Positions 1 through 64,000 of a DNA stretch of 64,000 bases are shown piece by piece (position 1 is the first letter of the stretch; each line of letters starts with the position of its first letter). This stretch comes from Utricularia gibba. Taxonomy: Eukaryota; Streptophyta; Magnoliopsida; Lamiales; Lentibulariaceae. Location: the NCBI GenBank assembly GCA_002189035.1, contig NEEC01000014.1, positions 126,501 to 190,500 of the forward strand, written 5' to 3'. A model generated the notes under the pieces. That model saw only the letters and a program-made list of their open reading frames with translations. It was not told the origin of the DNA and ran no database searches. The position numbers and the translations under genes were made by a program.

Positions 1-148
1 TCGGTAAGCGTGCCTTCTCCCCCCTCGCTTCCTTTCTTCCCACTCTCAACCTCTCTATCACTGCCTGCCCTGCCTTCTACTTTCGAAAAAGAACCGGGTG
101 GTTTTGTCGGCGGCGTCGATACTCCGTTTCGCTCGGTGAAACATAAGA
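1..148 (+). other. 5' leader and proximal promoter of the acyl-CoA synthetase gene
   Basis: Pyrimidine-rich stretch typical of a plant 5' untranslated leader, directly upstream of the ATG at 149. The start of transcription is not visible and the promoter probably extends to the left of the window. No clear TATA box is seen here. Confidence 0.5.
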
Positions 149-3100
149 ATGGATTCAAGAGTCGACCGGCGGCTGAGATTGATTCAGGCGCATCTCGCTC
201 CCCACGCCGATCACGCCTCATCTGTGATCTCCGTAAACACCACCGCTGGAGAATTTGTTTACGGTAGGCGCGATGACGTTATTGCGTGTCTGGGTGTCTT
301 GTGCTTCATGATGGATAATAGACTGATCTTTCTTTTCCTTTTTAACTGCTCATTATTTATTTTCTAATACGCCGCTGGTTTTTCGTTTTCATTCGAGGGG
401 TTTCTCCCATCATAATTGGTGCCTAACCTAAGTGTTTTCGTCCTTCCGGCGTTGCTGTACTGTGTAATATTGGGAATACGTTTAAGAAGAGTATTTTTTG
501 GGAGTAAATCTGAATCATTCCTGGACGGGTATCAAGCATGTGCTGTTTCCTGGACCGGGGGGGGGGGGGGGGGGGGTTGTGGGATGCCCCAAATTCCGTA
601 GAATTATTGCACATCCAACGAATGGAACCACAGATGCTCCATTTGGCAAGCAAAAGGCATATTTTTTTGCGGCCGTAGTTTTTAAGGATACGGCCTACTT
701 TTTATCTATAATTGGTATGGCTATTCATGAATATTATTTAAATGTATCTGCCATTATGTGTGGATGTTTTCCGCATCCTTCATTTTATTCAGCATCTTTT
801 CGTGCCCTGATTGAACAAATACATGACATTGGAATATTGTTAATAGTATCTTCCATTGCTATGTTTATTGTGCTTTCATAATCTGAGCATCTTGTATCAG
901 AAACCTTTCTTTCTTCGAATCCGAGGTTTGCATGTATCGGTATTCTCCAGTGCTAAACTTCTTTGCGCTTATTTATGTTCTTAACTAGACCATCAATATA
1001 GCGTAGTTCTTCCTGAGAAGCTGCAAACTGGAAAATGGAACGTTTACAGGTCTACTCTTAGCCTTCTACTGTTTACAGCGTGATCTGTATGGTCTTCTCC
1101 AAAAATTTATGTTGCTCCCTGATGGCAGATCTGCACTTTCTCCTCTGAGGCTCGCTACCAGATTTCCCGAACACCCAGATATCCTCACGCTGCATGATAA
1201 CTTCCAGTGAGCTTTCTTTCTTCTTCTTTTTTTCTGGTAGTCATTTTTTATTCCATTCAGGTGATTTCGATTTTATCCATATTCTGTGACTATGCTTTCT
1301 ATTACGTGCCGCTATTATTTTATTATTTTCATTTCCATTGCTGTCTTGCAATTTATTACTCTCCTCAATATTTTTACTGTGGGTCAACGTTGCTATTAGG
1401 CATGCTGTGAATAACTTTCCGGACTACAAATACTTGGGTAATCGTGTACGAATAGATGGAACAGTTGGAGAGTAAGTTCAAGTTGATGCGGTGTTCTTTA
1501 TAGAAATGAATTTGTTACAGTAATTCTCAAGTACCTGTGTAAAGGTACAAATGGATGACGTATGGAGAGACAGGCACTGCTCGCTCCTCCATAGGTTCAG
1601 GACTTTTGCAATGTGGTTTAAAACCAGTATGTATTTTCGTGTTCGCTTCTTTTCCCTGATATCTCAAGTAAATACGAAAACTGGTTCTCTGTGCTGATCA
1701 TTTTGCCCGTTTTTCTTTAATGGTTCAAGAACTGAATAGAAGAGATAGGTATCTCTCTGAGAGAAGCTTCTTTGTTAATGATATTGTCTTCAGAATATGG
1801 GCAAAGCAGTTTCGTAATAAATACTATTTTTCTCGGCAGGGAGATTGTGTTGGAATTTATTTTGTTAATAGACCAGAATGGATGATTGTAGATCACAGCT
1901 GCACGGCATATTCACTCATATCAGTCCCTTTATATGATACCCTTGGTACGTTGGCATAATGTTTGCCTTTGGTTTCTTGGTTGAGCCCTTTTAATTCATG
2001 ATTCCACATTTTTTTTAATTCACAGGTCCTGATGCTGTAAAGTATATTTCAAATCATGCTGGTATAAAGGCAATTTTTTGTGTGACAAGTACCTTAAACA
2101 TTGTGAGTTTCTTTTCTGCTTGATTAGCACTTCTCTGTCATATGAAGGACAGTGGGTGGTAGAGAGAAGTGCCAAATGGATCATATTCCATGCTACTCAC
2201 CAAATAGTGTCTGGCCAAAATATTATTTAGCTTTTTTAGTCCCTGATTGAATTTGGTGTTAAACTTTCAGTTGCTGACGTTTCTGTCTGAGATACCTTCT
2301 GTCCGTTTACTGGTGGTACGTGCATGTTGGCTATTCTCTAACTTTGAATCTTAGTGAAAAATATTTTTCCTTCTTCTGGGAGTAATGTCTCTGTTTTCTT
2401 TTTCTTCATGGTAAAATAGGTTGTTGGTGGAATGGATGAGCATCTGCCATCCCTACCTTCAACCTCTGGAGTGAGGATTCTTTCATATGCACGCTTGTTG
2501 AATCAGGTTTTTATGCTCTTTCATTATCATTCTGCCTTAAGACTGTTGAATTAGTAATGGAATTCTCTATGCAGACGTATCCTGAACTTCTTAATCCTTT
2601 CTAATGCCGCCTTCTTTACCAGGGATTCAATGATTTGATTCCATTTTGCCCCCCTAAACCTGAAGATGTTGCCACAATATGCTACACAAGTGGCACTACC
2701 GGGACACCGAAGGTGTATACCAATCACTGACTTTTTTTCATATTTTTTTGTGTATATGTTCGTATGCTTACATGTATCTCGTTCTCTTTTAATAGGGAGT
2801 TGTGTTAACACATGGAAACTTGATTTCAAGTGCTGCTGGCATGACTCAAAAATTCAAGTTCTATCCGTCAGATATGTGGGTGAATTCTGGAGTTTCATCA
2901 GCTTGTTATGTTTCCATCATAATCTTGCGGTTTGATGTTTTATGTGGACAGCTATATATCCTATCTCCCTCTTGCTCACATCTATGAGCGAGCTAATCAA
3001 ATAATGTGCGCATACGCTGGCTCTGCTGTTGGATTCTACCAGGGGGTAAGGACTTGTAATGGGGAGCAAGTCAATATAATAGGTTGCTGGTTTTATACCT

Positions 3101-5096
3101 ATCTCAACTGGAAGATGCATAGTAACTTTGATCATTAATATGCAGGATAACATGAAGTTGATGGATGACTTAGCTACGCTAAGACCCACAATATTTGCAA
3201 GCGTTCCTCGTCTCTACAACCGAATATACTCTGGGTACACATGCAAACTGCTAATTGATTCATAGTGCAAACTGATTATAGCATCATGGACTGTATTTTG
3301 TCCTGTCGTTATAGCATTCTGAGTGCTGTGAAATCTTCTGGCGTTGTAAAAGAGAGATTATTTAATGTAGCCTACAATTCCAAGAAGCAGGCCCTGATGA
3401 CCGGTATGTTTCACCATTTCCCACTTTTTAAGTTCATGGATGATGTGATTCCTTTTTCTCTATCAGGGTGTTCTTATCCTCATCATTCTGTCTGTAGGTC
3501 GAAGACCATCAGCTATTTGGGATAGATTGGTGTTCAACAAAATAAAAGATAAAATCGGAGGGCGGGTGAGATACTTGACGTCAGGAGCTTCTCCATTATC
3601 TCCAGAGGTGATGGAGTTTTTAAGGATGTAAGTTGATTTTTTCCCTTTCGTTTGGCATACTGCAATCATGTTTCCATTTTCTCTCTGGGCTCGTGAGAGT
3701 GAAGTGGGTTTGTTGATCACGCATCTTCACCTTTTTCAGATGTTTCGGTTGCCAACTCATTGAAGGCTATGGTATGACAGAGTCCTCTTGTGTTATCAGT
3801 TGCATTGATGATGGCGACCGTCTGACCGGCCATGTTGGCTCCCCCAATCCCGCTTGTGGTAAGAAGGCCCATAAAGCAGCATTTGGTCTAACATAATTTT
3901 CTCATGGATATGATTCCTCCTAGAATTCTGATTTCTTCTAGAGGTGAAGCTTGTTGACGTACCTGAGATGAATTACACATCTGCGGATGAGCCGCACCCC
4001 CGGGGGGAGATCTGCGTCAGAGGCCCGATTGTCTTTCAAGGCTACTTCAAAGATGAAGCTCAGACGTAGGTCAATGCACTATTGTTGATGAGTCAATCTG
4101 TCTCTGCTTGCGGCTTCGTGATGCTGTGTGCTATTCTTAGGAGGGAAGTAGTGGATGATGAGGGCTGGCTACACACTGGTGATATTGGGCTGTGGCTACC
4201 CGGCGGCCGCTTGAAAATCATCGATCGGTAAGCAACTGGGCATCTTCAAGTCCTAATGAGTTATTTATGGTTTCGTGATGACCTCAGAGGGCGCCCGATT
4301 CTTCTGAAACAGCAAGAAGAACATTTTTAAGCTGGCCCAAGGTGAATACATTGCTCCCGAGAAAATCGAAAATGTTTATGCCCAGTGCAAATTCGTTGCC
4401 CAGTGCTTCGTCTATGGTAAGAAGTGGTTTCCAGTTTGTTTCTTGAACTCGGTTATATCAACGAGCCATCTGACTTGTCTAGGTGATAGCTTCAACTCGT
4501 GCTTAGTTGCTGTAGTTTGTGTGGAACAAGATGCTTTGAGAGACTGGGCCGCATCTCAAGGCATTCAGGTAATGAAGAAAGATGAACCACTTTCACCCAC
4601 TATTTCCGGAACACTTTCTGGTTGGTACATGCGTAAACCTTGACTCGTGCGGGAATGCTTCTGTCCGCAGTATCAAGATCTAGGCCGCCTGTGTGATGAT
4701 CCAAGGGCGAAGGCTGCTGTCCTCGCGGACATGAATTATGTCGGGAAGGAAGCTCAAGTAAGTAGAAAACTATTCCACTGGTTCCCCTTGACCATCTCTG
4801 CTGATACACAATCAATCATCTTTGCTCAGTTAAGGGGGTTCGAATTTGCAAAAGCTGTAACGCTAGTGCTGGAGCCTTTCTCGGTAGAGAATGATCTGCT
4901 GACCCCAACGTTTAAGGTGCGCTTACTTACCATCCTGTCTCCTTGTTGTTAAACCTGGCATTACGACGGGAATTGAGAGCTTACTTGCCCCATGCAGATA
5001 AAGAGGCCCCAAGCAAAAGCTTACTATGCAGAAGCCATATCTCGGATGTATACTGAGCTTTCAACATCTGATCCGGAACCACACAGGATGATGTAA
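149..5096 (+). CDS. LACS6: Peroxisomal long-chain acyl-CoA synthetase, LACS6 type (23 exons)
   Basis: ATP-dependent enzyme that activates long-chain fatty acids to acyl-CoA for peroxisomal beta-oxidation. I traced 23 exons with consistent splice phases: 149-263, 989-1049, 1129-1206, 1400-1471, 1545-1626, 1840-1945, 2026-2102, 2271-2315, 2420-2506, 2623-2712, 2796-2875, 2952-3045, 3146-3234, 3315-3403, 3498-3627, 3740-3858, 3942-4065, 4141-4227, 4313-4416, 4483-4568, 4671-4757, 4830-4916 and 4998-5096. They encode 695 residues, close to the 700 of Arabidopsis LACS6/7. Exon 1 holds a PTS2 signal, R-L-x5-H-L, at residues 8-16, followed by the family motif TAGEF. The AMP-binding core [11 protein letters not shown] lies in exons 10-11, GYGMTES in exon 16, and the adenylation signature GWLHTGDIG in exon 18. 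The C terminus reads HRMM, not a canonical PTS1, so import should depend on PTS2. This favours LACS6 over LACS7. No frame break was found. Confidence 0.95.
557..576 (+). repeat. Homopolymer of 20 consecutive G in intron 1 of the acyl-CoA synthetase gene
   Basis: An uninterrupted run of 20 G on the sense strand, followed by TTGTGGG. It lies inside the 725-bp first intron. On the sense strand (and pre-mRNA) it could form a G-quadruplex. Its exact length is unreliable because other homopolymers in this window appear miscalled. Confidence 0.9.
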
Positions 5097-5570
5097 TTTG
5101 ACCAGCCCTCTGATAGCAAAAAAACAGGAACTCGAATAAAGGGGATCCTGCATTCATTCCTTTGGAATCAATCCCCTCAGCGCCCTACAGATGCAATGGC
5201 AACAAGCTGTGTTAGTTCTTTGACTCCACAGCTAAAAATCACGGACCAGGCTTCAACAGGTGGCTGTGAATGTGCATCGACTCTCATAGAGAATAATGAT
5301 GCAGAGGCATTTATTGTTATAATTATGTGATCATGATGCGCTGGAGAGTCTTTTCACACGTCTCGAAGTTGAAACGCAATTGAGAGATGGTAAGATCACA
5401 GATCCTGTGCTTTATTGGACCCTTCAATCAACAGCAGCTCGCCGCCACCTTTATGCCTTGTTTCGGAAAGTCTAGGTGTTAGGAAACCCCTGAAATAGAG
5501 CAACGAGTGAAACGCGTTATTTTTTCCAAACAATGGAATAGCCAGCGTTTGAGTGAAAGGGGCAAGCAAA
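5097..5570. other. Convergent intergenic region (3' UTRs of LACS6-like and aminotransferase-like genes)
   Basis: Holds the 3' untranslated sequence of the plus-strand synthetase and, toward its right end, that of the minus-strand aminotransferase-like gene. AATAAA-like signals occur, for example CGAATAAAGG near 5134. No further gene is seen. Confidence 0.6.
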
Positions 5571-8500
5571 TCAAACGGAACCTGAGTTTCGGTCTTCCAC
5601 GGACGGGATGGGTACTCCCGCCTCTTCAGTGAGCTTCTTGTAAGCGTTCTGCAGTTTCCTAGTCACTGGTCCCACTTCACCATCCCCAATTTTCCGGCCG
5701 TCGATTACAGTTACCTGGAAGAATGACTCCAGACGTAAGAACTGCGCTTTTGCGAAAATAACTAATAAGCAATTAACAAGTTGCAAAGGTTACAGGGCTG
5801 AGTTCTCCCATGGTCCCCGTTGTGAACACCTGCAATATATTCATGATCCTTGAGCAGTCATGTAACGTGCGGGAAAAAAGGAGCCAGTACAAACTAACTG
5901 AAAGAGTGGCAAGAGCCAACAATCAAGTTAACAAAAACCTCATCAGCAGTATGGAACTCTGAAAGACTAATCCTCCGCTCTGCTAAAGTGAACCCTTCCT
6001 TGACAACTAGTTCCATGACCTGAAAGGCATGCAGTAGCATGAATGTATCATGAAATAACGACGTTGAATGCAACTCAGAAAAACAGGAAAATCAGACCTA
6101 AAATGAAAAACGTGAATAATACCCCAATCAGACACAACTGATGAGCCATAGGAGTTGAATTGAGAAACAGGTAGATTGAAAATACAGAGGGGAGGGCAAA
6201 CTAAAGGACACACATAATCCCCTGCATCCTACATCAGTCATTGCTTCACAAATCTTACAGTTGCTCGAGTTATTCCAGGAAGACAATAATCAGCATGAGG
6301 TGTTGCAACATTACCCCTCTTCACAAGGAACTGCACAATGAAAGATCAAATGTCAGATTTCAAATTTTTAATCCACTACATACTGACCTTCTTACTAATC
6401 TGAATAAATCAAAGATAGAAAAAGGTTGATTGAACTTGTACATTTCAGGCATTTTGTAAGGGCCTTACTAAATTTGTAGCATTGGTTTCTGACACATAAC
6501 CATCCTCGTCAAGCATGATTGCATCATCAGCATGACAATTATTCCCTTCAATCTGCAAAGGAAAAAATGCATTATTTCCAGACGACGAGAGGCAAACGAA
6601 ATAGGAATCTGCTCCATCCGGAACACAAATGAAAAGGCAATAAACTAAGAAAACAAATATTAGTCTGCTGAGAAGAATAATCAAAGGGAACTTACCTTTG
6701 CAAGAATGTTGTTAAGAAGATTGTTATGATGAATTTTCGAGTCCAAATTCTGAAAAGAAAAAAAAAACAGCGTGTGCATCAAATATCATATATGGAACAA
6801 CATGAAACATACTATATAAATGGACTAATGTTGACGGTGGATCAATACTTCCACTGAAGCACAAAAAGCCAGAACCAGATGATCAGGAAATGCTGAAAAA
6901 TTAAATTCAGTTAAAGCAAATGGGCACCATTTAATCACATAAAAAAGCTATATTTGCATGGATCTTTAAGCATACTTCAGCCTCAACAGAAACCAAAATA
7001 CTGAAAAAGACCCAAGGCTTCCCTTACATTAGGAGAATTACGGCGTGTGGATGCTGTCACCAAAGTTATACCCTTTTCATTGTCATATACCGGAGGCTTC
7101 CATTCAGGAAGCACTGCCAAGAAAATAAAAACGAACAATGGTTAGGTATAAGAAATAATGCTGCTTCAAACTGATAATACATAACAAACATGAAACCATG
7201 CACATTCAGGAAACCTACAAACACCAATCAAAACATATGTTCTGTTTACTTCAGTGCACTCTGCTGTTTACCAATCAATGTACATCCATATTGGTTGAAT
7301 GCTGGACTCATCCCAGAAGTCACCTAAGAAACACATCAGAATAAAAATGATGTGCAGCTGGAGGCAAATTTGTATAACTGAAAAGCACATTGCCGATGTT
7401 GAAATCCTAGTATAAATGGCGTGTCATTACCTTCTTCCCTCGAGTTAAGGTTAGTCTGATGTGTGCATTATCGAACATTCCATTCCATAGAAGGGTTGTA
7501 AAAATTGCTTCCTTCACCTGAAACATTGTTGTATATTTGACCTATATCTATATCATAAAGCTCAAACTAATGAAGACGATTTTTTTTTTAAGTGGAGAGA
7601 TTACCTGTTCACGATCTGGAACATTTGTGAATGCTAGAGCTTTTGCTGAATCAAACAACCTGATATAAAATATCAGGATTCTACACACTTTGGTTGCTTT
7701 AAGACGGATTATTTAAACCAAAGACTCTTCAAAACACCGTAAAAGGTATATTGCAAGATTGCACTTTCACATGCGAAGCATATTAGAGATTAGTGGCTTC
7801 TTTCACCACAATTTTAAGAACAGAAGAAATATGTAGTCCCCTTGAACATCAAGCAGAGCACCATACAAATACAAGATTTGGACACGAGCTAAATTTGATA
7901 AAAATTCTTCATGGAACTTACATAAGAGAAAAACTCTTCATCCACCATGGAAAATATAGAAAGATGAAATAGAAAATAATGAAGAGATGAACATATTCAA
8001 GCATTCTAAGTCCAGTAACACTACAAGGAAGACACTAAGTAAATCGGATTTAAATCCAAGCCACATTTAGGATATATGCTCATGCCACCGATCTTACCTG
8101 TCAAGATGTTCTTCTAACTTGAATAACTTTCTTTTATAAACTCGAAGCCCTTCCCATACACCATCACCACCTTGAACAATGGAATCCAAAACGGAAACCT
8201 GAAAGAATTGTACAAGCATCAAAATATAGGTGCATCAATCACAATGCCAATGCTCTCTAATTTACATAGAAAATATGTTCAAAATGCTATGTGTGTTCTT
8301 TTACAGCATGCAGATATGCAATCGATGATGACCACAGTATTTCACCTTCGCACTTTCACGAGGCAGAATCTCATCGTGAACCCAAACAAGCAGCTTTTCA
8401 TTTGCGGGAACTGGAAGACTAGGTCGATGAGAACTAGCAACATTCTGCCTTACGCGGAGCTTAAGCAAATTATAGAAAGGCAAACTTTGCTCCAGCAAGC

Positions 8501-10472
8501 CGTACAATGATGATGGCAGTGGCTGGAATTTAAGCACGGAAAATGCCATGGTTACAGGTTCAACATATTATGCATAAGGCCAAATAGAATCACATTAAAC
8601 CCTCCTGAAATATAAGTAAGGAAATTAGCAGCATTGCCTTACAGAAGGATATCTTCTTGGTGGCTCAAAGCATGTCGATTTATGTGAAACTTTATACCAG
8701 TAAGGAGCCCACATGCCATCAAACGGTTTTGGTCCATTTGGCCATCTGCAAACATGTAATTCATCAAGCAAGATCATTTTAGGCAATTCTTTTTTCCAGG
8801 CACTTCAGGGAATATAAGATTCTGAAACTGAAATACTGAGGAAAATAAGTGGTTTGATGAAGGTAGAAATAGTTTTCATTTTTTTAAAAAATACAGCACG
8901 GTTAATGAACAAAGCCAAAATACCCTAACAGCTCTAAATTGTGAAAACTATAATGGTTGACACTAGTGATATGCTGCCTTACTTCAGCATTGCAGACTGG
9001 AATGCTATGCCAAGATCATCACACAGATGACGCAGAGTAGTCTGCATGTGAACAAACAAACTACAAAATTTTCATTACTCCACCTACTCATAGTGAATCT
9101 CATCTAGCGCAAACAGAAAAGTTGCCAAACTTAAACAGAAAAGAACACGATGGACAAAAGAAAGAAATTATGTGGGCGAACAAACATAAATCGAATCATT
9201 TACTTTTCTTTTCCAAGAGAAGCACAAAAGTGTTGTTTGATGCTCAAAACATTGAGAACAAAGATTGAACCTCAGGGTCCTTTCGTAGTAAGTCTGAATC
9301 AATAACAGGAGGAGGTTTCCCTTTAAGAGATAAGTCATTGTATATGGCGGCCAAGCTATGATATCCCAAATCAGTGAATGATGGAGGCACGACCTTATTA
9401 TAGGAGCTCTGAGATTAGAGTGGCTTGTCAATGCATAAATTGCATATATAAACAGAAAAATAAACCAATGGTTACAAATTTTACCTAAACTTCTAACATA
9501 CTCTTGATCCCACGAAGAAAATTTGAAAAAAGATGAAACAATTTAATCAGAGACACAAATTTACCAGCACATAAAGTGGATTCCTCATCAAAATGAAGTG
9601 CTTTCCCTTTGTCACTAAGACATCTGGTAGACCGGGCAGATACTGACTAGCAATATGCTGCACAAGGAGCAAAGACCGGCTTTGTAACATAGCCAACTCT
9701 CTCTCCAAACGGGAGTTTCATCAATTACCTTGCAGAATCTGTACTTCTTTTGTCCAGGGCCAAAAATGATGTCCTTCACAATTTTATTTCCATCTGATTC
9801 CTGATCGTTCAAGCCAGAAAAATCCTTGTACTCAGCTTGAATTTCTTTCTTACATCTTAATAAAGCATAAAAACCAATACAAAATATTAAACATTATTCA
9901 AATTTCTCACAAAGTGAAAATCACGCCATTTCACAGTAGTATGAATTTTACCAACCTTAACTTTGTGAGAAAAGTGGTCACCCTCAGTTAAAAAATTTTG
10001 CCTCAGTGTGTAAGAGAATAGGAGGGTGACCACATTGGTAAATGACCCCATAAATTCTTGAAAATCGAATAAAGCTTTCAGGAGCCCATATTATTTATAA
10101 TGGTAGTATATTTTCATTAACATCATTCGCACTAAAACACATGCTCTCGACATGGATACGATGCGCGGTTCAAACAGCTCCAGGGCATACCAGTTTCGAT
10201 AGGAGCTCGTCTTTGTATGGCCTTTGAGCACTAGTGACCCGCAAAAAGTGTGGATATAAAGGTTCGTCAAGCACTTCCGTATCATCTCTCTGAGGAAACG
10301 GGACAAATTTACATCGACTGAGGAAGTCGAATCAGACATGCACAGGCCTAAGAAGAATAAGCAAAAGATGAATAATGACCTGCGCGAAAGAGTACATTAG
10401 ACTGGTACTCGTAGACCTCGGCGAAGACCACAAGTGTATCACCTCGATTTCTCCGCCCTTGTCCTCCGCCAT
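5571..10472 (-). CDS. Class IV aminotransferase-like protein with N-terminal P-loop (sulfotransferase-like) domain
   Basis: Plant two-domain protein of the kind annotated in Arabidopsis as branched-chain aminotransferase-like (At5g27410 and At3g05190). The start ATG at 10472 opens exon 1 (10380-10472), which begins [20 protein letters not shown], the phosphate-binding region of the P-loop domain. Exon 2 (10191-10289) follows, then about a dozen more. The C-terminal half is a fold-type IV PLP aminotransferase: [13 protein letters not shown] near 8150, the probable PLP lysine in LDSKIHHNN near 6740, and the glutamate in YVSETNATN near 6490. It ends with exon 5571-5714. I checked every recognisable exon and saw no frame break. 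The substrate is not established; the branched-chain label rests on fold similarity only. The fusion is conserved in plants, so it is not an annotation artefact. Confidence 0.9.
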
Positions 10473-11590
10473 CTCCCACCCAGACAGTCAGTCGCTTTCC
10501 TAGCAGAGATGGCACAAATGATCCCAACACTACAAATTAAGAAACCTAAATAAATAGGATACTCGTCATAACGCAGTACGGTTTCTCCGACGGTAATAAT
10601 TTATTCTGTAATCGTCCAACGGTAACATTCCTCACCTTCCGGACTCCGGTCTATGGATGCTAACTTTCGCTAATTTTGAGCAACATCTTATTTGATTGGG
10701 TGGTTCTCAAATAAACTCATATCCATCCATCTCTCTCTATTATGAACTCAAACCTAAACCAAAGAAGGTGAGACTTGGTTTCAGAGCTCTGGGAGCGTGG
10801 GGATGGAGATGGCCTTGCAGGCACCCATATAACAAAAAAATCATGGAGCATACCCATATACTGAAATCAAAACAGAACCAGCCATCCCATCCCATGCGAG
10901 GGCCATGACTTTCCAGCTCATGCCCTTCAGGCTGGTGGACTTTCTTTCCTGTAGCAAGGGCATCCGCTCCACCAGATGGGATCCATGCCAACCTCCCAGC
11001 AAGACTCTCATGACCCACAGAGGTTCTTGATAACTGTGGTTCATCCTCTGTCTCAAATCTTCATCAAGTAAACAGAAGAAGAACAAAAGAAGCTATGGGA
11101 GCAGCGAATGGGACTGGGAGGCCTCATGTCATCTTCATGGCCCCGGAGTTGGCATCTCATTCGTATTTCACAAAAGTTTATGACCTTTGAAAATGATGAT
11201 CATGACACTGCAGAAGCACAAAAGGTTGCTACAAAAATGACTCATTTAAAACTATTATCTACCAACAAACATATCGGAGTACGAAATGGAGATGCTCCAA
11301 GCTAGCCGTAGAAAGAGGAAAACTATATCCACACCCACTTTACAAACCGATAAAAATTATAATTAGGAATTACGCGTTGGGGAGTTGTATTTTAGCCAGG
11401 CATGACTCATTTCACTATCATCTTATTACAGTATTTCGTAAAGTAGGAGAATTCGCATAGGGCATCCACATATGAAAAAAAAATAAAGATTTGATTTTGG
11501 GCAATGCTGAAATCCACCTGCACGACTGAACCCTGGCGAGCAAGTTCAGCTGAGCACAGCTCACTAGCACCTCGATCGTCCAAGTGGTTT
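10473..11590. other. Intergenic: promoter of the aminotransferase-like gene and 3' flank of NOL
   Basis: No gene could be supported. Overlapping open frames at 10740-11086 on the minus strand match nothing I know. The left part should carry the aminotransferase-like promoter and the right part the NOL 3' UTR. Confidence 0.5.
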
Positions 11591-14291
11591 CTAGTCTTCA
11601 ACGACATAACGGTTTCTTCGAGCGCCAAAAGCAATTCTCTGTGCATCACGAAGAACAGAACCACTTACTAGATTGCCAAGCGACATGAAAATCAGTTAGT
11701 GAAGAGGTTGATGGTGGTGAATGCTAACAGAGAAGATTTGTGTGTAGGCTTTCAATCCGGTGAGGAACCGTATGTAGGTTGTTTTTCGGGATCCACTTGT
11801 AACAACGGATCGAATGCTCGGGACAAGATATTCAGCAACCTGTGAACAGAAACTCAACTGTGAGTGCAGTGGCGGCATGCCCATTGGGATTTCCAGTGGC
11901 TAATGAAAAAAATCTCTTACCACATGAGCTGGTTCAGCCAGGACATTTATAAAGAACTTGGCCTGACAAGATAACATATCAGCAGAAGAGCAGTATGTTT
12001 CCAATTAAAATTAGGAACATTGTTGTACCTGCTTTGTGTTGGCACCTGACATGAGAAGATCTGTGGTGACCATTCCTGGCTGCAGAAAAATGAAGCAAAA
12101 TAAGTGACAAACACGGCAACTGAAATATAGAGCCCCTGCAGACTCGCATCATGGCGAAAATAAGCAACACAGCTTGCTAATAAGGAATATATTTGTGGGA
12201 CTCAAACTCAAAATGTCTCAGAACCAACAACCATGCTCCTGTGAAAGCATCCATCGAAAAGACGATATGCGATCATTAGCAGCTATACTTACCGAGAGAT
12301 TGTGCACGGTAACATTTTTCACGTCCTGCATCCTCAGTTCTGCCTGTGCATATTGACATATTGGCATGCATAAGATGACAGCTCATTCGTAAAAAATAAA
12401 ATTGCTTTTTGATTCATTCCACAGGAAGGGAACAAATAGACTACATGAAATATGCATCTTGATTCCCAGGCACAAATCCTTAGAAGGATCATGAACATGA
12501 TGCACTCAAAGTCAACTTTGTGCAAATGATTTGATAGGATTGGTATCAGAAAAGCACAGAACTACTTAGTTAAGCTTTAAGCATGCCTGAAGTGATTTTG
12601 TAAGATGCACCACACTTCGTTTGGTTGCCCCATATGCAGCGAATCTGAAAACCATGATACCATGGTTTTAAAGTTTAGTTAGGAAAAAAAAACATACATA
12701 TCACCAGAAGATTTGGCCTAAGTTAAAGGGATAAAAGGAGAAAAGTTTGATATTAACTTGAGAAGCAACCGACATCAGACCTTGGGGTAGGCCTTCCATC
12801 TGAACCAGCTCCATCAATGTTAAATATATGACCACCTCGCAGCTGCGTCTGCATCATCTTGAATGCCTATGAAGCAGTTATACATCAGCAGGAGATCATT
12901 TATAATGATTGGTCTCAGGTAATTGCATTCTCTTTTACCTCTCGACAACAGATCATAACACCCAGGGTATTCGTGGAGACAACTTCACTGCATTAAAGAT
13001 CATACTATATTTAAGCAACGAATATGATTTTAAAGTACGAATGAAACAACCATCACTGAAAATCACATCAAATCTTCATCAGATGCTTCCATCAGTGGTT
13101 TGAAACTATATGCATTTGACCCAGCATTATTTATCTGCATTACATTAATTAGAGCGACGTGAATTCTCTGATATCAGGCAAATGTGCAGATATAAATTCA
13201 AATACTGTGGTTCAATAGGCTCGTGGATGTCTTTAAAAAAGATATTCAAAATGAATCCATTTGATGATATCAGGTTATAAGCATATTATGGCATCCGTGT
13301 GCACAACATAGCAGAACAAGTTGTACTTGAACCAGTTCATTGTAGAACAAGTGAGTACCCATATGTCAATGTGGCCAAGTGATTCTTTTGCAAAACTAAC
13401 TAGGTTCTTCACATCATCCGCTCTCCGGACATCACAAATGGTACCCTGCATATCAAGCAAAACAAAAGCAGCAGATGCTCTTTCAAAGTTCCATTTAACT
13501 GGCTCCCTTTAGGGGAAAAAGGCTGAGTATTTTGCTATAAAACAAAATCCCCGAAATCTCATGAATTGATGAAGTTGAAAAGGAGGTACCCACACATGGT
13601 GCTTCCCTGTTTCAACTTTCAAGCTCGCAATCGCAGAATTTACCCGTTCCTCTGTAAACATAGTAAGGATGAGAGCTTATGCCAATGAGTTACACCATGC
13701 AGTCAATGAATGTAGACGTAAGTTATGGCTTATCTCCAGATATGAAGGACAGTGTTAAGCAATCCAAACCTGATCTGGAGCATATTATCACATTATCCCC
13801 AGCTTTAAGAAACTCTTTTGCAAGCGCATATCCTATTCCTGAAAAACCGTTACCATTCACTTCAGTGCTAAAACATCGTAGCTTCAGCATAATAAGGATC
13901 CAGTTTCCTAAAAGCATGCCAATATCATGATTTTTTGCATAGATTCACATTTAGATTCTAATATTCTGTAAAATTTGAATAAAAAAATTAAGCTGTCATC
14001 GCAACAAGCCCAGATAACTGGACAAGAACAGCACTGACCTTTACTTGAACCAGTAATTAAAACATTAAACGGCGGGAGCATTGATTCAGTTTGAGTGGGA
14101 GCGCTAAAAGAGTTGGCTATTGAAGAAGATGAAACAAGTCTAGGAAAACGTGTTCGGGATTGGCAATTGAGGTTATTGAGCTTTCTGCCCTCATTGAGAT
14201 GGAAGCTCAAGTATCTCGAGTAGCCCAGTTTTCTAATGGATTCAAAATGAAATGGGAAAGAAGAGACTGAGGTGGCCATTGCCATAGCCAT
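11591..14291 (-). CDS. NOL: Chlorophyll(ide) b reductase NOL (NYC1-like), plastid short-chain dehydrogenase
   Basis: NOL acts with NYC1 in reducing chlorophyll b to 7-hydroxymethyl chlorophyll a on thylakoids during senescence and antenna turnover. The start ATG at 14291 (MAMAMATSVSS) begins a Ser/Arg-rich chloroplast transit peptide of about 60 residues; an upstream in-frame TTG was rejected as the start. Short-chain dehydrogenase motifs follow: the NAD(P)-binding glycine motif split between VLITGSSKG (exon 1, 14039-14291) and IGYALAKEF (about 13850), CDV of the adenine pocket near 13430, the NNAG motif near 13115, and active-site Y-x3-K in YGATKRS near 12640. The last exon, 11591-11638, encodes the conserved tail ending RRNRYVVED. 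The intron at 12344-12586 uses a GC donor. The frame is continuous across all exons. Confidence 0.93.
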
Positions 14292-15284
14292 CGTTTCTTC
14301 GATTGGCAATAAGACCAATAGGATAGAAAACTCTCATTCCAGTCCGACGAAACGGATCCGAAACTATAAAAATGCGAGCTTTATTTTATTATTGGACATT
14401 TGGACTCAAATTTTGAGTATTTTTTTTCATTTGCACAAAAAAGGTGCGGTTTGGAACTCATTTAATGCTGTTGGTCTGAATTTTGTGAAGAAAAATAAAT
14501 GTAATGGCGGTGGCAGAAGTTAATCAGAGGCGCAGTCAACGGCAGGCTCTTCAAACCACAGCAAAACCTCGCACCAAGGGTTGAGTGAGTGTTTCTGGAA
14601 TAACGCGATAATGATGCTGTTCGTATGAGACCCAGCGAGCGAGTGCGGTTACGCCGGTGTCGTTTCGTTTTGTTGCTCTTTTCACGGTGAAGTGAAGCTT
14701 GAGAAACGTATCTGTTAGAGACTCTTGTCACCCAGATCGGGGACAAGGAAGAGGGAGCCGGGTTCTTTTCTTGTACGACTCGAGAATGACCCCTTTCGAT
14801 TTCCAGTTCACCTGTTCTTTCATTTTTCTTCAGGGTGTTTTGGAGTATCATGATGGACGTTTTTTTTTTCTTTTGTGATGAGCTCCTCGTGTTTTTTCGT
14901 GAATTTTGGTTAGTTTCGTGTTTTGGCCTGCAAATGGGAATGAGAGGAATGAGCGTTTGAAAGGTTCGTTCTTTTGGGATTTTCTACCGGGAGGTGGAAA
15001 TTTTGCTTTTTAACGCCGTGAATTTGGAGTTTTGGCTTCTTTGTTATCATCTTGAGATTATGGTGAACGTTTTAAACCAACCCTAGTACGTATATATCAT
15101 GATTTTCTTGTGGGCGTTTCCACTGTTTTCACATCAAAGTCAAATTGAGTTGATCCGGTCATCTTCATTTACATGTTGTTTTCACATAGTTTCAATTATC
15201 GTAGTCGTCAGAAAACAGGAGGTTATGGTTCACGTCTTGGAGTAATGCCATCACATTTTGTAGGCTCTTTTTCGTTGCAGGGCA
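14292..15284. other. Divergent promoter between NOL and the WVD2-like gene
   Basis: Contains the NOL promoter on the left and the WVD2-like 5' UTR on the right, including an acceptor (TTGCAG) at about 15280 just before its ATG, so a 5' UTR intron is likely. No coding sequence was recognised. Confidence 0.5.
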
Positions 15285-17149
15285 ATGGGGCGGGAGGATT
15301 TCGGGTCGTCCAATGTGGCCAGCACCCAAGGTAGTGATAAAGGCTCACCTGAAAATTCCACAAATCACACTGCAAATGGGCTGACTACGGAAGAGGAACA
15401 AGAAGTTTTAGAAGGAAAAATTGTAGGTCATGAGCCAGACGAAAAGATAATTGAGGCAGAGGTTCAGAACTTGAACGGGATGAAGTTAAGCTCGCCTTCT
15501 AAAACTGCCTCAGTATCTGCAACCAATGAAATGATGAATGGGAATTCTCTTTCCCGTCCTCCTGAACCAGATAATAAGATGGTGGTTAGTTCATTTGTTT
15601 CTGTATTCACGCTGATTCTTATGACAAACATGAAAGATATCTGGTAGGAAAAAGTGATCCTCACTATTGTTTCATTCTTGTAGCCTTTCCTAGTGAGTTT
15701 CATGTGCAAATCCTAGATATTACTGATTGGCATATTTTAGATTTAACTTTCTAAATTTGGTTGTGATGGTGGCTGTTTTCATGCCCAGCAGAACACTCAC
15801 ATTGTGGAGAGGAAACATCGCTATCCTAGCACCAGAAGCCACTTTGATGAAGAGGACAATTGGTCTTTGTCTTCATCGTATCCTATATCAGCACTCTTCT
15901 TTTTTATGTTGTTTTCTTTCTTTAACTTTCTTCTACTTGTTTGAAAATAGTTTGTCCTTAGCTACGCTTAGTATTGCAACTTCTGTACGCACTACCAAAG
16001 TTACTGTTCCAGTTGCTCCAAGGTTTAATTGTGTTGATCGTCTGCAGAGGCGCAAGGAAGTATGTCTCCATGATGAACAGCTATTATGTCCCTCTTTTGT
16101 TATTATATTATGATACTACTTATTTGATGCCATTTCCATCACTAGTTTTACTCCAAGTTAGAGGAGAAACACAAGGCCTTGGAAAAGGAAAAGCATGACT
16201 ATGAAGCCAGAGTCAAGGCAAGACAATTTTTTTTGCTACGTGCCTTCTTTTCATATTTATTTGGGATAGCATGGAATTTGATCCTATTCGTTTACGAAAT
16301 CAATAGGAAGAAGACCAAGCAGCTCTAAAATTGCTGAGAAAGAACATGAGCTACAAAGCCAATCCAGTTCCCAGTTTTTATCGTGAAGGACCTCCTGCAA
16401 AAGTTGAGCTAAAAAAGGTAATCCGTAGATAGATCTAGATAAAGGCAAGCATTGGTGGTGGGAAGAGGGCCTCACGAGGGTCATGACCTTGTCCCTCCCA
16501 CCTTTCTTCATTCATGGATTTGTCTAGCGTAAAGTTAAAGAACAATCCGTCCAGTTAGGAAGTTGCTAATGTCGTGGGGTGGCAGTTTTAGCATTTGGCT
16601 CGAGACACCTTGAAGAAAAACAAAGCCTTTACTTATTCTGTTGTGTTTTGGGGTCTGCAGATCCCAGTTACCCGTGCAAAGTCCCCAAATTTTAGTGGCA
16701 GAAAGAGCTGCGGTGATGCTGGTGGAGTCACGAAGACATCACCGTCAGGAAAGGTAGTCCGAACCCGGCATAGCACTGGAGCAACCAAAGTAGCAGCACA
16801 AGCTCCGTCTCCCCTCAGCTCAAAGAGCAAGACTCAAAATTGCTCTCCTGTGCCCATGGGTCGGGTAAAACCCGAGCCACACGCAGTCAAATCAGAAAGG
16901 CTAATGAAGCTGACATCTGCTGTGAAGAAGGGAAAGCAAACGCAGACATGGGCGCTGCATCTTGAAGTTGAACGTACATCTGGAGTATCCCTTCCTCCGG
17001 TTTTGGAAGAGTTTCCTAATAGCCTACTGGTTTGGAATTTTGAGCTTCACTGTGGTGCCACGCTTGTCCATTTCCTTGACTGTAGACTTGGAGCTCCCTT
17101 TTCATGTTTTCTAGAAATCTTAAATGGTCACCCAGAAATTCATGCATAA
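15285..17149 (+). CDS. WVD2-like (WDL) microtubule-binding protein with TPX2 C-terminal domain
   Basis: Family members bind and bundle cortical microtubules and influence anisotropic cell growth. I traced six coding exons with consistent phase: 15285-15581, 15792-15877, 15972-16059, 16146-16217, 16307-16417 and 16661-17149, giving 380 residues. The N-terminal half is acidic and low in complexity. The TPX2/KLEEK domain spans exons 3-5: RRKEFYSKLEEKHKALEKEK, then LRKNMSYKANPVPSFY, then GPPAKVELKK, running into the basic segment TRAKSPNFSGRKS. The intron at 16218-16306 uses a GC donor, supported by the conserved EARVKEE reading across it. The last 60 residues are not family-like, so the exact 3' end is less certain than the rest. 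Confidence 0.88.
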
Positions 17150-17344
17150 AATAGAAAAAGGAAGGGGATACAAGATTCATGGAATACGAAGCACATCCAC
17201 CACAGATGATCGAGTGATGTCCGTGGGTTCCTCCAAAGTGGTGTGCGCGTGTCCGTGTTTCCTCCAAGAAATAGTATTACATCATGAGAGTTTTGTGCTG
17301 GGCAAAGAGAACGCGAGGAGCCCCGAAACCCACGGAGCTTCTCC

Positions 17345-17356
17345 TATTTATATAAG
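17345..17356 (+). promoter_or_regulatory. TATA box of the DUF1685 gene
   Basis: TATTTATATAAG lies about 130 bp upstream of the ATG at 17488, a normal spacing for a plant core promoter with a short leader. This is inferred from position and sequence only. Confidence 0.55.
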
Positions 17357-17487
17357 TTGCGCCTTCCCCCCAACCGGTGCCTTTGTTTCCTAGCAACCGT
17401 CACGGCGGACTGAGGCGGTTCTCCACCTTCCCTCCGCCGTGGCCACTGTTACATATAGTTGGAATCGTTTTTTTGATTTGAAAGAAA

Positions 17488-18255
17488 ATGGAACACCTAC
17501 AAAGGCCATCGTCGTGCTCTTCCACCCCGCCGTCCGACCCCAATGAGGACCTGCAGCGGTTGGAGCACGCGCCGCCGTTCTGGAGAAACGCGAACCCACG
17601 CAAAAAGCTGTCGAAGCAGCTGTCGATGTGCGAGGTTCCTCGTGACTTAGCGTGGGAGAGGCGACGGCGCCAGTTTCTCCGGCAGGAGCGGCGGCGGAAT
17701 GGGATCAAGATCAACGTTAGTAGCGAGTCTGACTTATTGACGGACGAGGATCTCAGCGAGCTCAAAGGGTGCATAGAGCTGGGGTTCGGATTCAATGAAC
17801 AGAATGGGCAACGTCTCTGTTCCACCATTCCCGCGTTGGATCTCTATTTCGCCGTCAATAGACAGCTTTCCAGCAGCCCTGTTTCCAGCCCCGGCAGCAC
17901 CTCCTCCGCCACCCTCGGCGAACGCTCCCCCTCCGCCGGCAGCTCCACCTCCGATTCCGATTCCTTCAAAATCATCTCCCCCGGTAACTAACTAAACCAA
18001 GCCGTCGCGTTACCGTTTTTTAGTAAAAAAAAAAAAAAAAGTTGTTTTTGGAGGTGATCTTTCAATACGTGAAAGAAAATTGTGGAAAAGAAGATTTCAT
18101 GAAGACGAAAGTGGTTATGGAGGTGGGCCCACCATGTTGTAAAGTGAGCGTTTGTTTGTCTTGTGTCCTGCGCAGGCGAAGATCCTCAGCACATCAAAAC
18201 AAAACTAAGGCACTGGGCGCAGGCCGTGGCGTGCTCTCTGAAGCAGTCCTCTTGA
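17488..18255 (+). CDS. DUF1685 family protein (two exons)
   Basis: A plant family of unknown biochemical role. Exon 1 (17488-17983) and exon 2 (18176-18255) join in phase to encode 191 residues. The family signature is clear: LTDEDLSELKGCIELGFGF, then IPALDLYFAVNRQ, and, after the intron, KTKLRHWAQAVACSLKQS at the C terminus. Between them lies a Ser/Pro-rich linker. A basic stretch (ERRRRQFLRQERRRN) near residues 52-67 could be a nuclear localisation signal. The C-terminal exon is far too short for simple ORF calling and is assigned from the conserved motif and matching splice phase. Confidence 0.92.
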
Positions 18256-18749
18256 AAACCCAGATGTGGATCAGATCAGGGCGCCTCAGTTTCTTCGGTT
18301 TTCTTTCTTTGGTTTCTCTCTCTCTCTCTCCCTGCCTAAGAAAGGAACATCTGGCAAGTGCCTGCCTCATTGGCTGGAACTCAGACTCTTGTACTTATTT
18401 CTAGTAACAAGTACTCGCATTTTGAATTTAAATTAAAATCTGGATTGGCAGTGACTGCCAACAAAAGATCATCAGACCCAACCAATCCGCCGGACAAGGC
18501 TGGTTCTTGTGCGCCAAACAGTTGAAGTTCGTTCAAACGCTAAACCAAGCATCCTCTTGAAAGCCCACCTCGAAGAAGTTGCAGACTTTTGACATGGCTT
18601 GCTTGACTTTTCTGGATGCATATTCCAATGTTTCACGAGCTCAAGTCCAAGTCAAAATTCTTGTCATCTGTAACATGGAAGACTTGTATCACACTTTCAC
18701 GATCACGCCTTCTCATCTCTGTAGCCTGAAGCCTTGCCACTTCTCCCGG
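18256..18749. other. Convergent intergenic region with CT microsatellite
   Basis: Holds the 3' UTR of the DUF1685 gene and that of DPH2. A pure TC/CT dinucleotide tract runs from about 18314 to 18331. No gene was recognised. Confidence 0.55.
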
Positions 18750-21490
18750 TCAGAAAGCTCCCTGGAGAGGAGGGGAGCTGGTGCCGTTAAGATCCAGGCC
18801 CTGGTAGGAACGCCTGGACAGATATTCAGCCCCTGATTTCGCTGCTGTCTTTGGGATCAAGGAGAGCTGTCCCTATTGTTTCTAATTTGGAGGGATCGAT
18901 TGGCAGCGTCTACCAGAGCAAGAACAGGATCACTCTTCGACTCGCATGTAACTGCATCTCTACCTGATAACAAGTAGACAAAGAATATCAGCATTGCTGA
19001 TTCTGGAACCACTCCATCGATTTGGAATGTCTTCTATATCTCAGGATGGAGAATGAGGATGTGAAGAAATGGGCACCTTGTGGGTTCTGGTCTTCAACAT
19101 ACCCTCCCTTGATGAAAGAAAACCGTGCTTCTTCATGCTCCTTAATTGTCGTGGAAGAAACCGAGCTTGTCAAATCTCTGAAGTCCAATGCATAAGCTCC
19201 AGTCCACTGGCATCCCCTACATATTCAGCCAACAATTGCACTTAGCCGACACAAAAATGCACGTGCTTGAAAAACTACTATAGGGGGAAATGAGGAAAAA
19301 ATAATGGTGGGACACGGAGGGCAAGGGAAGGCGTGAGATCCATTCCATTTCTGCAAATGTGGATTCTTAAATCTGTCAAACTATAACGGATGTGCTGTTG
19401 CATGTGCACTCAAACTACAAAGGGAGAGTTGTCATCTTTCTTTCAACTGAATCATGGTTTCTTACGTAAAAGATAACTTGACGATCCCATAGTATTCCTA
19501 GGCCAATTCAATATTGGAGGAGTACCTGTCCAACGCAACCATGGCTTCAAATGGTGTAATCACAGGAGCCAAGAAATCTTTGCTATCCAAGAGTGCCGTT
19601 TGGGCGCAGGAGACATGAACAAATGCATCACACTTTGAAGGCACATGAGGCATATAAGAACTTGGGCGAATTATAGGAAAAAAAAAACACAATGAAATTG
19701 AAAGACTACAAGTTCGTACCTCAGGAAAATTGGCGAGTTTAGAAGGATTTGGCTTTCCCATGACAAAAGTATATGACTTTTTCCCAGCATTCTCTATCAG
19801 TTCTCTCATCAGGTGAATAGTGTGAAGATAGCCAGCTGCAAGGCAACGGTGACTATGAAGAGACTCCTGCATGTACAAAGAAAAAAAATTGAAATATTCA
19901 TATGAAGGACTGCCACCTGCTCCAAGTGTTCCCACCAAGATTCCAATCATGGAGGCATCCTTCACCTTCTCGATTAGATAGTACCTAAAAATTTCTAAAG
20001 AGCAATGAATAACATAGTTTTGTACTATGGACGAGAAAAAAATATTGAGTACCTTCGCTTTAATATCCTCTTCTGGGAGGATAAGTCAAACTCCAGACGA
20101 TCTTCTGTTGCATCATATCTAACTAAAACAATGCAAAACAGTGGTGTTATGTTTGTACTAAAACTGCTGAAGGACAAGAAATAGACTCTGATTCGAACCT
20201 ATTTCAGAGCTGTTGAAAGTCAAGACAGCATTTGCAAATGCTTGATTCTCCAATCCAATCCAGAAGATCAGGTAATCTTCCATTGTTCGCCCATTAGGCA
20301 GTCTCCAACTCAAACCACCTATGCTATGGTATTCACCCTTCTCTTCTAGGTGGCGTTCGCTGCAAGCATTGTTAGCCAATCTTCCTGAATTCGCCTGAAT
20401 ACCAGATGGCCACATAACTGAACAGCTTAAATCAGCAATAGATATTTCTACTGCAGGTAAAGGACCATGTGAACTTTGTAAACCGGACTCTAGCAATTCT
20501 TTTAATTCTGGCATTGCATAGGCGTATTCCAGTCCACAAAGAACCTGGCGAATGGATAAGAATTTTATGTCATTGGCGATAAAAGCATCAAATGGTACTG
20601 GAAAACATCACATTGATTTGTCCATTGACTATTGATTCACACAAGGAACAATTAGCATGCCTATAAAAGCGGGTAAATACAGAAAAAAGCGAAAGAAAAA
20701 TAGAACCATGATACCATACCAAAACAGGCTTGTTACTTTTCACCCCATAATCAATTAAGCACTTGGCACATTTTTCCACCACGATTTGATCTTTTCCAAA
20801 AATGAACAGTGCTGGAAGAGTTGACGTACTGACAATAAGATGATCAGCCAAGAAGTCAAGTGGTAATTCGAAAACACTTGCGTTATGAAAGCTTGAGTAC
20901 AAAATATGCAACTAAGCCACAAACTAGGGAGCATTGCTTGCCGAAACCAATCCATTATTCGATTTTGAACTACTATATGGCGATCTTCAAACTGCTCTGG
21001 TTCGAAGTAAATAGTCAGGTTGTCAAAAGGACACCTTGAAACTTAAAAGCTAGATAAAAACGAACTGCTAAGCGTTTGTGAAAAATCAAAGAACATTTTC
21101 AATTTCTAGTAAATCACAAAGAACACTATGCATGATGGAAAAACCAGTGAACTTACGGGCTAAGGCATGTGTGCCCATAATGAACGACGCATTGGGAATT
21201 AACATGGGCCGCACCAACTTCATCCACACAGCAGCTCCCATAAGTAGTATCAGCCATTACGTAGAGCTTCACTTGTGGATTGAGAACCCGTCGTAAAGCC
21301 CTCACAACCCTCATAGAATCTTTCAATAGGCCATCGGGAAACTAAATAGAGTAAAAGATGAAACTTTAGATTCGAAACGAAGAAAAAGTTGCAACTTTTC
21401 GGTCAGTACCTGCAATGCTACCCTTACATATCCATGATCTCTGATGAATTCTGCTACGCGAGGTATCTCATAATAGGTTTCTAAATCCAT
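18750..21490 (-). CDS. DPH2: Diphthamide biosynthesis protein DPH2 (C-terminal frame break)
   Basis: DPH2 partners with DPH1 in the radical-SAM complex that transfers the 3-amino-3-carboxypropyl group to a histidine of eEF2, the first step of diphthamide synthesis. The start at 21490 gives [16 protein letters not shown]. Exons 21410-21490, 21157-21341 and 20720-20828 are followed by several more. Characteristic stretches are [14 protein letters not shown] and HYGHTCLSP, which hold the family's conserved cysteines, and a later [10 protein letters not shown] region. The frame carried through the last introns stops at TGA 18857-18859, just after [13 protein letters not shown] family-like tail, [19 protein letters not shown], continues in the next frame to a stop at 18750. 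No GT donor lies between, so an intron cannot explain it; one base appears to be missing around 18845-18890. Coordinates here include the shifted tail. Confidence 0.88.
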
Positions 21491-21828
21491 CGCTCCGAAA
21501 CCAGACCAACAAATCCCAAGAAAGATAGCAGATTACCGTTCAAATCATTGCTCAGCAAAGAACAATATTCAGAACCACACGCTTGTTCATTGCCAAATGA
21601 AATTGATATTAGGGTTTAGGTTAGGGCTTTTTGGGGCCAATAATTATATATATAAAAAAACTCCCTGTAGAAAGGATACTGTCCCAGACGGCGTCGTATA
21701 ATCCGTCTTGGAGGGGTAAGTAAACCGAGGAGCCAAATTTCTCGATTTCGTCAGGGTTCTAAAAATAGTGGGGAAGTTGCGTAGCGTTACCTACACGGTT
21801 TATCGGCGCGAATCGATAAACAGTAGTC
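21491..21828. promoter_or_regulatory. Bidirectional promoter between DPH2 and the PITH-domain gene
   Basis: Only 338 bp separate the two start codons, which point away from each other, so both promoters and both leaders must fit here. A telo-box (AAACCCTAA on the minus strand, 21609-21617) sits in the middle, followed by a related TTAGGGC. Telo-boxes are common in plant genes of the translation machinery, which fits DPH2. Co-regulation of the pair is inference. Confidence 0.7.
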
Positions 21829-23326
21829 ATGTCCGGCGAATCGGGAAGTGCTTCTCAGCGAGGCCAAGTGATTCGCCTTTCTCTAACATTTGTTGTTTCT
21901 GCCACGTTCATTTGGTTTGAATGTCTTGGTTATTTTTCTTCGCTCTTTCAGGTTGATTTACTGGACTTCGTGGACTGGTCGAGGGTGGAATGCTTGAACC
22001 AAAGCGCCAGCCACTCTCTTTCAAACGCTCTCAAACAGGTTTTGTGGATCTCTTGATTACGAGTCTTGTTGCTTTAGTTTTGGCATTCGGTACCGTATGC
22101 TGGATTTTGAATGGGATGTTTATCTTATTATGCAAATCAGGGTTATAGAGAAGATGATGGTTTGAATTTGGCGAGTGATGACGATGAACAGCTGCTGATA
22201 TACATTCCCTTTAGTCAAGTTATCAAGCTTCACTCTCTTTTGATAAAAGGCCCAGCAGAAGAAGGTAGCAGCCTGTCCTTGATAACATTCAGCTGTTATT
22301 TAGATGGCTTCGCATCCAACTTTTATGATTATAACACGTTGCGCTGAATCCTTGCACCCTCTAAAGAATATGTAAATCACTTTCATTTTATCAAAAAACT
22401 TAATTTTTGAACCATTATTTTGTTGTGAGGATAAAACTTGAAGTGTTGGTGGTGAAAATCCGCTTGTCAATTTTTTGGTTACAAATGGTGACAGCTTATG
22501 AATTAAGAACAGGGACTTCAATAATTAGCAATTGAGGAATTGTACCTTTCATCAGGATAATCTTAAGGTGCTATATAGTTGTTGTTCAAACATGCAGGTC
22601 CAAAGACTGTGAAGCTTTTCGCTAACCGCGAGAACATGGGCTTCAGGTACTCCATTTGGTCAGTCTAACCTGTAGTACCCTTGCAATGATTTCTGATTGA
22701 TGTTTTATGCAGTAATGTTAATGATTTCCCACCAAGTGATGTGGTCGATTTATCCGCAGATAACCTTGAGGTAAACTAAATTTATGTGTTGTCTTTTTTC
22801 GCTTATCATTTGAACTTCATCGTTGGCCCCTGGTAAGCATGCGTGATACATTTATTTCAGGGTAAACCAGTTGTCCTTAAGTATGTTAAATTTCAAAGTG
22901 TTCGAAGGTATCCTCTGCCCATTTTTCTGTATTTAGCTTGACTTTTTTTTATCTATTACTCTATACGCATAATGCAACTTCTTTCGGGCAGCTTGACAAT
23001 TTTCATCGAGGACAATCAGTCTGGTTCCGAACAAACCAAGGTGCAAAAGATTGTTCTCTATGGCACGACGTAAGCTTTCTGTCTCATGATTTACAGATCA
23101 AAACATTCTTTTTTGTTTGTTGCTTCATGCCCATAGAACTTCAGCATCATGATCCATGGGATTTTGCTACACGTGCTTCATATTTTTCTCAATGTTCCAT
23201 CATCATGTATTCGATCTCCATTGGAGGTTTGTTCAACCATTTGCCCTTACTGGTTTATGTATCTACAAATGTACCAGTGTTCAGACGACAGATATGAAAG
23301 GTCTGAAGAAGATCGAGGATCACTGA
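21829..23326 (+). CDS. PITH domain-containing protein (PITHD1-like, 8 exons)
   Basis: The PITH domain is the proteasome-interacting module of thioredoxin-like proteins; stand-alone PITH proteins are conserved in eukaryotes and their role in plants is little known. Exons 21829-21867, 21952-22038, 22141-22264, 22598-22646, 22713-22770, 22861-22907, 22992-23069 and 23278-23326 join in phase to give 176 residues. The domain fills the protein: [17 protein letters not shown] at the start, [40 protein letters not shown], then [11 protein letters not shown] and KIVLYGTTV. The last exon, only 49 bp, ends KGLKKIEDH. The frame is intact. Confidence 0.93.
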
Positions 23327-23997
23327 TGAATTGTAACCCCAGAGCGATGGAAATTGGTATTTTAGACCCGTCAGGTTTGAAACAGGAAGGTTGATGTCTT
23401 GATTGGTAAAATGTTTCTATGGGTTTAGAAAGTTCTATTTTCTTTCGAGACAAATCAACAAATGTGGATCAATGCGATTTCGATGACATTCTATTTCATA
23501 AGATCCTTTTTCTGCTTTTTTCCCCCAGTTCCCTAACAGGGACAATTAAATCTGTAAATGGTGTTCAAAGAGATAAGAAATCGTGCTTTAGATTATGGAG
23601 TTTTCCACTTAGTCGAATATGATCTGTCCACACAAAATTGGGCCCCTTGTGTTTTATTTTTTATGTTTATTTTTCCTTGAAACGTTAATCAACTGGGCCT
23701 CTCTATGTGTACGGTCCCAGAAGAGATCTCTGGGCTCTGAGGCCCAACAAACAAATCAACTAGTTGGGCCTATTCGTCTATTCGTCTGTCCGATTTAGTG
23801 ACAGCTATCCCTCGTCGGAGAGGGGACGCGAGGGCGTACTACCTTTGAAGTTTTTTAGGGACGGCTTCCTGTCTACTTTTGCGTTTTCGTGGGTGATTTG
23901 CGTGGATCTTTTGGGTGGGGATTCATCGCGAAAGGAGATTTTTATGCATCGCAGACCTCAATCCCCGCTGCATCATTAACAGTTGCCGTCAGTCAAT
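23327..23997. promoter_or_regulatory. 3' flank of the PITH gene and DEAH5 promoter with a cluster of TGGGCY (site II) motifs
   Basis: The right half carries five TGGGCC/TGGGCT elements within about 130 bp: 23639, 23694, 23731, 23741 (reverse) and 23765. Site II elements are TCP-type sites typical of growth-linked housekeeping genes. They sit about 230-360 bp before the helicase ATG at 23998. The region contains no additional gene. Confidence 0.65.
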
Positions 23998-26900
23998 ATG
24001 GCATCTGATGAAGGTATGAAGAAATTAGAGTACTTGTCGTTGGTTTCCAAGGTATGTACAGAACTAGAGTCACATGTAGGGTGGGGGGAGAAGGTGGTGG
24101 CGGAGTTTATTACAGAGTTGGGCCGGAATAGTGCGACGGTCGAGGAGTTTGATGCGAAGTTGAAAGAGAACGATGCGGATTTTCCAGACTATTTTGTGCA
24201 GACTCTTCATAGAATTATTCATGCGATTTTAGCTCCCAATCAGAACACCAAAGCGGATACAATTCAAAGGGAAGCGGGGAAATCTGATTTTTCAGCCTTG
24301 AAAATTCAGGATGGTAGAGAGAGGGTGAAGCAATTAGAGAAGGAAATTGCGGATGAAGTGAAGAGTCGGAAAGAGCTTGAGGAAGAAGAGGGGTATAAGA
24401 ATCAAGATAGGAGAAAAGAAAGAGGCAGAGAGAGGGAGAGGGAGAGGGAGAGGAGAGGAATGAATTTGGTGATAGGGATGATTACGATGACTCTAGAGAC
24501 AGGAGAAGGCACAATGGCAGGGATTCGGATAGGATAAGGAGCCGCCATAGGAGAGATCGATATGATGAAGAGAGGGATGAGGAGAAAAGTACTAGGAGGA
24601 GGGAGAGCGGTGAGCCTGAGTTGTATAAAGTTTATAAGGGGAGGATTTCAAGGGTGATGGATTCTGGTTGCTTTGTTCAGCTTGATGGTTTTCGAGGAAA
24701 AGAGGGTTTAGTGCATGTATCTCAGATTGCAACTCGCAGGATTGCAAATGCCAAGGATGTTGTCAAAAGAGACCAAGAGGTTCATGTTAAAGTTATCTCT
24801 GTTAGTGGAAATAAACTGAGTTTGTCAATGAGGGATGTGGATCAGAATAGTGGAAGGGATTTGTTGCCTTTACAGAGGAATGAGGATGTGGATGGGTTCA
24901 GAACTAATCCGTCAGAAGTGAGTGAATCAAATGGAGGTACAAGGACTAGGATTGGTCTCTCAGGAATCAGGATTACTGAAGCTGATGATCATGTACCTTC
25001 ACGTAGGCCACTGAAGAAAATGAGTTCACCTGAGAGGTGGGAGGCTAAGCAACTGATTGCTTCAGGTGTTTTGAGTGTTAAAGAGTTTCCCATGTTTGAT
25101 GATGAGGGAGATGGGGTGCTATATCAGGAAGAGGGTGCAGAAGAAGAGCTTGAGATTGAGTTGAATGAAGATGAACCTGCTTTTCTGCAGGGTCAGAGCC
25201 GTTTTTCCATAGACATGTCTCCTGTTAAGATATTCAAGAATCCTGAAGGTTCCTTGAGTCGTGCTGCAGCACTACAATCTGCTTTGATAAAGGAAAGAAG
25301 AGAAGTTAGGGAACAGCAGCAAAGGACTATGTTAGATTCTATCCCAAAAGATCTGAACAGACCTTGGGAAGATCCGATGCCAGAAACAGGTGAGCGGCAT
25401 CTAGCTCAGGAACTGAGAGGTGTTGGCTTGTCCGCATATGATATGCCTGAGTGGAAGAAGGATGCTTTTGGTAAAGCTTTAACTTTTGGACAAAGATCAA
25501 AGCTTTCCATTCAAGAACAAAGACAAAGTTTACCCATTTACAAGTTGAAGAAAGAACTGGTTCAAGCTGTCCATGACAATCAGGTCCTAGTTGTGATTGG
25601 TGAGACTGGGTCAGGAAAAACTACTCAGGTGACACAGTATCTGGCTGAGGCAGGGTACACTACAAGGGGTAAAATAGGGTGTACTCAGCCTCGTAGAGTT
25701 GCTGCAATGTCTGTGGCGAAAAGGGTTGCTGAAGAATTTGGTTGTCGGTTGGGTGAAGAGGTTGGATATGCAATTCGTTTTGAGGATTGTACTGGTCCTG
25801 AGACTGTAATTAAGTACATGACAGATGGCATGCTTCTTAGGGAGATTCTAATTGATGAAAACCTATCCCAATATTCAGTTATAATGCTTGATGAAGCTCA
25901 TGAGAGGACGATTCACACTGATGTTCTTTTTGGATTACTGAAGCAACTTGTGAAACGAAGACCAGACCTTCGTTTGATTGTGACATCTGCAACTCTTGAT
26001 GCTGAAAAATTTTCAGGATATTTCTTTAATTGTAACATATTTACAATTCCTGGAAGAACATTCCCAGTGGAAATACTCTACACGAAGCAGCCTGAAAGTG
26101 ATTACTTGGATGCTTCTCTGATTACTGTACTGCAGATTCACTTGACTGAACCTGAAGGTGATGTACTCCTGTTTTTGACTGGTCAGGAGGAAATTGATTA
26201 CGCTTGTCAGTGTCTCTATGAGCGAATGAAGGGTTTGGGTAAAAATGTTCCCGAGCTAATTATTTTACCTGTTTACAGTGCACTTCCTAGTGAAATGCAG
26301 TCTAGAATATTCGAACCTGCTCCTCCAGGGAAGAGAAAAGTTGTCGTTGCTACAAATATAGCAGAGGCTTCCTTAACCATAGATGGAATATACTATGTCA
26401 TTGATCCAGGATTTGCGAAGCAGAATGTGTATAACCCTAAGCAGGGGCTTGATTCTCTCGTAATTACTCCCATTTCTCAAGCTTCTGCCAAGCAACGGGC
26501 AGGGCGAGCTGGGCGTACTGGACCTGGGAAATGCTATCGTCTCTATACTGAGAGTGCGTTTCACAATGAGATGTCTCCTACATCAATTCCTGAAATTCAG
26601 AGGATCAACCTCGGGACGGTTACACTTACAATGAAAGCAATGGGCATCAACGACCTGTTGTCTTTTGATTTTATGGATCCTCCATCACCTCAGGCTCTAA
26701 TTTCAGCCATGGAACAGCTCTACAGTTTAGGAGCTTTGGATGAAGAAGGGCTTCTGACAAAGTTGGGCAGAAAAATGGCAGAATTCCCACTGGATCCCCC
26801 GCTATCGAAGATGCTTCTTGCGAGTGTTGATCTTGGTTGTAGTGATGAGATATTGACTATAATTGCAATGATTCAGACCGGAAATGTCTTCTACCGACCC

Positions 26901-27593
26901 CGGGAAAAGCAAGCTCAAGCTGATCAGAAAAGGGCCAAGTTTTTCCAACCAGAGGGTGACCACTTGACTCTCCTTGCTGTTTATGAGGCCTGGAAAGCCA
27001 AAAATTTCTCTGGCCCCTGGTGCTTTGAGAATTTCGTTCAATCACGATCATTGCGGAGAGCACAGGATGTGAGGAAACAACTCCTTTCGATCATGGACAA
27101 GTATGTCATCCGTTCATTCCTATTTTCCATTGCCTCCGTTTTTTTCACAGTTGGTATCATTTTCGAGGTACAATATTCTAACTGCCTCCCCATCAACAGG
27201 TACAAATTAGATGTTGTGAGTGCTGGAAAGAACTTCACGAAGATCAGAAAAGCCATAACAGCTGGTTTTTTCTTCCATGCGGCCCGGAAGGATCCTCAAG
27301 AAGGGTATAGAACGCTAGTGGAGAACCAGCCGGTGTACATTCATCCGAGCAGCGCCCTTTTCCAGCGGCAACCCGACTGGGTGATTTACCACGAACTTGT
27401 GATGACAACCAAAGAATACATGCGTGAGGTCACAGTGGTCGATCCAAACTGGCTCGTCGAATTGGCTCCCCGGTTCTTCAAGGTCGCCGATCCAACGAAG
27501 ATGAGCAAGCGCAAGAGGCAAGAGCGCATCGAGCCTCTGTATGACAGATACCACGAGCCCAACTCCTGGCGTTTGAGTAAAAGGCGTGCTTAA
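23998..27593 (+). CDS. DEAH5: Pre-mRNA-splicing ATP-dependent RNA helicase DEAH5 (PRP22/DHX8 type), frame break near 24.45 kb
   Basis: Spliceosomal DEAH-box helicase that releases spliced mRNA. The ATG at 23998 ([16 protein letters not shown]) was preferred over an upstream TTG. Order: helical N terminus, Arg/Asp/Glu-rich linker, S1 RNA-binding domain ([20 protein letters not shown], about 24620-24840), then the helicase core with GETGSGKTT (motif I), DEAH (motif II), SAT (motif III) and [12 protein letters not shown] (motif VI), HA2 and OB domains, ending SKRRA. Only one intron, 27101-27199, is seen; it is 99 bp, lacks stops and reads in frame. The first frame stops at 24537, yet conserved sequence resumes in the next frame within the GAGAGG-rich linker near 24430-24470. 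Adding one base and removing the intron gives 1165 residues, matching the about 1168 of Arabidopsis. Confidence 0.93.
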
Positions 27594-27858
27594 GTTCGTA
27601 TCCAGTTCAGGGTGTATGTATTCCCCAAATGTTGAATACAAAAGGCTTCCTGATCAACGCTAACTTCTTATTCTCATTACAGAAGACAATTCGAGATAGC
27701 GCAAATGACCAAGTTCCAACCGGCATAGTTTGCGCATGCGAATGCCGGACATGTAAATAGCAGAGGCTACGAGTAGTACAACACAGGGAATGCAAATGAC
27801 ACCATGGGTTCCATTTGCCAGAGCCCGAAGGTGACGAGAGACTAATCCATGCCATGGT

Positions 27859-30800
27859 TTATAAATCTTTCCGCTTATAGAGGTCGATGCTACCAATCTG
27901 AAACCGAGAATTTGATTTTGCATCTTGGACAGCTAGAAACCGGAACCTGCAATGCAATGCAGACAGCAACCCAACATGATGCATTGCTAGGGAATGAGTC
28001 CTGTGATGACAACGTAACTTTAACCTGAAGGCATTTGCTGGGAATGTTTGTCGTTTGATCTCAAACAATTTTCGCTCGAATCTGTTTTTGAATCTCTTTG
28101 AAGTTTGCTCATCAACTATCTTCCACGTAGACCCACCGTCTTCACTTCCCTCAAATATCCTGCAAGAAGAATTTCACTGGCTAAACTACTCCGTGGAAGT
28201 TATCTGATACGCACGGAGACAGATAAGTGATGGGGACATTGCATTAGTAGAGCTACCTACAGATAATGTCTAGGTGTTGGTCATAAAGAACATATCTGCA
28301 ACAAGTTCACTATTTCAAGATTGAATTTTGGTATAATAATGCCTGACAAAGAATAGCAATTACCAGTCCATGGGATCTCTCTCAGGGGCATCATTTGCTG
28401 ACATAAATTCATAAGCAACTACTTCTACCCGATCATTAGGCACTTTGTAGATGATCCAACAGCCTGAACAAAAATGTAAGCATGGTCTACATAGTGATCA
28501 CAGTGAATTCAAGATTCTATAACTGAATCCTTTGGTAAGGTAAAAATGCTTAACATACCCTTTGCTCCAGTTGGCTCTTCCCACTTTGACATACGAGTTC
28601 CATCAAATGCAGATGTTGCCTGATTATTGCCCATAAAAACAACAGTTTCAATACCAAAAAAAATGTCTCTGCACATGAAACTTATAGGCAACCTGTGTTG
28701 AAGAAGAAGGGTTCACAAGATACGTACTACTCCAAAGGGGAGCTCCTCGCCACTAGCTTGCACAAAACCTGAAGAAATTCGGTTGATCTTCAGGATTGGC
28801 AGGGACAGTGAATCTTTGTTCAACCTTTGGCTAGAATTTATATCATGCATCAAAACATCCAATACATTAAACACAACGGGAAGGGCCAATGAAGTCTTGA
28901 CAGGATCTGATGCAATACATATATCAACAACCCCATCAATATGCAACTCCATCTTTAAGGATAAGGCATCAAACAATTGTCCAAATGAGGGTAGCATCTT
29001 TCGGAACAGCACCCCACTGGTAACTGCACTTACTGTAGTTTTCCTAGTTTTGAAAGGGGAATTCTTCAGGGCAATCAGCACATTTTTCATAGTCCCCATG
29101 ACTTCTAGTGCTTCAGTTTTTTTAAAACCATGCTCCACAAATTCATTAACTACAGGAAAAAATGCATTGTATATATTTGTCACATGCTCATCCACACATT
29201 TCCGGACTGGACAGGATGAAGAACTTAAAGAACAGCGGTCATCAGAACCAAATTCTAATCGGGATAAACGCCACTGCTTATCACCACTTTGCCTTCCAGG
29301 AAGTGAGACAGAAGGATCATCCTTAGAAGACAGACATCTTTCAAGCTCTAGAGCTTCTTTTCTGTCACGCTCCTCAAGCCCCAAAAGCATAGCAGGAGTA
29401 AAGCTTTTACGAATATCTTTTGTCATATCAGAGACTACAGTTGCCATTGTAATCTCACTAGTTAAATGGCGTCTTGACAGGACCTGCAATAAATTTTACA
29501 AAATAAGCGCCCTATTTTAACTTGCACTGAAGAGAAATATCAGGCTCCAATAAAAATTAAAATACCTCATTCCACTTTCGTGTGTATCTTTTAGTGACAT
29601 CATATACCCCATCTTTAGAGAATGCAATTATATAGTTCAAATTCTTCTTCCATCTACGAGTTCGCGGTTCAATATTTAATCCCACATCTCAAATAAACAT
29701 GCTTTGATTGATTAGGTGAGCTTGAACTTACCCTGCCTCATAAAGCAGTGGGTTGCCATATATTCCTTCACAAGGATCAAGATGAATCCATCTGTAATTT
29801 TTTGTTAACCGCACACAATTTTGGTGATTGGATTATCAATGCAGACTAAAAATACGTGACTAGAGGAAACACTGGGTCCAAACATGACCAGTTAAACCCT
29901 ACCTTTCCAGATAATTTGAAAAACATTCGGTCCAAACATGATCAGTGAAATCCAAGACCTACGGAATAAATAAAAATACTAGAGTAGGTAATCATTTCAT
30001 GATAGGAAATATTTCAAAATATTCAGTTCAATAAGCAAAGAGAGAGTCCATACCAATCGCGATTCATAACCAAAAGCTCTACAATATAGAGTGAAACAAT
30101 TAGCCCACTCACCACACCGTCCTTCTCTTGTTTCTAGAAGCTGAGTAGAGAAAGAAACATTTAAGTGACTGAACATTCTAAAAGTTCCTGCCTCAGGATA
30201 TAACTTACCTTCAGGGGATCATTGTACCTTGGAAAGCGGGTTATAGACATGCATGATGGGCAGCTGTACAAGTTGGAAGAAGGTGAGAAAAAGCTATAAA
30301 TATAAAAAAGTGTCACAAAATGGAGACACCATCATACCAATAAAGTTCCACTCGTGAAGCTCCATAGTGTGATTCTAAAGGTTCAGGAATTCCCATGCCC
30401 TGATTGATAGTATTATTATTGCAAATTCGACAGGATGGAGAATTTACCCACCTACACATGGAAAAAGGTCCACATAACTCCTGTTTTCAACATTTCAGCA
30501 TGAAAAACCAATGAATACTTAGAATGAAAAGCCGAAAAATATAGACAAAAAAGTAGCACAGATAAAATGGATGCATTCAGACCTGAATGTCCGCTTAAAC
30601 CAGAAGAGAAGCTGTAATAGGAATGCATGATCGAGCTCATCTTTTGATGGGTTTAGATTTCCATCCTAACAAAACATGAAATGTTGAAATAAAACTAGCA
30701 AGATAACCATCCAATATCAGGAGACACTGGAATGATTTTCTATTCCATAAATGTCCCCGCCTGGGTATTTTTTGTAAGAGACTGGAAAAAAAAGTTGAAA

Positions 30801-31900
30801 ACGAACGATATATAATTGTCATGGTATCTAAGGTGAAAAATACGGGTGGTGATCTGAACACATGAAACCTATGAAATCGACAGTGTTCATGCTAAGGCAG
30901 GGACCAAGATGTCCTTTTTTATGAAAAGAACTATACTCTAGCCAAGGCAACCATAGCTTTTTCCTCAATTTTATCCACTGGCAACGTTTTCCGAGCCTCC
31001 TCTTGTCGATGTGGATCCTCATACTGTTCCATGATAAGGGAAGAGAATGTTAGCCTTTTACTAGAACTCCCACACCACCCAAACCAAACATGATTCTAAA
31101 GACCAAGCCTCTTGTCTCAGTATTCAATGAACGAAGGAATATCAAGAATAAGTAGAAAAATAGAGAAAATAGTACCATAAACACTCGACTGACATATTCT
31201 TGAATCCTAGGTACAACTTTCAGCTGTGCATCTTCTTCTTCCTAATTCAGGTAAGAGAGGGAGACAAATCCATTTACAGTAGAATTTGAGAAGTACAAAA
31301 TGACGCAAACACAAAGGATCAACCGGACTCACATCAACAACTAATGCGAACCATCAAGGGAGACATTTGATACTTGAAATTAATAACATCATGAAGTGAG
31401 ACAAAACCTGCAGTAATCGAGCTAGTTCTTCGTCAGATGTTAAGTTAGTAGCAGAATCGATCAGTTCTGTAGCTTCCTTGTTCTCGTCAATTGATATGAG
31501 CCGAAACTTGCTTGTTACACTTTCTAAATCTGAATCATATAGTACATCACAATCGTCTTTATCTCGCAGAATCTAGAGTAAAAAATCAATTAGCCAAATT
31601 CAGATAATATTCAGTTCCATTACGAAGTCAAACATACAAAAAACAGCTCAGAAAACGTAAATTTTTCCCATGTAACATCATGATACCTTTTGCCGGTCAG
31701 GAGGGATTGAAGTCAACGAGAAAAGCTGGAATTTGAGAACCTAGAACGCGATTGAACCATGGGAAACAAAGAAAGTCTTTGAGATCTATGAGTTTAGAGG
31801 CAAAAGAGGACCCAGAAACAACCTCTAAGCCATCATCAGTATCGTAATCGAGTTCCAGCGACGAGGAACCGTGCTCAACGACCAATTTCCGAACCACCAT
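27859..31900 (-). CDS. PNG1: Peptide-N4-(N-acetyl-beta-glucosaminyl)asparagine amidase (peptide N-glycanase PNG1)
   Basis: Cytosolic enzyme that removes N-glycans from misfolded glycoproteins after export from the ER. The start ATG at 31900 gives [11 protein letters not shown] and the plant N-terminal motif [11 protein letters not shown]. The transglutaminase-like core lies near 29700-30450 and keeps the Cys-His-Asp triad: Cys in [10 protein letters not shown], His in FTDHVWTE and Asp in IHLDPCEG. Zinc-binding cysteine pairs are visible in [10 protein letters not shown] and YCCPSCMS. A long exon, about 28730-29485, follows, and the last exon ends [12 protein letters not shown] with stop at 27859. 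Every exon I could trace joins in frame. It lies tail-to-tail with DEAH5, only 265 bp apart. Confidence 0.94.
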
Positions 31901-32243
31901 TGCCGTGTAACGGTAACCGCTAGTCTGCCATTTCCGTCCGATCACACATTGATATACGGAGAGAGACTGCTGCGTCTTGGGCCGAGTGGCGGCCCAACCT
32001 TTTCCCGTATCGCACTGTAATTATTTTCAATGATTTTTTTAAACTTGCTTCAATTGGCGGAAGGTTCTTGTGGGAAAAGAGAGAACCTTCCTGCGTGGGA
32101 AGCTGATTTCCATGTCCCCATTCCTTAAGTCAGCGGAAAGGAGATTTTACACGCAGCCAATTGAAAATTTGGGCTGCGTTTCTCTCCGGCATTCTCAGTC
32201 ACATTATATACCTGAAGGACTGTGCCCATTGCTTGTAACAGGG
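31901..32243. promoter_or_regulatory. Divergent promoter between PNG1 and the EGF-like gene
   Basis: The two start codons are 343 bp apart and point away from each other. The region has GGCCCA/TGGGCC-type elements near 31978-31998 on the PNG1 side. No TATA box is clear. Confidence 0.55.
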
Positions 32244-33487
32244 ATGGCTGATTTCAGTTTATTTGCACCAGTTTTGATGCTCTTTGTGGCCGTCGCGTGG
32301 GCAGATAACGGGAACGATGTGTTGTCGTCACCCAGGCTCTCTCCCTTCTTAGGTACTTCCTTACTGCATCTGAAAACTTCTGGCGCTTAACAACCAACGC
32401 TCTTTGTCGCCTTCAGACAGACTCTGCGACCAGGTAGAGTGCGGAAGGGGAGCTGCGATCCATCACCAGGCCGCCCATTTAGCTTCCGCTGCAACTGCGA
32501 TGCCGGATGGAGGCGAACGGGTCTTGACGATGAGCAGGATATCGAGTTCCTTCCATGCATCGTTCCCAACTGTAAGACTCGCACTGTGTATGCTAATTCT
32601 ATAATATTTTCTTGGCAATCGGCTACCTTCTCGTGAATCCATTCTCACCTTTCGCTTTCGAGGAATAAGAAACAAACACTGCACGAACATAATGTTTTGA
32701 TTCCAAAACTCAGAAGTGGAAAAAGGTTGTACCTCTTGACATACTGCTATTACCAGGCTCGGTGGACTACTCTTGCATGCCGGCAGCCGCTCCGATTGTG
32801 CAACCTCCACCGCCAGCTCCACCTGTTTCATCCATGTTTGATCGTAAGTTAACCCCCTCATTCTCCTAGTTGTATACAAGTCATTCAGCTCTGGTTGCGA
32901 GACAAGCGGATCCTTAGCCTCTGTACCAGAGCTGGACTTTTCTTTCACCTGCTCAGGATCATGAATCTCATACAACTCGAGTAAATGTGTGTTTAGCTTG
33001 CTATTGGGTCAACTGCGGGGAAGGGGTCTGTATAAAGAATGGAACATACTCACATATATGCCGGTGCAATCCAAGCTACTCCAATCTCTTCAACATCTCT
33101 ACATTTCCCTGCTACAGTGACTGTAAGCCTATAAATTAATTCATTTAAAAGAACGAAAACAGCAATGCTAAGTACAAAACTATTTACTTGTTAACCTCAA
33201 GGAAAGATGATTTGTTTCCCAGGTTCAGTCCGTTCGGAATCATGCCAAAGGATTGGTGTACGGGTGGCTACCTCTTCCACAGATACTCGCAGTGATAGCA
33301 GTCAAGGTTTAAATTCAAATTTAAAACACAATTGACAATGAACAACCAAACAGCAACTTGATTTTTTGCAGGTTCAAGGCGTTCTTCATGGATGCCATTG
33401 CTGCTCATTTCTGCTGCTATCGTATGTATCAGTGAACACTCAAGTCCTCAATATCATCTTGCTTCTACAGCTAAATACACAGAATGA
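32244..33487 (+). CDS. Secreted Cys-rich EGF-like domain protein with C-terminal hydrophobic segment (frame break in exon 2)
   Basis: Exons 32244-32352, 32417-32571, 32757-32843, 32997-33122, 33223-33306 and 33372-33487. The protein opens with a signal peptide (MADFSLFAPVLMLFVAVAWA). Two Cys-rich modules follow: the first contains GSCDPSP and FRCNCDAGWRRTGLDDEQD, the second CYWVNCGEGVCIKNGTYSH and CRCNPSYSNL. Between them is the Pro-rich linker VQPPPPAPPVSS. It ends with a hydrophobic stretch (WMPLLLISAAIVCI) that could anchor it or guide GPI attachment. Similar unnamed plant proteins exist; no function is established. Exon lengths sum to 677, one short of a multiple of three. In exon 2 the frame changes at GGGG 32447-32450 between VECGR and SCDPSP, so one G seems missing. 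Confidence 0.85.
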
Positions 33488-33760
33488 TCCTCCAGCTCCT
33501 CGATTGTGCAATAGTAAAAGCATTCATATTGGTTGTTGTATGTGAATATTACATAATGGAAACAAATAAAGTATATCACTTAAGGTTTGGACACCAGAGG
33601 ATCTTGATCATTACCAACCAAGCATGAATCAACAAATGTATGGTGAAAAAAATCCAAGGAAATTTGAAGTCCGCAAGCCCTATCAGCCATCCAAATTGAC
33701 TAATGCAGAATGGGATGTGTTGAAATGATCAATGTTACTCAATCCATTATGTAAAAACTA

Positions 33761-36081
33761 CTATTTCTTCAAGAACATGTATACGCCAGACACAATCGCA
33801 GCACCTGCAACAGCAACTCCTATGGTAGTGAGTACCTTGCCAACCACAACCTTACTATTTTTTGATGGTAAGACGAGGAGTTCCTGAACCTACAGATAGT
33901 TGCATGTCATCATAAATGTCAAGACACAATATTCTACAATGGAGGGGAAAATGCATCTTGGAGTAAATGGAATCTGGATGTGTTCAATACAATGGCATTA
34001 AGAGATTAGAAATATGCTTTTAACCATGAAACAAGACACATATTTAGCTTAAAGCCCACCATCCTAGATGTATCTGAATGATAGGACTTCAATTGATGAA
34101 GAAAAAAAAAATCATTACCACTACAGGTTGCTTCCAATTTTTCTGGATTCCTGGAAGGTGGCCTTTTCCAACAACTGCAACCACTGAATTATGCTGACAT
34201 GCGACTCTCAAAAGATTGGCAGACATGTATCTGAATAAATCGGAGGCCATTGATGATTACTGACAAACTAACGAACAAGACTATTCATGATTCTTGAGAA
34301 GATCAGCTTCAACAATCAAATATGGCAGCTACAGATAACAGCATTAACAATACACTACATTCATTCACATTATTCAGAAATTGAAAGCGAAATTAGCTGC
34401 TGATAAGTAAATTTAGTAGCCAAATGCAGAGTGCAGGTGTAGTGATTTACAAACGAACTCTTATTTTTTTATTTCATTTTCATTCATCTCCCGTTCTAGT
34501 GAGGCTCAAAAGGATAAGTTACTCACTGATCCCGCTCATGCACGATTGTGTCCATCAAAGTTGGAAACTGCTTGCTCATCTCCTGAATTGTTAGGGTGAG
34601 GATGTCAACATCATCCATCTCCTTGAGCTGCACATAGATACCAAACACAGTGAATCAGCAGCGAGATGTTTCTGTTCTAAATGGCAAGAAAGAAGCCATA
34701 CCATTCTATTCAGATCATCAGGATTTGGCAAGAATAGAGCTTGAAATAGCAAGGAATATAACAACTTAGTCTTATGCCATGCAGACATTTTTGCCCATGT
34801 CCTCCGTAATGTTATCTGCAGTGAGAATAATGACTCAAGATCAAGGGAACAGCAACTATACAGGTAGTATTTGAAGTAAAACTGGACAAAATGGACATTA
34901 TTATGCCTCCAAAAATAGCCCCTACTTGGACAGGTCTGTCACCAAGTATGACTTTGCCACCATATTTCTTTGCTTCTTCATATGCAACACGAAACTCAGC
35001 TCCAGGAAACACTTCCAATTTACTAGCAACCTAGATAGAAAAATTCATAAATAGTCAATGAGTTCAAAAATGAAATTCCAAACACAGTAAAAAGATGCAA
35101 TGAAAAAAATAATCTTGAAAATATCCTTACAACTAAGCAAACCCAAAAAATAAAGTAACCATACCCTTGAAAGAAACCATGTGTAAAGTATTCCAAATGG
35201 ATTATGATTTTTCTTCCACATTTCCAGCATTTCTTGAACGGTGGGTACCTGTATGAAGTGTAGCTTTGCACTCAAAAAGAATAATGCGCACTCTAAACGG
35301 CATGGCTCAGCTTCACAAGGGATGGACATGTATTTTCATGATTAAAAAAAATTGTCCACAGTTTCGAAGTACTCGTAACGAATGTCAGACCTTCAAACTT
35401 TGAGGCTTTAGAACAGCAGCTCGACTAGCGCACAGCTCCAAGAACACAACCTGTAGCCAGTCAAGAAGTCATTCACATTAACATACAATAAAAAACCAGC
35501 CCCGAAAGCAAAATTACCTGTGGCTTCAAGAAATCGATCACAGATTGAACCTCTTGGCAGGACTCCTGCAAAGTTACTCGCACGGATAACGATTCTTTTC
35601 TTAAAACAAGTTCCAATAAAGCAACAGAATCGTGAATTACCGAGGAAACATGCGCTGTTCCGACCAAATAAACTTCACATAAGCCCCCATCCGCGGCCGA
35701 GTCACAAGTGAGTCTAACTACGCTCCTTGCTAGCTGTTCAGGAAGAACCTTTCGATCGCTAAAACAAGCATCCTCTTCACGCCCAACGGCATCATCTTCG
35801 TAAGCTTCATCGCAACCTAGTGCCACATTTTCACTCAATCCTTCGGGAATCTCAACCTTGTTGTCAACGTGCACGAAATTATCTCTACCCGTTGTTGCGG
35901 AAGGAGATAACGGTTCCATCACGCGCCTAAGAGAGTGGTATCGCCAGAAACTACCAGATCTGCTGGTGAAGTCCACTCGGAGAATCCGCCTACCGGCGCC
36001 AGCGAACGGAATTGCTGACGTGTACGCAGCGCAGAGATGATGCGTCGTACGATTCAGCCGGTTCATGGGTGGGCCTTTCAT
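33761..36081 (-). CDS. TraB family protein
   Basis: TraB-domain proteins are membrane-associated relatives of bacterial pheromone-shutdown and TIKI proteins; plant members have been linked to mitochondria and other organelles. The start is at 36081 (MKGPPMNRL) or the second ATG at 36066. The N terminus is Arg/Ser-rich and could be an organelle presequence. The TraB core starts with EVYLVGTAHVSS, the histidine-containing signature, and continues through VVFLELCASRAAVL, GGKVILGDRPVQ, LPNPDDLNRM and VVGKGHLPGI. A C-terminal hydrophobic segment (VLTTIGVAVAGAAIVSGVYM) ending FLKK predicts tail anchoring. About nine exons join in frame. Catalytic activity in plants is not known to me. Confidence 0.9.
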
Positions 36082-36393
36082 CCTTGGGCTTCAACCTTAA
36101 ATTTCCAATTATTTTTTATTTTTTTTTTTTTTTACTATTGCGTTATCCCACAAAATTGATTTGGGTTGATTATTAAACAGTGAATGATTCAACGGTAAAC
36201 TAATTATCATCAGTCACTTGAGTTTCCTCGTAACGCTTGTCGGTTTCCCGGGCCCTTTCATCTGCCGGCGGCGGTTTCCGGCGTTTCTCTCCCCTGTCCC
36301 ATCTTCATGATGAATGATATTCAGTGCCATGCTTTCTCCACTATATATATGTCTCTGTTTTCCCCTTCAATTCATACGGAATCATACTAACCC
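36082..36393. promoter_or_regulatory. Divergent promoter between the TraB gene and EC1, with EC1 TATA box
   Basis: 312 bp. A TATATATAT element at 36342-36350 lies 44 bp before the EC1 ATG, implying a very short leader. A run of T and A around 36110-36135 marks the TraB side. Confidence 0.6.
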
Positions 36394-36785
36394 ATGGCGT
36401 CCAAGAGTAAGCTCCTCGCAATCGTGCTTCTTACTTTCATCTGGGCATCTGCCGACGCGTCGCGAAATCTGGCATCCGTTTCGACTCTCCAATCCGAATG
36501 CGGCTCAACGAGGACGGCCCATCATCCTGCTGGGACGCGCTTTTCGAGCTCAAATCATGCAGCGGAGAAGTCGTACTGTTCTTTCTCAACGGCGAGACGA
36601 CTCTCGGTGACAGCTGCTGCAACGCGATCCGAATAATTGAACGGCAGTGTTGGCCATCAATGATGAGTTCTCTTGGAATCACGCCGGAGGAGGGTGATGT
36701 TCTACGTGGATACTGCGACGCCGCGGAAGCCGCAAGATCGGCTCCGCCGCCGTCCCACCGATGCTTCCCACGCTTGCTTAACTGA
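36394..36785 (+). CDS. EC1: Egg cell-secreted protein EC1-like (prolamin-like), frame broken between signal peptide and domain
   Basis: EC1 proteins are small Cys-rich peptides released by the egg cell at fertilisation that activate sperm. The ATG at 36394 opens a signal peptide (MASKSKLLAIVLLTFIW, cleavage near ADA-SR). The mature prolamin-like domain is unmistakable: SCWDALFELKSCSGEVVLFF, LNGETTLGDSCCNAIRII, ERQCWPSMMSSLGI and VLRGYCDA, with six cysteines in the EC1 pattern. The two parts lie in different frames. The signal-peptide frame runs to a stop at 36636, while the domain frame is open from before 36498 to 36785. The gene family is intronless and no intron fits. One missing base between about 36460 and 36505 would explain it. 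A true pseudogene is possible but less likely, because the domain is intact. Confidence 0.88.
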
Positions 36786-39046
36786 CCAAAATGTGGGGGC
36801 TTTTTCCGCATAAGTTGTTGCTCTCCAGTATCCACTATCCATCAATAAAATAAAAATTTTCCCTTACGATTGAGTTACTTTTTGTTCATCACTGCATGCT
36901 ACATTCAACTGGATCGCAGATCACACACAAACATGTGGCCTGGTTTGTGCAGATTCATGAAGCGAAATCCTCCCTTGGTCCCTGAATCTGGTGGCAGCAA
37001 TGCCATAATGCGGATGAAAAGTTTTCCCGGCAATAGAAGATTCGGTATTAGACAAATGAGCAGGAAGCTTTTCAGATTAATTCACTCTCCCTAACTTTCA
37101 CCATGTTCAAGGCTTTGAGCATAGCTCTTCTTCTGTACATCCGTTGGTTCCCTGTGGGGAAAGAAAGGATGACCTGTTTAGCAGCTACGAGAACACTCAT
37201 TACGTCAAATCCTATGATCATACACCTATGGCTCCCCACTTCACGACTCAAACCTTCCAATTTGGACTTAATAGCTGGGATCCATCTCTTATGACGTCAA
37301 TATTCCCAGCTCTTTTGTAATCCATGCTTCATGAACCTCACGAGCGTCATTCTGAAGTTCATGCTCCGCAATTGCCAATTCCTCTCCAAGTGCCAGTGCA
37401 AGGATCCGAGTATCAGCCAGCAATGCCAGAATAAGGTCCGGGTGTTCCACTGCCAGGGAAACGACAGTCCATTTCTGGCATTTCCCCGTGTTCCTCACCT
37501 GTGCCATTGAGCGATGATTCATGAGCGCCCAGCCCCGAGGGAGAATCAGAATCGCACGATTCCTGGTTGACATCAGTAGTCGTCAACCCACAATGGCACA
37601 ATGCAATCTTTTGCCAGCATAAGGCTTTTGCCCACCACACAAACCGCTTTTGATGAATTGCATGCAATAAATCCAATGAAGAAATGCATTGAGCAAATGA
37701 AGTTCCATAACCTTGTTCAAAAAGAAGCTTCTCCTCGCTTGTTGGTAAAGAATATCACATGGCACCAACTCACTCACTTGCAGTTCCAGGTGCCAAACAA
37801 GCACCATAAGAATTCACTTGTAATCTATACTTTGTTCATTTATATCATGAAAGTAGGATCAGGACATACTTATTAATTTTGTATCAGCTATTATTTGTAG
37901 CACCAATCCCACAACAACATGGGCGTCCATAAATGCAGGATAGGATGCGTATTATGAAAGTCAGAAGCCATTAATGCTGAGCCCAAAGTCAGAAATACTT
38001 CATTAACGATCTTCGCCATCCATTAATGCTTTTTATAGAATTGCCTCCGCTTCACTCCAGTGTCGGTCAACTCATTATACCTCTCTTACATTACATACGA
38101 TGAAAAAAAGATTAATGAATCCTGTTGTTCTAGGACTAAGTTTCAATGGATCATTCTAATTCATTTATTTATATATATTAAATTTAATATTTCTAATTTC
38201 GGGAGGATATATATACCTTGGAGATAATATTTGACTTTTTGTGTGGTACGTGAGATGATGATTCGTATTTTGCATAATGCAATGCAGGTGCAGCAGTACT
38301 TAAACTTGTTGAAATGGGATGGCGGTTCATCTGTCTTTGGGCATACCTTTTTCTTTTTCTTTTATTTATTTTTTTATTTACTGGATGAATTAATTTACAT
38401 TTCAAAATCTTGGGATTAATGGCGTATATATATATAAGCACAGCGTAGAGGGGGCTGGAGTGGAGTTCCATGCCTCTCGCTCTTTGATCTCTTTCTCTGA
38501 CGCTCGCTCCGGCTCACGTGGATTCCGTCTGCTGCATTTCTCGGGGATTCCTTGATACTGCTTCTCCGATTTCTTCGCTTGCGGCTCGATCCTCTCGCGG
38601 AATTTATATTCTTGAATAATTTCTTACAGGTTATCGGTTTTTCTCTTGATCCTTCTTGAATGCGTCCAATGCCTGAGTATTATTAACTGCGTGTTGTTTT
38701 TATACCCTTGGATCTGCTTGTTTGCTGGTCATGTAATGACTTCAGTTTCGTGTGTGTTTGCATTTGTCGAGTTTGGTGAGAGGAATGCATCATTTGCTCG
38801 GATCTGCACATCTGAAGTGTGTTGATTTCAGACTTGATCTTTTATTCGGAATTGCAGATTTATTTTTAATGATTGTTTTGTCTATGTTTTCATGAAGCTA
38901 TTCGACCAAGGAAAGAGTTTAGTTAGTCTGGTTATCGTATGGAACAGAGAAGTTGACCAGTTTTTTTCCAACTTTCTATGCCAATGGTTTCGTGTGGACA
39001 TACTGAAAAGCTGTACACGTGCTTCTTTTGCAGACACTTAGCAATA
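36786..39046. other. Intergenic and RHM 5' region
   Basis: About 1.6 kb without a recognised gene, then the RHM promoter and leader. Minus-strand open frames at 37289-37807 are continuous but match no family I know and switch frames, so they are not called as a gene. The RHM 5' UTR is probably split: a donor at 38630 (ACAG/GTTATC) and an acceptor ending at 39033 (TTTTGCAG), 13 bp before the ATG. Confidence 0.5.
38425..38438 (+). promoter_or_regulatory. TATA box of the rhamnose synthase gene
   Basis: An alternating TATATATATATAAG stretch ends about 190 bp before the presumed 5' UTR intron. The pyrimidine-rich leader downstream fits a start of transcription near 38460-38470. Confidence 0.6.
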
Positions 39047-41151
39047 ATGACAACATTTAAGCCGAAAAATATCCTCATCACCGGTGCTGCTGGATTTATA
39101 GCTTCTCATGTTGCTAACAGGCTTGTCAAAAACTACCCTGATTACAATATAGTGGTCCTTGACAAATTGGACTACTGCTCGAATCTTAAAAACCTCAAGC
39201 CGTCGTCGTCCTCGCAAAATTTCAAGTTTGTCAAAGGAGACATTGCCAGCGCTGACCTTGTTAACTATGTTCTCATTACAGAGAGCATCGACACCATAAT
39301 GCATTTTGCTGCTCAGACGCATGTTGACAATTCTTTTGGAAACAGCTTTGAGTTCACAAAGAACAATGTTTATGGCACTCATGTGCTTCTGGAGGCATGT
39401 AAAGTTACTGGACAGATCAAAAGGTTCATTCACGTTAGCACAGATGAGGTGTATGGAGAGACGGATGAGGATGCAGTTGTGGGAAATCATGAGGCTTCGC
39501 AGCTACTTCCCACAAATCCATATTCTGCTACTAAGGCTGGGGCTGAGATGTTGGTGATGGCTTATGGAAGATCTTATGGATTACCTGTGATCACCACTCG
39601 CGGTAACAATGTTTATGGGCCTAATCAGTTTCCTGAAAAGCTGATCCCCAAGTTTATTCTTCTAGCTATGAAGGGAAAGTCTCTTCCCATTCACGGGGAT
39701 GGCTCGAATGTGCGAAGCTACCTTTTCTGTGAGGATGTAGCTGAGGCATTTGAAGTGATCCTGCACAAGGGAGAAGTTGGTCATGTATACAACATTGGAA
39801 CAAAGAAGGAAAGGAGAGTTATAGACGTAGCCAAAGACATATGCAAATTATTCAACATGAATCCAGAAAACAGCATAGAATTTGTAGAGAATAGACCATT
39901 TAATGATCAACGCTACTTCCTTGATGACCAGAAGTTGAAAAATCTGGGATGGTTTGAAAGAACCTCTTGGGAAGATGGGCTGAAGAAAACTATGGAGTGG
40001 TATACTAGTAACCCTGGTTGGTGGGGTGATGTCTCTGGAGCACTGCTTCCTCATCCCAGGATGCTGATGATGCCCGGTGGAATGGAACGACAAACTGAGA
40101 AGTTCGAATCTGGGAAGATTGATCGTTCGAAGGCCACCCGAATGTTAGTTCCTAGTACAAAGATCATTCAAAAGCCAGCCTTTAAGTTCCTGATCTACGG
40201 CAAGACTGGTTGGATTGGTGGTTTGCTTGGTAACCTGTGTGTGAAACAGGGCATTCCTTTTGAATATGGAAAGGGTCGTCTAGAGGACCGCTCACAGCTT
40301 GTTTCTGATATTCTTGCTGTTCGTCCAACGCATGTCTTCAATGCTGCTGGAGTTACTGGACGACCCAATGTGGACTGGTGTGAGAGTCACAAAACTGAAA
40401 CGATAAGGGCCAATGTTGTTGGTACATTAACCTTGGCAGATGTCTGCAGAGAGCATGATATCCTGTTGATAAACTACGCCACTGGATGCATTTTTGAGTA
40501 CGATGCTACTCACCCTGAAGGCTCTGGTGTGGGATTTAAGGAGGAAGACACCCCAAATTTTACTGGGTCTTTTTATTCAAAGACCAAGGCCATGGTAATA
40601 TCATTTCAGAAACACACACTCCTCCCTTATGTGTATAATGACCTCTCACGTCTTCAAAAGTGACTTCTTTCCTCTAACCCTATACTGGATGCTTTCATTA
40701 GGTGGAAGAGCTGCTGAAAGAGTATGACAATGTTTGCACACTCAGGGTTCGAATGCCCATATCCTCTGATCTAACGAACCCTCGCAACTTCATCACCAAG
40801 ATCTCCAGGTACAACAAGGTGGTCAATATTCCCAACAGCATGACAGTTTTGGATGAGCTTCTCCCGATTTCGATCGAGATGGCAAAGCGGAACCTTCGTG
40901 GCATATGGAACTTCACCAATCCTGGTGCGGTCAGCCACAACGAGATCCTCGAGATGTACAAGAAGTACATCAACCCTGAATTCAAATGGACCAACTTCAC
41001 TCTCGAAGAGCAAGCCAAGGTGATCATCGCTCCCCGAAGCAACAACGAGCTGGATGCTTCCAAACTGAAAAAGGAATTCCCGGAAATGCTTTCCATCAAG
41101 GAGTCATTGATCAAGTATGTGTTTGAACCCAACGGAAGAAGTCGGGTCTGA
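39047..41151 (+). CDS. RHM1: Trifunctional UDP-rhamnose synthase (RHM)
   Basis: Converts UDP-glucose to UDP-L-rhamnose for pectin and flavonoid glycosylation. Two coding exons, 39047-40594 and 40702-41151, join in phase to 665 residues, against about 669 in Arabidopsis RHM1. The N-terminal 4,6-dehydratase domain has the NAD motif GAAGFIAS, the STDEVYG catalytic segment and Y-x3-K in NPYSATKAGAE. The C-terminal epimerase/reductase domain has GKTGWIGG, then NAAGVTGRPNVDWCE, and a second Y-x3-K in FYSKTKAM, with the intron immediately after it. Read-through of the intron would stop at 40663. RHM1, RHM2 and RHM3 are very similar, so the number is a best guess. Confidence 0.95.
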
Positions 41152-41762
41152 GTCCGAAGACCCGCTGCCGCGTTGCTGATGAATGATCTTCCCCTTCATA
41201 CGCCTCAGCCTCAGTTTTTCGCTTGTGTTACTTTATTACTTAGGTCAGAGAAGGACGTAACACCAGGCATGCCCTGTTCGGCAATTCATTTGTTCACGTT
41301 CCATTTGGAAGCAGGCTGCTATGAATAAACCGTTTTCAACTTGAAAAACTTCCGAAGTGGTTTCCATTTGTGTTACAAGTTAACTCTGCAAAGATAAAAA
41401 TCGGTAACGAAGAAGTGCTCGTCATATTCTGTTGACTTTTCGACTCTCTCTGCAGCAAAGCAAAGTTTCTCCTGGGTCGGGGTTCAAAGGGGCGTTCAGC
41501 CAGCTTTGCTGAAAGCGAACTCCGGCTCCAGCGTCAAAAAGAGACCGGGTCCGATGGTGTGAAAGGGCCAAGTGTTCTCTCACGATAAAACTACTCCCCA
41601 AGTGGGTTCGGTTTTCGTTAAACGCATGTTATTATATTTACTGTGCTGTGGTCAGCGTATCCTGATAAAACACATTAGAATCTTACTATTTGAATGACTG
41701 CTCTGGCTTCTCAGCACACCACACATTGAAGATATGTACATACATTCACAGTGTTAATGCCA
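41152..41762. other. Convergent intergenic region (3' UTRs)
   Basis: Contains the RHM 3' UTR, with ATGAATAAACCG near 41320 as a likely polyadenylation signal, and the 3' flank of the minus-strand gene. No further gene is seen. Confidence 0.55.
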
Positions 41763-44212
41763 TCAGAACTCAAACCCAGTATTCAACTGGACAGAGAGTG
41801 CGGGATGACCTCCCAGGGGAGCTTCCAACTTCACAACTACCCCAGCATCCCCAACATTCCCATTCCACTTGGACCTGCCGACCTGCACACTCAAACATAT
41901 ACCAGATTAACACCTCACAATTCTCCTAAAATTTGTCTGCATCAAGCCTAAATTAAAGGCTTACAGAAACAGATGCAAATGCTGAAGGACGATCGTTTGC
42001 AACAGCACACCCACAGATAAGACTCAATTCCTCTTTCACAGAATGTAATAGTTCCATTTGCACGCCCGGCTGACTTCCACTGAATGCCAAGCACACGCTG
42101 AAACACACAAATGTGAAAGTCTTCGAATTTAAGTTGGTCGAGCATACAGCTCCATCAATTTAAGAACTCATCAGTAAGAGTCCATACAAAACTTTCCAAG
42201 TGCAATGAAGCAGTGTAATTCAAAAGGATATGCAGCTCAAGAAGGGGAAAAAGTATAGCGACCTGAACTGGGTAGCTGGCTTCACGATGAGACCAGATCT
42301 ACGCCATGTCAAAGTCTGTTCCATCCCCAACGCAAATGATTTATCAGGCCACTGAATGCTGGGTGTTACACGAGTTCCCCACTTGTTCTACAAAATTTTC
42401 ACACCAATGACATTCCTATAGTCATTTATCTTCATAAACATGAGTGCCATTACACATTGCCAAAAACATGCAAGTTAAATCGGCTCACTTCATTCTAATT
42501 ATGCAAAAAACATTATACAAACAATCATTAATGTTTCTCGTTAGCAAATTTCCCGGACATGGCATTGCAATTACCTTCATTGACAAACTAATTTGCACTG
42601 CTCCTGGGTATCGACCACGTGCTTGAAGTAACCAACCCCAAAGATGTCTAAAGGCACTAATCGAGACACCCTCACCAGATGTATAGGTAATCTGGCCATT
42701 TGGAAACTGCAGGTCCATGAATGACTGAACGAACAAGAAAAATGAATTAGCAGTCAGTCCACTTTAAGTGAAGAAAAAATGTAATAGAAATCTATCTCCA
42801 AATCAATTCGGGAAAACAAATATGGCAGGAATAAAAATCTATATCCAATCAGACAGAAATTTTCCTTAGCTCTATCATCACTCCGATGCAGAACATAAAT
42901 ACAAGAAATGAAACCACAGTGTCAACTATTATATGAAAGATGGCACTTACGCAGGCCAAAGGGTTGAGATGCATAGTTGACATGAATAGCCATCTCCTGT
43001 GTTTTGACCAAACGGCTGGGCATATAGAATGCATTCTGTTCTGTTTAGACAAAGAAGCTAATAAACATATATGGAACACAAGTTAACCAACAGGAAAAGA
43101 AAACTGGATGATTGCGGGGGGAAAAGGTGGGGAATCATGATAGGGGAGTACCTTTCTGTCATATCCATACCACAAGAAGTGCTGATTAGAGAAATGCACA
43201 GGCAAAAGAAGCGTAGAATCATGAAAAAGGAGTATAGGCCCAAGCTGAAGCAGGAAAAGTGGCCGTTTTTCATTCGTAGATGATGAATTCCCCTGTGAGG
43301 CCTCCACTCTCCACATGTCCCTTTGGCAACCAGAGAACTTTCCGCTTTACCAGTTCTGCTGTTGTATGTTGTTGACATATTAAAGCTACCCTAAATTCGA
43401 ACCAAAAAACATGTAAGAACATGAATGATGAATCAAGGGTGAGATACAGGGCGTGCTTCGTGACAAGCCTTTCTAACTCGATTCTTTTGAATGATTTTTC
43501 ACCTTTACAGAAAAAAGCAGTTACCTTGACCTTGTGAAGAACTTTGTTAACATAACATTCCTAAAACTAAAACTTCACATGCTTTTCCAAAACTAACGAT
43601 TTCAATCTCCACAGAGTTATTCGTGCATTCCACTTTGAAATTCCCAAAAAATCCCTGATAAATTATCAAAACACACTTCCATCAAGTTCGTATCTTCACC
43701 TGTAAACGGCCAAAAAGTTTCAAAATTTTTTCACTGACACCATATCCCTCCTCTTGGGAAGAGGACGAAGTCTCTGCTGATATCCCGTCCTCCGAGATCC
43801 CATAATCCTTGAACTGCTCTGGAAGAGATTTCAAATCTTCTCCCAATGCAATACCAATGTTTGCCCCTTGGCTATGACTCTCTATCCCCCTGAGCAACCC
43901 CACATTCTCATTTCGGAAAGGCGTAGGAAATCGCCTAGCAAACTGTTCAACCACACCATTTACACTTGCACCAAAATCAGCACCCACCTGTCCGATTCTG
44001 TAAGTTAAATCGTCAACAGAGAGACCGAAATCGTTTTTGATGAAATTCTGGATCGGAAACTCGAGACTGGGTGTAGAATTTGGCCATGAAAACGATGGAG
44101 GTGTAATATGAGAATGAATTAACTCCGAAAACCCCTGCGCAAGCTTATCCGCGATGTCCATCCCATGCCTCTGAACTTCCTCCAACGCCTCAAACGATCT
44201 CTCCACAGACAT
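41763..44212 (-). CDS. Conserved plant protein of unknown function (frame break in exon 2)
   Basis: I recall homologous hypothetical proteins in other plants but no named family, so no function is given. The proposed start is the ATG at 44212 (MSVERSFEALEEVQRHG); the open frame reaches 44260 only through a GTG. Exon 1 has ITPPSFSWPN and VGADFGASVNGVVEQF. Later exons are rich in alternating strand-like segments: LFLLQLGPILLFHDSTLLLP, WYGYDRK, CPAVWSKHRRWLFMSTMHLN, FPNGQITYTSGEG, KWGTRVTPSIQWPDKSFALG and GCAVANDRPSAFASVSV. The C terminus ends LSVQLNTGFEF with stop at 41763. Beta-barrel character is only an impression. In exon 2 the frame changes at GGG (43319-43321), between SSLVAKG and WRVEASQGN. 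One base seems missing. Confidence 0.8.
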
Positions 44213-44842
44213 CAATTCAGGTCTCCCGGTGATCCAACGAGCAACTCCGACAATATTCACATTAAGAACTAGAAATCACAACTTCTATAAAAGGGGTTGA
44301 TCAATTCAACAACACAGCGTCGCGTCAAACGATCCAACGGACAGATAAGCAAGGCAAAAATTCAAGCCTCACACGACGATCGGTATAAAAAACCACTGCG
44401 AATTTCCAATTCCGGCGGTTGTTGCGTCGCACGACAACGTTAACACGTTTTGAGATTGTGCGTGTACTCATGACGAGGTGAAGAAATTCATTTGAAAAAG
44501 AAAAGGCTGCAGCCTGTAGGCTAGCAGTTATTGGGCTGACACGGACCATCAATTAGAAAGGTAGTCATGGTCCGGCCTGCCAATCTCGGACCAGGCTCAT
44601 TTACCACACAGATCGAGCCCAGCCCAAGATAAATTTGGCAAATTTGTAATAAAGTAAATTATAAGAAATATAATTTCACAAAGAATAATAATAATAACAA
44701 CCACAGAAAGGATGCAAAGTTGTTTGAGTCGAAGCGCAAACTTCTCCCTTGAACTTCTCATGTCCGCACCTTGGAATGCATTCGTCTCCCTCAAATACCC
44801 CACCCCCACCACCACCAACACCCAGTGGGAGAAGAGGAGAAA
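44213..44842. other. Divergent promoter between the unknown gene and the Ole e 1 gene
   Basis: 630 bp. TGGGCT/AGCCCA elements occur around 44530-44625. An open frame at 44325-44552 (minus) has no recognisable similarity. The Ole e 1 leader is CCACC-repeat rich just before its ATG. Confidence 0.5.
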
Positions 44843-45328
44843 ATGGCAAGGGCCTCGACTCTCATCTCCATCATGGCCATAACCACAGCATTTTCCCTCG
44901 GCCTCGCCCACAACACCCCGCAACACTTCCACGTCCAAGGCCACGTCTACTGCGACCCATGCCGCATCCAGTTCGAGACCCGGCTCTCCATCCGCCTGGC
45001 TCGTGCCCATGTCCGTCTCCAGTGTAGACGAACCGGCGACGACATGATCACCTACTCCGTCGATGGGGTCAGCGGCCACGACTGTGGATACAGCCTCGAG
45101 GTGGTGGATGACCATGAGAACGATGTGTGTGAGGTCAGGGTTCTGAGGAGTCCCACGCCGGAGTGCGCGGTGCCTATGGGGGATCTGGCGAGGTCGCGGA
45201 TCCAGTGCACTGATAACATTGGCATGGCCAGCCCCATTCGCTACGCTAATCCTTTGGGATTCATGACGCCTGCGGCTGGACCCCTGTGCGGCCCCCTACT
45301 CTTCGGCATGGGCATCTTCACTCATTAA
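44843..45328 (+). CDS. Pollen Ole e 1 allergen/extensin family protein (single exon)
   Basis: A secreted plant family of small Cys-rich proteins, many expressed in pollen or anthers; molecular role mostly unknown. 161 residues from the ATG at 44843, chosen because it begins a signal peptide (MARASTLISIMAITTAFSLG). The family signature follows: VQGHVYCDPCRIQFET, then CRRTG, the conserved Cys of GHDCGYSLEV, CEVRVLRSP and a C-terminal GMASPIRYANPLGFMT. An intron is common in this family at this stage but is absent here. An ATG at 44771 in the same frame was rejected because it would place 24 His/Pro residues before the signal peptide. Confidence 0.9.
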   Translation: MARASTLISIMAITTAFSLGLAHNTPQHFHVQGHVYCDPCRIQFETRLSIRLARAHVRLQCRRTGDDMITYSVDGVSGHDCGYSLEVVDDHENDVCEVRVLRSPTPECAVPMGDLARSRIQCTDNIGMASPIRYANPLGFMTPAAGPLCGPLLFGMGIFTH

Positions 45329-46524
45329 GAAAACCAACAAAATTATTGTTGTGATTTGTGGAATGGCCAGATGAAAAATGAATGAATAAACCAACAGGAA
45401 TTACGCAACTCGCATTGCTTCAATCAAATAACAGTTCTGCACTAATCATAGCATCTCACAATATACACTACGCTCACAGTCTCCAGAAAGAAAGCACATT
45501 CCAATGTATCTGATCTCGCATGCGAATACATTATAATTTTGCATTCCTTGTTTAAACCAGCAAGTCAGCACATTTCAACTAAAAAATAACTGCAGAACAA
45601 GCGGAATATCCCGAAAAAGTTCTCTCAGCAATGCATCATATGAGCATATTCCAACCTCATTCATATTCAGATTATACTCACAATTTCAAATTTCCACCAA
45701 AGATCCACAATTTAAAAATATTTTGGGATAAAACCATTCCGCATTACCATCTCAAGATAGAAAAAATCATCAAAAGATTAGAAAATGAAAGGTTGTCGCA
45801 TCTGTTCTTGATGATCTGAGGGAAATCAAGTCTGACGAAAGGCCACGCAGTTTAGGCCATCATCCGTAACTCCACCATCAGAGGACTTATCCCATTCGAC
45901 AGAAGCCATTGCATGCTTGAAATCAACAATAGCGATTCCAAAATACGAGGCCAAACTCCTTCGGAGACGATGGCATACTCCATGCATTATTCGAGCAACC
46001 TCGCGCAGGTAATCGATTACCAATTCCGGTGAATCTCTCCTTCTTTCTTCAAGATTATCTTGCAAATGCTGCTAATCAACTGTAGATATTCTTCGCTTTC
46101 TGTATCACTTTTTGCTTGATTTTTATAATTTGTATACCCTTTTTTAGAATGAATATAGTTATTTATAATACAGATGCAAATTCAAATATAAAATGATTTA
46201 AATTTGTACCCTAATTTTGGAATAGGCCCGTTAGGGGTTTTTTTTCTTTTTTTCCGACAAGTGACGCCATTGTGGACGGTTGTTTCCGGGGTTCTGTGAG
46301 TTGTAGCCCGCACTTGGGTGAACTTGAAGTTAGTTATCGGAGCCGAAAATGAGAAAGAAATCTAGCGAATTTTGCACCTTTTAATTTTCGGTTGTCGGGA
46401 ACTCGGGGATCACCGGGTGTTACGCGAATTTTGAAGGACAACATAGTGTTAGAGCCAAGACGGTTCCTGGGTCTGATTTCATAGTCCTCCGGCGAACCAA
46501 GGGGCGGAAATATCTGAATAGCCG
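45329..46524. other. Intergenic: 3' flank of the Ole e 1 gene and SHH2-like promoter
   Basis: AT-rich. ATGAATAAACC at about 45380 is a likely polyadenylation signal of the Ole e 1 gene. A minus-strand open frame at 45826-46065 lacks an early ATG and any recognised motif, so it is not called. Confidence 0.5.
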
Positions 46525-49309
46525 ATGGGTAGGCCGCCAAGCAATGGAGGCCCCTCCTTCCGTTTTAATCAAGCTGAGGTGATTCACAAGACTCCGCTAC
46601 CCTTTTGAATTATTGTGTTTTGATTGTTGGCTTGTTGCTTCATTTCAAGTTCTAGACATGGTGTTTCATGTTGGTTGCATTGCGTCTGTTCTAGCTGCCG
46701 TTTCGCCTTGAATAATCCACTGCGCGCTAATATGGAGTCGGTATTTTTTGGATGTTGAAATTTTATTTGAACACGGTTAGAAATTGTACATCTGTTTTGT
46801 GCTTTCCGTGTCTATATAAAGCTAAATTCTAGATTTTTTAACTTGCGAACGCCTCTCCACGGTGTTTGCGTTGTAGTACAATGTGGTTGAGCCTAAGTGT
46901 CTATATGCTTTTTTCTGCCGATATGTAGTATGTTTTGGTGTGAATGTCTTTTATGATCCTGAGGATGATGCCGAAAGCCTTCTCATGATTTATTTTCTTT
47001 TTTCGAGCTGTTCATAGGTAGGAGAAATGGAATCTATTCTGCAAGCACACCAGTATTTGGTCCCCCCACGCGAAGTGCTTGATGCACTTGCCCAGAGATT
47101 CAGGTTGGTTATTTAGAATTCTGCATTGTGCCGGTCTATGTATGTAAAAGTGCGATTTTTTTTTTTGTAGTACATCAGCAGAAAGATATGGAAAGGTGGA
47201 AGTTTCTGCAAAACAAGTATGGAGCTTTTCTCTGTATATCTTCTTTTAACTCCTTTATGGCTGTTTTAGATTATATTTAGCTGCATACAACAGGTGTGGA
47301 ACTGGTTCCAAAACAGGCGCTCTGCCCTTAGAGCCAAAGCAGCTAGGGGAACAGTTCCTGCACAGGTGAATGCCCCTGCTTTGCCTCAACATGAACAATC
47401 TGTTTTAAGAAATATGCCTCAGGCTCCTCTCCATCAAGTTCTTCATCCTAAGGATACTCAGCCTCAGGCTTCTGCTGCAAGTAATATGTTTAAGACATAA
47501 AAAAAATTCTAAATACTTGTTCCTTCGGATGTACCTCTAAAAACAATCGTGTATTTTATTTTATCTGGTTTTTTCGGTGTGTCTATACAGCTTCGTTAAG
47601 GAGCATTCCAACTGCCTCCTCACATGCTGCTTCTGTGCAATCAGGTGTGCTTTCTAAATGCATTTGAAAGAGATCTCGCTGGTGTTTTTTTGGCATATTA
47701 TCTAATGTATTCAGTTTTGTCAGCTTAGAGAATGAAGCCGACACTCATAATAGTAGAAAAATATCTGTTATTCTTTCTTTTCTCGTCTTATTACCATGCC
47801 TCTCCTTTTTGGGGGAGCCGTTGTTATATTAAGTCAAGTAGGATTCCCTGTCTCAATAAGCAATCCTTTTTTAGTAATGCTCTCTCTAATTTTCTGTGTT
47901 GACATGCAGGAAGCCATGCTGCCGAGAATTCTGTGATGGAGTTCGAAGCAAAATCTGCCAGAGATGGCGCTTGGTCAGTCGCTTAAATTGATGTTTTGTA
48001 AGTATTCTTTGAGTAGGTTAAGTGAATGTTGAACTTAGCTATTACTGGTTCAGGTATGATGTTGCATATTTTTTGTCACACAGAGCCCTGGAAAGTGGAA
48101 ATCCGGTAATTCTTAATGCCTGTAACCATTTTAAAGCTCACCAAGTTCGTTTCTCTTATATTACTGTATGCAATTGTTTTATTTTTGCGTTTCTGGAATT
48201 AAAAAAACCAAACTTTATTCCTACTGTTGACCCTCTTTAGTCTCCAGTTTGAACATCTTTATGTTATGTGGGGTATAAGGACAATAAGTCGAGTTCCATC
48301 TGCCTTAATCTGCGTGTACTTGGTTATCTTCTGGGTTTCTGTTACAAGGACAATATATTCAACCTCGATTATATTCATTTTCGTATAATATTTAATTTTC
48401 TATCAACTCTGTGTTTACGTGGGATCCTGTAGGAAGTGCTGGTTCGTTTTTCTGGATTTGGAGCTGAGGAAGATGAATGGGTCAATGTTCTTCGTCTTGT
48501 TAGGCAGCGATCTCTTCCATGTGAATCATCAGAGTGTGTTGCTGTTCTTCCTGGGGATCTTATCTTGTGCTTTCAGGTTAGTGTTATTTCATCGATGAGA
48601 AAAGATATGGCAGGACAAATATTGCCTCAGAAGTCTTGCAAGAAACTGTCGATTGATCGTGTGAGGAACTAAGGTCTCTCTTACAGGAGGGCAAAGAGCA
48701 AGCATTATACTTTGATGCACACGTTCTTGATGCCCAGAGGCGGAGGCACGACAAGCGAGGCTGTCGTTGTAGGTTTCTTGTGCGTTATGATCATGACCTA
48801 TCAGAGGTATCTCTTTCTTCACGCAAAGGGGCTGATGTGTCTGGCTAAGAATATCTTAGTGTGCTAATTCTTCTTTTCCAGGAAATAGTTCCCTCAGGAA
48901 GATTTGTCGTCGCCCTGAAACTGACTACCGGCTGCAGCAACTTCATGCAATACCTCCAAATGTCAACCAGCAGAAGCCCATTATAGAGACTCAATCAAGA
49001 AGTGTGTTGGAGGGGGTGACCACGCAGCAGCCGAAGGCCAACCAAAATGTGCATAATGTACCCACAACCACCGCACTCGGAGGTTCATCTCTTCCTGCTG
49101 CCTCTGAGCCCTCCGCGGCTGCTGTCAGTGTTAACCCCTCCAGTGAATCTGCTACGCATACTGTAGCTGCCCCTCTGACGGCCTCATCAGGACCAAGCAT
49201 CATACCGCCTGCCACGGCTGCTGATACCACAACCGTGGAGTCTTCCATTTCAACATCGAATCCTTCTGCTGCGGATTCCAAGGGAACGCAGCCCCAGCCT
49301 GACGGTTGA
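46525..49309 (+). CDS. SHH2: SAWADEE homeodomain homolog (SHH2-like), frame break in the SAWADEE domain
   Basis: SHH proteins read H3K9 methylation and unmethylated H3K4 and guide RNA polymerase IV in RNA-directed DNA methylation; SHH2 is the longer paralogue. Start ATG at 46525 ([18 protein letters not shown]). A divergent homeodomain occupies the first 80 residues, with helix 3 as [15 protein letters not shown] near 47294. The SAWADEE domain begins [20 protein letters not shown] and continues [36 protein letters not shown] and [16 protein letters not shown]. In the next exon EIVP runs into CCC (48891-48893), after which the conserved [19 protein letters not shown] lies in the next frame, so one C seems missing. 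That frame continues through a Ser/Thr/Ala-rich tail to 49309. The long tail favours SHH2 over SHH1. Confidence 0.9.
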
Positions 49310-50188
49310 GCCTCGACCTCCCACAGTAGTTTATAGTCTTCAGAACTCTAGAATCGGTCACAGTCTGGTATTAGAAGATTCTTGGCAACCTGCTGCGACA
49401 CTCGAATGTAACATTACTACTAGCCTACACTCTAACCTTCCGACTTCTCAATCTCATTTAACATTGAGCGAAAGTAAGATGCAGGGAACCGAGGGGAGCC
49501 GGTGCAAATTCCAGAATCCCTGAAATAAAAAGGAGCACCAAAACCAAATATCTACACTTCTGAATTGTAGCAGGCAGTGGGCTCAGAAATCTTGTCTTCT
49601 CGGACAGCCAAACAATGGGCCCTTGCTTAGCCCTGTAAACGTATCTGAGTGCAAGAAGGGTAGGGGACTCGGCAGTGTAAGAAGCCATCGAGCTCGAAAT
49701 GTGTAGTCTAGACTGCTGCAAGCCGGCCCCAGTAATTTGTTCTGGGCCAGAACTTTCATGCTCTTAGATGAGGCCCTAAAGCGTATCAACCAGCGGGCTC
49801 GAAATATTCGGCTCAAGCCCTTACTAATTTAGCAACTGTTTCTGGACGTTGGACGAGTTTTATTTCAGTTACCCGGTTGAAGATAGTAATTCCTGCGACC
49901 AGGAGAAAAATGCGGTCCCTGCAAATGTTGCCCTTCCATCGGTTGTGACAATCGGAAATTGCGTCCCGCCGCCGCAGGAATCGGGTCTCCATTCCCTGTC
50001 TCCTCCCCCAAAGTAACTCATTAACTACTAACAAAATAAGTCTTTTGGTTATCAGCATTTGGCTGAGATGATGCGCAAACCAAGAACAACCGGACGTAGA
50101 AACCAAATCCCCAGCGCCGAGCACTAAATTGATATCAAGAAAGGGCAGAAATCGTCAATCCAATTCCCATTCTCAAATCTCTCTTCAA
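49310..50188. other. Intergenic: 3' flank of SHH2-like and RALF promoter
   Basis: No gene was recognised. Minus-strand open frames at 49458-49816 have no family motif. The last 60 bp are the pyrimidine-rich RALF leader. Confidence 0.5.
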
Positions 50189-50539
50189 ATGGCTTTCCGG
50201 TTAGGGTTTTCTTTTCTAATGATTAGCTTTCTTGCTGCCGCGGTGGCCCATTCTTCCGATCACGCCGCCGGCTACTACGCCATCGGTGCATCAAAGGACG
50301 GCCAGGGTCTGGTCGACGACGCCCTGGATCTCGACGAGGAGTTGATGTTGGACTCCGATGCCGCCCGCCGGCATCTTACCGTAGGTGGCGGCTACATAAG
50401 CTACGGCGCTTTGAATAAAAACCGCATCCCCTGCAACAGCCGCGGCAGATCCTACTACAACTGCCGCGGCCACGGGCAGGCTAACCCCTACAGCCGCGGA
50501 TGCACCCGGGCAACGAGATGCGCTCGACAAAATCGCTGA
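50189..50539 (+). CDS. RALF (rapid alkalinization factor) peptide precursor
   Basis: Secreted peptide hormone precursor of 116 residues; RALFs signal through CrRLK1L receptors such as FERONIA and LLG co-receptors at the cell wall. The ATG at 50189 starts the signal peptide MAFRLGFSFLMISFLAAAVA; an earlier in-frame codon at 50129 was rejected. The propeptide is acidic and ends at RRHL, the subtilase (S1P) recognition site, near residues 60-63. The mature part has the receptor-binding YISY motif, then NRIPCN, YYNC, ANPYSRGC and TRATRC, giving the four conserved cysteines. RGHGQANPYSRGC differs slightly from the common PGAQANPY spacing but keeps the pattern. Single exon, frame intact. Confidence 0.95.
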   Translation: MAFRLGFSFLMISFLAAAVAHSSDHAAGYYAIGASKDGQGLVDDALDLDEELMLDSDAARRHLTVGGGYISYGALNKNRIPCNSRGRSYYNCRGHGQANPYSRGCTRATRCARQNR

Positions 50540-52371
50540 AACCCTAGAAATTCCAGATCATTCCACTTGTCCCCCTTTCGGCATACCATCACGTTATGAG
50601 ACGGCGTTTCCATTTGGAATCACATTTACTCCGCAACCGCGATGCCAAAGCTTGCTCGACGACGCCGTCGGAATAAATTTATTAATTAATTTATTTCTTT
50701 GCATTATGTAACTTCACATGGGGTAAATTTGAGATGACTGATTTTTACATTTCAAAAAATGACTGATTTTAGAAAAATATTTGCATTTTACCATTGAAGA
50801 AAAAAACATTTAATTCATATTTTTATATTACTTTGATTTACTTCGTTAAATTAATAAATAATTTAAAATAAAAATAGAGATTATAACGAATGTGAGATAA
50901 AAATTACAGTTGAGTTTGAGTTGTTCAATAAAAATAACGCATTCGAAAGAATTCCATTGAGTAAATTAAATAATTATTAAATTTTTTTTTTTTTTAAAAT
51001 ACTGTATTCCAATTTCTCTAATCTTGTAAAATATTAATGTATACCAAATACAGAAATTTTAAAAAATATATCCATTTTGTTTTTTAAATAAATATGTAGA
51101 GAAAATTAGTTAATTAATTAATTTATTTTCTAAACACATCAAGAGTTTTGTATCATTGGTATAGCAAAATCCAAAAAGTAACATTTGAATATTTTTATGA
51201 AGGAAAATAATATAGCAGCAAGTTGGATGCAAAAGTAGGTTAGATTGCCTAACTTGTTAGTTATGCTTATTGAGGGCGGGCTGGATCACAAATGACTCAC
51301 TAGGAATTCGAATGTCATTTGGGGGATGAATCCTGATAGAGCCAAGGTCGGGCCAGATACAATTTGCATAGGAAAGTACAAAACCTAAATTAGTATTACT
51401 TAAAATTTTTGAAAGTTATTTGTTACTTTTTTAAAAATAATTTTAGAAAAATAGGAGTAAAAATTAAAAATTAAAAATAAAAATATTTCTTACTCTTCCA
51501 AAAATAATTTTTATAGTATAATTTAAAAAAATATTCTTGATAGAATTAATTTTACAAATGATAATATTTTAGAATAAAATTAGAGGGCAAGAGAAGAGAA
51601 TCTTGTGTACGCCTCCATCCACGTAGCAGCAACTTTTAACAGACCAGCGCCCGCCGATCACCAAGCGACGTGTTTCTTTCTTTCATTGCCTACGCCTATA
51701 ATCCACCTACATTGAATCCCAACCCAACTCAAGCAGCCTCGCATTTAAGTTCCTCCTTCTCTTTCACCCATTTGTCTCACTCCTGATCAGTCTCTAACTC
51801 ACCGCTCAGTATTTACGAACAGGTATGTCTTGTTTTTGGAATTAAGAGCCATGCAATCCGCGTCTCAGTGGTTGGTTTCTGGGTTTTTTTTTTTGGTTGG
51901 CTTGAATACGATGGTGTGAGGATGGATGCACGACCCGAACTCGATATTTTTTAAGACAATTAATGGCTGCCTTTTGTAGATGCGGAGTCATGCTGGTAAT
52001 TATGAGGTCTGTTTAGCTTTCTTGTCATTTCTGGTGATCTCCCATTTCCGATTTTTCTATCCATATGGAATGCGGATCCCAACGTCTGATATGTTCGACT
52101 GCGCTTGTTTGCTTCTATGGTTTTTTTTATATATATACATACTGATGTAATGTGTCCCCATTTTAACTGCCTTTTTGTGGTATCACAGCCATGAGCTCCG
52201 GAATTCATACTGCACCTGTATTTTTCTCTGTTTCAGATGACAATGTTTCACTGCAGCTGCTTTAATGGTCCTAGAGACGAAACGCTCTGTGGATCCTGTT
52301 CTAGCTCTGTTTGAGCAATAGATTTGGATCGGTCATTCGCTTGCTTTTCAGAAGGCCAAAAGGTTTATGCA
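50540..52371. other. AT-rich intergenic region and 5' leader of the GT14 gene
   Basis: From about 50690 to 51590 the sequence is extremely AT-rich, with A/T homopolymers and TTAATTAAT repeats, and no gene. From about 51600 composition returns to normal. A donor at about 51822 (AACAG/GTATGT) suggests a 5' UTR intron for the downstream glycosyltransferase gene. Confidence 0.6.
50690..51590. repeat. Low-complexity AT-rich tract
   Basis: About 900 bp dominated by A and T, including AATTAATTAATTTATT near 51110-51125 and many AAAATAAAAA words. It may be a nuclear matrix attachment region or remnant of decayed mobile DNA. I see no terminal repeats or coding remnant. Confidence 0.6.
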
Positions 52372-53850
52372 ATGAGACACTGGAACATGGAAAATAGGAG
52401 GGTGTTGCCTTTCGCCATAAATTCAGCCGTATGCGTTTTCCTACTATCAGCCTTTTTCAATATGGAGCTTGTGTTTGAGTTGCTTACTGGCTTCCCGAGC
52501 CGTGCCATAGGAAATGACAGTCAACCGTGCTTCATCGAGGCAAAGATTGGTAACGCTCCACCGCGCGCCCACCTTTCTACTCCAAAGTTTGCTTACCTTA
52601 TTTCTGGTTCAAGAGGAGACCTGGAGAAACTTTGGCGAACTCTCCTTTCTCTTTATCATCCTTGGAACTATTATCTCGTTCATCTGGATCTTGAATCACC
52701 TGCTGTGGAAAGATTAGAACTTGCCATTCGGGTTGAAAGGCACCCACTTTTTGCACAAGTTGGGAATGTTATAACCAACAACAAATCAAACATGGTTACA
52801 TACAGAGGACCTACAATGGTTTCCAATACTCTTCATGCTTGCTCTATTCTTTTACAGAGATATGATGATTGGGATTGGTTTATAAATCTCAGTGCTTCTG
52901 ATTACCCATTGGTGACTCAAGATGGTGGGCTTTGTTACGTTTATGTGTTTGTATTTAAATAATATTCTGTCCGAGTTCACTTAACCCGTCGTTTTTTGCA
53001 GATCTTCTACACACGTTCTCCCATTTGGAACGAGAATTGAACTTCGTGGAACACACAAGTGACTTGGGATGGAAAAGGTGGGTTCATGGATTTGGTTTGT
53101 GGTTCTTGTCAAGATTTTGTTGATGAGATCCAATTTTCATTATGGTGGATTTGCTGCAGGGATCACAGAGCAATGCCGCTGATGATAGATCCTGGACTCT
53201 ACCTTTCAACAAAATTCGACGTTTTTCCCGTAAAACCGAGAAGGCCTTTGCCAACAGCTTTCAAGCTGTTTACTGGTAACCAGCTACTGAAACCGGCTTC
53301 CTTATACAAAGTAGAATTTTTCTCCAAAGAATACGTGACTTTGACTGCAGGTTCTGCTTGGATGATTCTGTCTCGAGCATTTGTGGAGTACTGCATACAG
53401 GGTTGGGATAATCTCCCAAGAGCTCTTCTCATGTACTACTCAAATTTCGTTTCCTCCCCTGAAGGGTATTTTCAGACAGTTTTATGCAACACCCAAGAGT
53501 TTGTGCCAACAGTTGTGAATTATGACATGCATTATATATCTTGGGATGTCCCTCCACAGCAACACCCTCGTATCCTCTCGCTTGATGACTATGAGAATAT
53601 GACCAAGAGTAATGCTCCGTTCGCACGTAAATTCGACGGACGCAGCCCTGCACTGGACAAGATCGACCAGGAGTTGCTGAGGAGGAATGGGAACTTTGTT
53701 AGAGGTGGATGGTGTGCCGGTAAGCCTCTTTGCTCTGAAGTGGGAAATCCCACCAAGCTTTCACCTGGTCCTGGTGCTGAAAGGCTTCAGATGCTTGTGG
53801 ATAAACTGATTCATTCACCTGAATTTAGTGACCAACAGTGTCAGATTTAG
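52372..53850 (+). CDS. GT14 family glycosyltransferase (GlcAT14-like beta-glucuronosyltransferase)
   Basis: Golgi type II membrane enzyme of CAZy family GT14 (core-2/I-branching domain). The plant GlcAT14 group adds glucuronic acid to arabinogalactan proteins. Exons 52372-52924, 53002-53077 and 53160-53850 join in phase to 439 residues. A short basic N terminus is followed by a single transmembrane anchor (INSAVCVFLLSAFFNMELVF). The catalytic region has FAYLISGSRGDLEKLWRTL, NYYLVHLDLESP, VTYRGPTMVSNTLHACSILL, WDWFINLSASDYPLVTQDD, FVEYCIQGWDNLPR and FVSSPEGYFQTV. The order and spacing are those of Arabidopsis GlcAT14A-C. The start could also be the ATG 15 bp further on. Exact donor and acceptor specificity is inferred from the family. 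Confidence 0.92.
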
Positions 53851-54238
53851 AATCCCATTTCTGTAGAGAAAGAAAGAGAACCCATTGTGAAAGTGTCACC
53901 ACACTGTTTTGTTGGGTATAGTCTGGGGGATGAAATCGAGTTGGCGCTATAGCATGTGTACACTGACCTGTTGGAAGCATTGTTTTACGTCATCACAAAA
54001 GGGTAGTCCTGTATTTTCTAGACTACATAGCTAGGCAAAGTTGGGCAGCAGTTATGCATATAGACTTCACCTACATACAAAAATAAAATAAAAAAACCAT
54101 GTTCTCTTCGGTTAGAATTAGTCTAAGCTACAAACTAAACAAAAAATGTGTTTCTGAGAGCACTTGCTCTATTATGGTCCAAGCATTAAGCCTCAGCTGT
54201 AACCTTTGGTATCCGAGATCAGTTGGATGCTACTTAGC
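53851..54238. other. Convergent intergenic region (3' UTRs of the GT14 and SPA genes)
   Basis: 388 bp containing both 3' untranslated regions, with AAAATAAAATAAAA near 54080. No gene is seen. Confidence 0.6.
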
Positions 54239-57213
54239 CTAAACCATCTCCAATATCTTGATGTTCCCCATGGAATTTGCTGCCACTAAGGTGGAAGACT
54301 GCCCACGCCAACACACAGATGAGACGAACAAAGTAGACTCGTCCACTTCATTGGTGGAAAGTGGATCTGTGAATTTAAAGGAAGAAGCTGGCATGGGAAA
54401 AGCCTGATGGTAAACATAAACCTGCAATGAAATGTCGCTCAGAGTCTTTCAATTGCTGTTCGATATTGTGAAGAGAGAGCAGTTGGTACGCAAAGTACCT
54501 CGTTTGTCTCAGAGCCAGTTGCAATGCAACCATCAGATACAGAGAGACCAACAAAATTCTGTCATGAAAAAAAGACCAGATTAGCTTTCATTCGTGTGTC
54601 ATAGTCACCTTCGCTGTTGATGGAAGCTGGTGCAGTGCAGTCATGCATACCTTGATGTTCAAATGGCCAGTATATGACTGCAGAGGACAATCAATAACTC
54701 CAGAAGCACCCATGGATAAATTCCAAAGCTTTATTGTGTTATCCGTGGAAGCAGAAACAAGTGTTGTAGGATCAATAAACTTCACATAGCTCACGGTCTT
54801 ATCGTGGCCAGCCAGAATGCATAATGGTAGCTTTGTATTACGAAGATCATAGTAGTGTGTCTTATGGTCAGCTGATCCATATGCGAGGGAACGACTGGAG
54901 TTCATGGGGAACTGGACACAGCAAACATTTGCTTTTGTTTGAATCGTACCGACGCTCACTCCCTGCAGTAGCAGCACACGTAAGAAAAGGGAAAAGCGGT
55001 TCTGTCCAAAGAACTTGTGAAAATACAATTACATGGTTGGTATTCCAAAGCTTAACAGATCCATCATCACCCCGCTAGCCAGCAATGTTGGATCTGCAGA
55101 CGAGAAGTCGACTGACCACACACGCTGTCCATGCTCTCTCATTTCCATGAAAGTGCGACTTCTGGTAACATCCCATACCTGAAGGGAAAAATCATTGATA
55201 ATGAGGATGTTAGGGATCAAATAGATAAAATGTGCAAGAAAACTTAGCTCACCTGCACCACACCTTCAAAGTTACTAGAGGCAATATGACTTTGAATGTA
55301 GGTATTCCAGCATATACTACTGAGCTTTGATGTACTCGTCATTTCAACCATAGGATAATGAATATCACGATCACTACTCAAGATCGAGTTATACTGAAAA
55401 ACTTTAATCTTCTTGTTTACACCAGCTGTTGCCAAAAGCTCCCCATCACCGTCAAAACAAAGTGAGCTCACCAAATTCGACGAGTTTGAGAGACCCCCTT
55501 GATGCAAATCTGCCTTAACTTTTAAGTTATTGAAGGAAAAATATTTGCATAATCCTAGAAATGAATGCATCCATCCACTTTGGCTACGGTCATGTGACTT
55601 CTCCTTTGACAACTGATTACTGATGGAACTTGTTTCAATTGGTAGACTGCACTCTCTGCCACAATTATTCACTTGAGAATACGACCTTGATGCAGATTTC
55701 ATAAATTTGCGCCTTGTCATGAAATAGGATGATTCCAATTCTCTTAAATCACTCATCAACCGAGAACGTTTGGGTAGAAGTAGCATGCCTACATTGTCAT
55801 ATCCATCTTCCTTTTCCTTGGTAACATGATCAGCTGGTTGCATGATTTGTTTCCTGGAGCCTGAGCTGCCGGCATCATAATGCTCTAGAGGGTTGAAAGA
55901 GCCAGAAACTGAATCCTTGAATGCCGGCTGAAGTTTTGATACTTCTTCTATGTCGGCAGAAAAGATGGATATGGTGCCCTTTAAGCTATCAGCTTCTTCC
56001 TGTTTTTTACGCTCAAGTAGCATAAGAAACTCCAATAGCAACTCTTGCTCCACTATTTTCTCTTGAAGCTCAATAGCTGCATCTCTTTCTTTGATGCCAC
56101 CCCTTGGTTCATTAAGAAACTCACTTTCCAATATTTCACTGTTGCATAGAGAAGAATTGTCAAGAAAAGTAGAGGCACATAAACTGGCCCTGTTCTTTCA
56201 TCTGATCAAACCACTCCTTTCTCGTTGGATTTTATGCTGACAATCCACAAAATCCAAAGAGAAGCAGGGATCAAAAAAATCTTTGAAAGAACAGAGACAT
56301 CGTGCTTTACAGCATTTATTATTACATTTTGAAACTAGACAGAATACTAGATGTCAACAGATCATTAAAACCCACTTGATTTTTGGCCGGCAATTAGGTT
56401 CTGGATGCAGCAACAGCAAACAGAATGACGTTTCTCTAGGCCACTTAGAAAGCAAGTTTGGAGGGAGTACACGATGTCTCAAGTTCACCATGGCTGAGAT
56501 TTTCTCTTCCAGTGAACTAAAAGTGCAAAATAGCTAACCATACATGGAAAAGTGTATAAGATGAATACAAAAAAAAAAAACTTATTCAGAAGCATTTCAC
56601 AATCGTAAGCAGAACAAACCTCAAAGAGTAATACACCAAGGCGATAAATATCTGATGTCGAACATGAAGGGCCACCATCAGCTTCTTCAGAAGAGATATA
56701 AAAACTTGACTCCATGAGCAGTATCTGTTTCGTAGGAGGGCAAAACTTCTGTCCACTCATTCCATCCCCAAAAGCTCCATTGGGAAGAAAACCGATGCCT
56801 GAGCTTAATTGCAAACAGATTGCTTCTGATTTACCTAGTGAAATAGCATGCGGACGATTTAGCACATTCATATAATCTAGGACAACGAGCTCGCTTTCAC
56901 AATCCTCATTTGATTGTGACTCTTGAGGTAAAAGAGAAGAAGGGGCCTCCCTATACTTTGCAGTTCGATCTTCTGATCCATGAGTTTGAGATTCTGGGTT
57001 CAAGCAAGAAGGAGATTCAATGAAAGAAATACGGTCTAACGAGGACAAAACAAAGCACGAAGGCCTCACATTGTGAAAAACATTTCCTTCAGAATGAGCT
57101 AACCTCACAATACGGGCAATTTGAGAAAATATGTGCAGGCAATCAAGTGCATTCACTATTCTTTCTGGATTATCCAACCACTGCCTCAAACTTACCACAC
57201 TGGAATCTACCAT
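54239..57213 (-). CDS. SPA-type COP1 partner (SPA3/SPA4-like): kinase-like, coiled coil, WD40; one frame break
   Basis: SPA proteins bind COP1 to form the CUL4 E3 ligase that degrades light-response transcription factors in the dark. The ATG at 57213 begins MVDSSVVSLRQWLDNPERIV. The kinase-like part has HNVRPSCFVLSS and TSDIYRLGVLLFE. An exon near 56390-56515 encodes the LRHRVLPPNLL segment. A coiled coil follows (ERDAAIELQEKIVEQELLLE), then seven WD repeats, including VWDVTRSRTF, WSVDFSSADPTLLASG, GSADHKTHYYDLRN and STDNTIKLWNLSM. It ends VCWRGQSSTLVAANSMGNIK and ILEMV. At GGGG (minus strand, 55070-55073) the frame must shift for DDGSVKLWNTNH to follow LLASG; exon phase with the next exon confirms this. 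The kinase-like half is short, as in SPA3/4. A possible further N-terminal exon is blocked by a TAA at 57235-57237. Confidence 0.9.
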
Positions 57214-58381
57214 CCAGATAATTGGCCCTACACCTTACTCATCCACACTCTGATCTCTACGCCTACTGCCAAATTGCGGCCAACGAGCTCCTTCCATTTC
57301 TTTTCTGGTGGAAACACGACCAAAATCATTTTCCTCAGAAAACCAAGTAGTTCCTGCTCCACGATTTCGCGGGTGTCTGCCAGAAAACGAAGAATGCAAT
57401 ATTCATGAATTATCAGACCCTCTCCAGCAAGACTAAGATGGGCCAACCATAATTAAACGATCACTAAACTTCTTGAATCCACAGGGAATCAAATCATGGC
57501 CTTTTTTCTGGACATTGTGCGTCCAGCGATTAAGCTAATGGAATTCCAGCAATTACCTTCACAACCAAATACCAAGTTTTTGAGAATCTTATACCAATCC
57601 AAAACAACGATCATCCATATAACTAAAGAATAACTGCATACAACACCCACTGTAAATCATCCTCTTCTTGATCACATAAGCGTCTTTCACAAATTAAGCA
57701 TGTAACCTTAACCCAGTCCACCCACATAAGCAGTTTGAGAGTTCAAAGAAAGTGAAAGATTCACTAGAGAAGAAGGGTGGTATTAAGGCCTCGCTTGCTA
57801 GATCAGTATCGGCCACACAAAACTAGTAAAAAGCAAAAAACTTTTTTTTTCACAGTAGCTTTGCGGCCTCACGAACTCTCACACCAAGTGAAAACAACAT
57901 ACAACACAGTCGATACAGCAGAGCAGATATATTTAGACACAGTAGTGATGATTTATCTCTGCACTTTATTGCATATTGCATTAATAAAACATATATTGCT
58001 AACGTCACCTTCACCGGGAATCAGGCAGACAGCAAGACGTGGCTCATCCTCGGCCTCTTCTTTTTCGAGTTCGCACAACCGGCAGTACAAAACTATTCAA
58101 TAAGTATAGAGAAAAAGGATACAGAACTTACCGATGCCGGCGAGTCTCCACCGATGGGGTGCGGTTTAGAGATTCCCTGATTCGTAGATTCAGCATTTTC
58201 GTTCCCTTTTTAGCTTTATAAACAAAAAGCATCAAAATTTTTTTGGAAGAGTTTTGATACACAACTAGTGGCTGATACATTCGGCTTCACACAGGATCGA
58301 TCCATGGGAATAGCTACGGCGAATAAATGACAGGTTATTAAAGAATCACGGATACGTTTCATGCTCATCTGCTCCAGAAGT
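57214..58381. other. SPA 5' region: possible upstream coding exon, 5' UTR exon and promoter
   Basis: Read on the minus strand, 57240-57390 has an open frame (SEENDFGRVSTRKEMEGARW, then FGSRRRDQSVDE) in the same frame as the SPA start but separated by TAA 57235-57237. It could be SPA N-terminal sequence. A putative 5' UTR exon ends at a consensus donor (CATCG/GTAAGT) near 58130. The rest shows no gene. The stop of the CDK-related kinase lies at 58382. Confidence 0.4.
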
Positions 58382-61300
58382 TCATCGCCCAGAAATGAAT
58401 GCCGTGTTCATTGATAACTGGTTCCGGACAACCTGCTGCTTTCGAAGTCTCTCCTTGTCGAGCCGAGCTCGTCGGACCGCCTCTTGGATTTGGCGGTCAT
58501 GATCCTTGAGCATCTGATCCATTTTGCCTGATGGAGCTAGCAGCGGCCCTGAATAATGGATCTTGCTGCTCTTTGACCCTTTTCCCTGCCCGAGACAAAA
58601 GTAGTTTTCATGCGTAAGTCAGCTGACTCTGGACTATGATCTTCAAAAATTTCTTAGGAGGCATCCAGAAGACGGGAACTTTTTGAGAAAAAAAAAAAAA
58701 ATCACTCTGCAGCACGACACGCAGGGCAACTTACAGGAACAGGATTGATGCTTGCTCTCTCTTCATCCTGTTGCCGGCTGTTACGGTCGTCTGGCCTCAT
58801 GGTTGCATTTGAAGTCTCTTTTAATGATCCTGGAAATCGAGACATAAGTTTTGGAACGTCATGCTGAGAATAACCTTTTTCTGTGTGTTCCTCAGACAGC
58901 ATGCGTCTTCTGGATGACACTAAACCAGACATGGCTGATAACTCTGTCACGTCCAGATTTTTTGAAGCAAGAGGATCCTCCATGTTCTTTCCGGATTTAG
59001 CCCAGGCGGCTCTATTGACCAAAGGTCCGGAATGGGAAGCCCTCTTGTGAATGTTTCCCTGCAGATCATCGTTCGCATCTTCCACAGGGTGTGGAGGTCT
59101 AGGGGGTCGATTGGAAAACCAGAGGCCACTTCTTCAGCGTGAGAACTGAACACCTCACTCCTGCTCTTCAAATTCGATTGCGCCTGCCTTTTCTGTGTAA
59201 GCAGGATGATGACGAGAGTTGGAACAAGACGCATGCGAGATGGCATACCAAAAAGCGCATTAGGAAAATAAGTGACCTTCATTGATGGCATTAATTCTGC
59301 ATTGGCATCGGGTGCAGGAACAGCACGTGAATCTCTATTTCCTCGCTTTTCGTTGACAAACTTTTCACCTCTTATTCCAGCAGCCGCTTGCCTGAAAATT
59401 TCACCCAACAGGATACTTTAGGTACCAACAACATAGACTATATTTGGCTAATGGGCAAAGATTCAATACAAAGTTAACTTTTGAGGGAAAACACTTTTAG
59501 ATTCACCTCCTTGCTTCTTCATCTCGCAATTTGGCATCAAGCTCCTTGCTTGGAGAATACTTAGGCAAACTTGAAGGATCACAAGGTAGTGGTCTGGTTG
59601 TGAAGAACTGTGAGAGAAACCGTACAATTGATTACAAGACCCTCATCATGAACGCAAACACATCTTAGGTAGATACTAGAAAAATTTTCCAATTGACCCA
59701 AAGTCAACAAATAAAAGCTGGAAGTCAAAAAAGTTGGTGAAAACTTCAACCAGTCTTTCTTACCTCGCTATTCAATGCAGCAGCTGCAGAGCCACGATCA
59801 GCAGGATCTATAGACAGCAATGTTTCTATGAGTGCTAAAGCCGGTGCTGGGAAGTCTTTATACATCTCAGCAATGTGGCGCTTGTAAGGCTGTTGGGGCT
59901 TGAAAATTGTTGCATGAGGCAGCTTTGATTTTCTCCAATAATCCTCGGAAGGTGATCCACAGAGTTTGAAAATTTTGTGCAACTGCTCAACCTACACATG
60001 CATCACGTATAAAGATAACGTTCATACAAAAGAAAAATGAAGGCTTTCTTGCTTATCCAGTTTCATACGGAAGAAAACAGAATGGCAATGAACTAGCACC
60101 TCATTTGCTTGGATTTAAAATTTTTCCTACCTCCGTTCTTCCAGGCATAATAGGTTTGCCAGCATATAACTCAGCAAGAATGCAGCCTGTGCTCCACAAA
60201 TCAACAGCAGTGCTATACTGGGTTGCACCAAGTAAAAGTTCAGGGGGCGGTACCAAAGTGTCACAACACGGCTTGTAAGAGGATGATTCAGATGAGGGTC
60301 ATAAAAGCTAGCAAGACCAAAGTCTGCAATTTTCAGGATGCCATTGTTGTCGATTAGAAGATTGGAACCTTTTATGTCACGATGGAGAACACGTCTACTG
60401 TGACAATGATCTAGGCCCTCTAAAAGTTGCTTCATGTAACATTTTACCTGGAAACATGGAGACAGTGCGATGTTTTTTAGTTTAGGTGAAGGGATTAATG
60501 TAACCCTTCTCAAATCAACACTGTAATCCAGCTTTTACAGAATCAAAAGAAGATACCTGACTTTCAGTAAACTTGATTGCAGGGTGGGATGCAAGTCCTG
60601 CCAAATCATGTTCCATGTATTCAAAAACTAGATACAGACTACAGGACATTCTTGAAGTAACGAGGCCTTCCAATTTGATTACATTTGGATGGTTGAGTCT
60701 CCGCAAAATGTGAATTTCTCTGGCCATGAAGCGAACACTTTCAGGTTCAAGGTTATCAAACCGTACCTTCTTCAAAGCCACAATCTTCCTTTGATCAAGA
60801 TCTCGGGCACGATAAACATTACTGTAAGTGCCTTGACCAATCTAAACAAAGTAGAAGTAAAACAAGATTAGCAGTAATGTTTAAAAAATACAGATACAGA
60901 ATTTGCAAGAGAAAACGTGCAAAGAAAAAAATTATATTTAGTTGAATATTGAAAAGGCAGAAAAAAATCATGAGACTCACAACTCTTGCAAGTTCCTCAA
61001 AGTAAAAAGACTCATGAGTGCTTCGATTATGGAAAATCAAATGCTAAAGATGACAACGTCACACCTTGTCCAGTTTTTCGAAGGAGTCTGCCCTTCTAGG
61101 CAACCATCCAGCAATAGCTTCACCAGCCACTGCAGCCAACCAAGATGGCCACCCGGCCGCAACCTGTTCCCCTTCAATCGCTTTAGGAATCATAACCACA
61201 CCGGGATGACGCATCCCCAGAGAATACTCAGCCTTTTCTCTCTTCCTGTCCGGATTTTCTCCCAGTAGTTTAACTGAGCCATTGACTTGCTTATCTATTA

Positions 61301-61478
61301 GAATTACCCTCCCATTATTGCTGCTACTGTCTAATTGATCCTTCAGACGATAAGTCTCCTCCCTTCTTGAGGAAGCAGCCCTCGACGTCCGCAGTTCAGA
61401 TGCCGCTTTATGCGACACTCTCTCTCTGGGAGAGTTCCTGCTGTCACTGCCAACTGCTTTACCGCAAGCACAACCCAT
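58382..61478 (-). CDS. CDK-related Ser/Thr kinase (IBS1/At1g54610-like), N-myristoylated, two frame breaks
   Basis: Plant cyclin-dependent-kinase-like family with a long N-terminal and C-terminal extension. The start at 61478 (MGCACGKAV) was chosen over the in-frame ATG at 61490 because it exposes Gly2 and Cys3 for myristoylation and palmitoylation, typical of the family. After [20 protein letters not shown] comes the kinase: [31 protein letters not shown] (K and start of helix C), [20 protein letters not shown] and [10 protein letters not shown]. At CCCCC (60243-60247) the frame must shift for [18 protein letters not shown] to follow. Near the end of the C-terminal region a second shift is needed at CCCCC (59102-59106) between GFPID and [12 protein letters not shown]. 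The last exon ends MNTAFISGR at 58382. An 84-bp intron (59193-59276) is stop-free and in frame. Confidence 0.92.
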
Positions 61479-63003
61479 TCTACCGCACAAATCAACACTC
61501 CAATTTCTCTAAATCCGACCACGCCCTAGTCCATTCCTGCCAAGAATTCATCCAAGAAACAGTCCGCACCTTAATCAGACCAGAAACAACAAAATCCGAG
61601 TACAATTCACAGATCACGCCGGAAAATATCCACGCGATGTAAAAGTGCTCGTTCCCAACCAAAAGCTCAGCACCCCCACTCACGAAAAGTCACAGAAAGT
61701 GCCATTTTCACTCAAAAAGTGCCCATTCCCAGAAGCATAACGTAAAGGGTCTGACGAGCATTACCCTAAGACAGCATTGCGCTGGGACACCACAAGATAG
61801 TACGTTGATAAGGGTGGATCTAGGGCACAGACAGTTCGCCTTGTAGAACCGTGCGACAAAGAAAAGGGCTGAAAGGGAATCCAGTTATTTTCTTTCTCGC
61901 CTCTCTTCCAATATCATTAATGCCAGCAGGTTCAAGTATTTATATTTGTTGAGAAGACGTAGCAGCTTTTTTCATTCAGTTAGCTCTGAGAAGAGACGGT
62001 GGAGCAGCCCCAAAAGCCCAGCTTGTTTTCATCGTTGGAGACATTTAACTCTCAAGAGAGTCTTCCGCCATAACTCCTCTACGCACAAATCCGATCCGTT
62101 GTCAAAAATTCGATCGTTTGACAGCGAGGTTTCGGGGGAACGGGATGCGTTGTCGCTTTACCCAAACCGGACTCCAAACAATTTTCACCGCCCTGATCTT
62201 CCCCCGCATTCGCTCCACCCACTCGAAACAAACGTAAAAATTGCACTTTTCACCAAAAAAGTTAGCGATTGAGCTAAAGTGCTATCATAGAGACGACACT
62301 GCACCTGTTATGTACCAAACCACAGGGAAAGAATATTCAGATCCCACTGTTAAAACGGGGTAGTTGTGTAGCCATTGAATGGTCTCCGCTCTGGAGCCAT
62401 GTGATTTGAAATAAAAATTTGGAATTTTTCTTAGGATTCTTACGACAAGGTGGGTTCCTAATTGGTGTAGATAGAAATGATGTCCAATAGGATGCTAATG
62501 ATTGCGGTAAGATGGATCACTGCATCAGAAGGAGAACTGATTTTGGGAACATGGCCAATGGCCCCAGCTGTAGTTTTGGTTTCAGATAAACATCTCCAAG
62601 AGCAGAAGAGGTCAACATGACCCCATGCTTTGAATCCCCCTGTCTGCTGGGATATTTTCTCTGGGTAGATATTGATTTTTTTAAATGGGGTGTGTTGCTC
62701 TTGAATCTCTCACTGGTTAGTGAAGGAATATTACTGATACACGCTTCGGTCCCTCTCTGTTCCATCAGGATGTGGATCGCCCTCGATTCTTCGATAACCT
62801 TCCGCCATTAGAATCTCTCAATTCTGCGTTTTGGGGGTATTGTGAATTCAGGAGTACGGTTCTTCCCAAGGAAATGTCTATCACTTTGGGTTCATCTTGT
62901 ATCAAGTCTTCCTCTTGATCTCAATTCTCAACTGGGTTCATCTTGAAACCTAAATTGAATTGCGACTGACGCTGTAAGGAACCAACCAATTTTAGCGATT
63001 TCC
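61479..63003. other. Divergent intergenic region: kinase 5' UTR/promoter and promoter of the small membrane protein gene
   Basis: 1.5 kb. The left third is the probable leader of the kinase gene. Open frames at 61946-62272 and 62517-62811 have no family motif. The right end is the promoter of the gene at 63004. Confidence 0.5.
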
Positions 63004-63438
63004 ATGGCTTCCCCTGTTTTCTTCTTGATATGCACTCTCCACTCCGCTGTCGCCGTGACTTGCGGATCGCTTCTGATGTTCTCCAGAGATGAGATTCTAG
63101 TTTTTAGCCATGGGAAAGATCACGCGAGTAAGCTTTTGGGCTCGACTCCGCATGACCAGCTATTGATTCAAACATCTGATTCGTTTTCTGGGTTGCTTTT
63201 ATTTGCTATCGGCTTTCTGTTGTTCATGGTGGCTTTTGTCAAGGACAGGGATTTTCATAGCTTCTTCGCCAGAGGATGTGTTGTTCTCCATATCACAATG
63301 GCGATTTGGAGAATTTACTTTGAGAGAAAGGTTGAAGACCTGGGGTATGATTGGGTGAGGCTCGTGCTGGGGGACATAGTTCTTGGACTTTCTTGGCTAT
63401 TTTTTCTGGTGTATTCATGGAGGGAGAAATATGATTGA
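63004..63438 (+). CDS. Small plant membrane protein with four predicted helices (DUF7865-like)
   Basis: Single exon of 144 residues. Four hydrophobic segments: FFLICTLHSAVAVTCGSLLM (near residues 5-24), SGLLLFAIGFLLFMVAFVKD (about 60-79), FARGCVVLHITMAIWRIYF (about 85-103) and VRLVLGDIVLGLSWLFFLVY (about 118-137). The C terminus is charged (SWREKYD). Conserved short proteins of this layout occur across plants; the DUF number is from memory and the function is unknown. The ATG at 63004 begins directly at the first membrane segment and no other upstream ATG fits. Confidence 0.82.
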   Translation: MASPVFFLICTLHSAVAVTCGSLLMFSRDEILVFSHGKDHASKLLGSTPHDQLLIQTSDSFSGLLLFAIGFLLFMVAFVKDRDFHSFFARGCVVLHITMAIWRIYFERKVEDLGYDWVRLVLGDIVLGLSWLFFLVYSWREKYD

Positions 63439-64000
63439 AACTGGGGAACGCCATGGTTGAACTCGTCCAAGATAATATAATGTCTTCCGCAAAGATGAAA
63501 TTGTACAGCAATAAGCTGCAGGCCCGGTTTGGGTTGATTAAAGAACGGTGTTCCCTTCCTAAAAGTTTCTTCTTTCTGTGGGTGAAGTTGATTCTGGTTA
63601 TTTTCTAGCTGATTTCCGACATGCATATGGGGCGATTGCTCAAAACAGAAGAGACAAAGTATAAGCATCTGTGTCGCGTCCGGCTCTGGTTCTTCTTTTC
63701 CTTCCCAACCTGGTTGACAACGAGAACTTGTTAAACCTTGCCTGCAACTTGTAGCCTGACAAGAAAAGCGAACGCGTTAGGGTTGGGGGCTAGAGGAAAT
63801 GGGAAATGGGCCACCGGAGGTGGAGGCCCAAAGGAGTGGAATCATGTGGGCCCGCGTCATGAATTCGCTTTCAGGAGCATCCGGAGCCACAGAAAAATAA
63901 TGGGTTTGGTTGCTTTACTTTTTTATTCTATTCACAAGAACCAAGCACTGAATCCTCTTCCTCTTCAGGATACTCAGACCGTGATTTTCTAGCTTCCCAC
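63439..64000. other. 3' flank of the small membrane protein gene to window end
   Basis: 3' untranslated sequence followed by intergenic DNA with TGGGCC/GGCCCA elements at about 63795-63855, suggesting that another promoter may lie at or beyond the right edge. The open frame at 63738-63992 has no recognised motif. Confidence 0.45.

Follow-up and report, generated by a model that had tools for sequence, protein, structure and literature searches.

The window analysed here, a stretch of 64,000 nucleotides at C98:126501-190500 in a plant assembly of 100.09 Mb and 516 contigs (C411, C505, C414, C3, C375 and similar labels denote other contigs of the same assembly), carries eight genes in which conserved protein sequence passes from one reading frame into another. 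We read the frame switches by three-frame translation at each of nine listed sites, a drop of the offset by one (from frame f to frame f-1) meaning that one base is missing or that two are extra. The original prediction had claimed nine breaks of the same sign in these eight genes. All nine are present in the three-frame reading, each of them one base short, and a tenth brings the window total to ten breaks in eight genes, with none of the opposite sign.

Two of the breaks lie in DPH2, on the reverse strand. The first, at 18845..18890, is one base short by three-frame reading only and is not pinned to a single run. The second, absent from the original list, is also one base short and falls in the zone 18741-18785, which contains a C4 run (18772..18775); by three-frame reading the protein sequence NGTSSP... 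goes on as ...GRSGKASGYRDE in the next frame. A DNA search of the plant's own genome found no close copy of DPH2. The gene for the splicing helicase DEAH5/PRP22 (DHX8-like), on the forward strand, is broken at 24452..24453, where one unit of a GAGAGG repeat reads GG, not GGG. Residues 10-152 of its N-terminal frame match residues 20-179 of human DHX8, and residues 15-898 of the downstream frame match residues 204-1089. Because the two frames match successive parts of DHX8, DEAH5 is one gene split over two frames. The same kind of DNA search gave only distant helicase matches in the genome and no close second copy of DEAH5.

Two further breaks on the forward strand affect an EGF-like gene, at a G4 run (32447..32450) inside a continuous Cys-rich three-frame reading, and an EC1-like gene of the Prolamin_like type, at 36497..36505. 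In the latter, Prolamin_like (PF05617) is found in the downstream frame and a signal-peptide-like N-terminus in the other. A gene at 43-44 kb on the reverse strand is broken in a G3 run at 43319..43321 (CCC on the forward strand). The SHH2-like gene, on the forward strand, is broken in a C3 run at 48891..48893, with the SAWADEE domain in the preceding exon, and the SPA-type WD40 gene, on the reverse strand, in a G4 run at 55070..55073. The CDK-like kinase gene, also on the reverse strand, is broken twice in C5 runs, at 59102..59106 in its C-terminal part and at 60243..60247 in the kinase domain. The latter is the clearest site of all: residues 99-164 of Pfam Pkinase are matched in one frame and residues 165-201 in the next, the two matches overlap by 4 bp of DNA, and the piece after the break aligns with CDK11B as PELLLGA...

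Most of the breaks had been predicted to lie in G/C homopolymers, and this is borne out: seven of the ten sites fall in G/C runs of 3 or more, which make up about 5% of the window's bases (binomial probability about 1e-7 to 1e-6). Among the listed breaks the assignment fails at the EC1 site (TGCGGC), which has no long run and lies outside any run of at least 3, and the DEAH5 site is only a GG. Window genes without breaks include a GLCAT14-like gene (52.3-53.85k), a RALF gene (50.07-50.54k) and an open reading frame of 568 codons (38.96-40.66k). A further break suspected at 52,932-52,992 turned out to be an ordinary intron.

Intact and shortened gene copies

Related copies, their stretches about 66-87% identical, turned up in DNA searches of the plant's own genome for the kinase gene (C411, C505), the SPA gene (C414, C3), the SHH2-like gene (C375), the 43-44 kb gene (C411) and the GLCAT14-like gene (C414, C3). 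At all five break sites with such copies (43319, 48891, 55070, 59102 and 60243), there are copies in frame, either through one more base or through an interrupted run. The C5 run at 60243 is C6 in the C505 copy and a T followed by C5 in the C411 copy, and both copies are in frame. The CCC at 48891 corresponds to CCCC on C375 in a context that is 97% identical, and the C411 copy of the gene broken at 43319 is one base longer overall. At 55070, where the window has G4, the C414 copy is intact with G5 and the C3 copy shares the window's shortfall. Likewise, the C5 run at 59102 is equally short in the C505 copy, while the C411 copy, in which the run is interrupted by a G, is in frame. The GLCAT14-like gene presents the reverse situation: the window run is interrupted by a T and intact, the C3 copy has C5, and the C414 copy is short with C4 (locus L047, near 6531). 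That several copies are intact just where their run is interrupted, and that different contigs have short copies at the same uninterrupted runs, points to a run-dependent error pattern and not to inheritance.

According to the original prediction, homologues sharing the same shifts would speak against an assembly error. Formally, such sharing occurs at the two sites just described (C505 and C3), but these copies belong to the same assembly, and in both cases the remaining copy is intact. The error model itself predicts that a given long run will be under-called more than once.

Frame breaks across the assembly

In an unbiased survey beyond the window we scored all 69 candidates in the assembly for GRAS, a mostly intronless family. 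Breaks were typed from coordinates, by frameshift-aware alignment and by reading by eye. Among the 69 candidates there are 25 intact full-length matches, against 16 genes that fall into adjoining pieces read in different frames. About 19 of the breaks, which lie on a dozen contigs, lack one base and 2 have the opposite sign; these counts are good to about 2. Some 13-14 of about 18 lie in runs with a frame-implied length of 4 or more, the placing of a break in a run within its zone being a matter of judgement, and two lie outside G/C runs. The shortfall depends on run length. As examples, five runs with an implied length of 7 are written as 6 (C142, C1:4158k, C255, C412 and C375:2186k), one of 6 is written as 5 (C375:1928k), one of 5 as 4 (C244:1855k), and two of 4 as 3 (C213:2030k and C3:262k). 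The reading frame implies five C7 or G7 runs, yet none is written in 23.8 kb of GRAS loci, and G/C runs of 5 are mostly correct. An apparent split of opposite sign on C4 proved to be a true intron. Three GRAS loci have several breaks, namely L065 (C3:261182-262252), L068 (C414:3443952-3445017) and L067 (C244:2105347-2106219), the last of which contains an in-frame TGA nonsense codon and may be a real pseudogene.

In the tables for HSP70 and UDPGT, all contiguous splits share the same offset. Breaks were found on C1, C2, C3, C142, C213, C244, C255, C328, C375, C412, C414, C480 and C505, with no tie to a particular locus or gene. By our estimate the rate is similar, one break per 2-2.5 kb, in the GRAS coding sequence (about 20 breaks over 45-50 kb) and in the window (ten over about 20-25 kb). 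The original prediction placed the defect in the window; it affects the whole assembly.

Redundant contigs and run lengths

Parts of large contigs recur in several small ones at 99.5-100% identity, which makes the small contigs redundant or allelic (C241/C304, C316/C412, C377/C321 and C251/C244). Over 3,001 bp, C316 and C412 differ by one substitution and by three gaps of a single base (G, C and C), the gaps all lying in the small contig C316. C251 and C244 are free of substitutions over 2,501 bp and differ by a single C dropped from a C4 run. Together, these two pairs give one substitution and four single-base gaps in 5.5 kb, all of them G or C, and three lie in C4-C5 runs. Between real alleles, substitutions would be expected to outnumber indels; here the reverse is seen, with losses of G or C only. 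C377 and C321 are identical over 3 kb. The pair C241/C304 has 16 substitutions, and is therefore probably a diverged copy or allele and not a clean test. One gap among the redundant pairs is an A outside G/C runs.

Run-length counts are only weakly informative. The window has no G/C run above 6, where a Markov expectation gives only 1.6-2.1 runs of 7. Genome-wide there are 14,854 G6 and 2,706 G7 runs, a ratio N7/N6 of 0.18 compared to about 0.21 at random, which is a mild shortage of long runs. The run-length spectrum does not by itself prove under-calling. A G6 motif in 18S rRNA is G6 in the C317 copy and G5 in the C244 copy, the match on C244 extending over only about 79 bp and so not being a clean control.

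Discussion

We consider it very likely, with a probability of roughly 0.93, that the breaks in the window represent residual consensus under-calling of G/C homopolymers, and that in the plant itself these genes are whole. The assembly would be a long-read-only consensus, very probably the PacBio HGAP one of Utricularia gibba. Such a consensus would lose one base from a share of its G or C runs, more often when the runs are longer, and each lost base would shift the reading frame so that healthy genes look broken. That the real genome has the extra base, and that consensus calling is the cause, is very probable from comparison of the sequences. Under-calling, as proposed in the original prediction for a long-read assembly, is supported by the intact copies, the GRAS survey and the redundant contig pairs. 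The deletion sign is shared by 10 of 10 breaks in the window and about 19 of 21 in the GRAS genes; the breaks concentrate in homopolymers and become more frequent as the runs lengthen; they are spread over the assembly; and two pairs of redundant contigs differ in run length with few substitutions.

The published PacBio assembly of U. gibba was made with HGAP at 88x coverage and has a contig N50 of 3.4 Mb (PMC5793159), and the PacBio Quiver consensus has been reported to exceed 99.999% accuracy for microbes (PMC4053942). One indel per 2-2.5 kb is surprisingly high for an 88x Quiver consensus, unless polishing was absent or weak. The high error rate thus suggests either that polishing was missing or weak, or that G/C under-calling is systematic in the chemistry used. 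The errors resemble the residual, gene-fragmenting indels of other long-read-only assemblies (PMC12007338, PMC8812927), which are likewise single-base, mainly in homopolymers, frame-shifting and pseudogene-mimicking. The errors here differ in that nearly all of them are deletions within G/C runs and in their frequency, which is high for the reported 88x.

The most serious alternative is that the frameshifts are real, in duplicates decaying after repeated genome duplications, with replication slippage in G/C runs as the commonest first hit. Several of the broken genes do have multiple related copies in the genome, replication slippage likewise prefers long runs, and some true pseudogenes occur, a candidate being the GRAS gene with a nonsense codon at C244:2105k. 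Nevertheless, we judge decay to be quite improbable as a general explanation. Of some thirty events, all but about 2 share a single sign, and splice sites and protein conservation are retained on both sides of the breaks. The mixed indel sizes and signs, stops and relaxed conservation typical of pseudogenes are not seen at the window breaks. Several copies have independently come out short at the same runs, the differences between redundant contigs of a single locus are of this kind too, and DEAH5 and DPH2, single-copy genes of an essential type, are affected. There is a slim chance that the EC1 break and the first DPH2 break, which have neither a G/C run nor an intact copy, are real recent frameshifts among many false ones. 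A further alternative is that the frameshifts are real but tolerated, G/C runs being places where programmed ribosomal frameshifting or slippage during transcription rescues the protein. Such rescue would preserve protein conservation on both sides of a break and could accommodate the two sites that are short in two related copies, but it is scarcely credible given that the intact copies are not short, that the sites bear no relation to one another in gene or context, and that run length differs between redundant contigs of one locus. Nor are G/C runs of 3-5 known to act as slippage sites in plant nuclear genes.

Under consensus under-calling the breaks hold little biological interest, and their significance lies in truncated gene models. 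About 40% of GRAS genes read as broken in this assembly, most of which are probably intact. Claims of gene loss, truncation or pseudogenes made from the assembly, as well as automatic gene models, need a check at read level. A truncated DCL3 has been published for U. gibba, with 5' RACE support (PMC8333044). At our candidate DCL3 locus (C213:2761-2763k, within L090, C213:2753600-2763500), the RNase III part is present, with no Dicer_dimer match nearby, and reading by eye found no helicase-like sequence in open frames in the 6 kb upstream. We considered the published truncation as a possible by-product of run error, but given the 5' RACE support and the lack of Dicer_dimer or helicase-like sequence we do not ascribe it to frame breaks. 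The candidate locus is consistent with the published truncation, which frame breaks do not explain. As a separate observation on the assembly, the sizes of C1, C2, C409, C505 and C507 are round numbers (8,500,000, 6,192,500, 2,492,500, 3,452,500 and 642,500, respectively), as if these contigs had been cut at chosen positions.
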